NCBI GenBank assembly: GCA_017561825.1
Contig: JAFZBK010000012.1
Span: forward strand, 1 to 47,122
DNA: 47,122 bases
Source: Prevotella sp.
GTDB taxonomy: Bacteria > Bacteroidota > Bacteroidia > Bacteroidales > Bacteroidaceae
Reading direction: 5' to 3'
Shown: positions 1-47,122 of the stretch, in pieces
Numbering within the stretch: the stretch's first letter is position 1
Layout of the letters: each line of letters opens with the position of its first letter
The notes under the pieces: model-generated
Told to the model about the DNA's origin: nothing
The model's database searches: none
The model's input: only the letters and a program-made list of their open reading frames with translations
Translations under genes and position numbers: made by a program

Positions 1-1
1 C

Positions 2-253
2 GATGAGTTTGATGCTTTCTACCACTTCAGTTTATCGCTTAGGGTATGTAAATTGCTATTTGGCATCAAATGTCAAGTATTCCTATCTTCTCATAATACA
101 TATTTGATGACAAATGACTTACTCCGTCCTGATTGCAATTTCATTTTGCAAAACAATAAGATTAAGCCACTACACGCTTGTACGGAAAAAGAATTGAGAT
201 TCGGACATAACATTGAGAAAATCTATAAAGCAGGTGCTTTCCATGTCGAATAG
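2..253 (+). CDS. AAA-family ATPase, C-terminal fragment (cut by window edge)
   Basis: An open frame runs in from the left edge and stops at TAG 251-253; only about 83 codons are visible. The fragment opens with DEFDAFYH, which fits the Walker B end of an AAA_15/AAA_21 SMC-like ATPase. It is followed by SSHNTYLMTNDLLRPD, the sensor/H-loop region that in these ATPases sits just before the C-terminus, and it ends in NIEKIYKAGAF, a common tail in the family. A shorter reading from an internal TTG at 53 is not a separate gene, because the homology-bearing frame extends upstream. The stop overlaps the start of the next gene (ATG 243) by 11 nt, so the two are translationally coupled. ATPases of this kind paired with a Toprim-like protein occur in anti-phage systems (OLD-, PARIS-, AbiL- and RloAB-type). 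The exact type cannot be decided from the tail alone. Confidence 0.72.
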   Translation, partial: DEFDAFYHFSLSLRVCKLLFGIKCQVFLSSHNTYLMTNDLLRPDCNFILQNNKIKPLHACTEKELRFGHNIEKIYKAGAFHVE

Positions 254-1049
254 CGAGCTACAACTTTTTGTATTTGAAGGCAATCGAGCAGAGTCAAAAT
301 ATGTTGATATGCTTGAGCGGAATTTCCTTGGAAAGGGGATTTCTGTGAAATGTGTCTATGATGCTGAAATCTATCAGTTATACAAATCTTTGAAAAAAGA
401 AGATCTCGATTTCGACATGGTGGAACTATTAAAAGAACGGAGCAAAGAAAATGCAGAGTTATTGAAAGATTATAATCGAGATAGTTTTGCATATGTTTAC
501 CTTTTCTTTGATTATGATGCCCACTCAACACTTGCTGATGACAGTAAAATTGAGGAAATGCTCAATTATTTCAACAACGAGACTGAAAATGGTTTGCTCT
601 ATATCAGCTATCCAATGGTAGAGGCTATTCGTCATTATAAAGACTTAGATAGTTTCAAAGATCTTACCGTGAAGTGTAAACGAGCAAACTGCCCCAACAA
701 AGCAAATTGCGAAGATTTCAAAGTATGCATAAATGAACCTCACTATAAGCAATTCTCTGCATCAGACTGTCGTCCCGATCTGTGCAATATAAATAAGTAC
801 ACAAATGATGTTTGGCAGGAGTTGATATATGCACATATTTCTAAGATGAATTATCTGGTGAACGATTTATTTGACTTTCCTGAAAAAACGGAATTGCAAA
901 TCACGATTTTCGAAAGTCAACTAAAAAAGCACATCAATCACAAATGTCCAATGGTCGCAGTATTGAGTGCTTTCCCTGTTTATGCTCTAGACTATTTCGG
1001 AGTTAATACTCTGAAAAAGAGACTTGATAAAATAATAAAAGAAAAATGA
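243..1049 (+). CDS. Toprim-like putative nuclease, partner of the upstream ATPase
   Basis: A 268-residue protein. ATG 243 is chosen over an upstream TTG (213) because the recognisable strand begins right after it. Residues 8-20 (LFVFEGNRAESKY) resemble the first Toprim motif with Glu12. Residues 86-94 (YLFFDYDAH) hold a D-x-D pair (Asp90, Asp92), and ISYPMVEA (121-128) follows as in RloB/OLD-type Toprim proteins. Between about 145 and 181 there is a six-cysteine stretch (Cys145, 150, 156, 162, 176, 181) that could bind a metal. I do not recognise this insert from a named family. The gene overlaps the ATPase stop by 11 nt. Composition is visibly more AT-rich than the downstream genes, which suggests acquired DNA. 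A defence nuclease role is inferred from the domain pairing; the family (AbiLii, AriB or RloB) is not settled. Confidence 0.6.
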   Translation: MSNSELQLFVFEGNRAESKYVDMLERNFLGKGISVKCVYDAEIYQLYKSLKKEDLDFDMVELLKERSKENAELLKDYNRDSFAYVYLFFDYDAHSTLADDSKIEEMLNYFNNETENGLLYISYPMVEAIRHYKDLDSFKDLTVKCKRANCPNKANCEDFKVCINEPHYKQFSASDCRPDLCNINKYTNDVWQELIYAHISKMNYLVNDLFDFPEKTELQITIFESQLKKHINHKCPMVAVLSAFPVYALDYFGVNTLKKRLDKIIKEK

Positions 1050-1112
1050 TGGAAAAAGGATTGTAAGCAGGCTTTACAGAACCTTTGCACACGAAGAAAC
1101 AAACTATCGACC

Positions 1113-2303
1113 ATGAATATCGCCATTTATACATTAACATCGGAACTGCATGATGAGCAGGCTGTGGGTGCAGTGACCAGGGAGTTTCTGGACAGTCTTG
1201 ATGTGACTTACGAACTGAAGAGGAATGACTATGCCGACTATGGCAGTCATCCGCTCAGTCTGATCTATGTGCGAACAGGTGGCACGGAGGGCATCTTCAA
1301 ACGACTGCTTCCTGCGTTGCAGGGCAAGTCGGAGCAACCGTTCTATCTGCTGACCTCCGGCAAGAGCAATTCGTTGGCCGCATCCATGGAGATCCTGTCG
1401 TATCTGCGGCAGAACAACATCAAAGGAGAGATCATTCATGGGGCACCCGACTATATCTCCAAACGAATCCGACTGCTGGAACAGGTTAGGAAGGCAAGAA
1501 AGAAACTCAAAGGTTGCAGGTTGGGTATCATTGGTGAGCCTTCCGACTGGCTGATATCGAGTCATGCAGACAAAGAGGCGGTCATGCAACACTTAGGTAT
1601 CAGTCTTATCGACATTCCCATGCAGGAACTGTTGGATGTGATGGCCGTTACTCCTCTACGGGAAACCAACGAACAAGCCTCAACAGAAGTTATCAGGAAC
1701 GCCTTACCTGTTGCCCAACAGATCTATGATGCGCTGAAGAAGATGGTGGAGAAGTATCAGTTGCAAGGCTTCACCATTCGTTGTTTCGACCTGCTGACGG
1801 CTGTCCATAACACAGGCTGTCTAGCCTTGGCCAAGCTCAATGCCGAGGGAATCGTGGCAGGATGTGAGGGCGATGTGCCGGCCATGCTCACCATGAAGAT
1901 TGCCCAGGCACTGCTTGGCGTGAGTGGGTTCCAAGCCAATCCCGCCTCCATCAACCCCGAAACAGGCGAGATGCTGTTCGCCCATTGCACCATCCCCTTC
2001 AACATGGTAGAGCGGTATGAATACGACACGCATTTTGAGTCGGGCATTGGTGTCGGCATCAGAGGTTATATGAAGGAAGGACCTGTCACCATCTTCAAAG
2101 TATCAGGTAACCTATCCCGTGCTTTCATTGAAGAAGGAGAACTGATCAGGAACCAAGCAAAACCGGATCTGTGCAGAACGCAGCAGGTCATTCAATTATC
2201 TCACCCCAGTAAGACCTCCTATTTCCTAACAGATCCGATTGGTAACCATCACATCATCCTCCCTGGTCATCATCAAGCATTGCTGGAAGAGATGCTCAGG
2301 TAA
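1113..2303 (+). CDS. L-fucose/arabinose isomerase-like protein
   Basis: A 396-residue cytoplasmic protein with no signal peptide. The N-terminal half is a Rossmann-like region (YVRTGGTEG near residue 55, then IIGEPSDWLISS near 140), as in FucI/AraA-like proteins. The second half carries CFDLLTAVHNTGCLALAKLN and then GIVAGCEGDVPAMLT (about 247-262). This matches the L-fucose isomerase C-terminal fold, where a conserved acidic residue binds the metal. It is shorter than true FucI (about 590 residues), so it belongs to the compact 'fucose isomerase-like' group whose substrates are mostly unknown. The neighbours (a defence module upstream, a convergent AraC regulator downstream) do not include a sugar kinase or transporter, so the substrate cannot be read from context. 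Calling it an isomerase is a family-level inference. Confidence 0.6.
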   Translation: MNIAIYTLTSELHDEQAVGAVTREFLDSLDVTYELKRNDYADYGSHPLSLIYVRTGGTEGIFKRLLPALQGKSEQPFYLLTSGKSNSLAASMEILSYLRQNNIKGEIIHGAPDYISKRIRLLEQVRKARKKLKGCRLGIIGEPSDWLISSHADKEAVMQHLGISLIDIPMQELLDVMAVTPLRETNEQASTEVIRNALPVAQQIYDALKKMVEKYQLQGFTIRCFDLLTAVHNTGCLALAKLNAEGIVAGCEGDVPAMLTMKIAQALLGVSGFQANPASINPETGEMLFAHCTIPFNMVERYEYDTHFESGIGVGIRGYMKEGPVTIFKVSGNLSRAFIEEGELIRNQAKPDLCRTQQVIQLSHPSKTSYFLTDPIGNHHIILPGHHQALLEEMLR

Positions 2304-2332
2304 GAAATCAGAAACAAAAAAGTAAAGTATCA

Positions 2333-3223
2333 CTATTTCCCAACGAAAGAGCGTCGGTAGGCCCCTGGTGTCATTCCGGATCGTGACTTAAAGAAATTGG
2401 TGAGGGCTGACTGGTCGTTAAAATAGAGGAAATCCGCGATCTCACTCATATTATAGGAGGAAGAACGGAGCAATTTGCATATCTCATTATATAAAAAGGT
2501 GTTGAGATAGCCGTTCACGGTCTGCCCCGACATTTCCTTCACCGTGCGAGAAAGATACGTGGTGGTGATGTTCAGGTTGTCGGCATAGAACTTGATCTGG
2601 CGTTCCTTCTTGAAATTCCGTGAGGCCAGGTGAATAAAGATCTTGAAGATGTTCTGCTTGTTCGTCAAGTCGTGCGATGGTTGTATCTCACCCCCATAGA
2701 GCAGTTCGCTGAAAAGCAGTTGCACCACATGCACCAGATGGTCGATCATTTCCTCACGATAAAGATGTGGGATACGAATGGTATTCTGAATTTGCTTACT
2801 CAGGTCCAAGAACAGCATCTGCTTGTTAGCTTCCAGATGGAACACCGGCAGCAGATCATAGGCATAGCTATACTCCATGTCCATCAAGTTCGGGTCAAAC
2901 TGCAACACCTTATTATAATAACGCTCTTCTATCATCAGGTTGATTGACTGAAGATCGTCTGTATAAGAATCATAGCTGACCGGATAGTTGGGCGGTACCA
3001 GCACGAGGTCGTTTTCCTTGAGTTCAATCACATTCCCCTTCAATGCATAGCTCATCCTCCCTTTCTGAATCAGTACCAGCGTATAGAAATCCACGCAGAT
3101 CTGCCCTTTCTTGATCTTCGCCAACATGGATGCATCAACATTTGCCACCGACACACTGGCGCCAGAGGGATAGTCGTTGTGCAGCATGCTTGAAACATCT
3201 GCCAAGGTATAGATTCTCGTCAT
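2333..3223 (-). CDS. AraC-family transcriptional regulator
   Basis: A 296-residue regulator. The N-terminal half is a cupin-like sensing domain (YALKGNVIELKENDLVLVPP). The last 100 residues are a double HTH_AraC domain: KFYADNLNITTTYLSRTVKE, then the second helix-turn-helix around MSEIADFLYFNDQSALTNFF and the SGMTPGAYR signature. I chose ATG 3223, about 24 nt downstream of the predicted transcription start of a well-formed promoter at 3253-3284. ATG 3235 is the alternative, and the longer TTG reading from 3283 would start upstream of the promoter. It is transcribed divergently from dcuB across three TTTGCAAA-centred palindromes, so it is the natural candidate for control of the asparagine/aspartate operon and of itself. 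The effector is unknown; asparagine, aspartate or a C4-dicarboxylate would fit. Confidence 0.85.
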   Translation of the reverse strand: MTRIYTLADVSSMLHNDYPSGASVSVANVDASMLAKIKKGQICVDFYTLVLIQKGRMSYALKGNVIELKENDLVLVPPNYPVSYDSYTDDLQSINLMIEERYYNKVLQFDPNLMDMEYSYAYDLLPVFHLEANKQMLFLDLSKQIQNTIRIPHLYREEMIDHLVHVVQLLFSELLYGGEIQPSHDLTNKQNIFKIFIHLASRNFKKERQIKFYADNLNITTTYLSRTVKEMSGQTVNGYLNTFLYNEICKLLRSSSYNMSEIADFLYFNDQSALTNFFKSRSGMTPGAYRRSFVGK

Positions 3224-3243
3224 TTGAAGGCTCATGTAGTTTG

Positions 3244-3310
3244 TTATTTTTGCAAAAATAATGAATAGTTTCGTATTTTGCAAATATTAGTTCCGTTTTT
3301 GCAAATACGG
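3244..3310. promoter_or_regulatory. Three TTTGCAAA-centred palindromes between araC-type gene and dcuB
   Basis: Site 1 (3244-3261) is a perfect 18-bp palindrome, TTATTTTTGCAAAAATAA. Site 2 (about 3274-3286) reads TATTTTGCAAATA. Site 3 (3293-3310) reads CCGTTTTTGCAAATACGG with a single mismatched pair. The centres lie 28 and 21 bp apart. Sites 1 and 2 coincide with the -7 and -33 elements of the regulator promoter, so a bound protein would be expected to repress it. Function as operators is inferred. Confidence 0.5.
3253..3284 (-). promoter_or_regulatory. Promoter of the AraC-type regulator
   Basis: On the minus strand TTTG (3284-3281), a 20-bp spacer and TATTTTTG (3260-3253) match the Bacteroidetes -33/-7 consensus exactly. 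The predicted start near 3247 leaves a short leader to ATG 3223. Confidence 0.65.
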
Positions 3311-3326
3311 TACTAAAAATAATCTC

Positions 3327-3334
3327 TATCTTTG
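3327..3334 (+). promoter_or_regulatory. Candidate -7 box for dcuB operon
   Basis: TATCTTTG matches TAnnTTTG and would start transcription about 35 nt before ATG 3376. No TTTG lies 19-21 bp upstream, so activation by the divergent AraC-type regulator is plausible. A second option is TATTTTTG at 3245-3252 with TTTG at 3223-3226 (18-bp spacer). Confidence 0.4.
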
Positions 3335-3375
3335 CCACCGAAAATATAACTAAAGCAATCTTATCATTAACCTCT

Positions 3376-4737
3376 ATGGCTACTACTTTAATTCTCATCC
3401 AACTACTCATCGTATTGGCACTTATCTTTATCGGTGCACGTGTGGGAGGGATAGGACTCGGTATCTACGGTATGGTAGGCGTATTCATCCTCGTCTTCAT
3501 ATTCGGGCTGAAACCTGGTAACATCCCCCTCGACGTGATGCTCATCATCGTGAGTGTCATTACGGCCACAGCTGCTCTGCAAGCTGCCGGCGGACTTGAC
3601 TATCTGGTAGGACTGGCTGCAAAATTTCTTCGTAAGCATCCTGACCACATTACCTATTACGGACCGCTCACCACTTGGCTCTTCTGTCTTGTAGCCGGTA
3701 CGGCCCACACCTCCTATTCGTTGCTGCCCATCATATCAGAAATTGCCACCAAGAGCAAGATTCGTCCCGAACGCCCCATGACTGTTGCCACCATTGCTGC
3801 CTCATTGGGTATCACGGGAAGTCCTATGTCGGCAGCTACAGCAGCCGTCATCAGTACCGACCTTCTTGGAGGAAAGGGCATAGAGTTGAAAGACATTCTG
3901 ATTGTCTGCATCCCCGCTTCGCTGATTGCCATCCTCGTTTCCTCGTTCGTGCAGAACCGCATCGGTAAGGAACTCGTTGACGATCCCGAATACCAGCGCC
4001 GTGTGAAGGAAGGACTCATCGACCCGAACGAGACATTGGAATCTGTAGAAGACACAGACGGCCAGCAGTCTGCTAACTCACAGCACAAGTATGCCAAACG
4101 TGCCGTATGGGCATTCCTCCTGGGTGTGTTCCTCGTGGTGCTTTTCGGTAGCATTCCATCGCTGCGCCCCTCATTCATGGTTGACGGTGAGGTACAACGC
4201 TTGTCGATGCCACAAACCATCGAGATTCTTATGATGTCTATTGCCGCCCTGATCCTCATCGTAGGCAAGGCCAAGGTGGGTGATGCCGTAAAGGGCAACA
4301 TCTTCGGTGCAGGTATGAATGCCATGGTGAGCATCTTCGGTATTGCCTGGATGGGCGACACCTTTTTCAACGGCAACATTGAATTCTTCAAGAACGGCAT
4401 TGCCGACGTTGTCACACAGTATCCCTTCCTGTTTGCCATCGCCCTGTTCTTCATGAGCATCATGCTCTTCTCTCAAGCAGCTACCGTCCGCACCCTCTAC
4501 CCTCTTGGTATGGCTTTGGGCATCAACCCACTGGCACTGGTGGCCATGTTCCCTGCCGTCAACGGCTATTTCTTCATCCCCAACTATCCCACCGAGGTGG
4601 CTGCCATCAACTTCGACCGCACAGGCACCACGAGAATCGGAAAGTACGTGCTCAACCACTCTTTCCAGCTATCAGGCTTCATCACTACCTTTGTGTCGAT
4701 AGGCATCGCATATCTGATTATCACCTTTTTGTATTAA
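3376..4737 (+). CDS. dcuB: Anaerobic C4-dicarboxylate transporter, DcuA/DcuB family
   Basis: A 453-residue inner-membrane protein with about ten or more hydrophobic segments and the normal Dcu length. Family-typical stretches include LVAGTAHTSYSLLPIISEIA (about 102-121), GITGSPMSAATAAVIST (about 145-161) and a C-terminal FIPNYPTEVAAINFDRTGTT. Dcu carriers exchange fumarate, malate or aspartate for succinate during anaerobic fumarate respiration. It is the first gene of a run with asparaginase (38 nt downstream), a porin and aspartase, which points to aspartate uptake and succinate export as its job here. DcuA and DcuB cannot be separated by eye; the symbol follows common usage in Bacteroidetes. 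Confidence 0.93.
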   Translation: MATTLILIQLLIVLALIFIGARVGGIGLGIYGMVGVFILVFIFGLKPGNIPLDVMLIIVSVITATAALQAAGGLDYLVGLAAKFLRKHPDHITYYGPLTTWLFCLVAGTAHTSYSLLPIISEIATKSKIRPERPMTVATIAASLGITGSPMSAATAAVISTDLLGGKGIELKDILIVCIPASLIAILVSSFVQNRIGKELVDDPEYQRRVKEGLIDPNETLESVEDTDGQQSANSQHKYAKRAVWAFLLGVFLVVLFGSIPSLRPSFMVDGEVQRLSMPQTIEILMMSIAALILIVGKAKVGDAVKGNIFGAGMNAMVSIFGIAWMGDTFFNGNIEFFKNGIADVVTQYPFLFAIALFFMSIMLFSQAATVRTLYPLGMALGINPLALVAMFPAVNGYFFIPNYPTEVAAINFDRTGTTRIGKYVLNHSFQLSGFITTFVSIGIAYLIITFLY

Positions 4738-4775
4738 ATAACACTATTATTCCTAATCATTAAAACAATACAATT

Positions 4776-5825
4776 ATGAAACAATTACGTGGTATTTTTG
4801 TGCTTTTGGCACTTCTGGTCTCTGTCAACATCGTTGCAAAGCCAAAGATTCGTATTATTGCTACTGGTGGCACCATCGCAGGTGTTAGTCAGTCATCAAC
4901 CTCTTCAAGCTACAGTGCAGGACAGGTAGGTATCCAAACGCTTATTGATGCCGTTCCCCAGATGCTCTATCTGGCCGACGTGAGCGGTGAACAGCTCGTG
5001 AATATCGGTTCTCAGGATATGAACAACGAAGTGTGGCTCAAGCTGGCCAAGCGCATCAATCAGTTACTCAATGAGGAAGGCTTCGACGGTGTTGTTGTTA
5101 CTCATGGAACAGATACCATGGAGGAGACAGCCTACTTCCTGAACCTTACCGTGAAGAGCGACAAGCCCGTGGTATTGGCAGGTTCCATGCGCCCCTCAAC
5201 AGCTATCAGCGCCGACGGTCCTGCTAACCTCTACAATGCCGTGGCTGCAGCCGTTTCACCAGCCGTCAAGGGTATGGGCGTACTCTGCTGCATGAACAAC
5301 CAGCTGCTTGATGCCAAGACTGTTATCAAGACACACACCATCGACTGCGACACTTTCGAAGGCGGTCCTTCGGGCATCATCGGTTACATCTACAATGGCG
5401 AAGCCCACATGCTTCAGACTCCAAACAATGCTCACACTACGAAGTCGGAATTCGACGTAACCAATCTGGAGAGACTTCCTAACGTTGGTATCGTTTACGG
5501 TTATGCCAATGCTTCTCCGCTGCCCATGCAGGCTTTTGTTGACGCTAAGTTCGACGGTATCGTGCTGGCAGGTGTAGGCGACGGAAACTTCTACAAGGAC
5601 GTATTTGACGTGGCTGTGAAGGCTCAGCAGAGCGGTATCCAGATCGTACGTTCATCACGTTGCCCGACTGGTCCTACCTGTCTGAACAGCGAGGTTGACG
5701 ATGCCAAGTATCATTTCGTGGCTTCCCTTGATCTTAATCCGCAGAAAGCTCGCGTGCTGCTGATGTTGGCGCTGACCAAGACACACGACTGGACTCAGAT
5801 TCAGGAACTCTTCAAGAAGTACTAA
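4776..5825 (+). CDS. ansB: Type II L-asparaginase, exported
   Basis: A 349-residue enzyme hydrolysing asparagine to aspartate and ammonia. Residues 1-21 are a signal peptide, so it should act in the periplasm, as type II enzymes do. The first catalytic threonine lies in ATGGTIAG (Thr30/Thr33 region). The second triad is seen in VVTHGTDTMEET (Thr113-Asp114), and the lysine in VIKTHT (Lys186). Length is normal for the family. It sits 38 nt after dcuB and 44 nt before the porin gene in the same direction, without a visible terminator. Periplasmic release of aspartate next to a Dcu carrier and aspartase gives a complete route to fumarate. Confidence 0.95.
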   Translation: MKQLRGIFVLLALLVSVNIVAKPKIRIIATGGTIAGVSQSSTSSSYSAGQVGIQTLIDAVPQMLYLADVSGEQLVNIGSQDMNNEVWLKLAKRINQLLNEEGFDGVVVTHGTDTMEETAYFLNLTVKSDKPVVLAGSMRPSTAISADGPANLYNAVAAAVSPAVKGMGVLCCMNNQLLDAKTVIKTHTIDCDTFEGGPSGIIGYIYNGEAHMLQTPNNAHTTKSEFDVTNLERLPNVGIVYGYANASPLPMQAFVDAKFDGIVLAGVGDGNFYKDVFDVAVKAQQSGIQIVRSSRCPTGPTCLNSEVDDAKYHFVASLDLNPQKARVLLMLALTKTHDWTQIQELFKKY

Positions 5826-5869
5826 GCATTACTTGCAAACCCGTCCATCATTATTATAATAAAACAACC

Positions 5870-7036
5870 ATGAAGAAAAGTATATTATTAACTCTGCTCT
5901 TTGTTCCTGCAACCATCATGGCACAGCAGGATAAGGATGCTTCGGCCGGTGAGGAATCACTGTTCGAGAAAGTGACGATGATTCAGAAGAAGCAGGAAAA
6001 TTTTCATTTCCTGCTCAACCTCAACAACAGTTTCGACATCAATGAGAGCGATGGTAAATTCCAAAATGCCAAGTTCAATATGCGCCAGATCCGCATCGAG
6101 GCTAAGGGAAACATCAACGACACCTTCTCCTTCCGCTGGCGTCAGCGTCTGAACCGTAACAACACCCCTGCTCCTGACGGTATCGACAACATGCCTTCAT
6201 CATCCATCGACGTGGCAGGTATCGGTGTAAAGGTGAACGATAAGTTCTCCATGTTCCTGGGTAAGCAATGCGCTGCCTATGGTGGTATGGAATTCGACCT
6301 CAACCCCATTGAAATCTACGAATACTCTGACATGGTGGACTATATGAGCAACTTCCTCACTGGTGCCAACTTCCAGTTCCAGGTGACACCCGACCATCAG
6401 CTACAACTGCAGGTGCTTGACAGTCGTAGTGCCAGCATGAGCGACATGTATGGCGAAGGCTATGAGCAGTCGAAGGTGCCCTTGGTTTACACCGCAAACT
6501 GGAACGGTAATTTCGGTGACGTGTTCAAGACACGCTGGAGCTATTCACTCATGAGTCAGGCCCGTGGCAACCAGAGTCAATACATCGCTTTGGGAAATGA
6601 GTTCACCGTTAACAACTTCAACGCCTTCTTCGACGTGATGTACATGCGTGAAGGTATCGACCGTGAAGGTATCGTCTCAAGCATCGTGGGCAACAACGCA
6701 GCAGGTGGCCATAGGAACGACGCCGAGTACCTGTCGTTCGTCATGAAGGCACAGTATCGTTTCTCTCCGAAGTGGAACTTCTTCGTCAAGGGAATGCTTG
6801 AGAATGAAGGTCTCTCCAAGGACAACGGTAATATTGAGAAAGGCAAGTATCGTACCGCCCTGGGCTACTTCGCAGGACTTGAGTACTATCCGCTGAAGAA
6901 CAGCAACCTCCACTTCTTCCTCACCTATGTGGGTCGCCACTATAGCTACACCGACAAGGGCAAGGCCTTCGGTTTCGACGATTACAGCACCAATCGCATT
7001 TCTCTCGGTTACATCTGGCAACTGCCCATGTTCTAA
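5870..7036 (+). CDS. Outer-membrane porin, OprO/OprP-like
   Basis: A 388-residue protein with signal peptide MKKSILLTLLFVPATIMAQ and then a short coiled region (LFEKVTMIQKKQENFHFLLN). The rest is made of alternating amphipathic strands and ends in an aromatic residue (WQLPMF), typical of beta-barrels inserted by the BAM complex. The pattern NMRQIRIEAKGNINDTFSFR is characteristic of Bacteroidetes proteins in the phosphate-selective porin family. Sitting between asparaginase and aspartase, it more likely passes asparagine, aspartate or C4-dicarboxylates than phosphate; that is inference from context. A heptamer array (7043-7070) lies between its stop and aspA. Confidence 0.72.
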   Translation: MKKSILLTLLFVPATIMAQQDKDASAGEESLFEKVTMIQKKQENFHFLLNLNNSFDINESDGKFQNAKFNMRQIRIEAKGNINDTFSFRWRQRLNRNNTPAPDGIDNMPSSSIDVAGIGVKVNDKFSMFLGKQCAAYGGMEFDLNPIEIYEYSDMVDYMSNFLTGANFQFQVTPDHQLQLQVLDSRSASMSDMYGEGYEQSKVPLVYTANWNGNFGDVFKTRWSYSLMSQARGNQSQYIALGNEFTVNNFNAFFDVMYMREGIDREGIVSSIVGNNAAGGHRNDAEYLSFVMKAQYRFSPKWNFFVKGMLENEGLSKDNGNIEKGKYRTALGYFAGLEYYPLKNSNLHFFLTYVGRHYSYTDKGKAFGFDDYSTNRISLGYIWQLPMF

Positions 7037-7042
7037 CCAAAT

Positions 7043-7070
7043 AACAAATAACAAACAACAAATCATAAAT
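7043..7070 (+). repeat. Heptamer array (AACAAAT type)
   Basis: Four 7-nt units in register: AACAAAT, AACAAAC, AACAAAT, CATAAAT. The array fills most of the 43-nt gap between the porin and aspA. It is one of nine arrays in the window with a 7-nt period. Confidence 0.6.
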
Positions 7071-7079
7071 TCTACCATT

Positions 7080-8492
7080 ATGTCAGAAAAGAAATTCCGC
7101 GTTGAGTCGGACCTTTTAGGTGAACTCAAAATTCCAGTAGATGCATACTACGGCGTACAGACACAGCGTGGTATCAACAACTACCATATCTCACGCAAGA
7201 CGATGTCAATGTATCCCGATTTCGTTATTGCCATCGCCTACGTGAAACTCGCTGCCGTGCAGACCAATCATACCCTTGGCGTTATCAACGACGAGATCTC
7301 AGGAGCTATCGCTCAGGCCTGCCGTGAAATCATCGACGGCAAGTTCCACGAAGACTTCCCCATCGATATGATGCAGGGCGGTGCAGGTACTTCTGTCAAC
7401 ATGAATGCCAACGAGGTGATTGCCAACCGTGCCCTCGAGATCATGGGCCACGAGAAAGGCGACTACCAATATTGCTACCCCAACGACCATTGTAATTGCG
7501 GACAGTCAACCAATGATGTATATCCAACCACCATCCGTCTTGCTCTAATCCGTATGAACAAGAGTCTGGTGGCAGCCCTCACGGGTCTTATCAGTGCCCT
7601 CCGCTACAAGGGCGAGGAGTTCAAGGATGTCATCAAGATGGGTCGTACCCAGCTGCAGGACGCTGTGCCTATGACCAGCGGACAGGAGTTCAACGCCTAT
7701 GCCAACAACCTCGAAGAGGAAATCCTCAACCTCGAGCGCAACGTGAAGCTCCTCCATGAGATCAACATGGGAGGTACCGCTATCGGTACCGGACTGAACG
7801 CCGTTCCCGGCTTTGCCAAGCTTTGTGCTGCCAACCTCAGCAAGCTCACCGGTGAAGCATTCGTATCTGCCAGCGACCTCGTAGAAGCCACGCCTGATAC
7901 AGGAGCATACGTCAGCTACTCATCAGCTTTGAAGCGCTTGGCCGTGAAACTCTCCAAGATCTGTAACGACCTCCGTCTGATGGCCTCTGGTCCCCGTTGC
8001 GGTCTCAACGAGATCAACCTTCCTCCGAAGGCTCCCGGCTCAAGCATCATGCCCGGTAAGGTGAATCCCGTCATCCCCGAGGTTGTCAACCAGGTCTGCT
8101 TCAAGGTTATCGGCAACGACGCCACCGTATGCTTTGCTGCTGAAGCCGGACAGCTGCAGTTGAACGTGATGGAGCCCGTCATCACCGAGTCGCTCATCGA
8201 GAGCCTATGGTGGCTGAAGAACGCCATTGAGACACTGACAGAAGAGTGTATCCTCGGTATCACGGTCAACAAAGAACGTTGTTATGAAATGGTGAAGAAC
8301 TCTATTGGCATCGTTACTGCCTTGAATCCGTACATCGGTTATAAGACCAGTACGAAGGTGGCCAAGGAGGCTCTGGAGACAAACCGTTCTGTTTATGATA
8401 TTGTTCTGGAGAAAGGACTGATGACGCAAGAGAAACTTGACGAAGCCCTCGATCCCAAGAACATGCTTAACTCTCACAAGATTGTGAAGTAG
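7080..8492 (+). CDS. aspA: Aspartate ammonia-lyase (aspartase)
   Basis: A 470-residue enzyme that splits L-aspartate into fumarate and ammonia. The fumarase/aspartase signature GSSIMPGKVN is at residues 320-329, with the catalytic serine in this loop. The N-terminus (RVESDLLGELKIPVDAYYGVQT) is typical of aspartase and separates it from fumarase C. ATG 7080 is chosen over an upstream in-frame start inside the porin gene because it gives exactly the family N-terminus. It is the last gene of the dcuB-ansB-porin-aspA run, 43 nt behind the porin. The fumarate formed would feed fumarate reductase, with DcuB exporting succinate. A class II fumarase function is much less likely. Confidence 0.95.
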   Translation: MSEKKFRVESDLLGELKIPVDAYYGVQTQRGINNYHISRKTMSMYPDFVIAIAYVKLAAVQTNHTLGVINDEISGAIAQACREIIDGKFHEDFPIDMMQGGAGTSVNMNANEVIANRALEIMGHEKGDYQYCYPNDHCNCGQSTNDVYPTTIRLALIRMNKSLVAALTGLISALRYKGEEFKDVIKMGRTQLQDAVPMTSGQEFNAYANNLEEEILNLERNVKLLHEINMGGTAIGTGLNAVPGFAKLCAANLSKLTGEAFVSASDLVEATPDTGAYVSYSSALKRLAVKLSKICNDLRLMASGPRCGLNEINLPPKAPGSSIMPGKVNPVIPEVVNQVCFKVIGNDATVCFAAEAGQLQLNVMEPVITESLIESLWWLKNAIETLTEECILGITVNKERCYEMVKNSIGIVTALNPYIGYKTSTKVAKEALETNRSVYDIVLEKGLMTQEKLDEALDPKNMLNSHKIVK

Positions 8493-8637
8493 TATCAAGG
8501 AGGTTTGTCGATTTTTAAGTGTGTGGCCGCTGCTGTTTTACAATCTGTATTACGGCGACGGCTACAACTCTTTCTAAAAAAGTGCTATTCCCCGAAAATT
8601 AAAGCGCGGTAATGGCACAAGGTTCCTCATTTTTTTG

Positions 8638-8645
8638 TATATTTG
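8638..8645 (+). promoter_or_regulatory. -7 promoter box upstream of the phosphatase/kinase gene
   Basis: TATATTTG matches TAnnTTTG. The predicted transcription start near 8652 leaves about 24 nt to the TTG start at 8676, which supports that start. No clear -33 TTTG is visible. The rest of the 183-bp gap (8493-8675) holds nothing else I recognise. Confidence 0.5.
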
Positions 8646-8675
8646 TACGCAGAATAAAACCTAAACAATTACACC

Positions 8676-10295
8676 TTGGTAGAAGAACCGAATTTCGATT
8701 ATAAATACGACCTGGCATACCAAAAGTCGTTCGCTGCAAGGCTCAGCCTCAGGATCATGGGCATTGCGGCAGTGGTCTTTTTGGTGGCTGTGATCTTGTT
8801 CTTCTATTTCACTGGTGACAGCATGTCCTTGCCGCTAACCCACCAAATCGTGAAATACGGCACAGTGGTGTTTATCGTAGGACTGGCATTGTTGTTTATC
8901 TTCTGTACCATTGCCATCTACCGAATGGTGAAGCCGTTGAAACTATTCGCCGATTCAGCAGTGAATATTGCCGAAGGAAACCTGGATACCCCTTTACCCG
9001 AGATCAAGTCGCAAGATGAGTTACTGCACTTGCGCAACTCCTTCGAGTATATGCAGAAATCGCTTAAGCAGTATATCAAGGAACTGGAAACAACTTCCGA
9101 AAGTAAGATGCGACTCCAAAGTGAGCTCACCATTGCCCACGACATCCAGATGGGCATGATTCCCACCATCTTCCCTGAACGTGACGATCTCGACCTGTTT
9201 GCTTCCATGACACCAGCCAAAGAGGTGGGAGGCGACCTTTACGACTTCATCATCGAAGGTGATGAGCTCTTCTTCATCATCGGCGACGTGGCAGGTAAGG
9301 GCGTGCCTGCTTCGCTATATATGGCAGTCACCCGCACCCTTTTCCGCAACCTCGCAGGAAACTACCAGAGTGCTGCTAACATCATGCGCGAGATGAACCA
9401 TGCCATTGCCTCTGCCAACGACTCGCTGGTCTTTGTCACTGCCTTTGTGGGGGTGCTCGATCTCAAGACGCAGCACCTAACCTATTGCAATGCTGCCCAT
9501 AACGCCCCCGTCATGTTGTCGGCTGACGGACATTGCCAGCTGCTGGAGGTGGACACCAACCTGCCCATTGGCATCGAGGATCACTACAACTACGAGGAAC
9601 GGCAGATCCCGTTCCCCGAGAACGCTGCGCTGTTGCTCTATACCGACGGTCTGACAGAGGCCATGTATATCGCCAACGACGGCAGTCGACGACTCTTTGG
9701 CGAAGAACGCATGCTGCATGATCTGGAGAAGAACAAGGCAGCCTCGGCCATCGAGGTCATCGACTACCTGAAACAGCATGTTGCCGTCTTTGCCGACGGA
9801 ACAGAACAGAACGACGACCTCACGCTGATGTTCCTACGTCACGGCACATCACAGAAGAAAGCTTCAACGGCACCGCGACGCATCATCATGAAGAACGAAG
9901 TCTCAGAGGTGAGTCGCATGCGGGGATTCTTCCAATCCGTTTGTCGCGAGCACAACATTGATGAGGACCTCTTCAAGACAGTCAACCTCGCCCTCGAGGA
10001 ATGGGTGGTCAACGTCATCAACTATGCGTACCCCAAGGGCATACGAGGTCATGTGGAACTCACGGCCGAAGTGGCGAACGAGGTGTTGACACTGATGGTC
10101 AAGGACCATGGCATACCTTTCGATCCTACCCAGAAGGAAGATGCCGACATCAATGCCGAGCTCAACGAGCGTCAGATAGGCGGACTGGGAATCTATCTCG
10201 TGAAGTCCATTATGGACACGATGACTTACCAGCGTACCTCCGATGGCTACAATGTCGTTACGCTAACAAAGAATCTATCAACGAACCACAATTAA
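8676..10295 (+). CDS. Membrane PP2C phosphatase fused to RsbW-like kinase
   Basis: A 539-residue regulator. Two membrane helices (about 27-46 and 59-80) flank only about 12 external residues. A HAMP domain follows (80-132). A SpoIIE/RsbU-type PP2C domain covers about 165-390, with metal motifs EVGGDLYD, IGDVAGKGVPA, LYTDGLTEA and NDDLTLM. The last 140 residues are a GHKL kinase of the RsbW type, with N-box ALEEWVVNVINYAYP, DHGIPFDP and GGLGIYLVKS. One chain therefore holds both activities that normally oppose each other on a STAS protein. In-frame TAA at 8655 rules out longer forms, and no ATG exists before codon 28, so TTG 8676 is used. SLC13 and STAS genes follow at 22 and 34 nt; the STAS protein is the likely substrate. 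No sigma factor is adjacent. Confidence 0.88.
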   Translation: MVEEPNFDYKYDLAYQKSFAARLSLRIMGIAAVVFLVAVILFFYFTGDSMSLPLTHQIVKYGTVVFIVGLALLFIFCTIAIYRMVKPLKLFADSAVNIAEGNLDTPLPEIKSQDELLHLRNSFEYMQKSLKQYIKELETTSESKMRLQSELTIAHDIQMGMIPTIFPERDDLDLFASMTPAKEVGGDLYDFIIEGDELFFIIGDVAGKGVPASLYMAVTRTLFRNLAGNYQSAANIMREMNHAIASANDSLVFVTAFVGVLDLKTQHLTYCNAAHNAPVMLSADGHCQLLEVDTNLPIGIEDHYNYEERQIPFPENAALLLYTDGLTEAMYIANDGSRRLFGEERMLHDLEKNKAASAIEVIDYLKQHVAVFADGTEQNDDLTLMFLRHGTSQKKASTAPRRIIMKNEVSEVSRMRGFFQSVCREHNIDEDLFKTVNLALEEWVVNVINYAYPKGIRGHVELTAEVANEVLTLMVKDHGIPFDPTQKEDADINAELNERQIGGLGIYLVKSIMDTMTYQRTSDGYNVVTLTKNLSTNHN

Positions 10296-10317
10296 CCTAT
10301 GTAATATAATAACGCTT

Positions 10318-12114
10318 ATGGGATCAATCGTCTTTTTAGGTTTTAACCTCTACGCGTGGATTACCATCGTCACCGTTCTGTCGATGTTCACCGTATTGCT
10401 GTTCACCAAGCTGCGGGCCGACCTGGTGTTCCTTGGTGCCATTGCCGTCCTCTTTGTAACAGGTGTACTTGATGCCAAAGAGGCATTCTCCGGATTCAGC
10501 AGTACCTCGGTAGTGATTATTGGTGTGCTCTTTGTCGTTGTTGCCGGACTCACCCATACGGGTGTGCTCCAGTGGATCGTCAAACATCTCTTAGGACAGC
10601 CCAAGAGCTATTCGAAGGCTGTTATCCGACTGATGCTTCCCGTGGCTGCCCTCAGTTCGTTCCTCAGCAACACCACCGTGGTGGCGCTCTTCGTGGGCAT
10701 CGTCAAGATGTGGTCGAAGAAACTGAATATCTCACCGTCCAAGTTACTGATACCACTGAGCTACGCCTCGGGCATGGGTGGTGTGTGTACGCTGATCGGT
10801 ACACCGCCGAACCTTATCATCTCTGGTCTCTATGCCGACCATACTGGCACTGCCATGAACGTGCTGACCACCACCATCCCAGGTCTGTTCTGTCTCTGCA
10901 TCGGCGTACTTTCCATCATCGCCATGCGCAAGCTGCTGCCCGACCGTCAGGCTCCTGAGACAGCCTTCGAATCCACGTCCGACTACACAGTAGAACTGCT
11001 CGTGCCCTCTGATAATGGTCACATCGGAGAGACCATCGCCGAAGCAGGACTCACGAACGTGAATGGCGGTAGTCTGATTGAGATTGTCCATTTTGACGAC
11101 ATCATTACCCCAGTGCCCGACGACGAAATCATCATGGGTGGCGACCGCCTGATCTTTGCCGGACAGATTGACGAGATACTCGAATTGAAGAAGAGTCATG
11201 GGCTGGTGAATGCCGACCATCATATCTTCACGATGGACGAGGTGGGTAAAGACCGTCAGCTGCAAACAGCATACGTCACTTTCGGTTCCAGCCTCATCAA
11301 CACCACGATTGGCGATTCCACCTTTGAGCATGACAACAACATGATTCTCGTTGCTGTAGCCCGTCGCGGCAAGCGTATCAACGAGTCACCGCGAAAGGTG
11401 GTGCTTCAGGCTGGTGATACATTGCTTTTCGAGTGCCCACCTCATGTGAACATCCACACGGAACGTCTCGCTTCGCAGCTGCAGTTCTTCGATAATGCCC
11501 AGGTGCCGAATATCGGCAAGAAGACACTCGTATCCACCACCATCATGATACTCATGGTAGTGCTCTCGGCCCTCAACATCATTCCTTTGTTGCAATGTGC
11601 CTTCCTCGCTGCCATAGCCATGCTCCTGTTCCGCTGCTGCAATGTTGATCAGGCCATGAAGGCCATCAATTGGGAGATTCTCATGGTGTTTGCCGGATCA
11701 GTAGTGTTAGGCATCGCCATTCAGAAGACAGGTATTGCCGAACGTCTTGCCTTTGGCATCCTCGATGTCTGTGGCACCAACCCCATCGTGGTGATGGCAG
11801 CCATCTGCTTCGTAGGAACGTTCATTACCGAGTTTATCTCCAATACCGCAGCAGGTGCCATGTTCTTCCCCATTATGTACGAGGCGGCCGAAAAACTGGG
11901 CTACGAGCCCTACCCCTTCCTCATCGCCTTGATGGTCAGTGTAAGCTCCAGCTTCGCCACCCCTATCGGCTCGCCCACGCACATGTTGGTATATGGTCCT
12001 GGCGGCTACCGATTCAGCGACTTCATGCGCATCGGTCTGTTGATGAACCTCATCATCCTCGCTGCCAACATCTTCATTGTGAATATCATCTATCCACTCA
12101 CCCCGCTGCAATAA
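10318..12114 (+). CDS. SLC13-family permease with RCK_C (TrkA-C) domains
   Basis: A 598-residue inner-membrane transporter. Membrane segments flank a central cytoplasmic part at about 215-385. That part reads as two RCK_C/TrkA-C domains (ELLVPSDNGHIGETIAEAGL and DDEIIMGGDRLIFAG in the first; a second copy ends near RKVVLQAGDTLLFECP). The transport motifs SNTTVVALF, SYASGMGGVCTLIGTPPNLI and a repeated SFATPIGSPTHMLVYGPGGY are typical of the divalent anion/sodium symporter group. Substrates in this family include sulfate and dicarboxylates and cannot be told from the sequence. It lies between the phosphatase/kinase fusion and the STAS gene, so its expression or activity may be tied to that switch. 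RCK_C domains bind small ligands in other transporters. Confidence 0.88.
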   Translation: MGSIVFLGFNLYAWITIVTVLSMFTVLLFTKLRADLVFLGAIAVLFVTGVLDAKEAFSGFSSTSVVIIGVLFVVVAGLTHTGVLQWIVKHLLGQPKSYSKAVIRLMLPVAALSSFLSNTTVVALFVGIVKMWSKKLNISPSKLLIPLSYASGMGGVCTLIGTPPNLIISGLYADHTGTAMNVLTTTIPGLFCLCIGVLSIIAMRKLLPDRQAPETAFESTSDYTVELLVPSDNGHIGETIAEAGLTNVNGGSLIEIVHFDDIITPVPDDEIIMGGDRLIFAGQIDEILELKKSHGLVNADHHIFTMDEVGKDRQLQTAYVTFGSSLINTTIGDSTFEHDNNMILVAVARRGKRINESPRKVVLQAGDTLLFECPPHVNIHTERLASQLQFFDNAQVPNIGKKTLVSTTIMILMVVLSALNIIPLLQCAFLAAIAMLLFRCCNVDQAMKAINWEILMVFAGSVVLGIAIQKTGIAERLAFGILDVCGTNPIVVMAAICFVGTFITEFISNTAAGAMFFPIMYEAAEKLGYEPYPFLIALMVSVSSSFATPIGSPTHMLVYGPGGYRFSDFMRIGLLMNLIILAANIFIVNIIYPLTPLQ

Positions 12115-12148
12115 TTATCATTGAACAACCATTGAAAACTGTAATAAC

Positions 12149-12454
12149 ATGAATATCGAAATCAAAGAACTGAACGGTTCCTATTTGGGAATCCTTACAG
12201 GATGGATCGACACCGCCGTAGCAACGCAATTCCTCGAGGACCTGAAGCCTCTGATGAATAATGCCGACAAGTCTATAGAACTGAATTGTGCACAATTGGA
12301 ATATATCTGTAGTCTGGGACTTCGCGGACTGCTCCAGTTGAAGAAGGAGAGTGCCGCAAAGGGTGGAAGACTGGTGCTAACCCATGTTGAGGGAGAAGTA
12401 CTCAAGATTCTCACCATGACAGGTTTCATTAAACTATTTGATATTCGTCGATAA
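12149..12454 (+). CDS. STAS-domain anti-sigma-factor antagonist-like protein
   Basis: A 101-residue protein made of a single STAS domain of the SpoIIAA/RsbV type. The phosphorylation loop reads YICSLGLRGLL, placing the expected phospho-serine at Ser55 where family members have S-[AS]-G-L-R. It starts 34 nt after the SLC13 gene and is followed by the AlkD-like gene after 11 nt. The natural partner is the PP2C/kinase fusion encoded two genes upstream, which would phosphorylate and dephosphorylate Ser55. What the STAS protein then controls is not visible; no cognate sigma factor is in the window. Confidence 0.9.
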   Translation: MNIEIKELNGSYLGILTGWIDTAVATQFLEDLKPLMNNADKSIELNCAQLEYICSLGLRGLLQLKKESAAKGGRLVLTHVEGEVLKILTMTGFIKLFDIRR

Positions 12455-12465
12455 TCGTGCATTTG

Positions 12466-13248
12466 ATGACTGCTAAGGAAATCATAAATTATATGGAGTC
12501 GCTACAAAACGAGAAGCAGCGACAGGTATTGATGCGGTTCTTCAAGACCGGCCCAGGTGAGTATGGAGAGGGGGATGAGTTCTTGGGACTGAAGGTACCA
12601 CAGACAAGAGAAGTGGTGAAGGCAGCCAAAGACACACCATTAGAGGAGGTACCGGAGTTGCTGATGTCGCACTGGCACGAAGTAAGGCTCTGCGGATTGC
12701 TGCTTCTGGTTGCACAGTTTGAGAAGTTGGGTACGAAACGGTTAGCAAAGGATGCGAATGCCATTGAGAAGCGGGATGAAATACTGTCATTCTATCTGAA
12801 ATATGCTGAACAGGCCAACAACTGGGATTTGGTAGATCTATCGGCTCCGAAAATCCTAGGTTCCTGGCTGTTGCTACCCACCTTTCTGGGAGATGGCACG
12901 GACAACTATAAGCGACAGGTTCTGGACGAACTGGCCATGAGCGATAACCTTTGGCGGAAGCGCATAAGTATGGTATGCACCTGGAAGACATCGCAACAAG
13001 GCGACCCGTCGTGGTGCCTGCGTTATGCTGAGATTCATTTGCACCACCCACACGCCTTGATGCACAAGGCGGTGGGTTGGATGCTTCGTGAAGTAGGTAA
13101 ACGAGTTTCGATGGATCTGCTTCGTGAATTCCTCCGTCAGCATGCACACGAGATGCCCCGGACAGCCTTGCGCTATGCCATCGAGAAGATGTCGGAATCT
13201 GAACGAAAGCAGTGGCTGGACTATTCTGCTGATAGCGAGGATGAGTGA
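12466..13248 (+). CDS. AlkD-like DNA alkylation repair protein
   Basis: A 260-residue all-helical HEAT-repeat protein of the DNA alkylation repair family. The start of the domain (MRFFKTGPGEYGEGDEFLGL) and the helices around NNWDLVDLSAPKILGSWLL and LWRKRISMVCTW match AlkD-type glycosylases. These remove N3- and N7-alkylated purines without flipping the base. ATG 12466 is preferred over a GTG at 12457 because it begins directly before the first helix. It lies 11 nt after the STAS gene and is probably co-transcribed with the partner-switching module, though a functional link is not obvious. Activity is assigned by family; the Bacteroidetes subgroup has little direct study that I know of. Confidence 0.85.
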   Translation: MTAKEIINYMESLQNEKQRQVLMRFFKTGPGEYGEGDEFLGLKVPQTREVVKAAKDTPLEEVPELLMSHWHEVRLCGLLLLVAQFEKLGTKRLAKDANAIEKRDEILSFYLKYAEQANNWDLVDLSAPKILGSWLLLPTFLGDGTDNYKRQVLDELAMSDNLWRKRISMVCTWKTSQQGDPSWCLRYAEIHLHHPHALMHKAVGWMLREVGKRVSMDLLREFLRQHAHEMPRTALRYAIEKMSESERKQWLDYSADSEDE

Positions 13249-13283
13249 TACCAAATGTCATGAAGCCCAGCATGCCCTTGTAA

Positions 13284-15689
13284 CTATTTGCTCATACGAT
13301 CGATAGTCTCTTGTCCGGCACCACTTCCCTTATACTTGCTCTTTGTAGCATTGAAGGTGTAGCGGAGGGAGACGTCCAGGCGATGGGAGTCTGCACGCGC
13401 CCATTGGTTGAGGGTATAATAGCCACAATCAATGATTACATCCTGGTTTGTACGCTGCAACATGTTATACACCGAGACACGCAGACAGAGAGCATCGTTC
13501 TTCAGCCAGCACTTCTGGGCTGTAGCTGTTACGTCCCATGAAGTATAGGCAAGATGGTTGTTCACGTAGTCGCCACGCGACTGATAGTCGCATCCCAATT
13601 CGAACTGCCAGCTGTGCTTCAGTCGGATGGTGTTGTTGAACTGCGCGAAACCTATCGGTTTGTTGAGGCATACCCGACGTGTACCTGATGCCTCTCGAGG
13701 ATCAGCGAGGTCAAGCTTGGTGTCGTAACCGAGGATACCCACGGTGAGATTAGGTGACCACACCCCGAAGGTGGGAGAGAAATTGGCATAGGCCGTATAT
13801 TTGTTGATGGGCTTATCGAGGTTGATGTGCTTGATCATGATCACGCCCTCGTCGTTATAAAGGAACGACCACTGAGTAATCTGCTTCTCCATCCGCTGCC
13901 AGCTCGATGAGAACAAGAGCCATTTCCAGCGCATATTCAGGTTCAGCTCATGGTTCTTCTGGTTCTCCAGTTTCGGGTCACCAGTCTGCATGGTAAAGGA
14001 ATTGGCGTATGTGATAGCACTGCTCAACTGCCAATAGCTGGGGCGAACGGTCTTCTGACTATAGCTCAAGGCTGCCTGCACATTGCCAAAGGCTCGTGAG
14101 AAAGCGATGCTGGGGAACAGATCATTGGTATATCTCTTCAGGTTACTTGCTGCATTCAGACGATCCTTGTAATCAAATCCCACATGCTCGAAACGCAGTC
14201 CTACACTACCCTGTCCGATCTTTCCTAAACTGAAACCATAATCAATGAAGGCAGCGATATTCTGCTCATTGGTCTTCGAATCAGAAGCAGGAATATCTGT
14301 ACCTGTGATGAAATAGTTGGCACTGCGGTTCACAAACGACATCTCGTTACCCACGCCAAGCATACCCTTCCATACAGGATAGGTGAGCACCAGTTTCTCT
14401 GCTGTCATATGGTTGGTGGTTGCCGAATTGCTGCTAACATTGTTCAGGAACCCTGATCCATAAACCTCATCCGTCTTGTCTTTCTCTTCTGATTTGTTGG
14501 TATAGAAATCCATGTTGAGGTCGATGTTCAGCTTACCCACCTGACCATTATAATAGGTATTACCCTGCCAGGAATACGGATACGTCGTTTTCTCCGTCTC
14601 TATACCGTCGATTCTATCCTCATAGACACCATTGCGGTAATAGTCCGTATGGATATCAGCATAATTCTTATCATTTAATCTATCATTATACTGCACCCGG
14701 AAACCCACTGAATGCTTGTCGCTGATCTGCCAGTTGGTACCGAAGGTGTAGTTAAAACCTTTGCCACTCCAATCAGCACGGAAAGCGTTGTCCTGCTCCA
14801 GTTGTACAAGTGCATTCTTATCCTTATAAAAACTCTGTTGAGAAAGGCTTGACACTTGAGTGCCGTGGTTCGACCAGTAATTCACCTCGCCGAACACGTC
14901 GAATGAGTGATAGCGGTAGTTGGCTTTGAAGTTCCCATACGGATCGCTATGTCCGTAACGCAACTGCTGTCTGTTACCGGCATAGGCGGTGAAACCGAAA
15001 CCCTCGCCCTGCTGCTTGATGGTACGGATGCGAACAACAGATGTTACCGTTGCATCATAGCGGGCACCTGGATTCATGTCAACCTCCACAGAAAGAATCT
15101 CCTGTGAACTCAGGCGCTTCAGTTCATCTTGGTCCTGTAATTTACGACCATTGATATAGATCAGCGGATTTCCCTTACCGATCACCTCTATTCCTTCTTT
15201 TCCTTTCATCAGACCAGGTACCTTGGAAAGCATCTCTTCCAATGTACCCGATTTCTCCAGTACAGAACCTTGCACTTGGGTAACCAATGCTGACCCCTGA
15301 AGCTTGGTCTTGGGAAGCTGTCCTTTAACCACCACTTCATTGATCATATTCACGTCCTCCTTCATCTTAATGACAGAACCGCCAGCGATGCTGCCATCCG
15401 AAGACACGGCAACATATAGCGTCTCATAGCCGATGCTTGAGATCTTCAAGATACCCTGATTCTCTGGAGTTACTACTTTGAAGTCACCATTGTCGTCAGA
15501 CACAGAACCCTGAATATAGACAGAGTCGGGTAAAGATAATAAGACAACACTGACAAACGACATGGGATTCCCGTTCTCATCAACAATCTTTCCACCTACA
15601 TCAGGTGAGGTGCGCTTGGCAAATGCTCCTGTAGCGAGCATCGCAGCAACCATCATCATGGCAAAACGCCTAAAATTCATTCTGTTCAT
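13284..15689 (-). CDS. Outer-membrane beta-barrel receptor (TonB-dependent-receptor-like)
   Basis: An 801-residue protein. A signal peptide (about 1-24, ending GAFA) is followed by a carboxypeptidase-regulatory-like beta-sandwich domain (VGGKIVDENGNPMSFVSVVL, about 31-120). A plug-like domain comes next (ALVTQVQGSVLEKSGTLEEMLSKVPG, then the NPLIYINGRKL motif near 170-180). The long C-terminal part is a strand-rich barrel. This layout matches the 'outer membrane beta-barrel family' group of Bacteroidetes, related to TonB receptors but usually without a SusD partner. None is present here. The C-terminus (DRMSK) is not the classic aromatic one. It converges with the AlkD-like gene across 35 nt. 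The ligand is unknown. Confidence 0.85.
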   Translation of the reverse strand: MNRMNFRRFAMMMVAAMLATGAFAKRTSPDVGGKIVDENGNPMSFVSVVLLSLPDSVYIQGSVSDDNGDFKVVTPENQGILKISSIGYETLYVAVSSDGSIAGGSVIKMKEDVNMINEVVVKGQLPKTKLQGSALVTQVQGSVLEKSGTLEEMLSKVPGLMKGKEGIEVIGKGNPLIYINGRKLQDQDELKRLSSQEILSVEVDMNPGARYDATVTSVVRIRTIKQQGEGFGFTAYAGNRQQLRYGHSDPYGNFKANYRYHSFDVFGEVNYWSNHGTQVSSLSQQSFYKDKNALVQLEQDNAFRADWSGKGFNYTFGTNWQISDKHSVGFRVQYNDRLNDKNYADIHTDYYRNGVYEDRIDGIETEKTTYPYSWQGNTYYNGQVGKLNIDLNMDFYTNKSEEKDKTDEVYGSGFLNNVSSNSATTNHMTAEKLVLTYPVWKGMLGVGNEMSFVNRSANYFITGTDIPASDSKTNEQNIAAFIDYGFSLGKIGQGSVGLRFEHVGFDYKDRLNAASNLKRYTNDLFPSIAFSRAFGNVQAALSYSQKTVRPSYWQLSSAITYANSFTMQTGDPKLENQKNHELNLNMRWKWLLFSSSWQRMEKQITQWSFLYNDEGVIMIKHINLDKPINKYTAYANFSPTFGVWSPNLTVGILGYDTKLDLADPREASGTRRVCLNKPIGFAQFNNTIRLKHSWQFELGCDYQSRGDYVNNHLAYTSWDVTATAQKCWLKNDALCLRVSVYNMLQRTNQDVIIDCGYYTLNQWARADSHRLDVSLRYTFNATKSKYKGSGAGQETIDRMSK

Positions 15690-15744
15690 AATAAGTTATT
15701 TATTATCCTAAAACTAACCTATAGACGCAACCCGCGACGGGAAA

Positions 15745-15776
15745 GTTGCATAATTCAGAAAAATACTGTATATTTG
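15745..15776 (+). promoter_or_regulatory. Promoter of the MEMO-AMMECR1 gene
   Basis: GTTG (15745-15748, one mismatch to TTTG), a 20-bp spacer, then TATATTTG (15769-15776). The predicted start near 15783 leaves about 50 nt to ATG 15835. Confidence 0.55.
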
Positions 15777-15834
15777 CAGTGGAAACAATTCAACTATAAC
15801 GAGTTGCCTGTTGAATGACTTGAGACGGATATTT

Positions 15835-17319
15835 ATGTGGAAGAGTGTTTTTCTGATCATAACAACAATGATGATGATGAATTGTAACGGACAAACAAGG
15901 GAGCCGGTGGTAAGACCTGCTACCCAGGCGGGGAGTTTCTATGAGCGTGACCCACGGATATTGAGCAAGGAGGTGGACAGTCTGCTTGCCCGTCATGCTT
16001 CAGACGGTACCTACGAAAACGTGGCGGCACTGATTGTGCCCCATGCAGGTTATTATTTCTCTGGCAATGTGGCCGCCTCGGCTTACATGACACTCGATCC
16101 TAAGAAGTCGTATAAACGAATCTTCCTGTTAGGACCCAGTCACCACGAATGGCTCAACGGTGCATCAGTAAACAGCGAGGTGGATGAGTATGCCACGCCA
16201 TTGGGTAAGGTGAAGGTTGATCGTGAGACAGCCCGTCAGTTGATAGAAGCAGACAGTGTCTTCTCCTACTTCGAAGAGGCTCACGACCGCGAGCATTGCT
16301 TAGAGGTACAGTTGCCTTTCCTGCAGAGATTTTTCACTGTTCACTCTTCACTATACCCTAAAGAAGTGCCACCCATTGTACCCATCATCATCTCCACCAA
16401 CGACTATACCAAACTGAAGAGGATGGCGGAGGTGCTGAAACCCTGGTTCAATGATGAAAACCTCTTTATTATCAGCAGCGACTTCTCCCATTATCCTTCT
16501 TATGCCGATGCTTGCAAGGTGGATGCCAAGACCGGTGAGGCGGTGGCCAGCGGTGACGTGAAGAAGTTCATTACTACCATCGAGGACAATGCCCGTAGCG
16601 GTATTCGCAACCTGGCCACGAGTGCCTGTGGGGGATTCCCCATCATCACCTTGATGCTCATGCTCGATAGTCAGTATCAGGTAAAGCACCTGCTGTATCA
16701 GAACTCAGGCGATATCGACAACCATGATCCGAACCGCGTGGTGGGCTATCATTCTTTTGCCGTGATACGAGGTGGGGAAAAGGAGTTTTCTTTAACCGAT
16801 GAGGAGAAGCGCGTCCTGAAAGAGATAGCCTACAAGAGCATCAAAGACTCTCTCGATGGCAAGAGAATTTCAATTTTCAATTCTCAATTTTCAATTCTTA
16901 ATCAGAAGTGTGGTGCTTTTGTCTCCCTTCATAAGCATGGTCATCTGCGTGGCTGCATCGGTCATTTCGGCGAGGATGTGCCGTTGCATGAGGTTGTAGC
17001 TGAAATGGCCCGTTCTGCTGCCTTCGGGGATCCCCGCTTCCAGCCCGTCACTCGTGACGAACTGGATAATCTCGATATTGAAATCTCCGTGCTCACCCCT
17101 ATGCGGCGCATACAAAGTCTCGATGAGTTCCAACTGCACAAGCATGGTATCTACATCCGCAAGGGCTATCGCAGTGGCACCTTCCTGCCTCAGGTGTCCG
17201 ACGAGGTAAACTGGACAAAGGAGGAATTCGTAGGACATTGCTCGCAGGATAAGGCAGGATTAGGTTGGGATGGCTGGCGCGACGCGGAGTTGTATGTATA
17301 TGAAGCAATCGTGTTTTAA
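15835..17319 (+). CDS. Exported fusion of MEMO (AmmeMemoRadiSam B) and AMMECR1 (A)
   Basis: A 494-residue fusion. Residues 1-20 form a signal peptide ending near a cysteine (MMNCNGQ), suggesting a lipoprotein, though the lipobox is poor. The MEMO domain (about 30-320) keeps the metal-site residues seen in the family: IVPHAGYYFSG, GPSHHEW, ISSDFSHY and the cysteine of SACGGFP. The AMMECR1 domain (about 358-494) keeps HLRGCIGHF. Together with the radical SAM gene downstream this is the AmmeMemoRadiSam trio, whose chemistry is unknown. The join (residues 346-355, SIFNSQFSIL) is encoded by a heptamer array, and another array (residues 167-173, FTVHSSL region) lies inside the MEMO part. ATG 15835 is chosen because it starts the signal peptide; a TTG at 15811 would prepend eight residues. 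Confidence 0.88.
   Translation: MWKSVFLIITTMMMMNCNGQTREPVVRPATQAGSFYERDPRILSKEVDSLLARHASDGTYENVAALIVPHAGYYFSGNVAASAYMTLDPKKSYKRIFLLGPSHHEWLNGASVNSEVDEYATPLGKVKVDRETARQLIEADSVFSYFEEAHDREHCLEVQLPFLQRFFTVHSSLYPKEVPPIVPIIISTNDYTKLKRMAEVLKPWFNDENLFIISSDFSHYPSYADACKVDAKTGEAVASGDVKKFITTIEDNARSGIRNLATSACGGFPIITLMLMLDSQYQVKHLLYQNSGDIDNHDPNRVVGYHSFAVIRGGEKEFSLTDEEKRVLKEIAYKSIKDSLDGKRISIFNSQFSILNQKCGAFVSLHKHGHLRGCIGHFGEDVPLHEVVAEMARSAAFGDPRFQPVTRDELDNLDIEISVLTPMRRIQSLDEFQLHKHGIYIRKGYRSGTFLPQVSDEVNWTKEEFVGHCSQDKAGLGWDGWRDAELYVYEAIVF
16333..16353 (+). repeat. Heptamer array inside the MEMO coding region
   Basis: Three units, TTCACTG, TTCACTC, TTCACTA, translated as part of a loop between the conserved EVQLPFLQ and IVPIIIS segments, where most MEMO proteins are shorter. 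21 nt keeps the frame. Confidence 0.65.
16870..16897 (+). repeat. Heptamer array forming the MEMO-AMMECR1 linker
   Basis: Four units, TCAATTT, TCAATTC, TCAATTT, TCAATTC, followed by a decayed TTAATCA. It is translated as the linker between the two domains. Positions 16886-16902 are the exact reverse complement of 17365-17381 in the intergenic region downstream. Confidence 0.72.
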
Positions 17320-17354
17320 TTAAGAATTAAGAGTTAAGAGTTAAGAATTAAGTC
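17320..17354 (+). repeat. Heptamer array (TTAAGAR type) between the fusion gene and the radical SAM gene
   Basis: Five units in perfect register: TTAAGAA, TTAAGAG, TTAAGAG, TTAAGAA, TTAAGTC. It begins one base after the stop codon of the fusion gene. A decayed extension (17362-17384) carries the next gene's start codon. Confidence 0.75.
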
Positions 17355-17372
17355 AACGAAGTTAATTAAGAA

Positions 17373-18245
17373 TTGAAAATTAACGAGTGTAGATATTATC
17401 AGCAATTGGAGGATGGAACGGTGGAATGCCAGCTCTGTCCGCACCACTGTCGTATGACTAATGGCAAGATGGGAAGATGTCGCAGTAGGCGGAACCATGA
17501 TGGTGTGCTTATCAGCGAGGTCTATGCAAAGCCCTGTGCCTTGGCTATTGACCCCATCGAGAAGAAGCCGCTCTATCATTTCCATCCTGGCACCACCTGT
17601 CTGTCGATTGCCTGCACGGGTTGTAACTTCCGTTGTCTGAACTGTCAGAACCATGATATCTCACAAGCATCACCTGAAGAGGTGGCACATGATGAATTGA
17701 CACCTGAGCAGGTGGTGAGTCTTTGTCTGAAGCATCATTGTCCCGGCATCGCCTACACCTATACCGAGCCACTCACCTATATAGAATATGTGATTGATAC
17801 AGCCCGTTTAGCACATGAGAAAGGATTGTGGAACATCCTTGTCACGGCAGGCTATGTGTGTCAGGAACCGCTATCTGACCTACTCCCCTATCTGGATGCT
17901 GCCAATATCGACCTGAAATCCTTCACCGATGATATCTACCAGCGCATCAGCGGAGGTCGTCTATCCGTAGTGCTCGACACCATCCTCGCCATGAAGAAAG
18001 CTGGGGTGTGGATAGAACTGACCAACCTCGTGATTCCCGGTATCAATGATGATATGGAGATGATCCGTAGGATATGTAGATGGATGGTGGATAACGGAAT
18101 GAAGGAAACACCCCTCCATTTCAGTCGTTTCTTCCCTCGTTACCGCATGCAGGACATTCCGCCTACACCTATCCAGACGTTACGTGCCGCCCATGAGATC
18201 GCCCTTGACGAAGGACTGCGGCATGTCTATTTGGGCAATGTCTGA
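17373..18245 (+). CDS. amrS: AmmeMemoRadiSam system radical SAM enzyme
   Basis: A 290-residue cytoplasmic enzyme. It has the N-terminal cysteine cluster CQLCPHHC (about 19-26), then the radical SAM [4Fe-4S] motif CNFRCLNC (CxxxCxxC, about 83-90), and the AIDPIEKKPLYHF and YTEPLTYIEYV segments seen in AmrS/pyruvate-formate-lyase-activase-like proteins. An in-frame TAA at 17367 and the lack of any ATG before the conserved region force a TTG start at 17373. That codon lies inside the heptamer-repeat-derived sequence. It is adjacent to the exported MEMO-AMMECR1 fusion (53-nt gap). The product of the trio is not known. The enzyme is cytoplasmic while its partner carries an export signal, which is unexplained. 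Confidence 0.92.
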   Translation: MKINECRYYQQLEDGTVECQLCPHHCRMTNGKMGRCRSRRNHDGVLISEVYAKPCALAIDPIEKKPLYHFHPGTTCLSIACTGCNFRCLNCQNHDISQASPEEVAHDELTPEQVVSLCLKHHCPGIAYTYTEPLTYIEYVIDTARLAHEKGLWNILVTAGYVCQEPLSDLLPYLDAANIDLKSFTDDIYQRISGGRLSVVLDTILAMKKAGVWIELTNLVIPGINDDMEMIRRICRWMVDNGMKETPLHFSRFFPRYRMQDIPPTPIQTLRAAHEIALDEGLRHVYLGNV

Positions 18246-18282
18246 AAGTATAAATAATGATAACTGTATAACTTTAATAAAT

Positions 18283-18363
18283 ATGAAGGAGTTTCATTAC
18301 TACACACCAACGGAAGTGGTGCTCCATGCCTCTGACATGGAAGTCATTTACAAAATAGAATGA
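18283..18363 (+). pseudogene. Possible remnant of an iron-containing alcohol dehydrogenase N-terminus
   Basis: A 26-codon frame begins MKEFHYYTPTEVVLHASD. The first 13 residues match the usual start of iron-containing (butanol-type) alcohol dehydrogenases, whose consensus is roughly F-x-Y-Y-x-P-T-x-V-V-F-G. After that the similarity ends and a stop follows, so this would be a truncated relic left by deletion. The match is short and from memory, so the call is tentative. The alternative is a chance mini-ORF. Confidence 0.4.
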
Positions 18364-18386
18364 TAACAAAATACCATGAAAGAAAA

Positions 18387-18409
18387 AGCCCCGTCCAAAA
18401 GACGGGGCT
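18387..18409 (-). terminator. Intrinsic terminator of fba
   Basis: A perfect 9-bp GC-rich stem (AGCCCCGTC / GACGGGGCT) with a 5-nt loop. Read on the minus strand it is followed by a T-run (TTTTTCTTTC), 29 nt after the fba stop. Confidence 0.9.
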
Positions 18410-18438
18410 AAATATGTACACTAAACTAAATCAATGAA

Positions 18439-19449
18439 TTAGTCGAGCTGAGCGAGCTTGTTATCAGAGCCAAGCACGTCGATAATCTTGTGCTTGTACA
18501 TCTTCTCCATCTCATCACGAGCAGGACCACAGAACTTACGCGGGTCGAACTCACCTGGTTTGTCGTGAAGCACCTTGCGAACAGCAGCGGTGAAGGCCAG
18601 ACGAGAGTCTGAGTCGATATTGATCTTGCAAACAGCGCTGCTAGAAGCCTTGCGAAGCTGCTCTTCAGGAATACCCACTGCATCGGGCAACTTGCCACCG
18701 AGAGAGTTGATCATGTCAACATACTCCTGGGGAACAGAAGAAGAACCGTGGAGCACGATGGGGAATCCAGGGAGCTGTACCATCACTGCATCGAGCACGT
18801 CGAATGCCAATGGAGGAGGAACGAGCTTACCAGTCTTCGGGTCGCGTGTGCACTGCTCGGGAGTGAACTTGTAAGCACCATGAGAAGTACCGATAGAGAT
18901 AGCCAGTGAGTCGCAGCCAGTACGAGTAGCGAAGTCAACCACTTCCTCAGGCTTGGTGTAATGAGACTCGGCAGCAACCACATCGTCCTCAACGCCGGCG
19001 AGAACACCGAGTTCAGCCTCAACTGTTACGTCGAACTGATGAGCATATTCCACAACCTTCTTGGTCAGAGCGATGTTCTCCTCATAAGGAAGTGAAGAAC
19101 CGTCGATCATCACAGAAGAGAATCCGTAGTCGATACAGCTCTTGCAAGTCTCGAAGCTGTCACCATGGTCAAGATGGAGGGCGATCTCAGGATGAGCGCA
19201 ACCCAGTTCCTTAGCATACTCTACAGCACCCTGTGCCATGTAGCGCAGCAAAGTAGCATTGGCATAGTTGCGAGCACCTTTTGACACCTGCAGGATAACC
19301 GGGCTCTTCAGATCTGAGCTGGCCTTGATGATAGCCTGCAGCTGCTCCATGTTGTTAAAGTTGAATGCGGGGATGGCATAACCACCGTTGATGGCTCGCT
19401 TGAACATCTCACGGGTGTTCACGAGTCCTAAACTTTTGTAATCTACCAT
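18439..19449 (-). CDS. fba: Class II fructose-1,6-bisphosphate aldolase
   Basis: A 336-residue zinc enzyme of glycolysis and gluconeogenesis that cleaves fructose-1,6-bisphosphate to glyceraldehyde-3-phosphate and dihydroxyacetone phosphate. LHLDHGDSFE (91-100) supplies the catalytic aspartate (Asp94) and a zinc histidine (His95). YGFSSVMIDGSSLPYEEN, EAELGVLAGVED and VLHGSSSVPQE are family signatures. Length and start (MVDYKSLGLVNTREMF) agree with Bacteroidetes homologues. It stands alone, with its own promoter (19518-19548) and terminator (18387-18409). Codon use looks highly biased, as expected for an abundant enzyme. The alternative tagatose-bisphosphate aldolase activity is unlikely without sugar-pathway neighbours. 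Confidence 0.96.
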   Translation of the reverse strand: MVDYKSLGLVNTREMFKRAINGGYAIPAFNFNNMEQLQAIIKASSDLKSPVILQVSKGARNYANATLLRYMAQGAVEYAKELGCAHPEIALHLDHGDSFETCKSCIDYGFSSVMIDGSSLPYEENIALTKKVVEYAHQFDVTVEAELGVLAGVEDDVVAAESHYTKPEEVVDFATRTGCDSLAISIGTSHGAYKFTPEQCTRDPKTGKLVPPPLAFDVLDAVMVQLPGFPIVLHGSSSVPQEYVDMINSLGGKLPDAVGIPEEQLRKASSSAVCKINIDSDSRLAFTAAVRKVLHDKPGEFDPRKFCGPARDEMEKMYKHKIIDVLGSDNKLAQLD

Positions 19450-19517
19450 ATTATAAGAATTTAGATAAAAATGATCTGTCCTTGTGCCTTTAACCGAAAA
19501 CGATCTCTAAGCACGTG

Positions 19518-19548
19518 CAAAATTAACACTTTCTTTTCTCACGGCAAA
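19518..19548 (-). promoter_or_regulatory. Promoter of fba
   Basis: Minus-strand TTTG (19548-19545), 19-bp spacer and TAATTTTG (19525-19518). The predicted start near 19511 gives an approximately 60-nt leader. The remainder of the 204-bp gap upstream of fba shows no further feature. Confidence 0.65.
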
Positions 19549-19653
19549 ACGTAGAAACATTTTTTAAGGTAGAATTACCTTGTTTTTCTCTTTTTGTCAT
19601 CCCATCACGACATTTCTTTGGTTTTTTGTAAGATGAACATGACAAAACGGTAC

Positions 19654-21375
19654 TCACTTCTCTATTGCATCAAGCCATCCGAGCAGACCCACTAAACAAC
19701 CGTTCCAGTTGATGGCAATCTCGTTGGAGGCATACGACTCAGTGACATCGGCATACGACTCATCCGGCTGATTAGAGGGATAGTCGATCTTGCTGGCCTT
19801 GTCCTGCTGACCCGGATTCGGTCCGCCAGCCAAAAAGCCCGGTATGGGGTCTTCGATGCCATCGGCAGCTGATAAGCGATGATGGGGATTCGTCGTCGGC
19901 TTACTACCAAAGCCGGTCACATAACAGTAACCCGTAGCGTTTCTTCCTAAGATATATTCCGCATTCTGCAAGGCACCTGTGAGATACTTTGCGTCACCTG
20001 TTTGCTGATAAGCATAGAGAAGGGCCATGCCACCTGCACAGAAACATTCTGCTAAACAGCCCCAACCGAAGTCGCGGGCATTATTCCCATTAGGTGTCTG
20101 GAACGAAGAAGTGGCCGTGGTGGCTATCACACTGTCACAGAAGACCAGCAGTTGCTGCTTGCTACGCTGAGCCAGTTCGTGCTCAGGTTCATGCGCCATC
20201 CAAGCAAAAGAACCTAATGTTGCCAGACTCCCCCATACCGGGATGGTGAAACGGTTAGGTGCATTCTGTTCTGCCATTTGGGCAAACGTCTCATCATGTG
20301 TCAGCAAATACAATTCGGTAGCCGCCCAGAAGCGTTCATCCTTCGCGGAGAAGTCACCGTAGGTACCTGTTGACACGACTGGCTTGAATGATCTGTTCAT
20401 CCGATCTTGGAAATAATGTGCATCGGGATGGTTCTCTGCCCAGTTGTAGGCAGCCAAAGCAGCACTTGTAGCATGTGCCGAGAAGTGCGGATAGTCCTTA
20501 TTGTCTTTGTAAATGCGTGCGGCCTGTGCCATTACAGCAGCGAAATCGTATGCGGCAGTTACACTCTTCTGAACCACATAGCGTTGTTGCTTACAAGCAG
20601 ACGGCATCACGAAGTCCTCGAACTTCGGTGTGGTCAGTTTATGATATACACCGCCATCGTATGGATCCTGCATGGTAAGCATCCACTTGAGGTTGTACAT
20701 AATCTCATCGAGTATGTCGGCTGTCTGGTTCCCACTCTCAGGGATATTCACCTCCAATGCATCGTAATAAGCTTTGTTCTGCTCATAGCTGTCAAGCATC
20801 ACAGCAATAGTAAACGCGGAATTCACGATGTATTTATTGTAGTCGCCTGCATCATACCACCCATAGGGAGATGAGATAATCGTTCCTTCAGGACGACCTG
20901 GAGAGACGGCAGATGAATGGATCATTACCTGGGTATCCAGATGACCGGCAGGACGCGCCCACTTTCCGGCATACTTCGCCTCGATGGGCATTCCCGTACG
21001 CTGGTAATAAAAGGCTTTGATGGCTCCCTTGGTAACATCACGCAACGCGTTCTCCTTCACCTCGAAGGGAATCTTTTCGCCGTTGCATTGTATCACGTAT
21101 TTACCAGGAGCAGAAAGACGAGAGATGTCAACCACGGTGCGCTGCTTACCCGACCAAGGGGATGTTGCTACACGAAGCAGTTTAGGACTAACCACCTTCT
21201 TTCCTGTCTTATAGTTACGAACAACCACATTGGAGGCTGCCACTTTCCCTTCAACCACAACGGTCTTTTGCTGCTGGGGATACATGGCTACTTGATTGAC
21301 TCTCACTTGTGCTTGAGACACAGCACAGATACCGACAAGGCATGCCGTTACAAATAAACGAATAGTTGTTTTCAT
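19654..21375 (-). CDS. Glycoside hydrolase family 9 endoglucanase
   Basis: A 573-residue secreted cellulase. It has a signal peptide (MKTTIRLFVTACLVGICAVSQAQ), an N-terminal Ig-like CelD_N domain (about 24-105), then the GH9 (alpha/alpha)6 barrel. Catalytic landmarks are GWYDAGDYNKY (nucleophile-activating aspartates), TNPHHRLS (substrate-binding histidine) and the acid glutamate in SYASNEIAINWNG near the C-terminus. GH9 enzymes cut beta-1,4-glucan, so the organism likely meets plant cellulose or glucan. ATG 21375 is chosen because it starts a clean signal peptide; the frame opens 36 nt earlier, but that part is derived from a repeat hairpin. It is 64 nt downstream of aqpZ on the same strand. 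No CBM, dockerin or PUL neighbours are seen. Confidence 0.94.
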   Translation of the reverse strand: MKTTIRLFVTACLVGICAVSQAQVRVNQVAMYPQQQKTVVVEGKVAASNVVVRNYKTGKKVVSPKLLRVATSPWSGKQRTVVDISRLSAPGKYVIQCNGEKIPFEVKENALRDVTKGAIKAFYYQRTGMPIEAKYAGKWARPAGHLDTQVMIHSSAVSPGRPEGTIISSPYGWYDAGDYNKYIVNSAFTIAVMLDSYEQNKAYYDALEVNIPESGNQTADILDEIMYNLKWMLTMQDPYDGGVYHKLTTPKFEDFVMPSACKQQRYVVQKSVTAAYDFAAVMAQAARIYKDNKDYPHFSAHATSAALAAYNWAENHPDAHYFQDRMNRSFKPVVSTGTYGDFSAKDERFWAATELYLLTHDETFAQMAEQNAPNRFTIPVWGSLATLGSFAWMAHEPEHELAQRSKQQLLVFCDSVIATTATSSFQTPNGNNARDFGWGCLAECFCAGGMALLYAYQQTGDAKYLTGALQNAEYILGRNATGYCYVTGFGSKPTTNPHHRLSAADGIEDPIPGFLAGGPNPGQQDKASKIDYPSNQPDESYADVTESYASNEIAINWNGCLVGLLGWLDAIEK

Positions 21376-21390
21376 TAGGGTATTTTGTTT

Positions 21391-21428
21391 AACTGAGAAC
21401 TGAGAATTCACACTCTCAGCTCTCAGTT
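21391..21428. repeat. Heptamer-derived inverted repeat between aqpZ and the GH9 gene
   Basis: AACTGAG, AACTGAG on one arm and CTCTCAG, CTCTCAG on the other fold into a stem of 15 pairs in 17 (arms 21391-21407 and 21412-21428, 4-nt loop). No T-run follows on either strand, so it is not a standard terminator. Confidence 0.65.
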
Positions 21429-21439
21429 TTCAACGATTA

Positions 21440-22123
21440 TTATTTCTTCTCTGGCTCAATGATTTTCCAGATAACAGCTGCTAAAGCGCCACCGATGAAC
21501 GGACCTACAATGAAGATCCATAGGTTTGCAAGGGCAGTACCACCTTCGAACAGAGCTGGACCGATGGAACGTGCGGGGTTCACAGAGGTGCCGGTATAGC
21601 GGATACAGCAGAGGTGAACGAGCACCAAAGCCAAACCGATGGCAAGACCAGCAAAGTTATTGGTAGCACCGTTTGTCTTAGCGGTAGCACCCAATACTAC
21701 GAGCACGAATACGCAAGTGAACACGATCTCAGCAATCAGACCGCCGATGGCAGGAATGGTATCAACACCGTTTGCCTGCAAATCATTGGCACCTGTTCCA
21801 ACCAGTCCGCTGGAAGATGTCAGCAAGTAGAGAATAGCCGAACCGATGATAGCACCAATCACCTGGAAGATGATATACATACCACAGTCCTTACTGCTCA
21901 TCCTGCCTGTCAGAAGACAACCCAAAGAGATGGCGGGATTAATGTGACAACCAGAGATACCACCGATGGTATAAGCCATGGCTACTACTGCCAGACCAAA
22001 AGCCAAAGCAGTACCTACTACTGTTTCAGGGTCGCCATTTGAACAACCCAAACTCACTGCTGCACCGCAGCCCATTAGTACAAGTACCATTGTACCAAAC
22101 ATTTCTGCTAAATACTTTTTCAT
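21440..22123 (-). CDS. aqpZ: Aquaporin of the MIP family
   Basis: A 227-residue six-helix channel. Both pore signatures are present: SGCHINPAIS in the first half (about 58-67) and TSVNPARSIGPALF in the second (about 181-194). The second NPA is followed by arginine, giving the Arg of the selectivity filter. The first-loop histidine/isoleucine context and the absence of the longer glycerol-facilitator loops favour a water channel (AqpZ type) over GlpF. It has its own promoter (22173-22204). The GH9 gene follows after 64 nt, but no functional link is evident. Confidence 0.9.
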   Translation of the reverse strand: MKKYLAEMFGTMVLVLMGCGAAVSLGCSNGDPETVVGTALAFGLAVVAMAYTIGGISGCHINPAISLGCLLTGRMSSKDCGMYIIFQVIGAIIGSAILYLLTSSSGLVGTGANDLQANGVDTIPAIGGLIAEIVFTCVFVLVVLGATAKTNGATNNFAGLAIGLALVLVHLCCIRYTGTSVNPARSIGPALFEGGTALANLWIFIVGPFIGGALAAVIWKIIEPEKK

Positions 22124-22172
22124 GACTGTTATAGTTTTGATGATTAAAAAGTAATTCCCAAATAAAACTCTG

Positions 22173-22204
22173 CAAATATATAGATTTCTTTTGATAATTG
22201 CAAC
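22173..22204 (-). promoter_or_regulatory. Promoter of aqpZ
   Basis: Minus-strand GTTG (22204-22201, one mismatch), 20-bp spacer and TATATTTG (22180-22173). The leader is about 43 nt. Confidence 0.55.
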
Positions 22205-22245
22205 TTTTTTGTCAAAAAAAGGGGGAAAACACGAGACTTAAGGGC

Positions 22246-22272
22246 AAAAAAAATGGAGTACCGCTGTACTCC
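22246..22272 (-). terminator. Intrinsic terminator downstream of the PEP/pyruvate-binding protein gene
   Basis: A 7-bp stem GGAGTAC/GTACTCC (22255-22261, 22266-22272) with a 4-nt loop. It is followed on the minus strand by a run of T (22252-22246), about 110 nt after the stop codon at 22382. Confidence 0.6.
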
Positions 22273-22298
22273 TAATTGTTAACCTTAAATCTAATACT

Positions 22299-22352
22299 AT
22301 GAAAAACACACTGCAAAAATATGAATTTATTCCATACGAAACAAATAATTAA
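22299..22352 (+). other. 17-codon mini-ORF in the aqpZ upstream region
   Basis: ATG to TAA encodes MKNTLQKYEFIPYETNN. It is preceded by TAACCTTAAATCTAATACT, which looks like a leader just upstream of a start. A short stem (AAGCA 22351-22355, TGCTT 22362-22366) followed by TTTCTTT overlaps the stop. No promoter box is seen. It could be a leader peptide, a relic of a lost gene start, or chance. Confidence 0.2.
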
Positions 22353-22381
22353 GCAAGAAAGTGCTTTTCTTTAACATTATT

Positions 22382-25300
22382 TTACCCTTCGTCGGGTAAT
22401 ATGACTACTCCCTCCTGTTTCTTTCCATCCATCATTACCTTCAGCGGATGTTCAAAACGTACATGTCTGACGAACTCCGTTTCCTCGACAGCGGGCATGG
22501 CATCCAGGATCTCCTTTTGGAAGATTCCATCTCCATTATACGTATTGATGGTGAAATAGCCCACCCCGAAACTGGTAAGGTTCTGGAAGAAATGTGTTCC
22601 CTGACTCGGATCCACACGGTAGTTCTCCAGACCTGCCTCCACAATAACACGTGCAGCACTGATATGTGGCCATTTCACGGGGATGCCCAGCCAGTAGTCA
22701 CTACTACCCCACCGTCCGGGTCCTACAAGAATATAGGAGTCACCTCCGTCAGGTGTTGTATATTCACCGTTCAGGAACTTCCGGTTGATCTGTTCAATCT
22801 CGGTAGCAATCGTAGGATTATTGGCTGCCGTGAATTGGTCGTCGGTCTTCACATAGACCACATCGAACACATCCTCAGAAATACCATGACCAAGAGAGTT
22901 GTGCGAACGCAACAGACACTGCTCGTCGGGAATCGCTTTCAGGTCCTCATCAAGCACCTGCTTACTGTCAACGATGGGTCGGATCTGCAACAGGTAGAAC
23001 TCACCCGTGCGGTCATCATTCACATTACAAGCCAGTTCTATCTCCACTGGGCGTTTCATGGCCTCGGCACCATACTTCATTGACATCTGCAACAGCTCTG
23101 GCAATGGGAAGATATCATGCTGGAGAACCCCGCACATCGAGATCACCTTCCGTCCTCCCTCGTAATAGCCGTCGCGTATCATCTGGTCAACGGGATCATA
23201 AGTGCTACATACATAGCGCACCGATCCGTCCAGATCCGCCTGCTTGATACGCAGCTTCTTGATGTTGAAGCCATCATCCACCTGGAAGTCGTTACCCACA
23301 TGAGTCATATCCAACGCATAGAACCTGATCTGCGTCTCTCTTAAGGCGATATCCATCTCGCTCATCTGCAGCAGATGTTTGGGATGATAGGGATTCACCC
23401 GCAGGGTTTGTCCGCCGTCAACGATATACTTACCCAAGCCGAGAGCCAAACTGGCCACACCCTCCTCCGCTTTTTCGTCATCTATGGGATAATAGTTCAG
23501 CGAGCGTAGCACACCACTGATATTCGGATAGAAATAGTCACCGTAACGTTTACCCACCACCTCTTGCAGAATCACCGCCATCTTCTCCTGGTCGATGACG
23601 TTGCTCGTGGCAGTCATGTATGCCTTCGAATCCTTGTAATACACCGATGCATACACACCTTTGATAGCTGCTGCCATCATCTGGAGCATCTGATACTTAT
23701 CATCGAGATACGGTATCATATAGGTACTATAGATACCTGCAAACGGCTGATAGTGGGAGTCCTCGAGCAGGGAACTGCTTCGGATGGCAATCGGCGAACG
23801 TGTGGCCTCGAAGAATGCGAAGAAGTCAGCTATATACTTATCCGGCAACTGAGCACGGAGGAAGTGTTTCAGGATCTCCTCATCACTGGCATCGCTCAAG
23901 GCAATCTGATAGAGGTTGTTCGAATCCATGAACTCATCGAACACATCCGTACAGAGCACCACCGTTTTGGGAATGCTCACCTTCACGCCTTCAAAGTCGT
24001 TAAACTCCGGATGGCGCTTGATCACATTATCAAGGAAAGCCAAGCCACGACCTTTTCCTCCCAAGGAGCCATCGCCGATGCGGGCAAAATGACTGTAGGA
24101 GTCGTAACGGTTCCTGTCGAACAAGGCCACCACACCAATATTCTTCATGTGACGGTATTGCACGATGGCATCAAAAATAATTTTCCTATGCGCATCCACA
24201 TCCTGCAGTTTATGCCACGTCACCGTCTTCAGGAATGCCGAGACGGGGAAGATGGCGCGGGCACAGAGCCAACGACTCATATGGTTGCGTGAGATGTGAT
24301 AGAGCATCGAGTCGTTGGGAATGGTGAAGATATTATCCTGCAACTCCTTCAGATTCCTCACTCGCATGATCTCATCGTGTGTCTTGGGGTCGCGGAAGAT
24401 GAAGTCGCCGAAGCCCATGTGCATAGACAGAAGGTTGCGAAGATCGATGTTCATCTTCTTTGAGTTCTTGTCGATGTACTTGATGCCGATACCCGACTGC
24501 TCCGCCTTCTCGCGGTTCACCTCCTCGGCACTCTGCATGATCAGGGTGATATACTCGTCCCGCTCACGGATTGCTTTCAGCAGTTTGAAGCCGGCCTCAG
24601 GGTCTTTCTCCTCCCCTTCCCTCAGTGGGAAACGACAGTCACTGATCACGCCCAACGTGTTATCAGCATATTTCTCATAGAGTTGCCATGCTTCCTCGTA
24701 GTTTCTGGCCAGCACCACCTTTGGACGACCGCGCATTCGCAGCGTAGCAGTATGGGGGTTCAGAGCCTCGGTAGCGAACCGCTGACTCTGTGCCAGGATA
24801 TAACTATATAAATTAGGTAATACGGAAGAATAGAAACGGATGCCGTCCTCCACCAACAGGATCATCTGCACGCCCGCCTCCTGGATGTCGTGCTCGATGT
24901 TCATTTTATCCTCAATCAGTTTGATGATGGAAAGGATGAGGTTGGTGTTCCCCAACCAGCAGAACACATAATCGAAGATCGACAGATCCTCATTCTCCAT
25001 GCGTCGGGTGATACCATGCGAGAAAGGTGTCAGCACCACGCAAGGCATCTCGGGGAAGCGGTGCTTCACGGCACGCGCCACGTCAAACGCATCATTGTCA
25101 GCATTACCTGGCATACAGATCACCAGGTCGATGTTAGTACGCTCCAATACTTCAGCAGCCTCCTCCGTGGTACTCACCTGGGTGAAGGTAGGCGGATAAC
25201 GAAGTCCTAGTTCCGTATATTCGTTGAAGATCTTCTCATCCACACGTCCGTCATCCTCCAGCATGAAAGCATCATAGGGATTGGCGATGATCAGAACATT

Positions 25301-25384
25301 GTAGATTCGTCGTGTCATCAGATTGACGAACGACACATCCTTCAAGATGAACTTGTTCCACTGCTGTGGCATACTATTTTCCAT
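22382..25384 (-). CDS. PEP/pyruvate-binding (PPDK_N) protein with receiver-like N-terminal region
   Basis: A 1000-residue protein. The first part (about 20-330) looks like two degenerate response-receiver-like folds (YNVLIIANPYDA...DLVICMPGNADND; MILLVEDGIRFYSSVL with an acidic patch). The middle has the ATP-grasp PEP/pyruvate-binding domain of PEP synthase and PPDK (GSLGGKGRGLAFL, AIRSSSLLEDSHYQPFAGIYSTY, GEFYLLQIRPI). The phosphohistidine swivel domain and the PEP TIM barrel that complete true PpsA/PpdK are absent. Instead there is a conserved-looking C-terminal block (YILVGPGRWGSSDYWLGIPV, DPSQGTHFFQNL). So it is not a complete PEP synthase, and its role is unknown; signalling-linked phosphotransfer is a guess. 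Start at ATG 25384; ATG 25372 is equally possible. Confidence 0.82.
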   Translation of the reverse strand: MENSMPQQWNKFILKDVSFVNLMTRRIYNVLIIANPYDAFMLEDDGRVDEKIFNEYTELGLRYPPTFTQVSTTEEAAEVLERTNIDLVICMPGNADNDAFDVARAVKHRFPEMPCVVLTPFSHGITRRMENEDLSIFDYVFCWLGNTNLILSIIKLIEDKMNIEHDIQEAGVQMILLVEDGIRFYSSVLPNLYSYILAQSQRFATEALNPHTATLRMRGRPKVVLARNYEEAWQLYEKYADNTLGVISDCRFPLREGEEKDPEAGFKLLKAIRERDEYITLIMQSAEEVNREKAEQSGIGIKYIDKNSKKMNIDLRNLLSMHMGFGDFIFRDPKTHDEIMRVRNLKELQDNIFTIPNDSMLYHISRNHMSRWLCARAIFPVSAFLKTVTWHKLQDVDAHRKIIFDAIVQYRHMKNIGVVALFDRNRYDSYSHFARIGDGSLGGKGRGLAFLDNVIKRHPEFNDFEGVKVSIPKTVVLCTDVFDEFMDSNNLYQIALSDASDEEILKHFLRAQLPDKYIADFFAFFEATRSPIAIRSSSLLEDSHYQPFAGIYSTYMIPYLDDKYQMLQMMAAAIKGVYASVYYKDSKAYMTATSNVIDQEKMAVILQEVVGKRYGDYFYPNISGVLRSLNYYPIDDEKAEEGVASLALGLGKYIVDGGQTLRVNPYHPKHLLQMSEMDIALRETQIRFYALDMTHVGNDFQVDDGFNIKKLRIKQADLDGSVRYVCSTYDPVDQMIRDGYYEGGRKVISMCGVLQHDIFPLPELLQMSMKYGAEAMKRPVEIELACNVNDDRTGEFYLLQIRPIVDSKQVLDEDLKAIPDEQCLLRSHNSLGHGISEDVFDVVYVKTDDQFTAANNPTIATEIEQINRKFLNGEYTTPDGGDSYILVGPGRWGSSDYWLGIPVKWPHISAARVIVEAGLENYRVDPSQGTHFFQNLTSFGVGYFTINTYNGDGIFQKEILDAMPAVEETEFVRHVRFEHPLKVMMDGKKQEGVVILPDEG

Positions 25385-25404
25385 CGGCTGACTATTTAAC
25401 GGTG

Positions 25405-25436
25405 CAAAGTTACGATTAAGTGAGAGAAAAACCAAA
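25405..25436 (-). promoter_or_regulatory. Promoter of the PEP/pyruvate-binding protein gene
   Basis: Minus-strand TTTG (25436-25433), exact 20-bp spacer, TAACTTTG (25412-25405). This promoter lies downstream of the longer frame that opens at 25555, which rules out that longer N-terminus. Confidence 0.7.
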
Positions 25437-25610
25437 TTTTGAAGTAGCAAAACAAAGAAATGCTTGCATTTCATTTGTTGGGATGCTGCAAAATAAGACC
25501 GAAGGTCCAAATTTTTTTGGGTTTTTCCAAGCGTAAGTAAGTTCGGCGAAGCCAAAGTTACGAATTCTTTAACAAAAAGAAAGCATCCATCGAAATAATT
25601 TCTGTTTTTC

Positions 25611-25642
25611 TTTGGAGGCTATCAAAAAAAACTGTATTTTTG
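25611..25642 (+). promoter_or_regulatory. Promoter of gdhA
   Basis: TTTG (25611-25614), 20-bp spacer, TATTTTTG (25635-25642). The leader is about 80 nt. The 346-bp gap 25385-25730 holds this promoter and the divergent one at 25405-25436, and nothing else I can identify. Confidence 0.7.
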
Positions 25643-25730
25643 CGGTGAATATACGACATAATGTCAAGCACTAAAAACCTAAGAATATAAATACAACAAT
25701 ATAAGTTTAACTAAAAAAGAAAACTACATT

Positions 25731-27068
25731 ATGAACGTTGAGAACATTATGCAGAACCTGGAGAAGAAACACCCAGGGGAAGCCGAGTATTTACAGGCAG
25801 TGAGAGAAGTGCTGGAATCAATCAAGGATGTCTATAACCAGCATCCAGAGTTTGAGAAGGCAAAAATCATCGAGCGCATTGTGGAACCGGAGCGCATCAC
25901 CACCTTCCGTGTACCTTGGGTTGACGACAAGGGTGAGGTGCAGGTGAACATCGGCTATCGCGTACAGTTCAACAGTGCTATTGGTCCGTATAAAGGCGGA
26001 CTCCGTTTCCACCCGTCAGTGAACCTCTCCATCCTGAAGTTCCTCGGATTTGAGCAAACATTCAAGAATGCGCTCACCACACTCCCTATGGGTGGTGGCA
26101 AGGGCGGTTCTGATTTCGCCCCTCGTGGCAAGAGCGATGCAGAGATCATGCGTTTCTGTCAGGCTTTCATGTGCGAACTCTTCAAGGTAATCGGTCCTGA
26201 CATGGACGTTCCCGCCGGTGATATCGGTGTGGGCGGACGTGAGATCGGCTATCTTTTCGGCATGTACAAGAAGCTCACCAGTCAGTTCCATGGTGCTACC
26301 CTGACAGGTAAGGGCCTGGAATGGGGCGGTTCCATCCTGCGTCCTGAGGCAACGGGATTCGGCGCACTGTATTTCGTTAACCACATGATGAAGACCCACG
26401 GACTCGACATCAAGGGCAAGACTGTTGCACTGTCAGGCTTCGGTAACGTAGCATGGGGTGCCGCCAAGAAGGCTACTGAGTTAGGCGCGAAGGTGATTAC
26501 CATCAGCGGTCCTGACGGCTACATCTATGATCCTGCGGGATTAGATGATGAGAAGATCGAGTATCTGCTTGAACTCCGTGCCAGCGGCAATGATGTATGT
26601 CAGCCATACGAGGACGAGTTCGAGGGTTCAACCTTCTTCCCCAACAAGAAGCCGTGGGAGCAGAAGGCCGACATCTACCTGCCTTGCGCTACACAGAACG
26701 AGCTGAATGGTGAGGATGCTGATAAGGTGCTGGCCAACAAACCACTCTGCGTTGCCGAAGTTTCGAACATGGGTTGCACGGCAGAGGCTGTGAACAAGTT
26801 CATTGCTGCAGGACAGCTGTTTGCTCCTGGTAAGGCTGTGAATGCAGGTGGTGTGGCTACCTCCGGACTGGAAATGACACAAAACTCCATGCGTATGTCA
26901 TGGACTGCAGAAGAAGTGGATCAGAAACTGCATCAGATCATGTCAGGCATTCACGACCAATGCGTGAAATACGGCAAGGAAGGCGATTACATCAATTATG
27001 TAAAGGGCGCCAATGTAGCAGGATTCATGAAGGTGGCCAATGCCATGATGGCACAGGGAATCGTTTAA
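25731..27068 (+). CDS. gdhA: NADP-type glutamate dehydrogenase, hexameric
   Basis: A 445-residue enzyme interconverting 2-oxoglutarate plus ammonia and glutamate. The substrate-binding signature LPMGGGKGGSDFAPRGKSD (about 120-138) contains the catalytic lysine region. It is followed by PAGDIGVGGREIGYLFG and the nucleotide-binding SGFGNVAWGAAKKATELGA. The length (about 445) and N-terminus fit the short hexameric class I enzymes. Ammonia assimilation through Gdh is normal in rumen and gut Bacteroidales, and the asparaginase/aspartase operon in this window would supply ammonia. It stands alone behind a consensus promoter and converges with the RlpA gene over 16 nt. NADP preference is assumed from the class. 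Confidence 0.95.
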   Translation: MNVENIMQNLEKKHPGEAEYLQAVREVLESIKDVYNQHPEFEKAKIIERIVEPERITTFRVPWVDDKGEVQVNIGYRVQFNSAIGPYKGGLRFHPSVNLSILKFLGFEQTFKNALTTLPMGGGKGGSDFAPRGKSDAEIMRFCQAFMCELFKVIGPDMDVPAGDIGVGGREIGYLFGMYKKLTSQFHGATLTGKGLEWGGSILRPEATGFGALYFVNHMMKTHGLDIKGKTVALSGFGNVAWGAAKKATELGAKVITISGPDGYIYDPAGLDDEKIEYLLELRASGNDVCQPYEDEFEGSTFFPNKKPWEQKADIYLPCATQNELNGEDADKVLANKPLCVAEVSNMGCTAEAVNKFIAAGQLFAPGKAVNAGGVATSGLEMTQNSMRMSWTAEEVDQKLHQIMSGIHDQCVKYGKEGDYINYVKGANVAGFMKVANAMMAQGIV

Positions 27069-27084
27069 ACGTGTTAAGTGGTAA

Positions 27085-27729
27085 TTAATGTCTCTGCGAA
27101 GCCTTATGAGGCGCATTGGTAGGGACGTTGTTGGGGGCGGGATTCTTTCTCGCCTCCTTCGTTTGTTGAGGCAGAGGTTCGGCAATCTCATTCTTCATCT
27201 CGGCAACCCGCTTCTCATCTTTCAAGATGGCGCGACGTTCCTCCACAGGGACAGGTTTCTCCTCCTTGGGCTTCTGCCATTCAGGAACATAGTCATAAGC
27301 ATCTCGCGAGATCTCGAAATCCAGTTCAGGAAGATCCAACGGGTCATCAACAGGCTTATAAGGAACGTTCACCTCTCCACGATAAGGTTCCACCTTGACC
27401 ATCACCACACCAGAGGCAATCATGCCGATCTCCTTGGCAGCACGATATGACAGATCGATAATCCTTCCCTTGACATGAGGACCGCGGTCGGCCACACGCA
27501 CCACCACGCTCTTATCGTTGTTGAGGTTTGTCACCTTCAACAAGGTACCCATCGGGTAACGTTTATGGGCGCATACCAGACTGTCGCGGTGATACTTCGA
27601 ACCATCGCTCATCCGGTGTCCTTGCAGACTGTTAGAATAATAAGAAGCCTTCCCCTTCTCTTGTCCGTACATCACGGAAGAAAAGAGGAAAGCCACGAGA
27701 ATTATTATCAACCTGTATTTATATCTCAT
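27085..27729 (-). CDS. RlpA-like septal ring lytic transglycosylase family protein
   Basis: A 214-residue exported protein. It has a signal peptide (about 1-22, ending MYGQ) and then a double-psi beta-barrel RlpA domain (about 25-115): KGKASYYSNSLQGHRMSDG, AHKRYPMGTLLKVTNL and VVRVADRGPHVKGRIIDLSYRAA. The catalytic-type aspartate of the VRVADRGP motif is present. The tail (about 140-214) is charged and proline-rich and probably disordered; no SPOR domain is seen, unlike in E. coli RlpA. RlpA proteins cleave denuded glycan strands of peptidoglycan. It starts 21 nt after the stop of the glycine-zipper lipoprotein gene, so the two are likely one envelope operon. Confidence 0.88.
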   Translation of the reverse strand: MRYKYRLIIILVAFLFSSVMYGQEKGKASYYSNSLQGHRMSDGSKYHRDSLVCAHKRYPMGTLLKVTNLNNDKSVVVRVADRGPHVKGRIIDLSYRAAKEIGMIASGVVMVKVEPYRGEVNVPYKPVDDPLDLPELDFEISRDAYDYVPEWQKPKEEKPVPVEERRAILKDEKRVAEMKNEIAEPLPQQTKEARKNPAPNNVPTNAPHKASQRH

Positions 27730-27750
27730 GCACTATCGTTTGGTTGCACA

Positions 27751-28512
27751 CTAACGGCGGGTGACAACATTGATTACCTTCGTGGTTGTTGCCTTTGTCC
27801 TGCTTCCATGCTCCACGGAGATTGTGAAAGAGGCACGACCGTCGTTCAATTTCTTGTCAGCCACCACATTAGCCGTATATTTGATTCCCGAACCAGGAGC
27901 AATGCTCTCCACCTCGATACCCGGTGACACCACGATGTGCTTGTTACCTGTTGACTCCACCACATTCGGCATCACGTGGAAGATGGTATGGTTGGACACA
28001 TTCCTTACTTCGAATACGATCTTGCTCCGTTCGTTGGCTCTGAGGATGTTATCATTATCCACGAAGCGCACATTACTGATCTGGATGGCCTCCTCCGGAG
28101 AAACATTCATCCCAGGAGCAGGAACACGATAGGTATCGTCGCTGGGAGCCTTTCCATCGAATTCAATACGGTCGTCAGCACTGTTCGAGGGATCGAAACC
28201 ACTGTCATCACGCTCATTTCCCTGCCCATACTGGCTATCATACTTATTCAGGACACGATCATGGTAACGTTCGATCTTACGCTCCTGGGCCTTGTCAGCA
28301 GCATTGCCGATAGCACCACCAATTACAGCTCCGCCTGCCATACCGATAATCTGTCCCCAGTCACTGCCACGCGGACCGCCTGACAAGCCTCCAATGGCTG
28401 ATCCCAACACTGATCCCAGTGTGGAACCCGTATATGCACCTGTTGCGGTATAAGAGCCGCAGCTGCTCAACAGAAAAGCGGCACCGAGTGCCAAAACCAT
28501 TATCTTCTTCAT
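27751..28512 (-). CDS. Glycine-zipper lipoprotein
   Basis: A 253-residue envelope lipoprotein from ATG 28512 (ATG 28521 is an alternative). The signal peptide ends in a lipobox (FLLSSCGSY), placing the lipidated cysteine near residue 18. Residues about 27-60 are rich in glycine with GxxxG spacing (GSTLGSVLGSAIGGLSGG, GMAGGAVIGGAIGNAA), a YMGG/OmpA-like glycine zipper that inserts into or spans membranes. The C-terminal half (about 140-250) looks like a beta-sandwich domain with no catalytic motif. It is upstream of, and probably co-transcribed with, the RlpA-like gene. Function unknown, probably in envelope structure. Confidence 0.8.
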   Translation of the reverse strand: MKKIMVLALGAAFLLSSCGSYTATGAYTGSTLGSVLGSAIGGLSGGPRGSDWGQIIGMAGGAVIGGAIGNAADKAQERKIERYHDRVLNKYDSQYGQGNERDDSGFDPSNSADDRIEFDGKAPSDDTYRVPAPGMNVSPEEAIQISNVRFVDNDNILRANERSKIVFEVRNVSNHTIFHVMPNVVESTGNKHIVVSPGIEVESIAPGSGIKYTANVVADKKLNDGRASFTISVEHGSRTKATTTKVINVVTRR

Positions 28513-28544
28513 ATCCTTCACGTTTTAATCGTTCAACTGTGCTG

Positions 28545-28552
28545 CAAAAGTA
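28545..28552 (-). promoter_or_regulatory. -7 box for the lipoprotein/RlpA operon
   Basis: Minus-strand TACTTTTG matches TAnnTTTG. It lies about 33 nt before ATG 28512. No exact -33 element is visible. Confidence 0.45.
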
Positions 28553-28615
28553 GCGAAAAAACGCATCCGCCCCTGCAACGTTTTCCCTAAAAAGTCATAG
28601 GGATTTCCCTATTTG

Positions 28616-30391
28616 TCATATCTGCGCCTTGAGCCACATCCGCTCCTCTTCATCGAGATAAGGCGAGAGACGGTCATATACTAACTTGTGATAATCGTCC
28701 AACCATCCCATCTCTTCCTCGGTCATCAGGGAGTAGTCGATGGCCGACTTATCAATCGGACAGAGCGTCAGGGGCTCGAACTGCAGGAAGGTGCCGAAGG
28801 CAGTTTCCAGATAAGGCACCACCAGCAGGGTATTCTCTGTACGAACACCGAACTGACCTTCCAGATAGATCCCTGGCTCATCCGTCACCGTCATCCCTGC
28901 CACCATCGGAGCAGGCTTATATTCCATGCGGATCTGATGCGGTCCTTCGTGCACATTCAGGAAAGCCCCTACCCCATGACCGGTTCCATGCATGTAGTTC
29001 AGTCCTTCGCGCCACAGATCCTTGCGTGCCACCAAGTCGAGTTGTGTCCCACTGGCTCCCTGCGGGAACTTCAGGTTCTGCAGTTGCAGATGACCTTTCA
29101 GTACCAGTGTATAGATATGTCGTTGCTCCTCGGTAACTGGACCTAAGGCGATGGTACGGGTTACATCCGTCGTTCCATCCACATACTGTGCACCACTGTC
29201 GAGCAACAAGAAGCCCTCAGGCTTCAAGGGTACGTCGGTGTCAGGCGTTGCCTCGTAGTGAACGATGGCGCCATGTTCCTGGTAGCCGGCAATGGTATCA
29301 AAAGAAAGACCTTTGTATAAGGGCTGTTCCGCCCTTAGACTCTCTAACTTCTCAGATACGCTGATCTCAGTTTGTCCGCCAGCCTCAACGGCGGGACGAA
29401 GCCATTTCAGGAATTTCACGAGTGCGATGCCGTCTTTCAGCATCGCATTCCTAAAACCCTGCACCTCGCTTTCGTTCTTGACGGTCTTCATTCGTTTGAC
29501 GGGTGACTCCTCACGGATAATCTCCCGTCTTACTATATTATATAAGGTGTAGTTCACCTCATTGGGATCAAGCAGGATATTGTATTCGAAATAATCTTTC
29601 AGTCCTTCCTTTACCCGACCATAATCATCCACATCCACACCCTCATCGTTCAGGTAGGCCAGAACGCTGGATGACAGTTTCTTTTTGTCGATAAACAAAG
29701 TAACCTTGGTAGAAGAGATGAGCAGGTAGGAGACAAACACGGGATTGCAGTGTACATCACTGCCCCGCAAGTTCAGGATCCATGCAATATCATCGAGCGA
29801 AGCCACCAGCATCCCGTCAGCATGCTGTTGTCGCAAGGCACGACGGATACGGGAGATCTTCTCATGACAAGCCTCCCCAGCATATTCCAACGGCTGGATG
29901 AACACAGGGTTCTGCGGAATAGCAGGACGATCTTTCCAGATGATGGCCAACGGATCAAAGTTGGTGCGCAGTGTGATACCACCCTCGTGACGCAGTCCGT
30001 TAATCAGTTCCTCCACCGCTGCGGTGGAACTAACCATGCCATCGATGCCCACCTGTGGCGAACGAATATTGCGCAGCACCTCGCCCAACCACTTGGTGAC
30101 GGTGGGTGTTCCTGGCATCCGTTCCTTCATCAGCACGAACTCCGTCCCTGCTAATTGCTCCGCAGCCGCAATGAAGTAACGACTGTCAGTCCACAATGCT
30201 GCCTCATTCATCGTCACCACGGCCGTACCTGCCGAACCGTCGAAACCGCTGATCCACTCACGTCCTTTCCAATGGTCAGGCACATACTCCCCCTGATGAG
30301 GGTCGGTACTGGGGAAGATGAAAGCATCCAGACTCTCACGCCGCATCACCTCTCTGAGGTCTTCAAGCCGCTGATTCACTGTCTTGCTCAT
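28616..30391 (-). CDS. Xaa-Pro aminopeptidase (M24B family)
   Basis: A 591-residue cytoplasmic peptidase that removes N-terminal residues preceding proline. It has the three-domain form: two creatinase-like N-terminal domains (FIFPSTDPHQGEYVPDHWKGREWISGF near the start) and a C-terminal pita-bread domain. The metal ligands are in LLLDSGAQYVDGTTDVTRT (two aspartates), GTGHGVGAFLNVHEGPH (histidine), VTDEPGIYLEGQFGVRTEN (glutamate) and the last glutamate of the same region. The length matches the long eukaryote-like aminopeptidase P group common in Bacteroidetes. ATG 30391 follows the -7 box at 30425-30432; an upstream in-frame start at 30427 overlaps the box and is rejected. Confidence 0.93.
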   Translation of the reverse strand: MSKTVNQRLEDLREVMRRESLDAFIFPSTDPHQGEYVPDHWKGREWISGFDGSAGTAVVTMNEAALWTDSRYFIAAAEQLAGTEFVLMKERMPGTPTVTKWLGEVLRNIRSPQVGIDGMVSSTAAVEELINGLRHEGGITLRTNFDPLAIIWKDRPAIPQNPVFIQPLEYAGEACHEKISRIRRALRQQHADGMLVASLDDIAWILNLRGSDVHCNPVFVSYLLISSTKVTLFIDKKKLSSSVLAYLNDEGVDVDDYGRVKEGLKDYFEYNILLDPNEVNYTLYNIVRREIIREESPVKRMKTVKNESEVQGFRNAMLKDGIALVKFLKWLRPAVEAGGQTEISVSEKLESLRAEQPLYKGLSFDTIAGYQEHGAIVHYEATPDTDVPLKPEGFLLLDSGAQYVDGTTDVTRTIALGPVTEEQRHIYTLVLKGHLQLQNLKFPQGASGTQLDLVARKDLWREGLNYMHGTGHGVGAFLNVHEGPHQIRMEYKPAPMVAGMTVTDEPGIYLEGQFGVRTENTLLVVPYLETAFGTFLQFEPLTLCPIDKSAIDYSLMTEEEMGWLDDYHKLVYDRLSPYLDEEERMWLKAQI

Positions 30392-30424
30392 ATCGTCATA
30401 GGTTATTAGTCTGATTTGATGATG

Positions 30425-30432
30425 CAAAGGTA
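30425..30432 (-). promoter_or_regulatory. -7 box for the Xaa-Pro aminopeptidase gene
   Basis: Minus-strand TACCTTTG matches TAnnTTTG, about 34 nt before ATG 30391. No clear -33 element. Confidence 0.45.
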
Positions 30433-30554
30433 GTACATTGCTATCGATTGCCGTTTTGTCATATAGAGATTACAAAGATACAATGTTCTTTTGGAAAACC
30501 ATAGTTATTAACTCCTTTTAACTCCACAACGACGGATAGTCTGCAGAAATTTGC

Positions 30555-30562
30555 TACCTTTG
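30555..30562 (+). promoter_or_regulatory. -7 box for mdh
   Basis: TACCTTTG matches TAnnTTTG, about 48 nt before ATG 30610. No clear -33 element. Confidence 0.45.
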
Positions 30563-30609
30563 TAGCACAATTATAGTATATACATACATTTATTATAATA
30601 CACACGAAT

Positions 30610-31602
30610 ATGGCATTTTTAACGAACGAGAAATTGACCATCGTCGGCGCAGCCGGAATGATTGGTTCAAACATGGCACAGACCGCTTTGATGATGGGTC
30701 TGACGAATGACATCTGCCTGTACGACGTTTTCTCACCCGAAGGTGTGGCTGAGGAGATGCGTCAGAGTGGTTTCGATGATGTGAAGATCACCGCAACAAC
30801 AGAGGCCGAAGAGGCTTTCAAGAACGCTAAGTACATCATCTCTTCAGGTGGTGCGCCCCGTAAGGCTGGTATGACCCGTGAGGATCTGTTGGCTGGCAAT
30901 TGCAAGATTGCTGAGGAGTTAGGACAGAACATCCAGAAGTACTGCCCCGATGTAAAGCATGTAGTGATTATCTTCAACCCTGCCGACCTCACCGGTCTGG
31001 TAACCCTTCTCTACTCAGGTTTGAAACCCGGTCAGGTAACAACCCTCGCCGGTCTTGACACCACTCGTTTGCAGAGTGCCCTGGCTAAGAAGTTCAACGT
31101 GATGCAGAACGAGATCACCGGTTGCGCTACCTATGGCGGACATGGTGAGCAGATGGCTGTGTTTGGTTCTCATGTAACCATCGCTGGTCGTAAGCTGACT
31201 GACATCATCGGCACCGATGAGTTCCCCGCAGAGGAATGGGAGCAGATGAAGGTTGACGTTACCAAGGGTGGTGCGAAGATCATCGAGCTCCGCGGACGCA
31301 GCTCTTTCCAGAGTCCTGCTTATCTCTCAGTAGAGATGATTCGCGCAGCTATGGGTGGTGAGCCCTTCCGTTTCCCCGTTGGTACCTATGTAAAGACAGA
31401 CAAGTACGACCACATCATGATGGCCATGAAGACCACCATGGACAAGAACGGTGCACACTTCGAGGTTCCGCAGGGTACTGCTGAGGAGAATGCCAAGCTT
31501 GACGCTTCTTACGAGCACCTCTGCAAGATGCGTGATGAGCTTGTCACACTGAACATCGTTCCACCAATCAGCGAGTGGAACAAGATCAATCCGAACCTCT
31601 AA
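30610..31602 (+). CDS. mdh: Malate dehydrogenase
   Basis: A 330-residue NAD-dependent enzyme interconverting malate and oxaloacetate. The Rossmann loop reads IVGAAGMIGSNMAQ (about 11-24), and the active-site region has the NPADLTGLVT and LAGLDTTRLQSALA segments with the histidine of TYGGHGEQMA. These are typical of the Bacteroidetes malate dehydrogenase, which resembles the lactate/malate family but keeps an alanine-rich nucleotide loop. It is a key step of the reductive branch to fumarate and succinate, which complements the dcuB-aspA operon at 3376-8492. It is monocistronic, with a predicted terminator-like stem downstream. Confidence 0.94.
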   Translation: MAFLTNEKLTIVGAAGMIGSNMAQTALMMGLTNDICLYDVFSPEGVAEEMRQSGFDDVKITATTEAEEAFKNAKYIISSGGAPRKAGMTREDLLAGNCKIAEELGQNIQKYCPDVKHVVIIFNPADLTGLVTLLYSGLKPGQVTTLAGLDTTRLQSALAKKFNVMQNEITGCATYGGHGEQMAVFGSHVTIAGRKLTDIIGTDEFPAEEWEQMKVDVTKGGAKIIELRGRSSFQSPAYLSVEMIRAAMGGEPFRFPVGTYVKTDKYDHIMMAMKTTMDKNGAHFEVPQGTAEENAKLDASYEHLCKMRDELVTLNIVPPISEWNKINPNL

Positions 31603-31608
31603 TCAAAT

Positions 31609-31629
31609 TGAGAGGTGAAAGCTGAGAGG
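31609..31629 (+). repeat. Heptamer array downstream of mdh
   Basis: Three units, TGAGAGG, TGAAAGC, TGAGAGG, starting six bases after the mdh stop codon. Confidence 0.5.
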
Positions 31630-31654
31630 TATTATTACCTTCAGGTTTAATCAG

Positions 31655-31718
31655 GGTATGTCAAAAAGGGGGTTATAAAGTGTTCACTTTGAGAACTGCC
31701 TTTCGACATATCCTTTTT
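31655..31718 (+). terminator. Nested inverted repeat with T-run directly before the ECF sigma gene
   Basis: An outer stem of about 8 bp (GGTATGTC 31655-31662 with GACATATC 31705-31712, one mismatch) encloses an inner stem AAAGTG/CACTTT (31677-31682, 31685-31690). TTTTT (31714-31718) follows, one base before ATG 31720. It may be the mdh terminator or an attenuator-like control of the sigma gene. Confidence 0.45.
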
Positions 31719-31719
31719 C

Positions 31720-32244
31720 ATGATAACTAATCTATTCCCTGTGTCCATCGACATTCTTTTCAAGTATTATTATCGTCCTTTGTGTCTGTATGCTATCCAT
31801 TACCTTCAGGACGTGGATATGGCTGAAGATATTGTTCAGGATGCTTTCGTGCGGATGATTGAAAAGGAAAGGCAGGGAATGGACATCGAGAACAAGAAAG
31901 CCTATCTGTACCAGACCGTGCGCCATCTGTGCATCGATAGTTTGCGGAAAGCGTCTCCTTTAATCAACGAGGTCGAAGCGCATGACGTCAGCGGATCCAT
32001 CAGCAATGAGGAAGCAGAGGAACGATCTTTTGACGAAGCCATGCTGTGGACGTCCATTGATGCCCTGCCACAACGTTGTCGTGAGGTTTTCCTCATGAGT
32101 AAACGCGACGGGATGAAATACCATGAGATTGCCCATGAATTAGGTATTTCAGAAAAGACCGTAGAGCATCAGATCAGCAAGGCATTGAAAGTGCTGCGCA
32201 AGAAAGTAAGCGACTTTTTCTATTTCCTTTTCTCGATTGCCTGA
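31720..32244 (+). CDS. ECF-type RNA polymerase sigma-70 factor
   Basis: A 174-residue sigma factor. Region 2 lies at about 12-75 (LFKYYYRPLCLYAIHYLQDVDMAEDIVQDAFVRM) and region 4 at about 115-165 (ALPQRCREVFLMSKRDGMKYHEIAHELGISEKTVEHQISKALKVLRKK). These are the Bacteroidetes FecI-like hallmarks. It opens a cluster with a TonB-dependent receptor (56 nt downstream), a DUF4249 lipoprotein and a FecR-type anti-sigma factor. It should direct transcription of this cluster when the receptor binds its ligand. The start codon sits immediately after a T-rich stem, leaving almost no leader. Confidence 0.93.
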   Translation: MITNLFPVSIDILFKYYYRPLCLYAIHYLQDVDMAEDIVQDAFVRMIEKERQGMDIENKKAYLYQTVRHLCIDSLRKASPLINEVEAHDVSGSISNEEAEERSFDEAMLWTSIDALPQRCREVFLMSKRDGMKYHEIAHELGISEKTVEHQISKALKVLRKKVSDFFYFLFSIA

Positions 32245-32299
32245 AAAAAAAGAGAAATGGAATGGGGGGAAAACCAGTTGTTTTCGTCATAGATGTGTT

Positions 32300-35065
32300 A
32301 TGATGAAAAAAAGAATGAAAAGATTGTTGTTTGTAACAATGCTGATTCTGTTGCCTCTTAGTGTGAATGCCCAGCGTACCACACTGAAGCAACAGATGGA
32401 TCGACTCAAACAGGAACAGAAGGTGAACTTTGTCTATGATAGTTCACTAAACGTGGATCATGTCTATCAAGGACAGGCGCTGGAAGGAAAGTCGCTGAGA
32501 GAAGCCCTGCAACTACTCTTTCATGGCACTGGTATTGAATGGAGTGTAAAAGGAAACTATGTAACACTTCGTCAGAAGTCGGTTGTTCACACGGCACCTA
32601 CTCCCAAGGAGAAGGTCATTCAAAGACACACGCTGAGTGGTTATGTACGTGACAAGAGTGGTGAGAGTCTCATCAGTGCTACCATTCTGTGTACGGCCGT
32701 TTCCGGTTCTTTGTCATCCGACCAGAAAAAGAGTCATGCAGTCACAACCACCAATGCCTACGGCTTCTACAGTATAACCCTTCCTGAAGGCGAGTATGAG
32801 TTACAGGCTTCCTACTTAGGCTTTTCAGAAGGACGTAAGACGGTAAAGCTGAAAAAAGACTGTCGTGAGGACTTCCTGCTCGAAGAGCATAACCTACTGC
32901 AGGAGGTGGTGGTAACGGGAAACATGAACTCACCTGTTCTCACTACACAAACAGGAAAGAAAACACTTTCCCGCAACGACTTGAACACAGAGTTCGCCCT
33001 ACTCTCTTCCCCTGATCTCATTAAAACACTCCAGCGCACATCAGGAGTGAGCGAAGGAATCGAAGTGGCCTCTGGCATGTATGTACATGGTGGCAACGAT
33101 GATGAGAACCTGTTCTTACTTGACGGAACCTCGATGTACACCATCAACCATACCCTTGGACTCTTCTCTGCCTTCAATACCGATGTGGTAAAGAATGTGG
33201 ATTTCTACAAGAGCGGGTTCCCTGCCCGTTATGGTGGAAGACTCTCGTCAGTGACTGATGTACGCACAAACGACGGAGACATGCGCCACACTCATGGTAG
33301 TTACAGCATCGGCCTCATCGACGGAAGGTTCCAGATTGAAGGTCCTATCAAGACCAAGAAGGAAAAGGAGAAGGTGACAAACGGACAATTAGCCCACTAC
33401 AGCACCAGCTACAACTTCGGCCTGCGACGCTCATGGCTGGATGTCATTACGGAACCCATATTCTTCATCATGAACAAGAAAGATGACAAGACGAAGTTCC
33501 ATTACTATCTGCATGACCTGAACGGAAAGATCACTCATGTGTTCAATGACCGCAGTAAGGCCTATTTCAGCATCTATTCCAGTAAGGACATGATGAATTC
33601 CACTTACTATTGGGATGAGAAAGTGCAGGGTGAAGATGCCGCAGAACGTCATAATATCGAAGAAGGAAAGAATTACCTGACGTGGGGAAACCTGAACATG
33701 GCACTCAACTGGAACTACCAGCTACGTCCTAACCTCTTTGCCAATTTCAGTGCCGTCTATACCCATAACCGCAGCATCTATGAATACAAAGAAGGATGGC
33801 GTTACGGACAGGCAGGAAGCATGTCGGTTGACCATATGAATCACACCTACCGCTCTACTGTTGATGATGGAACATTGCGTGCTGACTTCGACTTCCGTCC
33901 TAACAGCAAAAACCATATCCGCTTCGGTGGTGACATGACTTATCATAACTTCCGTCCGCAAACACAGAGTCTGTTCGGTATCTACGGACAGGAAGATGTC
34001 TCCGTCGATTCAACAACCATCAACAGCAAGAATCATCTGAAGGCTCAGGAGATGAACCTTTATGCTGAAGACGAGATGATCCTGAACAATCACTGGAGTA
34101 TGAATGTCGGCGTGCATGCCACACTTTTCCATGTAAGCGGCAAGAGCTTCTTCCTGCTCGACCCCCGTACGGCCGTGAAGTATCAGGTAAATGACAAGAC
34201 CTCGCTCAAGATGTCGTTTACAGGAATGACACAAACCATCCACCGCATCAGCAGCACCTATCTGAGTATGCCTACCGACTACTGGGTTCCCACCACTGCT
34301 AATCTGAAGCCCATGCGCTCCTACCAGACAGCCGCAGGAATCTATTCGCAGATCAATCGTCGTTGGTTCGCCTCCCTTGAGGGTTATTACAAAGTCACCA
34401 ACCATATCCTGCAATACACCAAATACAAGAGTCTGACACCGCCCGTCAAATACTGGGAGAATTTCGTCATTGACGGGAAAGGACGTTTCTACGGTATTGA
34501 GGCAGATGTACGCTATCACGACAGTCGTTACGACGTTCAGGCCGCCTACACCCTATCATGGAACAAGCGGAAATTTGACGAGTTCTATCCACATTGGTTC
34601 TACGATAAGTTCGACAACCGACATAAGTTCAACATCACAGGCAGGATGAAAATAGGAAAGAATGCTGAGATGTGCGCAGGCTGGACCTATCATACCGGCT
34701 ATCGCATGACCGTTGCCACGCAATTTGCAGCAATGCCCAATCTACCCGACGGACATGCTGAGGTGTCGCAACAAATGTACACAACCCAAGAGGGTTACAT
34801 GCCACTCTATATCAACTACGGTGCGAATTACGATACACCCAACAACCTCACCCTGCCAGCCTACCACCGACTGGACCTGGGGTTCAATCTGCACCACATC
34901 ACCAAGGCAGGACATGAGCGTCTTTGGAATATCAGTATCTACAATGCCTATTGTCGTTTCAATGCCTTGTATGCAGAGATGAGCTACAGTCACAACAAAG
35001 TTTGTATGAAGGGAAAGGGATTTGTTCCTATCATCCCCACGGCAAGCTATACCATCAAATTCTAA
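32300..35065 (+). CDS. TonB-dependent receptor with STN signalling domain
   Basis: A 921-residue outer-membrane receptor. It has a signal peptide (MKRLLFVTMLILLPLSVNAQ within the first 26 residues), then an STN domain (about 30-95, LKQEQKVNFVYDSSLNV, SLREALQLLFHGTGIEW) of the kind that signals to FecR. A carboxypeptidase-like beta-sandwich (about 110-190, HTLSGYVRDKSGESLISATI), plug (about 200-320, LLSSPDLIKTLQRTSGVSEG, YVHGGNDDENLFLLDGT) and 22-strand barrel follow, ending in aromatic SYTIKF. ATG 32300 is used because it gives the signal peptide. The STN domain together with the adjacent sigma factor and FecR indicates trans-envelope signalling. No SusD is present; the DUF4249 lipoprotein is the likely surface partner. 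The substrate is unknown. Confidence 0.92.
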   Translation: MMKKRMKRLLFVTMLILLPLSVNAQRTTLKQQMDRLKQEQKVNFVYDSSLNVDHVYQGQALEGKSLREALQLLFHGTGIEWSVKGNYVTLRQKSVVHTAPTPKEKVIQRHTLSGYVRDKSGESLISATILCTAVSGSLSSDQKKSHAVTTTNAYGFYSITLPEGEYELQASYLGFSEGRKTVKLKKDCREDFLLEEHNLLQEVVVTGNMNSPVLTTQTGKKTLSRNDLNTEFALLSSPDLIKTLQRTSGVSEGIEVASGMYVHGGNDDENLFLLDGTSMYTINHTLGLFSAFNTDVVKNVDFYKSGFPARYGGRLSSVTDVRTNDGDMRHTHGSYSIGLIDGRFQIEGPIKTKKEKEKVTNGQLAHYSTSYNFGLRRSWLDVITEPIFFIMNKKDDKTKFHYYLHDLNGKITHVFNDRSKAYFSIYSSKDMMNSTYYWDEKVQGEDAAERHNIEEGKNYLTWGNLNMALNWNYQLRPNLFANFSAVYTHNRSIYEYKEGWRYGQAGSMSVDHMNHTYRSTVDDGTLRADFDFRPNSKNHIRFGGDMTYHNFRPQTQSLFGIYGQEDVSVDSTTINSKNHLKAQEMNLYAEDEMILNNHWSMNVGVHATLFHVSGKSFFLLDPRTAVKYQVNDKTSLKMSFTGMTQTIHRISSTYLSMPTDYWVPTTANLKPMRSYQTAAGIYSQINRRWFASLEGYYKVTNHILQYTKYKSLTPPVKYWENFVIDGKGRFYGIEADVRYHDSRYDVQAAYTLSWNKRKFDEFYPHWFYDKFDNRHKFNITGRMKIGKNAEMCAGWTYHTGYRMTVATQFAAMPNLPDGHAEVSQQMYTTQEGYMPLYINYGANYDTPNNLTLPAYHRLDLGFNLHHITKAGHERLWNISIYNAYCRFNALYAEMSYSHNKVCMKGKGFVPIIPTASYTIKF

Positions 35066-35078
35066 AACAAAGCAGTAT

Positions 35079-36071
35079 ATGAAAAGAAATCACATACAAA
35101 TACTCGCACTGATTGTCACCCTGATTTGCTGTGCATGCAGCAACGATGTGGGATTGGATGAACTGAGGTCAGATCCCAAACTGGTGCTTTATTGCTTCCC
35201 CAATGTGGACAACGACACCACCATCATCAGTCTGACTGCCAGCAGACCCATGTACCAAAACAATCTGATGGTTTCTGCCAATGACATGTATGGTGTCAGG
35301 GATGCTCATATCACTTATACAGTGAACGGTGAGAAGCATACCGTATTCTTTACAGAGGAGAAAACCGACCTGATGCCGCCCAGAAGCTATTATGTGACAG
35401 GACATCATCAAGTGGGCGACCATATCCGTATCGAAGCATCTGTTGATGGATTACCCAGTGTTCAGGCAGAGACCGTTATTCCTGACATGCCTTTCATCGA
35501 TGAAGTAAAAGATGTCATGATACATCGCGATAATCAGAAATTCAGACAGTTTCAGGTTACCATCGCCGACAATCCGGATACAAATGACTTCTACGCTGTC
35601 AGATTGGAAATGGAGAGTAGCAACAACTCCATTGTCACCGTCACAAATGCCACGATCAATACAGACGACGAGCCTGCGCTGAAAGCCGGAGGTAGTATTG
35701 ACGATCTCCTTGATGATGAAAACACCTTCTATGGTCAGTTTTATATCTTCAATGATGATACTTTCAATGATAACCGATATACGCTTCATCTAAACGTGAA
35801 CGAATATGATATCTTCCATGCAAACACGGACATGGACGATACAACAAGGAAAGTACATGTTAAACTGTATAAGATCACTCCTGAATATTTCCGGTTCATC
35901 AAGTCAATCAACGACCAGACCAACTATGAGCTGGGAGAATACGGACTGGCTCCTACTTCACCCACATTCAACCATGTTGATGGCGGTCTGGGCGTAATCG
36001 GAGGATTTAACATGACGGAACATGTAGTGACCATCACACAGAACAACTTTTCAGTTTCTAACGATAAATAA
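35079..36071 (+). CDS. DUF4249 lipoprotein
   Basis: A 330-residue lipoprotein. The signal peptide ends LICCACSND, with a lipobox cysteine near residue 20, and the mature part is a beta-rich DUF4249 domain. This family is very often encoded directly after TonB-dependent receptors in Bacteroidetes, as here (13 nt after the receptor stop). ATG 35079 is chosen because it gives the lipobox; the frame opens further upstream inside the receptor gene. It likely forms the surface lid or accessory of the receptor, in place of SusD. The function of DUF4249 is not established. Confidence 0.82.
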   Translation: MKRNHIQILALIVTLICCACSNDVGLDELRSDPKLVLYCFPNVDNDTTIISLTASRPMYQNNLMVSANDMYGVRDAHITYTVNGEKHTVFFTEEKTDLMPPRSYYVTGHHQVGDHIRIEASVDGLPSVQAETVIPDMPFIDEVKDVMIHRDNQKFRQFQVTIADNPDTNDFYAVRLEMESSNNSIVTVTNATINTDDEPALKAGGSIDDLLDDENTFYGQFYIFNDDTFNDNRYTLHLNVNEYDIFHANTDMDDTTRKVHVKLYKITPEYFRFIKSINDQTNYELGEYGLAPTSPTFNHVDGGLGVIGGFNMTEHVVTITQNNFSVSNDK

Positions 36072-36074
36072 GCT

Positions 36075-36893
36075 ATGAACGAGATGAATAACAAGAACCT
36101 GTCATTTGTGCTGAAATACTATCGGGAAGGCAAGCTCGATACAAAAAGAGCCATACAGAAAGTAAGGGAGCGAACCATGCTCTCCGATACCCGTATCATA
36201 CCCATACGACGTTGGATCGCCATTGCCGCCTCTCTGCTTCTTTTGTTGATTGCTGGTGCCACCTATTATTATATAGGGTATAATCCCGAGGTTGTATTGA
36301 CAGCCCATGAACAGCCACAACTGTTCATCCTTCCTGACCAGACTCATGTAACACTATCGTCGCATGCCACCTTATCCTACAAAAAGAAGGATGTCAGAAC
36401 AATGACACTGAAGGGTGATGCCTATTTCGAAGTCCAACATGATGAGCAGCATCCTTTCATCGTCAGGAACGATATGGCACAAGTACGCGTACTAGGAACG
36501 GGCTTCCAAGTGTCAGGCGGTCGTTCATCCCAAAAGCTCACTGAGGTATATGTCACCCATGGAAAGGTGGCATTCTCTTCTCCTTCAGACGAAGCACAGG
36601 GTGTCGTGCTGACTCAAGGGATGAAGGCCCAACTGGTCCAAGGAGAACATAAGCCACAACTGATTCCCGCAGGTAGCATCAACCAGGTGGCGTGGGCAAC
36701 AGGTAATTTCCACTTCGAGAACACACCGCTTACTGAGGTGATCAACGACCTGGAAACCTATTACCATGTCAAACTAACGGTCAGCTCAACGGAGAAAAGT
36801 CTGACTGGTGATTTCTCCACTGATAGTCTGGATGAGATTATCAGTCTGATTGAGCAGACCTTGGAGGTATCCATCGTCAAGAATAACCCCTAA
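36075..36893 (+). CDS. FecR-family anti-sigma factor
   Basis: A 272-residue inner-membrane regulator. It has a short cytoplasmic N-terminal part (about 1-43), one membrane helix (about 45-68, RRWIAIAASLLLLLIAGATY), then a periplasmic FecR domain (about 80-200, LPDQTHVTLSSHATLSY, GDAYFEVQHDEQHPFIV, VLGTGFQV) and a C-terminal DUF4974-type secretin-like domain (FHFENTPLTEVINDLETYYHV). It starts 3 nt after the DUF4249 stop. In most clusters FecR follows the sigma gene directly; here it is the fourth gene, so sigma and anti-sigma are separated by about 3.8 kb. The N-terminal cytoplasmic part is shorter than in many homologues. Confidence 0.88.
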   Translation: MNEMNNKNLSFVLKYYREGKLDTKRAIQKVRERTMLSDTRIIPIRRWIAIAASLLLLLIAGATYYYIGYNPEVVLTAHEQPQLFILPDQTHVTLSSHATLSYKKKDVRTMTLKGDAYFEVQHDEQHPFIVRNDMAQVRVLGTGFQVSGGRSSQKLTEVYVTHGKVAFSSPSDEAQGVVLTQGMKAQLVQGEHKPQLIPAGSINQVAWATGNFHFENTPLTEVINDLETYYHVKLTVSSTEKSLTGDFSTDSLDEIISLIEQTLEVSIVKNNP

Positions 36894-36958
36894 ACAGTGT
36901 TTCATAAGGAATCCGATGTTTTTTCTTCATTCCTTTCTTTTATCTGAAAGGAAAATAC

Positions 36959-36966
36959 TACCTTTG
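36959..36966 (+). promoter_or_regulatory. -7 box for the gamma-carbonic anhydrase gene
   Basis: TACCTTTG matches TAnnTTTG and lies 27 nt before ATG 36994. No good -33 match. Confidence 0.45.
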
Positions 36967-36993
36967 CAAGAAAGAAACAAAAGAAGAAAAGAT

Positions 36994-37500
36994 ATGGCAC
37001 TGATCAAGGAAGTGAACGGTCTTGCACCCAAATGGGGCAAGAACTGTTATTTTAGTGAGAACGCCACGATTGTGGGCGAAGTGGTGATGGGCGACGAGTG
37101 CTCGGTATGGTTCAATGCCGTTGTTCGCGGTGATGTGTGCCATATCCATATTGGTGACCGTACCAATGTGCAAGACGGGGCCGTGCTACATACCACCTAT
37201 CAGACTGGTCCGCTGCATATCGGCAGCGATGTCACCATCGGTCATAATGCCACCGTTCATGCCTGCACCATCCACGACCATGCTTTGATTGGCATGGGTA
37301 GCACATTGCTTGATCACTGTGAGATAGGCGAAGGGGCTATCGTGGCAGCGGGTGCCTTAGTAGTAGGAGGAACAAAAGTTGGTGCCGGAGAGATCTGGGG
37401 TGGCGTTCCTGCGAAGTTCATTAAGAAAACCCAACCTGGTCAAACCGATAATGCCGCACACTATGTAGCCTATATGGATTGGTATAGGGATAGAGAATAG
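36994..37500 (+). CDS. Gamma-carbonic anhydrase family protein
   Basis: A 168-residue left-handed beta-helix protein of the gamma-carbonic anhydrase/YrdA group. Hexapeptide repeats are visible throughout (VVMGDECSVWFNAVVRGDVCHIHIGDRTNVQDG). The zinc-type histidines are in AVLHTTYQ and in TIGHNATVHAC. Catalytic activity in this family varies and several members are inactive, so carbon dioxide hydration is only a family expectation. ATG 36994 follows a -7 box; the frame opens 144 nt earlier inside fecR and that extension has no homology. It converges with waaA with a single base between the two stop codons. Confidence 0.88.
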   Translation: MALIKEVNGLAPKWGKNCYFSENATIVGEVVMGDECSVWFNAVVRGDVCHIHIGDRTNVQDGAVLHTTYQTGPLHIGSDVTIGHNATVHACTIHDHALIGMGSTLLDHCEIGEGAIVAAGALVVGGTKVGAGEIWGGVPAKFIKKTQPGQTDNAAHYVAYMDWYRDRE

Positions 37501-37501
37501 T

Positions 37502-37522
37502 TCAACTATCAACTGTCAACTG
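37502..37522. repeat. Heptamer array carrying the waaA stop codon
   Basis: Three units, TCAACTA, TCAACTG, TCAACTG. On the minus strand they encode the last residues of WaaA (QLTVDS) and its TGA stop. The array starts two bases after the convergent carbonic anhydrase stop. Confidence 0.6.
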
Positions 37523-38800
37523 TCGTAAGACGACATCTGTGGCTCCAGCTTTCCCTTTGACATAACCACCTGCGACCTCACCTCGTTTGATGAGGGATGC
37601 AGGATCAGCAGTCAGTTCATCCATCTTGGCAGCAAACTCTTCATAGTTATGTATCTCTAAACCACCACCGTTCTTCTTCAGTTCCTGCGCTTCCTGGAAA
37701 CGTTCGTTGTTAGGACCGAAGAACACGGGGATGTCCCATACTGCCGCCTCGGGAAGATTATGGATTCCCACACCGAAGCCACCACCTACGTATGCCACCT
37801 GACCATAACGGTAGATGCTGCTCAGCAAACCGAAGCAGTTGATGATCAACACGTCAGCGTTTTGCAGCTTTGACCTTTCACCTTCGACCGAATCCCTTTG
37901 ACTTCCAGCCTCTGTATAGCGGATCACCTTGCGACCTTCAAGCAGTTTCTCTATTTGTTGCAAATGATCCTCGCCTATCACATGGGGAGCGATAATCAGT
38001 TTCCACTCAGGATGCTCGTTGAAGTACTTGATAAATATCTCTTCGTCGGGTAACCACGAAGAACCCGCCACAAACACCATCTCTTTGACGTTTTCTCTCT
38101 CATCTCTCATCTCTCCTCTCTCATCTTCCATCTTCAAGAACTTCTCCACCACGGGCAGTTGCTTGGCAGCCTCCTTGATCTGCAGTACGCGATCAAAACG
38201 TGTATCACCTGTAATCTCCACCTCAGAAATACCAATGCTGTTCAACAGTTCCTTGCTCTGCTCGTTCTGAACAAAAAACTTGGTGAAGCAACGCAGCACC
38301 CTTCCGTAGTTCTTGCCATACCAACGGAAGAACACCTGGTTGGGACGGAAGATGGAGCTGACGCTATAGGTAGGTACATTCCTATGCTTGAGGATATGCA
38401 GGAAGTTGTACCAGAACTCATACTTGATGAAGAAGGCCATGCAAGGACGGATCAGTCGGAGGAACCGCCGCGCATTGGTCACTGTATCAATCGGCATATA
38501 GCAGATGATGTCGGCTCCTTGGTAGTTCTTCCGCACCTCATAACCAGAGGGCGAATAGAACGTCAGCAGGATCTTGTAGTCGGGATGCTCCTCACGGAAA
38601 CGTTCCATGATAGGACGCCCCTGCTCAAACTCACCCAACGACGCAGCATGAAACCACACATACTGGGCATTGGGATCCACTTTCTCCTTCAAGATCCGGA
38701 AAGCATCCCGTTCTCCCCGCCACATCTTCCTCACCTTCTCGTTGAAGAGACTGGCAATGGCGATGCCCAATTGAATGGCATACATGATGATATTGTACAT
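37502..38800 (-). CDS. waaA: 3-deoxy-D-manno-octulosonic acid (Kdo) transferase
   Basis: A 432-residue inner-membrane-anchored glycosyltransferase that adds Kdo to lipid A precursor in LPS synthesis. It has an N-terminal hydrophobic anchor, FHAASLGEFEQGRPIM (about 50-65), the acceptor-binding glutamate in this stretch, IKYEFWYNFL, and GGGFGVGIHNLPEAAVWDIPVFFGPN in the donor domain. The last segment is the standard GT-B nucleotide-sugar site. Two heptamer arrays are translated within it (residues about 224-235 and 300-311), both at loops of the second domain, and a third forms the C-terminus. It is 4 nt downstream of gltX, so likely co-transcribed. Confidence 0.93.
   Translation of the reverse strand: MYNIIMYAIQLGIAIASLFNEKVRKMWRGERDAFRILKEKVDPNAQYVWFHAASLGEFEQGRPIMERFREEHPDYKILLTFYSPSGYEVRKNYQGADIICYMPIDTVTNARRFLRLIRPCMAFFIKYEFWYNFLHILKHRNVPTYSVSSIFRPNQVFFRWYGKNYGRVLRCFTKFFVQNEQSKELLNSIGISEVEITGDTRFDRVLQIKEAAKQLPVVEKFLKMEDERGEMRDERENVKEMVFVAGSSWLPDEEIFIKYFNEHPEWKLIIAPHVIGEDHLQQIEKLLEGRKVIRYTEAGSQRDSVEGERSKLQNADVLIINCFGLLSSIYRYGQVAYVGGGFGVGIHNLPEAAVWDIPVFFGPNNERFQEAQELKKNGGGLEIHNYEEFAAKMDELTADPASLIKRGEVAGGYVKGKAGATDVVLRQLTVDS
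37869..37903. repeat. Heptamer array inside waaA (second)
   Basis: Five units on the plus strand: TTTGACC, TTTCACC, TTCGACC, GAATCCC, TTTGACT. They encode the WaaA segment around residues 300-311 (SQRDSVEGERSK), which looks like an insertion before NADVLIINC. Confidence 0.6.
38097..38131. repeat. Heptamer array inside waaA (first)
   Basis: Five units on the plus strand: CTCTCAT, CTCTCAT, CTCTCCT, CTCTCAT, CTTCCAT. They encode a charged insertion (MEDERGEMRDER, residues about 224-235) at the boundary between the two WaaA domains, before the conserved FVAGSSW. Confidence 0.7.
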
Positions 38801-38804
38801 ACAA

Positions 38805-40322
38805 TCACTTTAAGATTTCGATGGCACGGCGCAGACGGCGCAGTGTCTCTTCCTTACCTAAGAAGGCTGAGATATCAAACATTCCTGGTCCTTTACCGAT
38901 ACCGACCAGTGCCAAGCGGAACGCGTTCATCACATCACCTAACTTATATCCTTTTTGTTCAATCCATGCCATCACCACAGACTCCTGACCTTCCACGCTG
39001 AAGTCGTTGATGCCTTCCAGCACCTTAGCCAGCTCGGTCATCACCTGTGCTGAATCCTCTTTCCAACGTTTCTTCACGGTTTTCTCATCATACTCCGTAG
39101 GTGGAATGAAGAAGAAGGAACACAAGGGCCACAGCTCTTTCACGAAACTCACGCGATCCTTCATCATGTGCACCACCTGTGTCACACGCTCCAACGACTC
39201 CTCCACGCCGTTGCCTCCCACGATGGGTGCAAAGAGCTGGGCAATCTCATCGTCACTCTTCTTGAGGATATATTCATGGTTGAACCAGATTCCTTTCTGG
39301 AAATCGAACTTCGCACCCGCCTTCGAGCACTTGGAGATATCAAACTGCTCCACCAGTTCCTCAAGGGTGAACAGCTCCTGCTCTGTTCCTGGGTTCCATC
39401 CCAACAGTGCAAGGAAGTTGATGACTGCCTCAGGGAAATAGCCCTGCTCACGGAAACCGTTCGACACCTCACCGGTCTTCGGGTCATGCCACTCCAATGG
39501 GAATACCGGGAATCCCAATCGGTCACCATCGCGCTTCGACAGCTTTCCTTTACCGTCGGGCTTCAGCAACAGTGGCAGATGGGCAAACTGCGGCATCGTG
39601 TCGGTCCATCCGAAGGCACGATACAACAACACATGCAACGGAGCACTGGGCAACCACTCCTCACCGCGGATCACATGACTGATCTCCATGAGGTGGTCAT
39701 CCACGATATTGGCCAGGTGATAGGTGGGCAACTCGTCAGCACTCTTGTAGAGCACCTTGTCATCGAGGATATCACTCTTGATCACCACATCCCCACGAAT
39801 CAGGTCATTGACATGCACCTCCTCGCCCGGTTCCACCTTGAAGCGCACCACATACTGCTTGCCGTCGCTCACCAACTGCTCCACCTCCTCTTTCGGAAGT
39901 GTCAGCGAGTTACGCATCATGCCACGGGTATGGGCATCATATTGGAAATTCTTGATCTCGTTACGCTTAGCCTCCAGCTCCTCAGGGGTATCAAAGGCGA
40001 TATAAGCCTTCCCGTCAGCTAACAACTGGTCCACATACTTCTTGTAGATAGCGCGACGCTCACTCTGGCGATAGGGACCATACTTCCCTCCGAAGCTCAC
40101 GCCCTCATCAAACTTGATGCCGAGCCAGCGGAACGACTCGATGATATATTCCTCGGCACCGGGTACGAAACGACTGCTGTCAGTATCCTCAATGCGGAAT
40201 ACCAGGTCGCCATTGTGTTGTTTTGCAAACAGGTAGTTATACAGAGCGGTACGCACACCGCCAATATGTAATGCACCCGTTGGACTGGGTGCAAAACGTA
40301 CTCTTACTCTTCTTTCTGACAT
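38805..40322 (-). CDS. gltX: Glutamyl-tRNA synthetase
   Basis: A 505-residue class I synthetase that charges tRNA-Glu. The HIGH motif is seen in [21 protein letters not shown] (about 9-29), and the KMSKS counterpart reads KLSKRDGD (about 250-260). The anticodon-binding helical part follows ([15 protein letters not shown]...[15 protein letters not shown]). The standard start [14 protein letters not shown] agrees with homologues. It has a consensus promoter (40343-40373) and is followed by waaA after 4 nt. No second gltX-like gene is in the window. Confidence 0.96.
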
Positions 40323-40342
40323 TTTATATTGAATTTTGAGTG

Positions 40343-40373
40343 CAAAGTTAGATATTTTTATTACTTTTGCAAA
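40343..40373 (-). promoter_or_regulatory. Promoter of gltX-waaA
   Basis: Minus-strand TTTG (40373-40370), 19-bp spacer, TAACTTTG (40350-40343). The predicted start near 40336 leaves a leader of about 14 nt. Its -33 element abuts the -7 box of the divergent promoter (40362-40369). Confidence 0.65.
40362..40369 (+). promoter_or_regulatory. -7 box for the 7TM-HD gene
   Basis: TACTTTTG matches TAnnTTTG. A TTTG at 40335-40338 is 23 bp upstream, a little far. It overlaps the divergent gltX promoter. Confidence 0.5.
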
Positions 40374-40396
40374 GGAAAGACAAGAAAAAGAGCAAA

Positions 40397-42454
40397 ATGA
40401 ACAAATTCAAGACCTCTGAAAACAGTTATTGGCGCAATCTGCTCACCCGTTCGGCACTCGTCATCGTGTCAGTAATCATCATCGTGTGGTTCCTGCCCCG
40501 CAACAGCGGTCCGCAGTTCCGCTATGATGTAGGTAAGCCATGGATGTACGGATCGCTTATCGCGAAGTTCGACTTCCCCATCTACAAGACCGATGAGGCC
40601 ATCAAGGCAGAACAGGATAGTCTGCTGAATCAACTGGAACCCTACTATAATTTCAAGGAGAACGTTGAGAAAGAACAGATTGCAAAGTTCTACGAGAAAT
40701 ACAAGGACGGTATCCCTGGGTTGTCAAAAGACTATGTGACAACGATTATCGACCGTCTGCACCGTCTGTATCAGGCGGGTATCATGAACCAGTCCGACTA
40801 CTCCAAGAACTTCAAGGACTCCACCAGTTTTGTGCGGGTAGTCAGCGGAAAGACTGTCACCAGCGTTCCCATCAACTGCATCTACTCCACGATGGCCGCC
40901 TACGAACAACTGTTCATGGACGAGAAGCTCGGAGCACAGCGCCAGATCCTGCAGAAGTGCAACTTGAATGAATACCTCACGCCGAACCTTACCTACGACA
41001 AGGAACGCAGCGAGACAGAGATAGCCGATGTCGTCAGCAGTGTAGCCATCGCCAGCGGCATGGTACTCACCGGTCAGAAGATCATCGACCGTGGAGAGAT
41101 TGTGGATGAGCATACGTTCCGTGTGCTCAGCAGCTTCGAGCGTGAGATGGTACGACGCAGTGCCAACAGCAGCGAGGTGTCGTCAACCATTGCAGGACAA
41201 GCCCTCTTCGTGGGTATCATCATGATTCTCTTCACCTTGTACATCGCCCTCTTCAGGAAGGATTACTTCGATAAACCCCGAAGTCTGATGATGCTCTACG
41301 CCCTCATCACCATCTTCCCCATCCTTGTTTCCCTGATGATGGAGCACAACGTGCTGAGTGTGTATGTGCTGCCCTTTGCCATCGTACCGATTTTCATCCG
41401 CGTGTTCATGGACTCCCGTACTGCTTTCATCTCACATGTGGTGATGACTTTGATCTGCGCCGCTGCGGTGAAGTACCAGTATGAGTTCATTATCATCCAG
41501 CTGGTGGCCGGTCTGGTGGCTATCTACTCCCTCCGCGAACTGTCGCAACGAGCCCAGTTGTTCAAGACCGCCATCCTTGTCACCCTTGCAAGTTGTGCCG
41601 TCTATTTCGCCTTACAACTGATGCAGGACAACAGTATCCTCACCATGGACCACAGCATGTACAAGCACTTCATCGCCAACGGTGTGATGCTGCTCTTTGC
41701 CTATCCCCTTATGCTGGTGGTGGAGAAGATGTTCGGGTTCATCTCGAATGTCACCCTCATCGAGTTGTCGAACACCAGTAAGGACCTGCTCCGCAAGATG
41801 AGCGAGGTGGCTCCCGGCACCTTCCAGCACTCCATCATGGTGGGTAACCTCGCGGCAGCCATCTCCGACAAGATTGATGCGAAGACCCAGCTTGTCAGAA
41901 CAGGTGCCCTCTACCACGATATCGGTAAGATCCAGAATCCCGCTTTCTTCACAGAGAATCAGGCAGGTGTGAATCCGCTGAACAAGATGGACCGCAAGGC
42001 CGCGGCACAGATTATTATCAGTCATGTGACCGAAGGACTGAAGTTAGCGGATAAGTACGACCTGCCTACAGAGATCAAGGACTTCATCACGACCCACCAC
42101 GGATTAGGTAAGACCAAGTATTTCTATATCTCCTACAAGAACGAACACCCCAAGGAGAAGATTGACGAGTCCGTGTTCTCTTACGCAGGACCGAACCCCT
42201 TTACCCGTGAACAGGCAATCCTCATGATGGCCGATACCGTGGAGGCCGCCTCCCGTTCGTTATCCGACTACACCGAAGAGAGCATCAGTAACCTGGTGAA
42301 CACCCTCATCGACGGTCAGGTGAACGATGGCTACTATACCGACTGCCCCATCACCTTCCACGACATCAATGTGGCCAAGCAGGTGCTGATAGAGCGTTTG
42401 AAGGTGATCTACCACACCCGTATCAGTTACCCGGAACTGAAGAAAAGCAAATAA
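40397..42454 (+). CDS. 7TM-HD phosphohydrolase (PgpH-like)
   Basis: A 685-residue membrane protein. The N-terminal helix (about 12-33) is followed by a periplasmic 7TM-HDED extracellular region (about 40-265), a bundle of seven membrane helices (about 280-455) and a cytoplasmic HD domain (about 475-680). The HD signature is [18 protein letters not shown] and [16 protein letters not shown], with the second His of [11 protein letters not shown]. In Firmicutes this architecture (PgpH) hydrolyses c-di-AMP; the same role here is inferred. ATG 40397 is used; the frame could extend 30 nt upstream but would overlap the promoter. A putative terminator (42478-42513) follows. Confidence 0.88.
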
Positions 42455-42477
42455 TATAGCTCGCTTTAGCTGACAAT

Positions 42478-42525
42478 CGTTTCTGCACATTTCTCTTGAT
42501 TTGTGCAGAAATGAGCGTTTGTTCT
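42478..42525 (+). terminator. Terminator downstream of the 7TM-HD gene
   Basis: A 12-bp stem (42478-42489 with 42502-42513, one G-T pair; core TTTCTGCACA / TGTGCAGAAA) with a 12-nt loop. It is followed by a T-rich stretch (TTTGTTCTTTT). Confidence 0.65.
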
Positions 42526-42579
42526 TTTAATAAAAGTTAAACATTCCTCCCTTTTACAGGAAATTCAGAACAATACAGG

Positions 42580-42587
42580 TAACTTTG
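42580..42587 (+). promoter_or_regulatory. -7 box for the FadL-family gene
   Basis: TAACTTTG matches TAnnTTTG, 26 nt before ATG 42614. No -33 TTTG at the right distance. Confidence 0.45.
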
Positions 42588-42613
42588 CAACCAAATTTTT
42601 TAAGGTATTTAAG

Positions 42614-44146
42614 ATGAGTAAAGTAAAATTAATCAGCATCGTATTCATGATGACAGTCGCCAGCAACGTTTGGGCAGGCGGCATTCTTACAAACACCAAT
42701 CAGAACATCGCTTTCAACCGCAACATGGCGCGTGACGGTATTATTGGGATTGACGGCGTTTACAGCAACCCAGCAGGTGTTGTTTTCATGGACAATGGTT
42801 TCCATCTCTCTTTGAACTGGCAGGTGGCTTTCCAAACCCGTTCCATTTTCACCACCAATCCTGACTTCGCCTTGGGCATGAACAACAATGGTGTCAAGAC
42901 CAAGAAGTTCAAGGGTGTGGCCAATGTGCCGTTCATCCCCTCCGCTCAGGCTGCTTACAACACAGGTCGTTGGAGTCTGCAGGCCAACATCGCCTTCACC
43001 GGTGGTGGTGGAAAGTGTGAGTTTTCAGACGGTATCGGCTCTTTTGAGAGTGCCGTAGGCGCCATTGCCAATAGACTGAAACCCTTAGGAGCTACAGGAT
43101 ATGATGTGGATGGATTCATGAGCGGTAAGCAGTATTACATCGGCTTCACTTTGGGTGCAGCCTACAAGCTCACCGATAACCTCTCCGTTTATGGAGGTGC
43201 CCGTCTGCTGTATGGTACTGCTTCCTATAAGGCCCGTATGAATAACATCATCGTGAACACTGAAGCAGGAGCCGTTCCCTTCGGCACCTTCCTCGATAAT
43301 GCCAACGCAAGGATTGCCGGTGGTATTGCCCAGTATGCTGAGGGTATCAGTCAGATAGAGGCAGGTATCGCACAGTATCAGGCTGCAGGCTTACCTGCAC
43401 CTGATGAGCTGACCGCCAAACTGACTGCCGCACAAACTGCCAAGGCACAGTTGGAGCGTTCACAGAAGGATCTTCAACCCCTCGAGACCTATCGTGAGGG
43501 TGTGAGCATGATGTCTGATCAAACTGGTTTTGGTATTGCTCCCATCATCGGTCTTGACTATAAGATTGGTGCTTTCAACTTCGGTGCCAAGTATGAGTTC
43601 AAGACCCGTATGCGTATGAAGAACAATTCCACTGTAAAGGAAGCTCATCAGATTGAGGCAGTGAACAAGTACCGTGATGGCAGCAGCATTCCTGAGGATC
43701 AGCCCGCCCTCTTCACCGTAGGTGGTCAGTGGTCAATAACTCCCTCCGTACGCGTCATGGCTGGCTATCACCAGTTCTTCGATAAGTCAGCCCACTGGTA
43801 CAACCACGACGAGAAAAAGCTCGATAGTAATACTTGGGAATACAACGGCGGTGTTGAATGGGATGTGAACGATAAGCTGTTGGTCAGCGGTGGTTTCCAG
43901 AAGACCAACTACGGACTGTCTGACGAGTACATGAACGATATGTCGTTCGTGGTGAGCAGCTACACCTACGGACTGGGACTCCGTTATAAGGTTAGTGACA
44001 AGGTGAAGGTGAACGTGGCCTATTTCCAGACCAACTACGACACCTACAAGCAGGATGTGACACCCACCGCCACCAATGCCACTACACATAACGACTATAC
44101 CCGCACCAACCGTGTGCTTGGTGTAGGTGTCGATATCGACTTCTAA
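42614..44146 (+). CDS. FadL/OmpP1-family outer-membrane protein
   Basis: A 510-residue outer-membrane protein. It has a signal peptide (about 1-21, ending NVWA), then the FadL-type N-terminus GGILTNTNQNIAFNRNMARDG, and a strand-rich barrel finishing in DIDF. Homologues transport long-chain fatty acids or aromatic hydrocarbons across the outer membrane; what this one carries is not known. A segment at about 215-295 is Ala/Gln-rich and low in strand character (EGISQIEAGIAQYQAAG, LTAAQTAKAQLERSQ) and probably forms an external or periplasmic coiled coil. It converges with priA across 13 nt. Confidence 0.85.
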   Translation: MSKVKLISIVFMMTVASNVWAGGILTNTNQNIAFNRNMARDGIIGIDGVYSNPAGVVFMDNGFHLSLNWQVAFQTRSIFTTNPDFALGMNNNGVKTKKFKGVANVPFIPSAQAAYNTGRWSLQANIAFTGGGGKCEFSDGIGSFESAVGAIANRLKPLGATGYDVDGFMSGKQYYIGFTLGAAYKLTDNLSVYGGARLLYGTASYKARMNNIIVNTEAGAVPFGTFLDNANARIAGGIAQYAEGISQIEAGIAQYQAAGLPAPDELTAKLTAAQTAKAQLERSQKDLQPLETYREGVSMMSDQTGFGIAPIIGLDYKIGAFNFGAKYEFKTRMRMKNNSTVKEAHQIEAVNKYRDGSSIPEDQPALFTVGGQWSITPSVRVMAGYHQFFDKSAHWYNHDEKKLDSNTWEYNGGVEWDVNDKLLVSGGFQKTNYGLSDEYMNDMSFVVSSYTYGLGLRYKVSDKVKVNVAYFQTNYDTYKQDVTPTATNATTHNDYTRTNRVLGVGVDIDF

Positions 44147-44159
44147 TCAAACGGATTCA

Positions 44160-46430
44160 TTACAGCGGATCCACATCGAAGTAGATCTGCAATGCGTTAT
44201 ACCGCGAGTCTTGCATCATCTGGTTCTGGATGAGCCGCAAGCACTCGCGGACTTTTTTATGATCGATACCGTTCTCCAATTTGAGAACCAGCTTACGAAT
44301 ATGCATCGACTTCACCTTGGCGATGGCAGGCTTGTCAGGACCTAACACGCGTTCACCAAACCACTGTCGTAACCGTGTTCCCATCTCCATGCCCGCCGTG
44401 TTCGCCACCTGCTCATAGCGGTGTTTCAGGAACACATACACCAGATGGTAGTAAGGCGGATAGCGGAAGGCGCGACGCTCCTCCAACAGTTCTTGGAAGA
44501 AGGTGGAATAGTCGTTGGTCACCACCTGCTGGATCACGGGCAGCTGCGGACTCTTCGTCTGTAGGATTACCAGTCCTCGTTTCCCCTTACGACCTGCCCT
44601 GCCACTCACCTGTGCCATCATCGTGAACGCATGTTCATAGGCACGGAAGTCGGGATAGTTCAGCATCGAGTCGGCATTCAGGATGCCCACTACCGACACG
44701 CGGTCGAAATCCAGTCCTTTACTGATCATCTGCGTACCGATCAGCAGTTGCGTACGACCCGCGGCGAAGTCGTTGATCAGTCGTTCATAGGCATTCCTCG
44801 TCCTGGTGGTATCCAGATCCATCCTCGCCACGCGCACCTCTGGGAAGATCTCCATGATCTTGTCCTCTATCTTCTCCGTTCCGTAACCCCTGCCCGTCAG
44901 GTTCGTATTCCCACAGTTAGGACACTTATCGGGCACCTGGTACGTGTTACCGCAGTAATGACAAGTTAGCTGACCCGTATTCTTGTGATAGGTAAGCGAT
45001 ACGTCGCAATGCTGACAATGAGGCACCCATCCGCACACCTTGCACTCGATCATCGGTGCAAAGCCCCTGCGGTTCTGGAAGAGGATCACCTGCTCATTAG
45101 CCTCTAATGCCTTGCGGATGCTGGCTAACAACAGTGGTGAGAACGGACCGTTCATCATCTTCCTTCGCTGCAGGTCGCGGATATCCACCACCTGTATCTC
45201 GGGCAACTGGATATCCTGATAGCGTTGCTGGAGCGACACCAGTCCGTATTTCCCCACCTTTGTATTATAGTAGCTCTCCATCGAAGGCGTGGCCGTTCCT
45301 AATAACACCTTAGCTGTTCCGTACATCTGTGCCAGCATGATCGCTACGCTGCGGGCATGATAACGTGGAGCCGGATCCTGTTGCTTGAACGATGTCTCGT
45401 GTTCCTCATCGATAATCACCAACCCTAAGCGTTGGAAGGGCAGGAACACAGCCGAGCGGGCACCGAGAATCACGTCGTATGGATTGGCCGACAGCTGTTT
45501 CTTCCAGATCTCCACCCGCTCTGCATCACTGTATTTCGAATGGTAGATACCTAAACGGTTGCCGAACACTCGCTGCAGACGGTCACGCATCTGTACCGTG
45601 AGGGCGATCTCGGGCAACAGGTAGAGCACCTGCTGTTTCTTCTCGATGGCCTCCTTGATCATGTGGATATAGATCTCGGTCTTACCGCTTGAGGTAACGC
45701 CATGCAACAACACGATCTTCTTGCTCAGGAACTGGAACAGGATCTGGTTATAGGCCTCCTGCTGCGGTACGTTCAGCTTCTTGATCCGTTCAAGATGTGG
45801 CTCACCACCATGGTTCAGCCGTCCTACCTCCTTCTCATACAGCACCAGGAACTTCTTGTCAACCAACTGTTTCAACACCGCTGCCGTGCAATGCGAGAAA
45901 TTCATCAGTTCATCCTTCGATACTTCCTGCACCGCCACTTCCGCACTGATCTCATCCCAATGCGACAGCTGCAGATAGTCGATGAACACCTTCTGCTGCT
46001 TGGGAGCACGTGCCAGCACATCCAATGCGATATGCAGGGACTGCTCGTTACGGTATTTCTCGCCTAATGTTACGTAAGTCTCTTGCTTCGGCTTATACCC
46101 CTCAACGGTTTTCATCCCCAACGGGAAGGCCGCATTATAAACCTCACCGATGGGCGATAGGTAGTAGTCGGCGATCCACTGCCACAGTCGGAACTGTTCT
46201 TCGCGAACCACAGGCTCCGCATCCAGCACTTCCAGCACGTCCTTGATCTGCGCAAAGTCGGGCTTCCTGTCGTGTACCTCTACCGCTAAACCCACATACC
46301 GTTTGCTCTTTCCTAATGGCACCAATAGACGCACTCCCCTCTTCACCTTCTCCGCCAACTTCTCAGGCACGGAGTAGGTAAAGAACCCTTCCAAGGGCAG
46401 GGGCAATATCACGTCAACGTATCTCTTCAT
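44160..46430 (-). CDS. priA: Primosomal protein N' (replication restart helicase)
   Basis: A 756-residue helicase that loads the replisome at stalled forks. It has an N-terminal DNA-binding domain (YVDVILPLPLEGFFTY). The helicase core carries Walker A GVTSSGKTEIYI (about 234-245) and Walker B DEEHETSFKQ. Eight zinc-binding cysteines lie around CKVCGWVPHCQHCDVSL and CHYCG...CPNCG. A C-terminal domain follows. ATG 46430 gives the normal N-terminus MKRYVDVILPL; the frame opens five codons earlier. It converges with the FadL gene. Confidence 0.95.
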   Translation of the reverse strand: MKRYVDVILPLPLEGFFTYSVPEKLAEKVKRGVRLLVPLGKSKRYVGLAVEVHDRKPDFAQIKDVLEVLDAEPVVREEQFRLWQWIADYYLSPIGEVYNAAFPLGMKTVEGYKPKQETYVTLGEKYRNEQSLHIALDVLARAPKQQKVFIDYLQLSHWDEISAEVAVQEVSKDELMNFSHCTAAVLKQLVDKKFLVLYEKEVGRLNHGGEPHLERIKKLNVPQQEAYNQILFQFLSKKIVLLHGVTSSGKTEIYIHMIKEAIEKKQQVLYLLPEIALTVQMRDRLQRVFGNRLGIYHSKYSDAERVEIWKKQLSANPYDVILGARSAVFLPFQRLGLVIIDEEHETSFKQQDPAPRYHARSVAIMLAQMYGTAKVLLGTATPSMESYYNTKVGKYGLVSLQQRYQDIQLPEIQVVDIRDLQRRKMMNGPFSPLLLASIRKALEANEQVILFQNRRGFAPMIECKVCGWVPHCQHCDVSLTYHKNTGQLTCHYCGNTYQVPDKCPNCGNTNLTGRGYGTEKIEDKIMEIFPEVRVARMDLDTTRTRNAYERLINDFAAGRTQLLIGTQMISKGLDFDRVSVVGILNADSMLNYPDFRAYEHAFTMMAQVSGRAGRKGKRGLVILQTKSPQLPVIQQVVTNDYSTFFQELLEERRAFRYPPYYHLVYVFLKHRYEQVANTAGMEMGTRLRQWFGERVLGPDKPAIAKVKSMHIRKLVLKLENGIDHKKVRECLRLIQNQMMQDSRYNALQIYFDVDPL

Positions 46431-46442
46431 TAAATACCACTG

Positions 46443-46450
46443 CAAATATA
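46443..46450 (-). promoter_or_regulatory. -7 box for priA
   Basis: Minus-strand TATATTTG matches TAnnTTTG and lies only 13 nt before ATG 46430, which implies a very short leader. No -33 match. Confidence 0.35.
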
Positions 46451-46527
46451 CGGAAATAATTAGGAATAAAATCGTATTCGATGGATTTTTTTAGAAGTCC
46501 GCAACAGTGTCTGCCATCAGTACTTAC

Positions 46528-47122
46528 TTATTGCTCCACCATCTTATATACTTTTCCTTGATTGGTCCTGCGTACCTCGAAATTGAACTGGGTGTCGTTC
46601 AGGGCATTGCCCATGGCCGTATTACTGATACCAGGATCAAACGAGGCATAGAAGCAACTCAAAATCTCTTTGATCTCATCAATGGAGAGCCAGCGGGCCT
46701 CTTCCGACGACCTAGGATTTCGGAATGTACTGGCAATCATTTCCTCGAGGGTATAGAGCTGCTGGTAGCATTCGTTCTCCTTGATCAGTTCGGCAATCTC
46801 CGCATCATCCAGCCAGAAGCGTTCACCATTATTAAATAGATGGAGGGCTTGGGCGAAGAGCTGCTGGTGATTCAGCGAGTCGTCATAGTTGATATGTCCA
46901 GTCACACCGATGCAGGCAAAACGGCGGGATCCTGTAGGATCAGTAAGTGGCTTTCGCTTGTTGGTGGTACCGATGAATGAGGTGTATCTGCGGTACTGTT
47001 TGATGGTCTTGCCGTATGGCGGACGGAACTTCACGTCAGCCGACGAGAGCAGGTATTTCAGCACCACCTGCTGCCCCTTGGTGGTCTTGTCGAACTCATC
47101 GATGTTGATCAGTGCGAACGAG
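46528..47122 (-). CDS. VirE/DUF3874-type ATPase, C-terminal part (cut by window edge)
   Basis: About 197 residues of a larger protein whose N-terminus lies beyond the right edge. The visible part begins with a Walker B LINIDEFDKTTKG, continues RRYTSFIGTTNKRKPLTDPTGSRRFACIGVTG, and ends in a region typical of DUF3874. This domain follows the P-loop VirE/VapE domain in Bacteroidetes proteins named for BT4734 and BF3469. The reading frame is open to the edge, so an internal GTG at 47067 is not the start. Such proteins are frequent in integrative and phage-like regions, so a mobile region may begin here. The exact function is unknown. Confidence 0.72.
   Translation of the reverse strand, partial: SFALINIDEFDKTTKGQQVVLKYLLSSADVKFRPPYGKTIKQYRRYTSFIGTTNKRKPLTDPTGSRRFACIGVTGHINYDDSLNHQQLFAQALHLFNNGERFWLDDAEIAELIKENECYQQLYTLEEMIASTFRNPRSSEEARWLSIDEIKEILSCFYASFDPGISNTAMGNALNDTQFNFEVRRTNQGKVYKMVEQ

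Follow-up and report, generated by a model that had tools for sequence, protein, structure and literature searches.

Heptanucleotide arrays of a rumen Prevotella genome as probable arms and arm leftovers of small S23/IVP elements

The window analysed here, a 47,122-nt stretch of DNA from Prevotella sp. (contig JAFZBK010000012.1), contains short tandem arrays of 7-nt units. What keeps the period constant while the unit changes from array to array? The sequence-only reading had listed nine such arrays and proposed slippage or a templating enzyme with a 7-nt step. We applied one rule across the whole window, i.e. at least 12 lag-7 matches over 14 positions. Six arrays pass (Table 1), and the corresponding counts for lags 5 to 9 are 0, 1, 6, 0 and 2. 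Of the other three listed, that at 21391-21428 is a heptamer hairpin of 2.3 direct copies followed by inverted copies, with a folding z of -3.59; that at 31609 is weak, and that at 37869 is unsupported, with 14 of 28 positions matching at lag 7. On our gene calls four of the six clear arrays lie in coding sequence (one of them including the stop codon), and the remaining two overlap stop codons.

Table 1. Heptamer features of the window. The fourth column gives the lag-7 matches at the start position (in brackets) of the sequence-only reading; the fifth marks arrays that pass the rule of at least 12 matches over 14 positions.
Feature	Position	Strand	Lag-7 matches	Passes rule	Context
Solo heptamer array AAATAAC	7036..7062	.	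17/21 (7043)	yes	From last stop-codon base of porin gene to 18 nt before lyase gene start
Solo heptamer array TTCACTG	16331..16354	.	12/14 (16333)	yes	In frame within Memo domain
Heptamer array TCAATTY	16866..16898	.	18/21 (16870)	yes	In frame, Memo-AMMECR1 linker
Heptamer array TTAAGAR	17318..17352	.	24/28 (17320)	yes	Begins in stop codon of Memo-AMMECR1 gene
Inverted partner (17/18) of 16866-16898 array	17364..17381	.			Pair flanks AMMECR1 coding part
Heptamer hairpin	21391..21428	.	21/31 (21391)		Direct AACTGAG copies, then inverted copies, 8-nt loop
Weak three-unit array	31609..31629	.	10/14 (31609)	no	Under threshold; 3' of lactate/malate dehydrogenase gene
Heptamer array TCAACTG	37502..37524	.	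13/14 (37502)	yes	C-terminus and stop codon of Kdo-transferase gene (minus strand)
Heptamer array CTCTCAT	38093..38126	.	24/28 (38097)	yes	In frame, interdomain linker of Kdo-transferase

The period is a property of the genome and not of the window alone. Twenty 20-kb segments, taken from six further contigs of the 2.98-Mb genome, gave 57 arrays at lag 7 over 400 kb, compared with 2, 3, 8 and 19 at lags 5, 6, 8 and 9; one set of first-order random sequence gave none at lag 7. Coding sequence was analysed separately, using 404 kb of genes called with a home-made gene caller. These contain 21 lag-7 arrays, whereas shuffling the codon order leaves 0.2 and synonymous shuffling 0.8, and codon bias or peptide repeats were therefore rejected as the cause. 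Note that lag 9 is likewise raised in the called genes, with 18 arrays compared with 5.0 after codon-order and 9.6 after synonymous shuffling. The sequence-only reading would have been refuted by a lack of lag-7 excess over lags 5-9 or by arrays explained by codon bias, and neither was found.

The unit sequences had been taken as free to change. The unit does differ between arrays, but the units share a common composition: TGA is present on one strand in 68-69% of units, compared with 24-29% of nearby 7-mers, and CG and GC steps are almost absent. An origin from stop codons was considered and rejected. The units are richer in TGA and TAA than controls, yet in the coding arrays of the window the stop is antisense, and therefore we regard the excess as a trait of composition. 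Retention of the period with a changing unit was also seen at orthologous places, namely the Memo-AMMECR1 linker, the Kdo-transferase linker and upstream of recA.

A search of the genome with PF05635 (S23/IVP) found no IVP gene in the window. Six genes lie above the cut-off in the whole genome, and all six are flanked by heptamer arrays that are inverted and complementary to each other, the unit being a different one in each of the six. The arms are ~405-495 nt apart, and the repeat step is 7 in every case. Two sub-threshold matches have no arms (arm scores of 7 and 11). The arms are specific to IVP genes; in a control using the genome's own genes they were found for 2 of 322, both of which are themselves IVP. 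All six copies lie between long protein-coding frames, not inside a 23S rRNA gene. Relatives have the corresponding sites free of the element: between araD and araA this genome has an IVP gene, while among 29 relatives 21 gaps were readable and none contained an IVP match. Sites lacking the element were also sought for 16 hairpins by blastn among the fetched loci; this settled little, giving paired flank matches for five, three of which were their own loci again. The flanks of one hairpin (L073) gave 71 matches at the Memo-AMMECR1 boundary, those of another (L124) a single match.

We consider it probable that the arrays are the arms, and the leftovers of arms, of small S23/IVP elements. Such an element would comprise the gene of the IVP four-helix-bundle protein (~120 residues) with an arm of short tandem repeats on either side, the two arms being inverted and complementary to each other. 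The arms should be able to form a single long hairpin, like that of the intervening sequences (IVSs) found in some 23S rRNA genes, the elements here lying between protein genes. A lineage tends to retain its own step, together with a short motif at the inner end of the arm, while the unit sequence is replaced over time, in both arms at once. Array-only hairpins with shared end motifs would then be derivatives that lack the gene, and single arrays with shared units would be solo arms. The elements may be mobile, and the step may reflect the way in which an IVP oligomer engages the repeats.

The same arrangement is found across the genus. We analysed 92 chosen IVP loci, five others having been dropped beforehand (two sub-threshold and three cut by contig ends); one genus copy (L117) matches PDB 2rld at 1.3e-40. 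The arm score is at least 15 in 70 of the 92. Left and right flanks pair within 66 of the 92 loci, compared with 30 of 415 combinations between equal-period loci of other hosts. At the recA site related IVP genes have different arms in four species, where the arms score 30, 28, 13 and 19 with their own partner and 7-15 in cross-pairs; in one exception the left flank of G060 scores 14 with the right flank of G006 and 13 with its own. Outside the genus the arms are often weak, and 9 of 30 loci from the phylum score at least 15.

The repeat step is not always 7. Steps of 7, 8, 9, 10, 11 or 12 were seen in the genus, and 13 of the 27 genomes with labelled IVP loci have more than one. The step co-segregates with the lineage of the protein. 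On the IVP protein tree it requires 10 changes, against a mean of 29.7 on shuffling with none of 200 shuffles as low, while the host label requires 64. Period 10 is an exception, its 6 rows needing 6 changes and showing no clustering. The step thus mostly follows the IVP protein lineage and not the host. Because the arms and the gene are physically linked, the agreement of period with lineage could simply result from their being inherited together.

Within the genus the load of arrays depends on the presence of IVP genes. Eight congeners without IVP (407 kb) have 4, 9, 6, 5, 15, 6 and 6 arrays at lags 5 to 11, with no peak at lag 7; 14 genomes of the genus with at least four IVP matches, this one included (1040 kb), have 7, 18, 111, 30, 41, 12 and 9. 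Of the 111 lag-7 arrays in the IVP-rich group, 57 come from the genome studied here, and these 57 include four IVP arms. Over 24 genomes the lag-7 density correlates with the number of period-7 IVPs seen (rho 0.57, p 0.004); for all IVP matches rho is 0.33 (p 0.12), and no correlation was found between lag-8 load and period-8 IVPs (rho 0.19). Three IVP-rich genomes have no lag-7 arrays in 20 kb each. A link between array load and IVP was not seen in ten Bacteroidota genomes from outside the genus, which have 3 lag-7 arrays in 400 kb at a threshold of 13/14, at which our genome gives 34 in 400 kb; six of the ten carry 5 to 14 IVP matches despite having few arrays.

These data bear upon neutral slippage, in which, as has been proposed for heptanucleotide simple sequence repeats generally, the host polymerase would prefer a step of ~7 nt; inverted copies would come from template switching at quasi-palindromes. 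According to the part of PMC4679880 that quotes Mrazek 2007, no class of repeat is commoner than heptanucleotides in most genomes rich in repeats, and a polymerase contact of 7 nt has been suggested. Xanthomonas campestris and Burkholderia are named in that paper as rich in repeats of 5-11 nt, and Xanthomonas has an S23 structure according to PMC4990558. The crowding of arrays into permissive places (intergenic DNA, stop codons and protein linkers) would suit such a process, as would an array load that is independent of IVP number outside the genus. A fixed 7-nt step of the host polymerase is, however, not supported by the range of steps within one genus and within single genomes, where they mostly follow the IVP lineage, nor by the absence of a lag-7 peak in the IVP-free congeners. 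At the arms of the IVP loci the step was not found to be set by the host independently of the neighbouring genes. The specificity of inverted arms for IVP genes in the 322 controls, and the recurrence of end motifs beside arrays (below), also stand against slippage. We regard this account as unlikely; slippage of the host polymerase probably did not produce the arrays.

If the arrays are derived from S23/IVP elements, the solo arrays should resemble the resident arms. In this genome 38 of 59 solo arrays match its own arms, compared with a mean of 13.8 and a maximum of 31 for the arm sets of other genomes. An end motif of the type TATGATTA was seen beside the genome's own arrays six times (0.15 expected) and GAWTACC four times (0.6 expected), two sites counting for both. 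A close inverted partner (score of at least 15) accompanies 10 of 63 own arrays and 21 of 162 in relatives, against 7 of 189 and 11 of 486 respectively in swapped contexts; most arrays are without one. That most solo arrays have neither end motif nor partner would also be expected if the association with S23/IVP were real but the solo arrays, including those of the window, were independent microsatellites with a shared bias of composition. This is also consistent with G061, which has one IVP (of period 8) and 10 lag-7 arrays in 100 kb, and with the few arrays of IVP-rich genomes outside the genus. The units common to solo arrays and resident arms argue against it, as does the difference in lag-7 load between IVP-free and IVP-rich congeners, and we think it improbable.

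On the preferred reading, that of element arms and their leftovers, the window would contain such solo arrays plus one hairpin, its arrays being solo arms descended from S23/IVP elements. At the array within the Memo domain all seven genus orthologues have a gap, of 24 nt in six and 21 nt in one. In the Memo-AMMECR1 linker many relatives have arrays with other units (judged by eye), and at the end of that gene many have the next gene starting right at the stop. Of 29 Kdo-transferase orthologues, 23 are shorter by at least six codons at the interdomain array, and two have heptamer arrays of other units there (by eye). In-frame 7-aa repeats in conserved enzymes, like IVP genes inside cas operons, may be footprints of the elements and not parts of those systems. 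The idea that a hairpin generally encloses the AMMECR1 segment was considered and rejected; it is striking in a few species, but complementary arms were found in 5 of 81 species, against 23 of 959 swapped pairs.

It is very improbable that the arrays are sites for a host regulator on mRNA or DNA, conserved for regulation as has been suggested for the TAACTGA repeats of Beggiatoaceae. The common composition of the units (KTGANRR) and the location of many arrays at gene ends would be in keeping with such sites. Against this, units and positions change between relatives and both orientations occur; moreover many arrays are intragenic, and entire congeners are without them. Slippage and regulation are the explanations given so far for bacterial heptanucleotide repeats, among them the heptanucleotide long simple sequence repeats and the TAACTGA repeats treated in the part of PMC4679880 consulted; these resemble the present arrays in their 7-nt tandem units, of several sequences in some genomes, but apart from one indirect repeat that text mentions neither inverted arms nor S23 genes.

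Among the closest known structures are the IVSs of 23S rRNA genes, in which an S23/IVP gene lies in a hairpin of terminal inverted repeats, ~430 nt in total, and which RNase III excises from the transcript. The elements described here differ from these in lying between protein genes, in being multicopy, and in having tandem-repeat arms that differ between copies. In the Coxiella IVS two to three tandem heptamers precede the S23 start codon, their number varying with strain, and the S23/IVP proteins have no known function, according to the part of PMC4990558 consulted. A literature search, not exhaustive, found this to be the only paper containing both; none of the matches listed connects S23 genes and heptamers more generally, nor did any of these name an S23 gene as the centre of cyanobacterial STRR repeats.

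Heptanucleotide STRR repeats are known in filamentous cyanobacteria. They too are tandem 7-nt units of many sequences, and on the cyanobacterial plasmids analysed such arrays form inverted arms on either side of S23 genes. Among 14 S23 genes from these plasmids, 13 have arms scoring at least 12 and 10 at least 15, with a best period of 7 in 13. Including one plasmid gene from Gemmatirosa the values are 14 of 15 and 11 of 15, against 4 and 1 of 79 controls. The comparison with cyanobacteria that was made from the window is thus apt. In at least two phyla, heptamer repeats and S23/IVP proteins are parts of a single structure, whose step tends to vary with the protein. This offers a candidate cause for the repeats and a candidate substrate for the protein. 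S23/IVP elements may explain the heptamer repeats long known in cyanobacteria. More tentatively, S23/IVP proteins could be the core of a widespread, unrecognised class of mobile hairpin elements, present in Bacteroidota, in Cyanobacteria and in further groups. The protein, a ring of four-helix bundles, would itself set the arm step, either because it binds a single unit at each step or because it directs a copying reaction through which every new site acquires its own complementary arms. The 23S rRNA IVSs would then be one of the places where such elements land, and the heptanucleotide repeats known from cyanobacteria and other bacteria would for the most part be their debris. This is possible, though we think it rather doubtful.

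MITE or foldback elements are multicopy hairpins with inverted ends, with or without an internal gene, and the S23/IVP elements share each of these features. They differ in that the end sequence is not the same in every copy, although the period is. When araD-araA and recA loci carrying the element were compared by eye with those lacking it, no target-site duplication could be made out, and neither a transposase nor a transposition event was seen. A reverse transcriptase as the copying enzyme, the other possibility raised from the window, has little support, because the genome has a single RVT_1 match, which lies close to the end of a contig that has no IVP match. The enzyme is retained as a candidate because the IVP family is related to Avd, the accessory protein of diversity-generating retroelements and a homologous four-helix-bundle protein according to the part of PMC10053308 consulted. 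Four phage matches to IVP were found at 26% identity, and three of these are annotated as Avd.

The window is a single contig from a 2.98-Mb genome assembly comprising 69 contigs; judged by one protein, the closest named relatives are assemblies of rumen Prevotella. The sequence-only reading reported nine arrays of 7-nt units within it; six of these meet one fixed rule, another is a heptamer hairpin, one is weak and one is unsupported (Table). In 400 kb taken from six other contigs there are 57 lag-7 arrays (tandem 7-nt units, with at least 12 matches at lag 7 in 14 positions), compared with 2, 3, 8 and 19 at lags 5, 6, 8 and 9, an excess whose absence the reading had named as a refutation; one set of first-order random sequence contained no lag-7 array. 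Placed with a home-made gene caller, the 63 arrays of window and sample comprise 24 in intergenic DNA, 21 that run over the end of a gene and 18 within genes. Codon bias, the alternative the reading had raised, fails to account for them, since called genes contain 21 lag-7 arrays against 0.2 and 0.8 under two codon shuffles. Lag 9 is likewise elevated inside called genes (18 against 5.0 and 9.6). The recovery by a fixed rule, the excess in the sample and the excess over the shuffles therefore demonstrate that the period-7 arrays are real.

At orthologous sites the arrays appear as insertions. The array at 16331 lies in the Memo-AMMECR1 gene, where 24 nt are missing in six of seven genus orthologues and 21 nt in the other. 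The 17318 array occupies a site where many relatives run directly from the Memo-AMMECR1 stop codon into the following gene. In the Kdo-transferase the 38093 array extends the linker, in frame, as an insertion, and 23 of 29 orthologues are shorter by at least six codons; by eye, heptamer arrays of three different units are present in this linker in our genome and two relatives. A 7-nt period built from unrelated units is found repeatedly at the same permissive site, bearing out the claim that the unit changes while the period stays.

A minority of arrays have inverted partners. A partner with a pairing score of at least 15 lies within 700 nt of 10 of 63 arrays in this genome; across 80 relatives the count is 21 of 162. 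Swapped-neighbourhood controls give 7/189 and 11/486. Some pairs enclose about 60 nt and fold strongly (z -3.3 to -8.3 in the four tested); others enclose about 370-430 nt that include an open reading frame encoding a four-helix-bundle protein.

The S23/IVP family of such proteins (PF05635, 23S_rRNA_IVP) is matched at eight places in this genome, six above cut-off, and at none in 14 control genomes. All six genes above cut-off are flanked by inverted complementary heptamer arrays (arms), with six different units and an arm spacing of about 405-495 nt. Of 322 ordinary sample genes only two have flanks scoring at least 15, both being IVP genes themselves. In a first set of 67 IVP loci, two of them sub-threshold matches and three truncated at contig ends, 32 reached this score, 9 of the 32 coming from 30 loci outside the genus. 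Once those five had been dropped and 60 chosen loci from congeners with several copies added, the genus set numbered 92, of which 70 score at least 15 and 82 at least 12; the loci are best-scoring or hand-chosen rather than random, and the threshold was fixed after a first look. Pairing is locus-specific, with arms pairing within their own locus in 66 of 92 cases against 30 of 415 across equal-period loci of different hosts.

The arrays are best seen as arms and remnants of S23/IVP hairpin elements, which would have a build like that of the intervening sequences (IVSs) of 23S rRNA genes. We infer that the elements are mobile, that their arms are copied and that the period has a role. The elements differ from IVSs in being sited outside rRNA, and we do not class them as such because the strict definition requires location in 23S rRNA. 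According to PMC4990558, the Coxiella 23S IVS is bounded by terminal inverted repeats and carries an S23p gene; ahead of the start codon of this gene stand two to three heptamers in tandem, which vary from strain to strain.

Of the 92 genus loci, 77 could be assigned a flank period (7 in 44, 8 in 21, 9 in 3, 10 in 6, 11 in 1 and 12 in 2). On a tree of the IVP proteins, made by a quick method from few columns and having numerous unresolved forks, the period label changes 10 times compared with 29.7 when shuffled, and none of 200 shuffles was as low; the host label changes 64 times. Periods 7 (3 changes against 25.1) and 8 (6 against 18.5) cluster strongly, and period 10 does not (six changes across six rows). 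An earlier tree behaved similarly (6 changes against 13.5); it held 62 proteins, of which 30 came from other genera and 32 had a period label. Two or three periods coexist in 13 of 27 genomes with labelled loci. The step and the protein are thus inherited together; the gene and arms are physically linked, so the tree shows no more than this. The IVP protein may set the step.

The inner arm ends of groups of IVP loci bear short motifs, of TATGATTA, GAWTACC, TTTGCTACCGC and AGACAAT types. The first adjoins six arrays in our genome (0.15 expected) and the second four (0.6 expected), where two sites are counted under both motifs and one is part of an IVP element; the other two types were not found beside these arrays. 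In relatives the TTTGCTWCCGC type occurs eight times beside arrays (0.25 expected), always within or just past the Memo-AMMECR1 gene. The motifs were picked after inspection of the arms, biasing all these counts toward the element reading. Among solo arrays (those without an IVP gene) of this genome, 38 of 59 match its own arms; when arms of other genomes are drawn at random instead, the mean is 13.8 and the highest value 31.

In eight congeners that lack IVP matches altogether, 407 kb show no lag-7 peak. In fourteen genomes with at least four matches, 1040 kb contain 111 arrays at lag 7 and 18, 30 and 41 at lags 6, 8 and 9; our genome contributes 57 of the 111. Over a set of 24 genomes, the density of lag-7 arrays rises with how many period-7 IVPs were seen (rho 0.57, p 0.004), and no correlation was found with all IVP matches (rho 0.33, p 0.12), at lag 9 (0.07), or between lag 8 and period-8 IVPs (0.19). 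One genome, G061, is an exception, having abundant arrays and a single IVP, and three IVP-rich genomes have no lag-7 arrays in the 20 kb sampled from each. The relationship was not seen outside the genus, where 400 kb from ten genomes, six of them with 5 to 14 IVP matches, contain three lag-7 arrays. Taking the IVP-free and the IVP-rich, array-poor genomes together, IVP presence may be required for a genome to carry many solo arrays and is insufficient alone.

Upstream of recA, IVP genes related to ours (59-65% identity) are also present in three further species, and the arms differ among all four. Arm pairing scores within species are 30, 28, 13 and 19, and those of cross pairs 7-15, the cross pair of genomes G060 and G006 tying with the weakest own pair. 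A fifth species has an IVP of the other clade at this site, and the remaining 25 of 30 loci have no IVP match, one of them having an 8-mer hairpin. The araD-araA gap contains an IVP element in our genome and no IVP match in the 21 of 29 relatives that were readable; 17 of these gaps measure 38-170 nt and the other 4 measure 184-489 nt. By eye, the araD end in our genome (L199) is followed by a 12-bp inverted copy of the final araD bases, and inverted 9-mer-like arrays (ACGAATT) occur in this gap in two relatives (L220 and L226).

Heptanucleotide repeats are classically associated with filamentous cyanobacteria. Using tblastn, IVP relatives were found in plasmids, in 15 cyanobacterial records and one from Gemmatirosa. 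Leaving out one near-duplicate, 14 of 15 loci have arms at a score of at least 12 and 11 at 15 or more (13 and 10 of the 14 cyanobacterial loci), compared with 4 and 1 of 79 control genes on two 49-kb plasmid stretches. Period 7 fits best at 13 loci and period 8 at two. Some cyanobacterial plasmid elements lie within cas operons, between cas6 and cas4 (L435 and L441) or between cas10 and a cmr3-family gene (L438). This may be why 23S rRNA IVP is included in a CRISPR figure of a survey (PMC10910872).

A second repeat family, of tandem short palindromes spaced by about 22 nt (or 11) and at times forming inverted array pairs, was also observed; a lag-22 signal is present in 11 of 14 sampled genus genomes. 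Its coordinates are tabulated with those of other individual features.

Coordinates of individual repeat features and of an sRNA match
Sequence	Position	Feature
Window	21391-21428	Reported array; heptamer hairpin
Window	37869-37903	Reported array; unsupported
Window	22243-22309, minus strand	Rfam match, Bacteroidetes FopS paralogous sRNA family
L011 (= L135)	15635-15764 (= 775-902)	130-nt heptamer hairpin, TTATGATTA at inner end, in frame within alpha-amylase-like reading frame
L132	220-275	In-frame AAGAGGC-unit array, peptide KKQEARSKKQEARGEKQE, near N-terminus of dehydrogenase-like protein
L132	3047-3102	Inverted partner of the 220-275 array, 2.8 kb off, beyond recA; possible larger nested pair
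L028	10517-10597	Palindromes, spacing ~22 nt
L026	1205-1266	Palindromes, spacing ~22 nt
L019	696-755	Palindromes, spacing ~22 nt
L118	1000-1048 + 1368-1432	Palindromes, spacing ~22 nt
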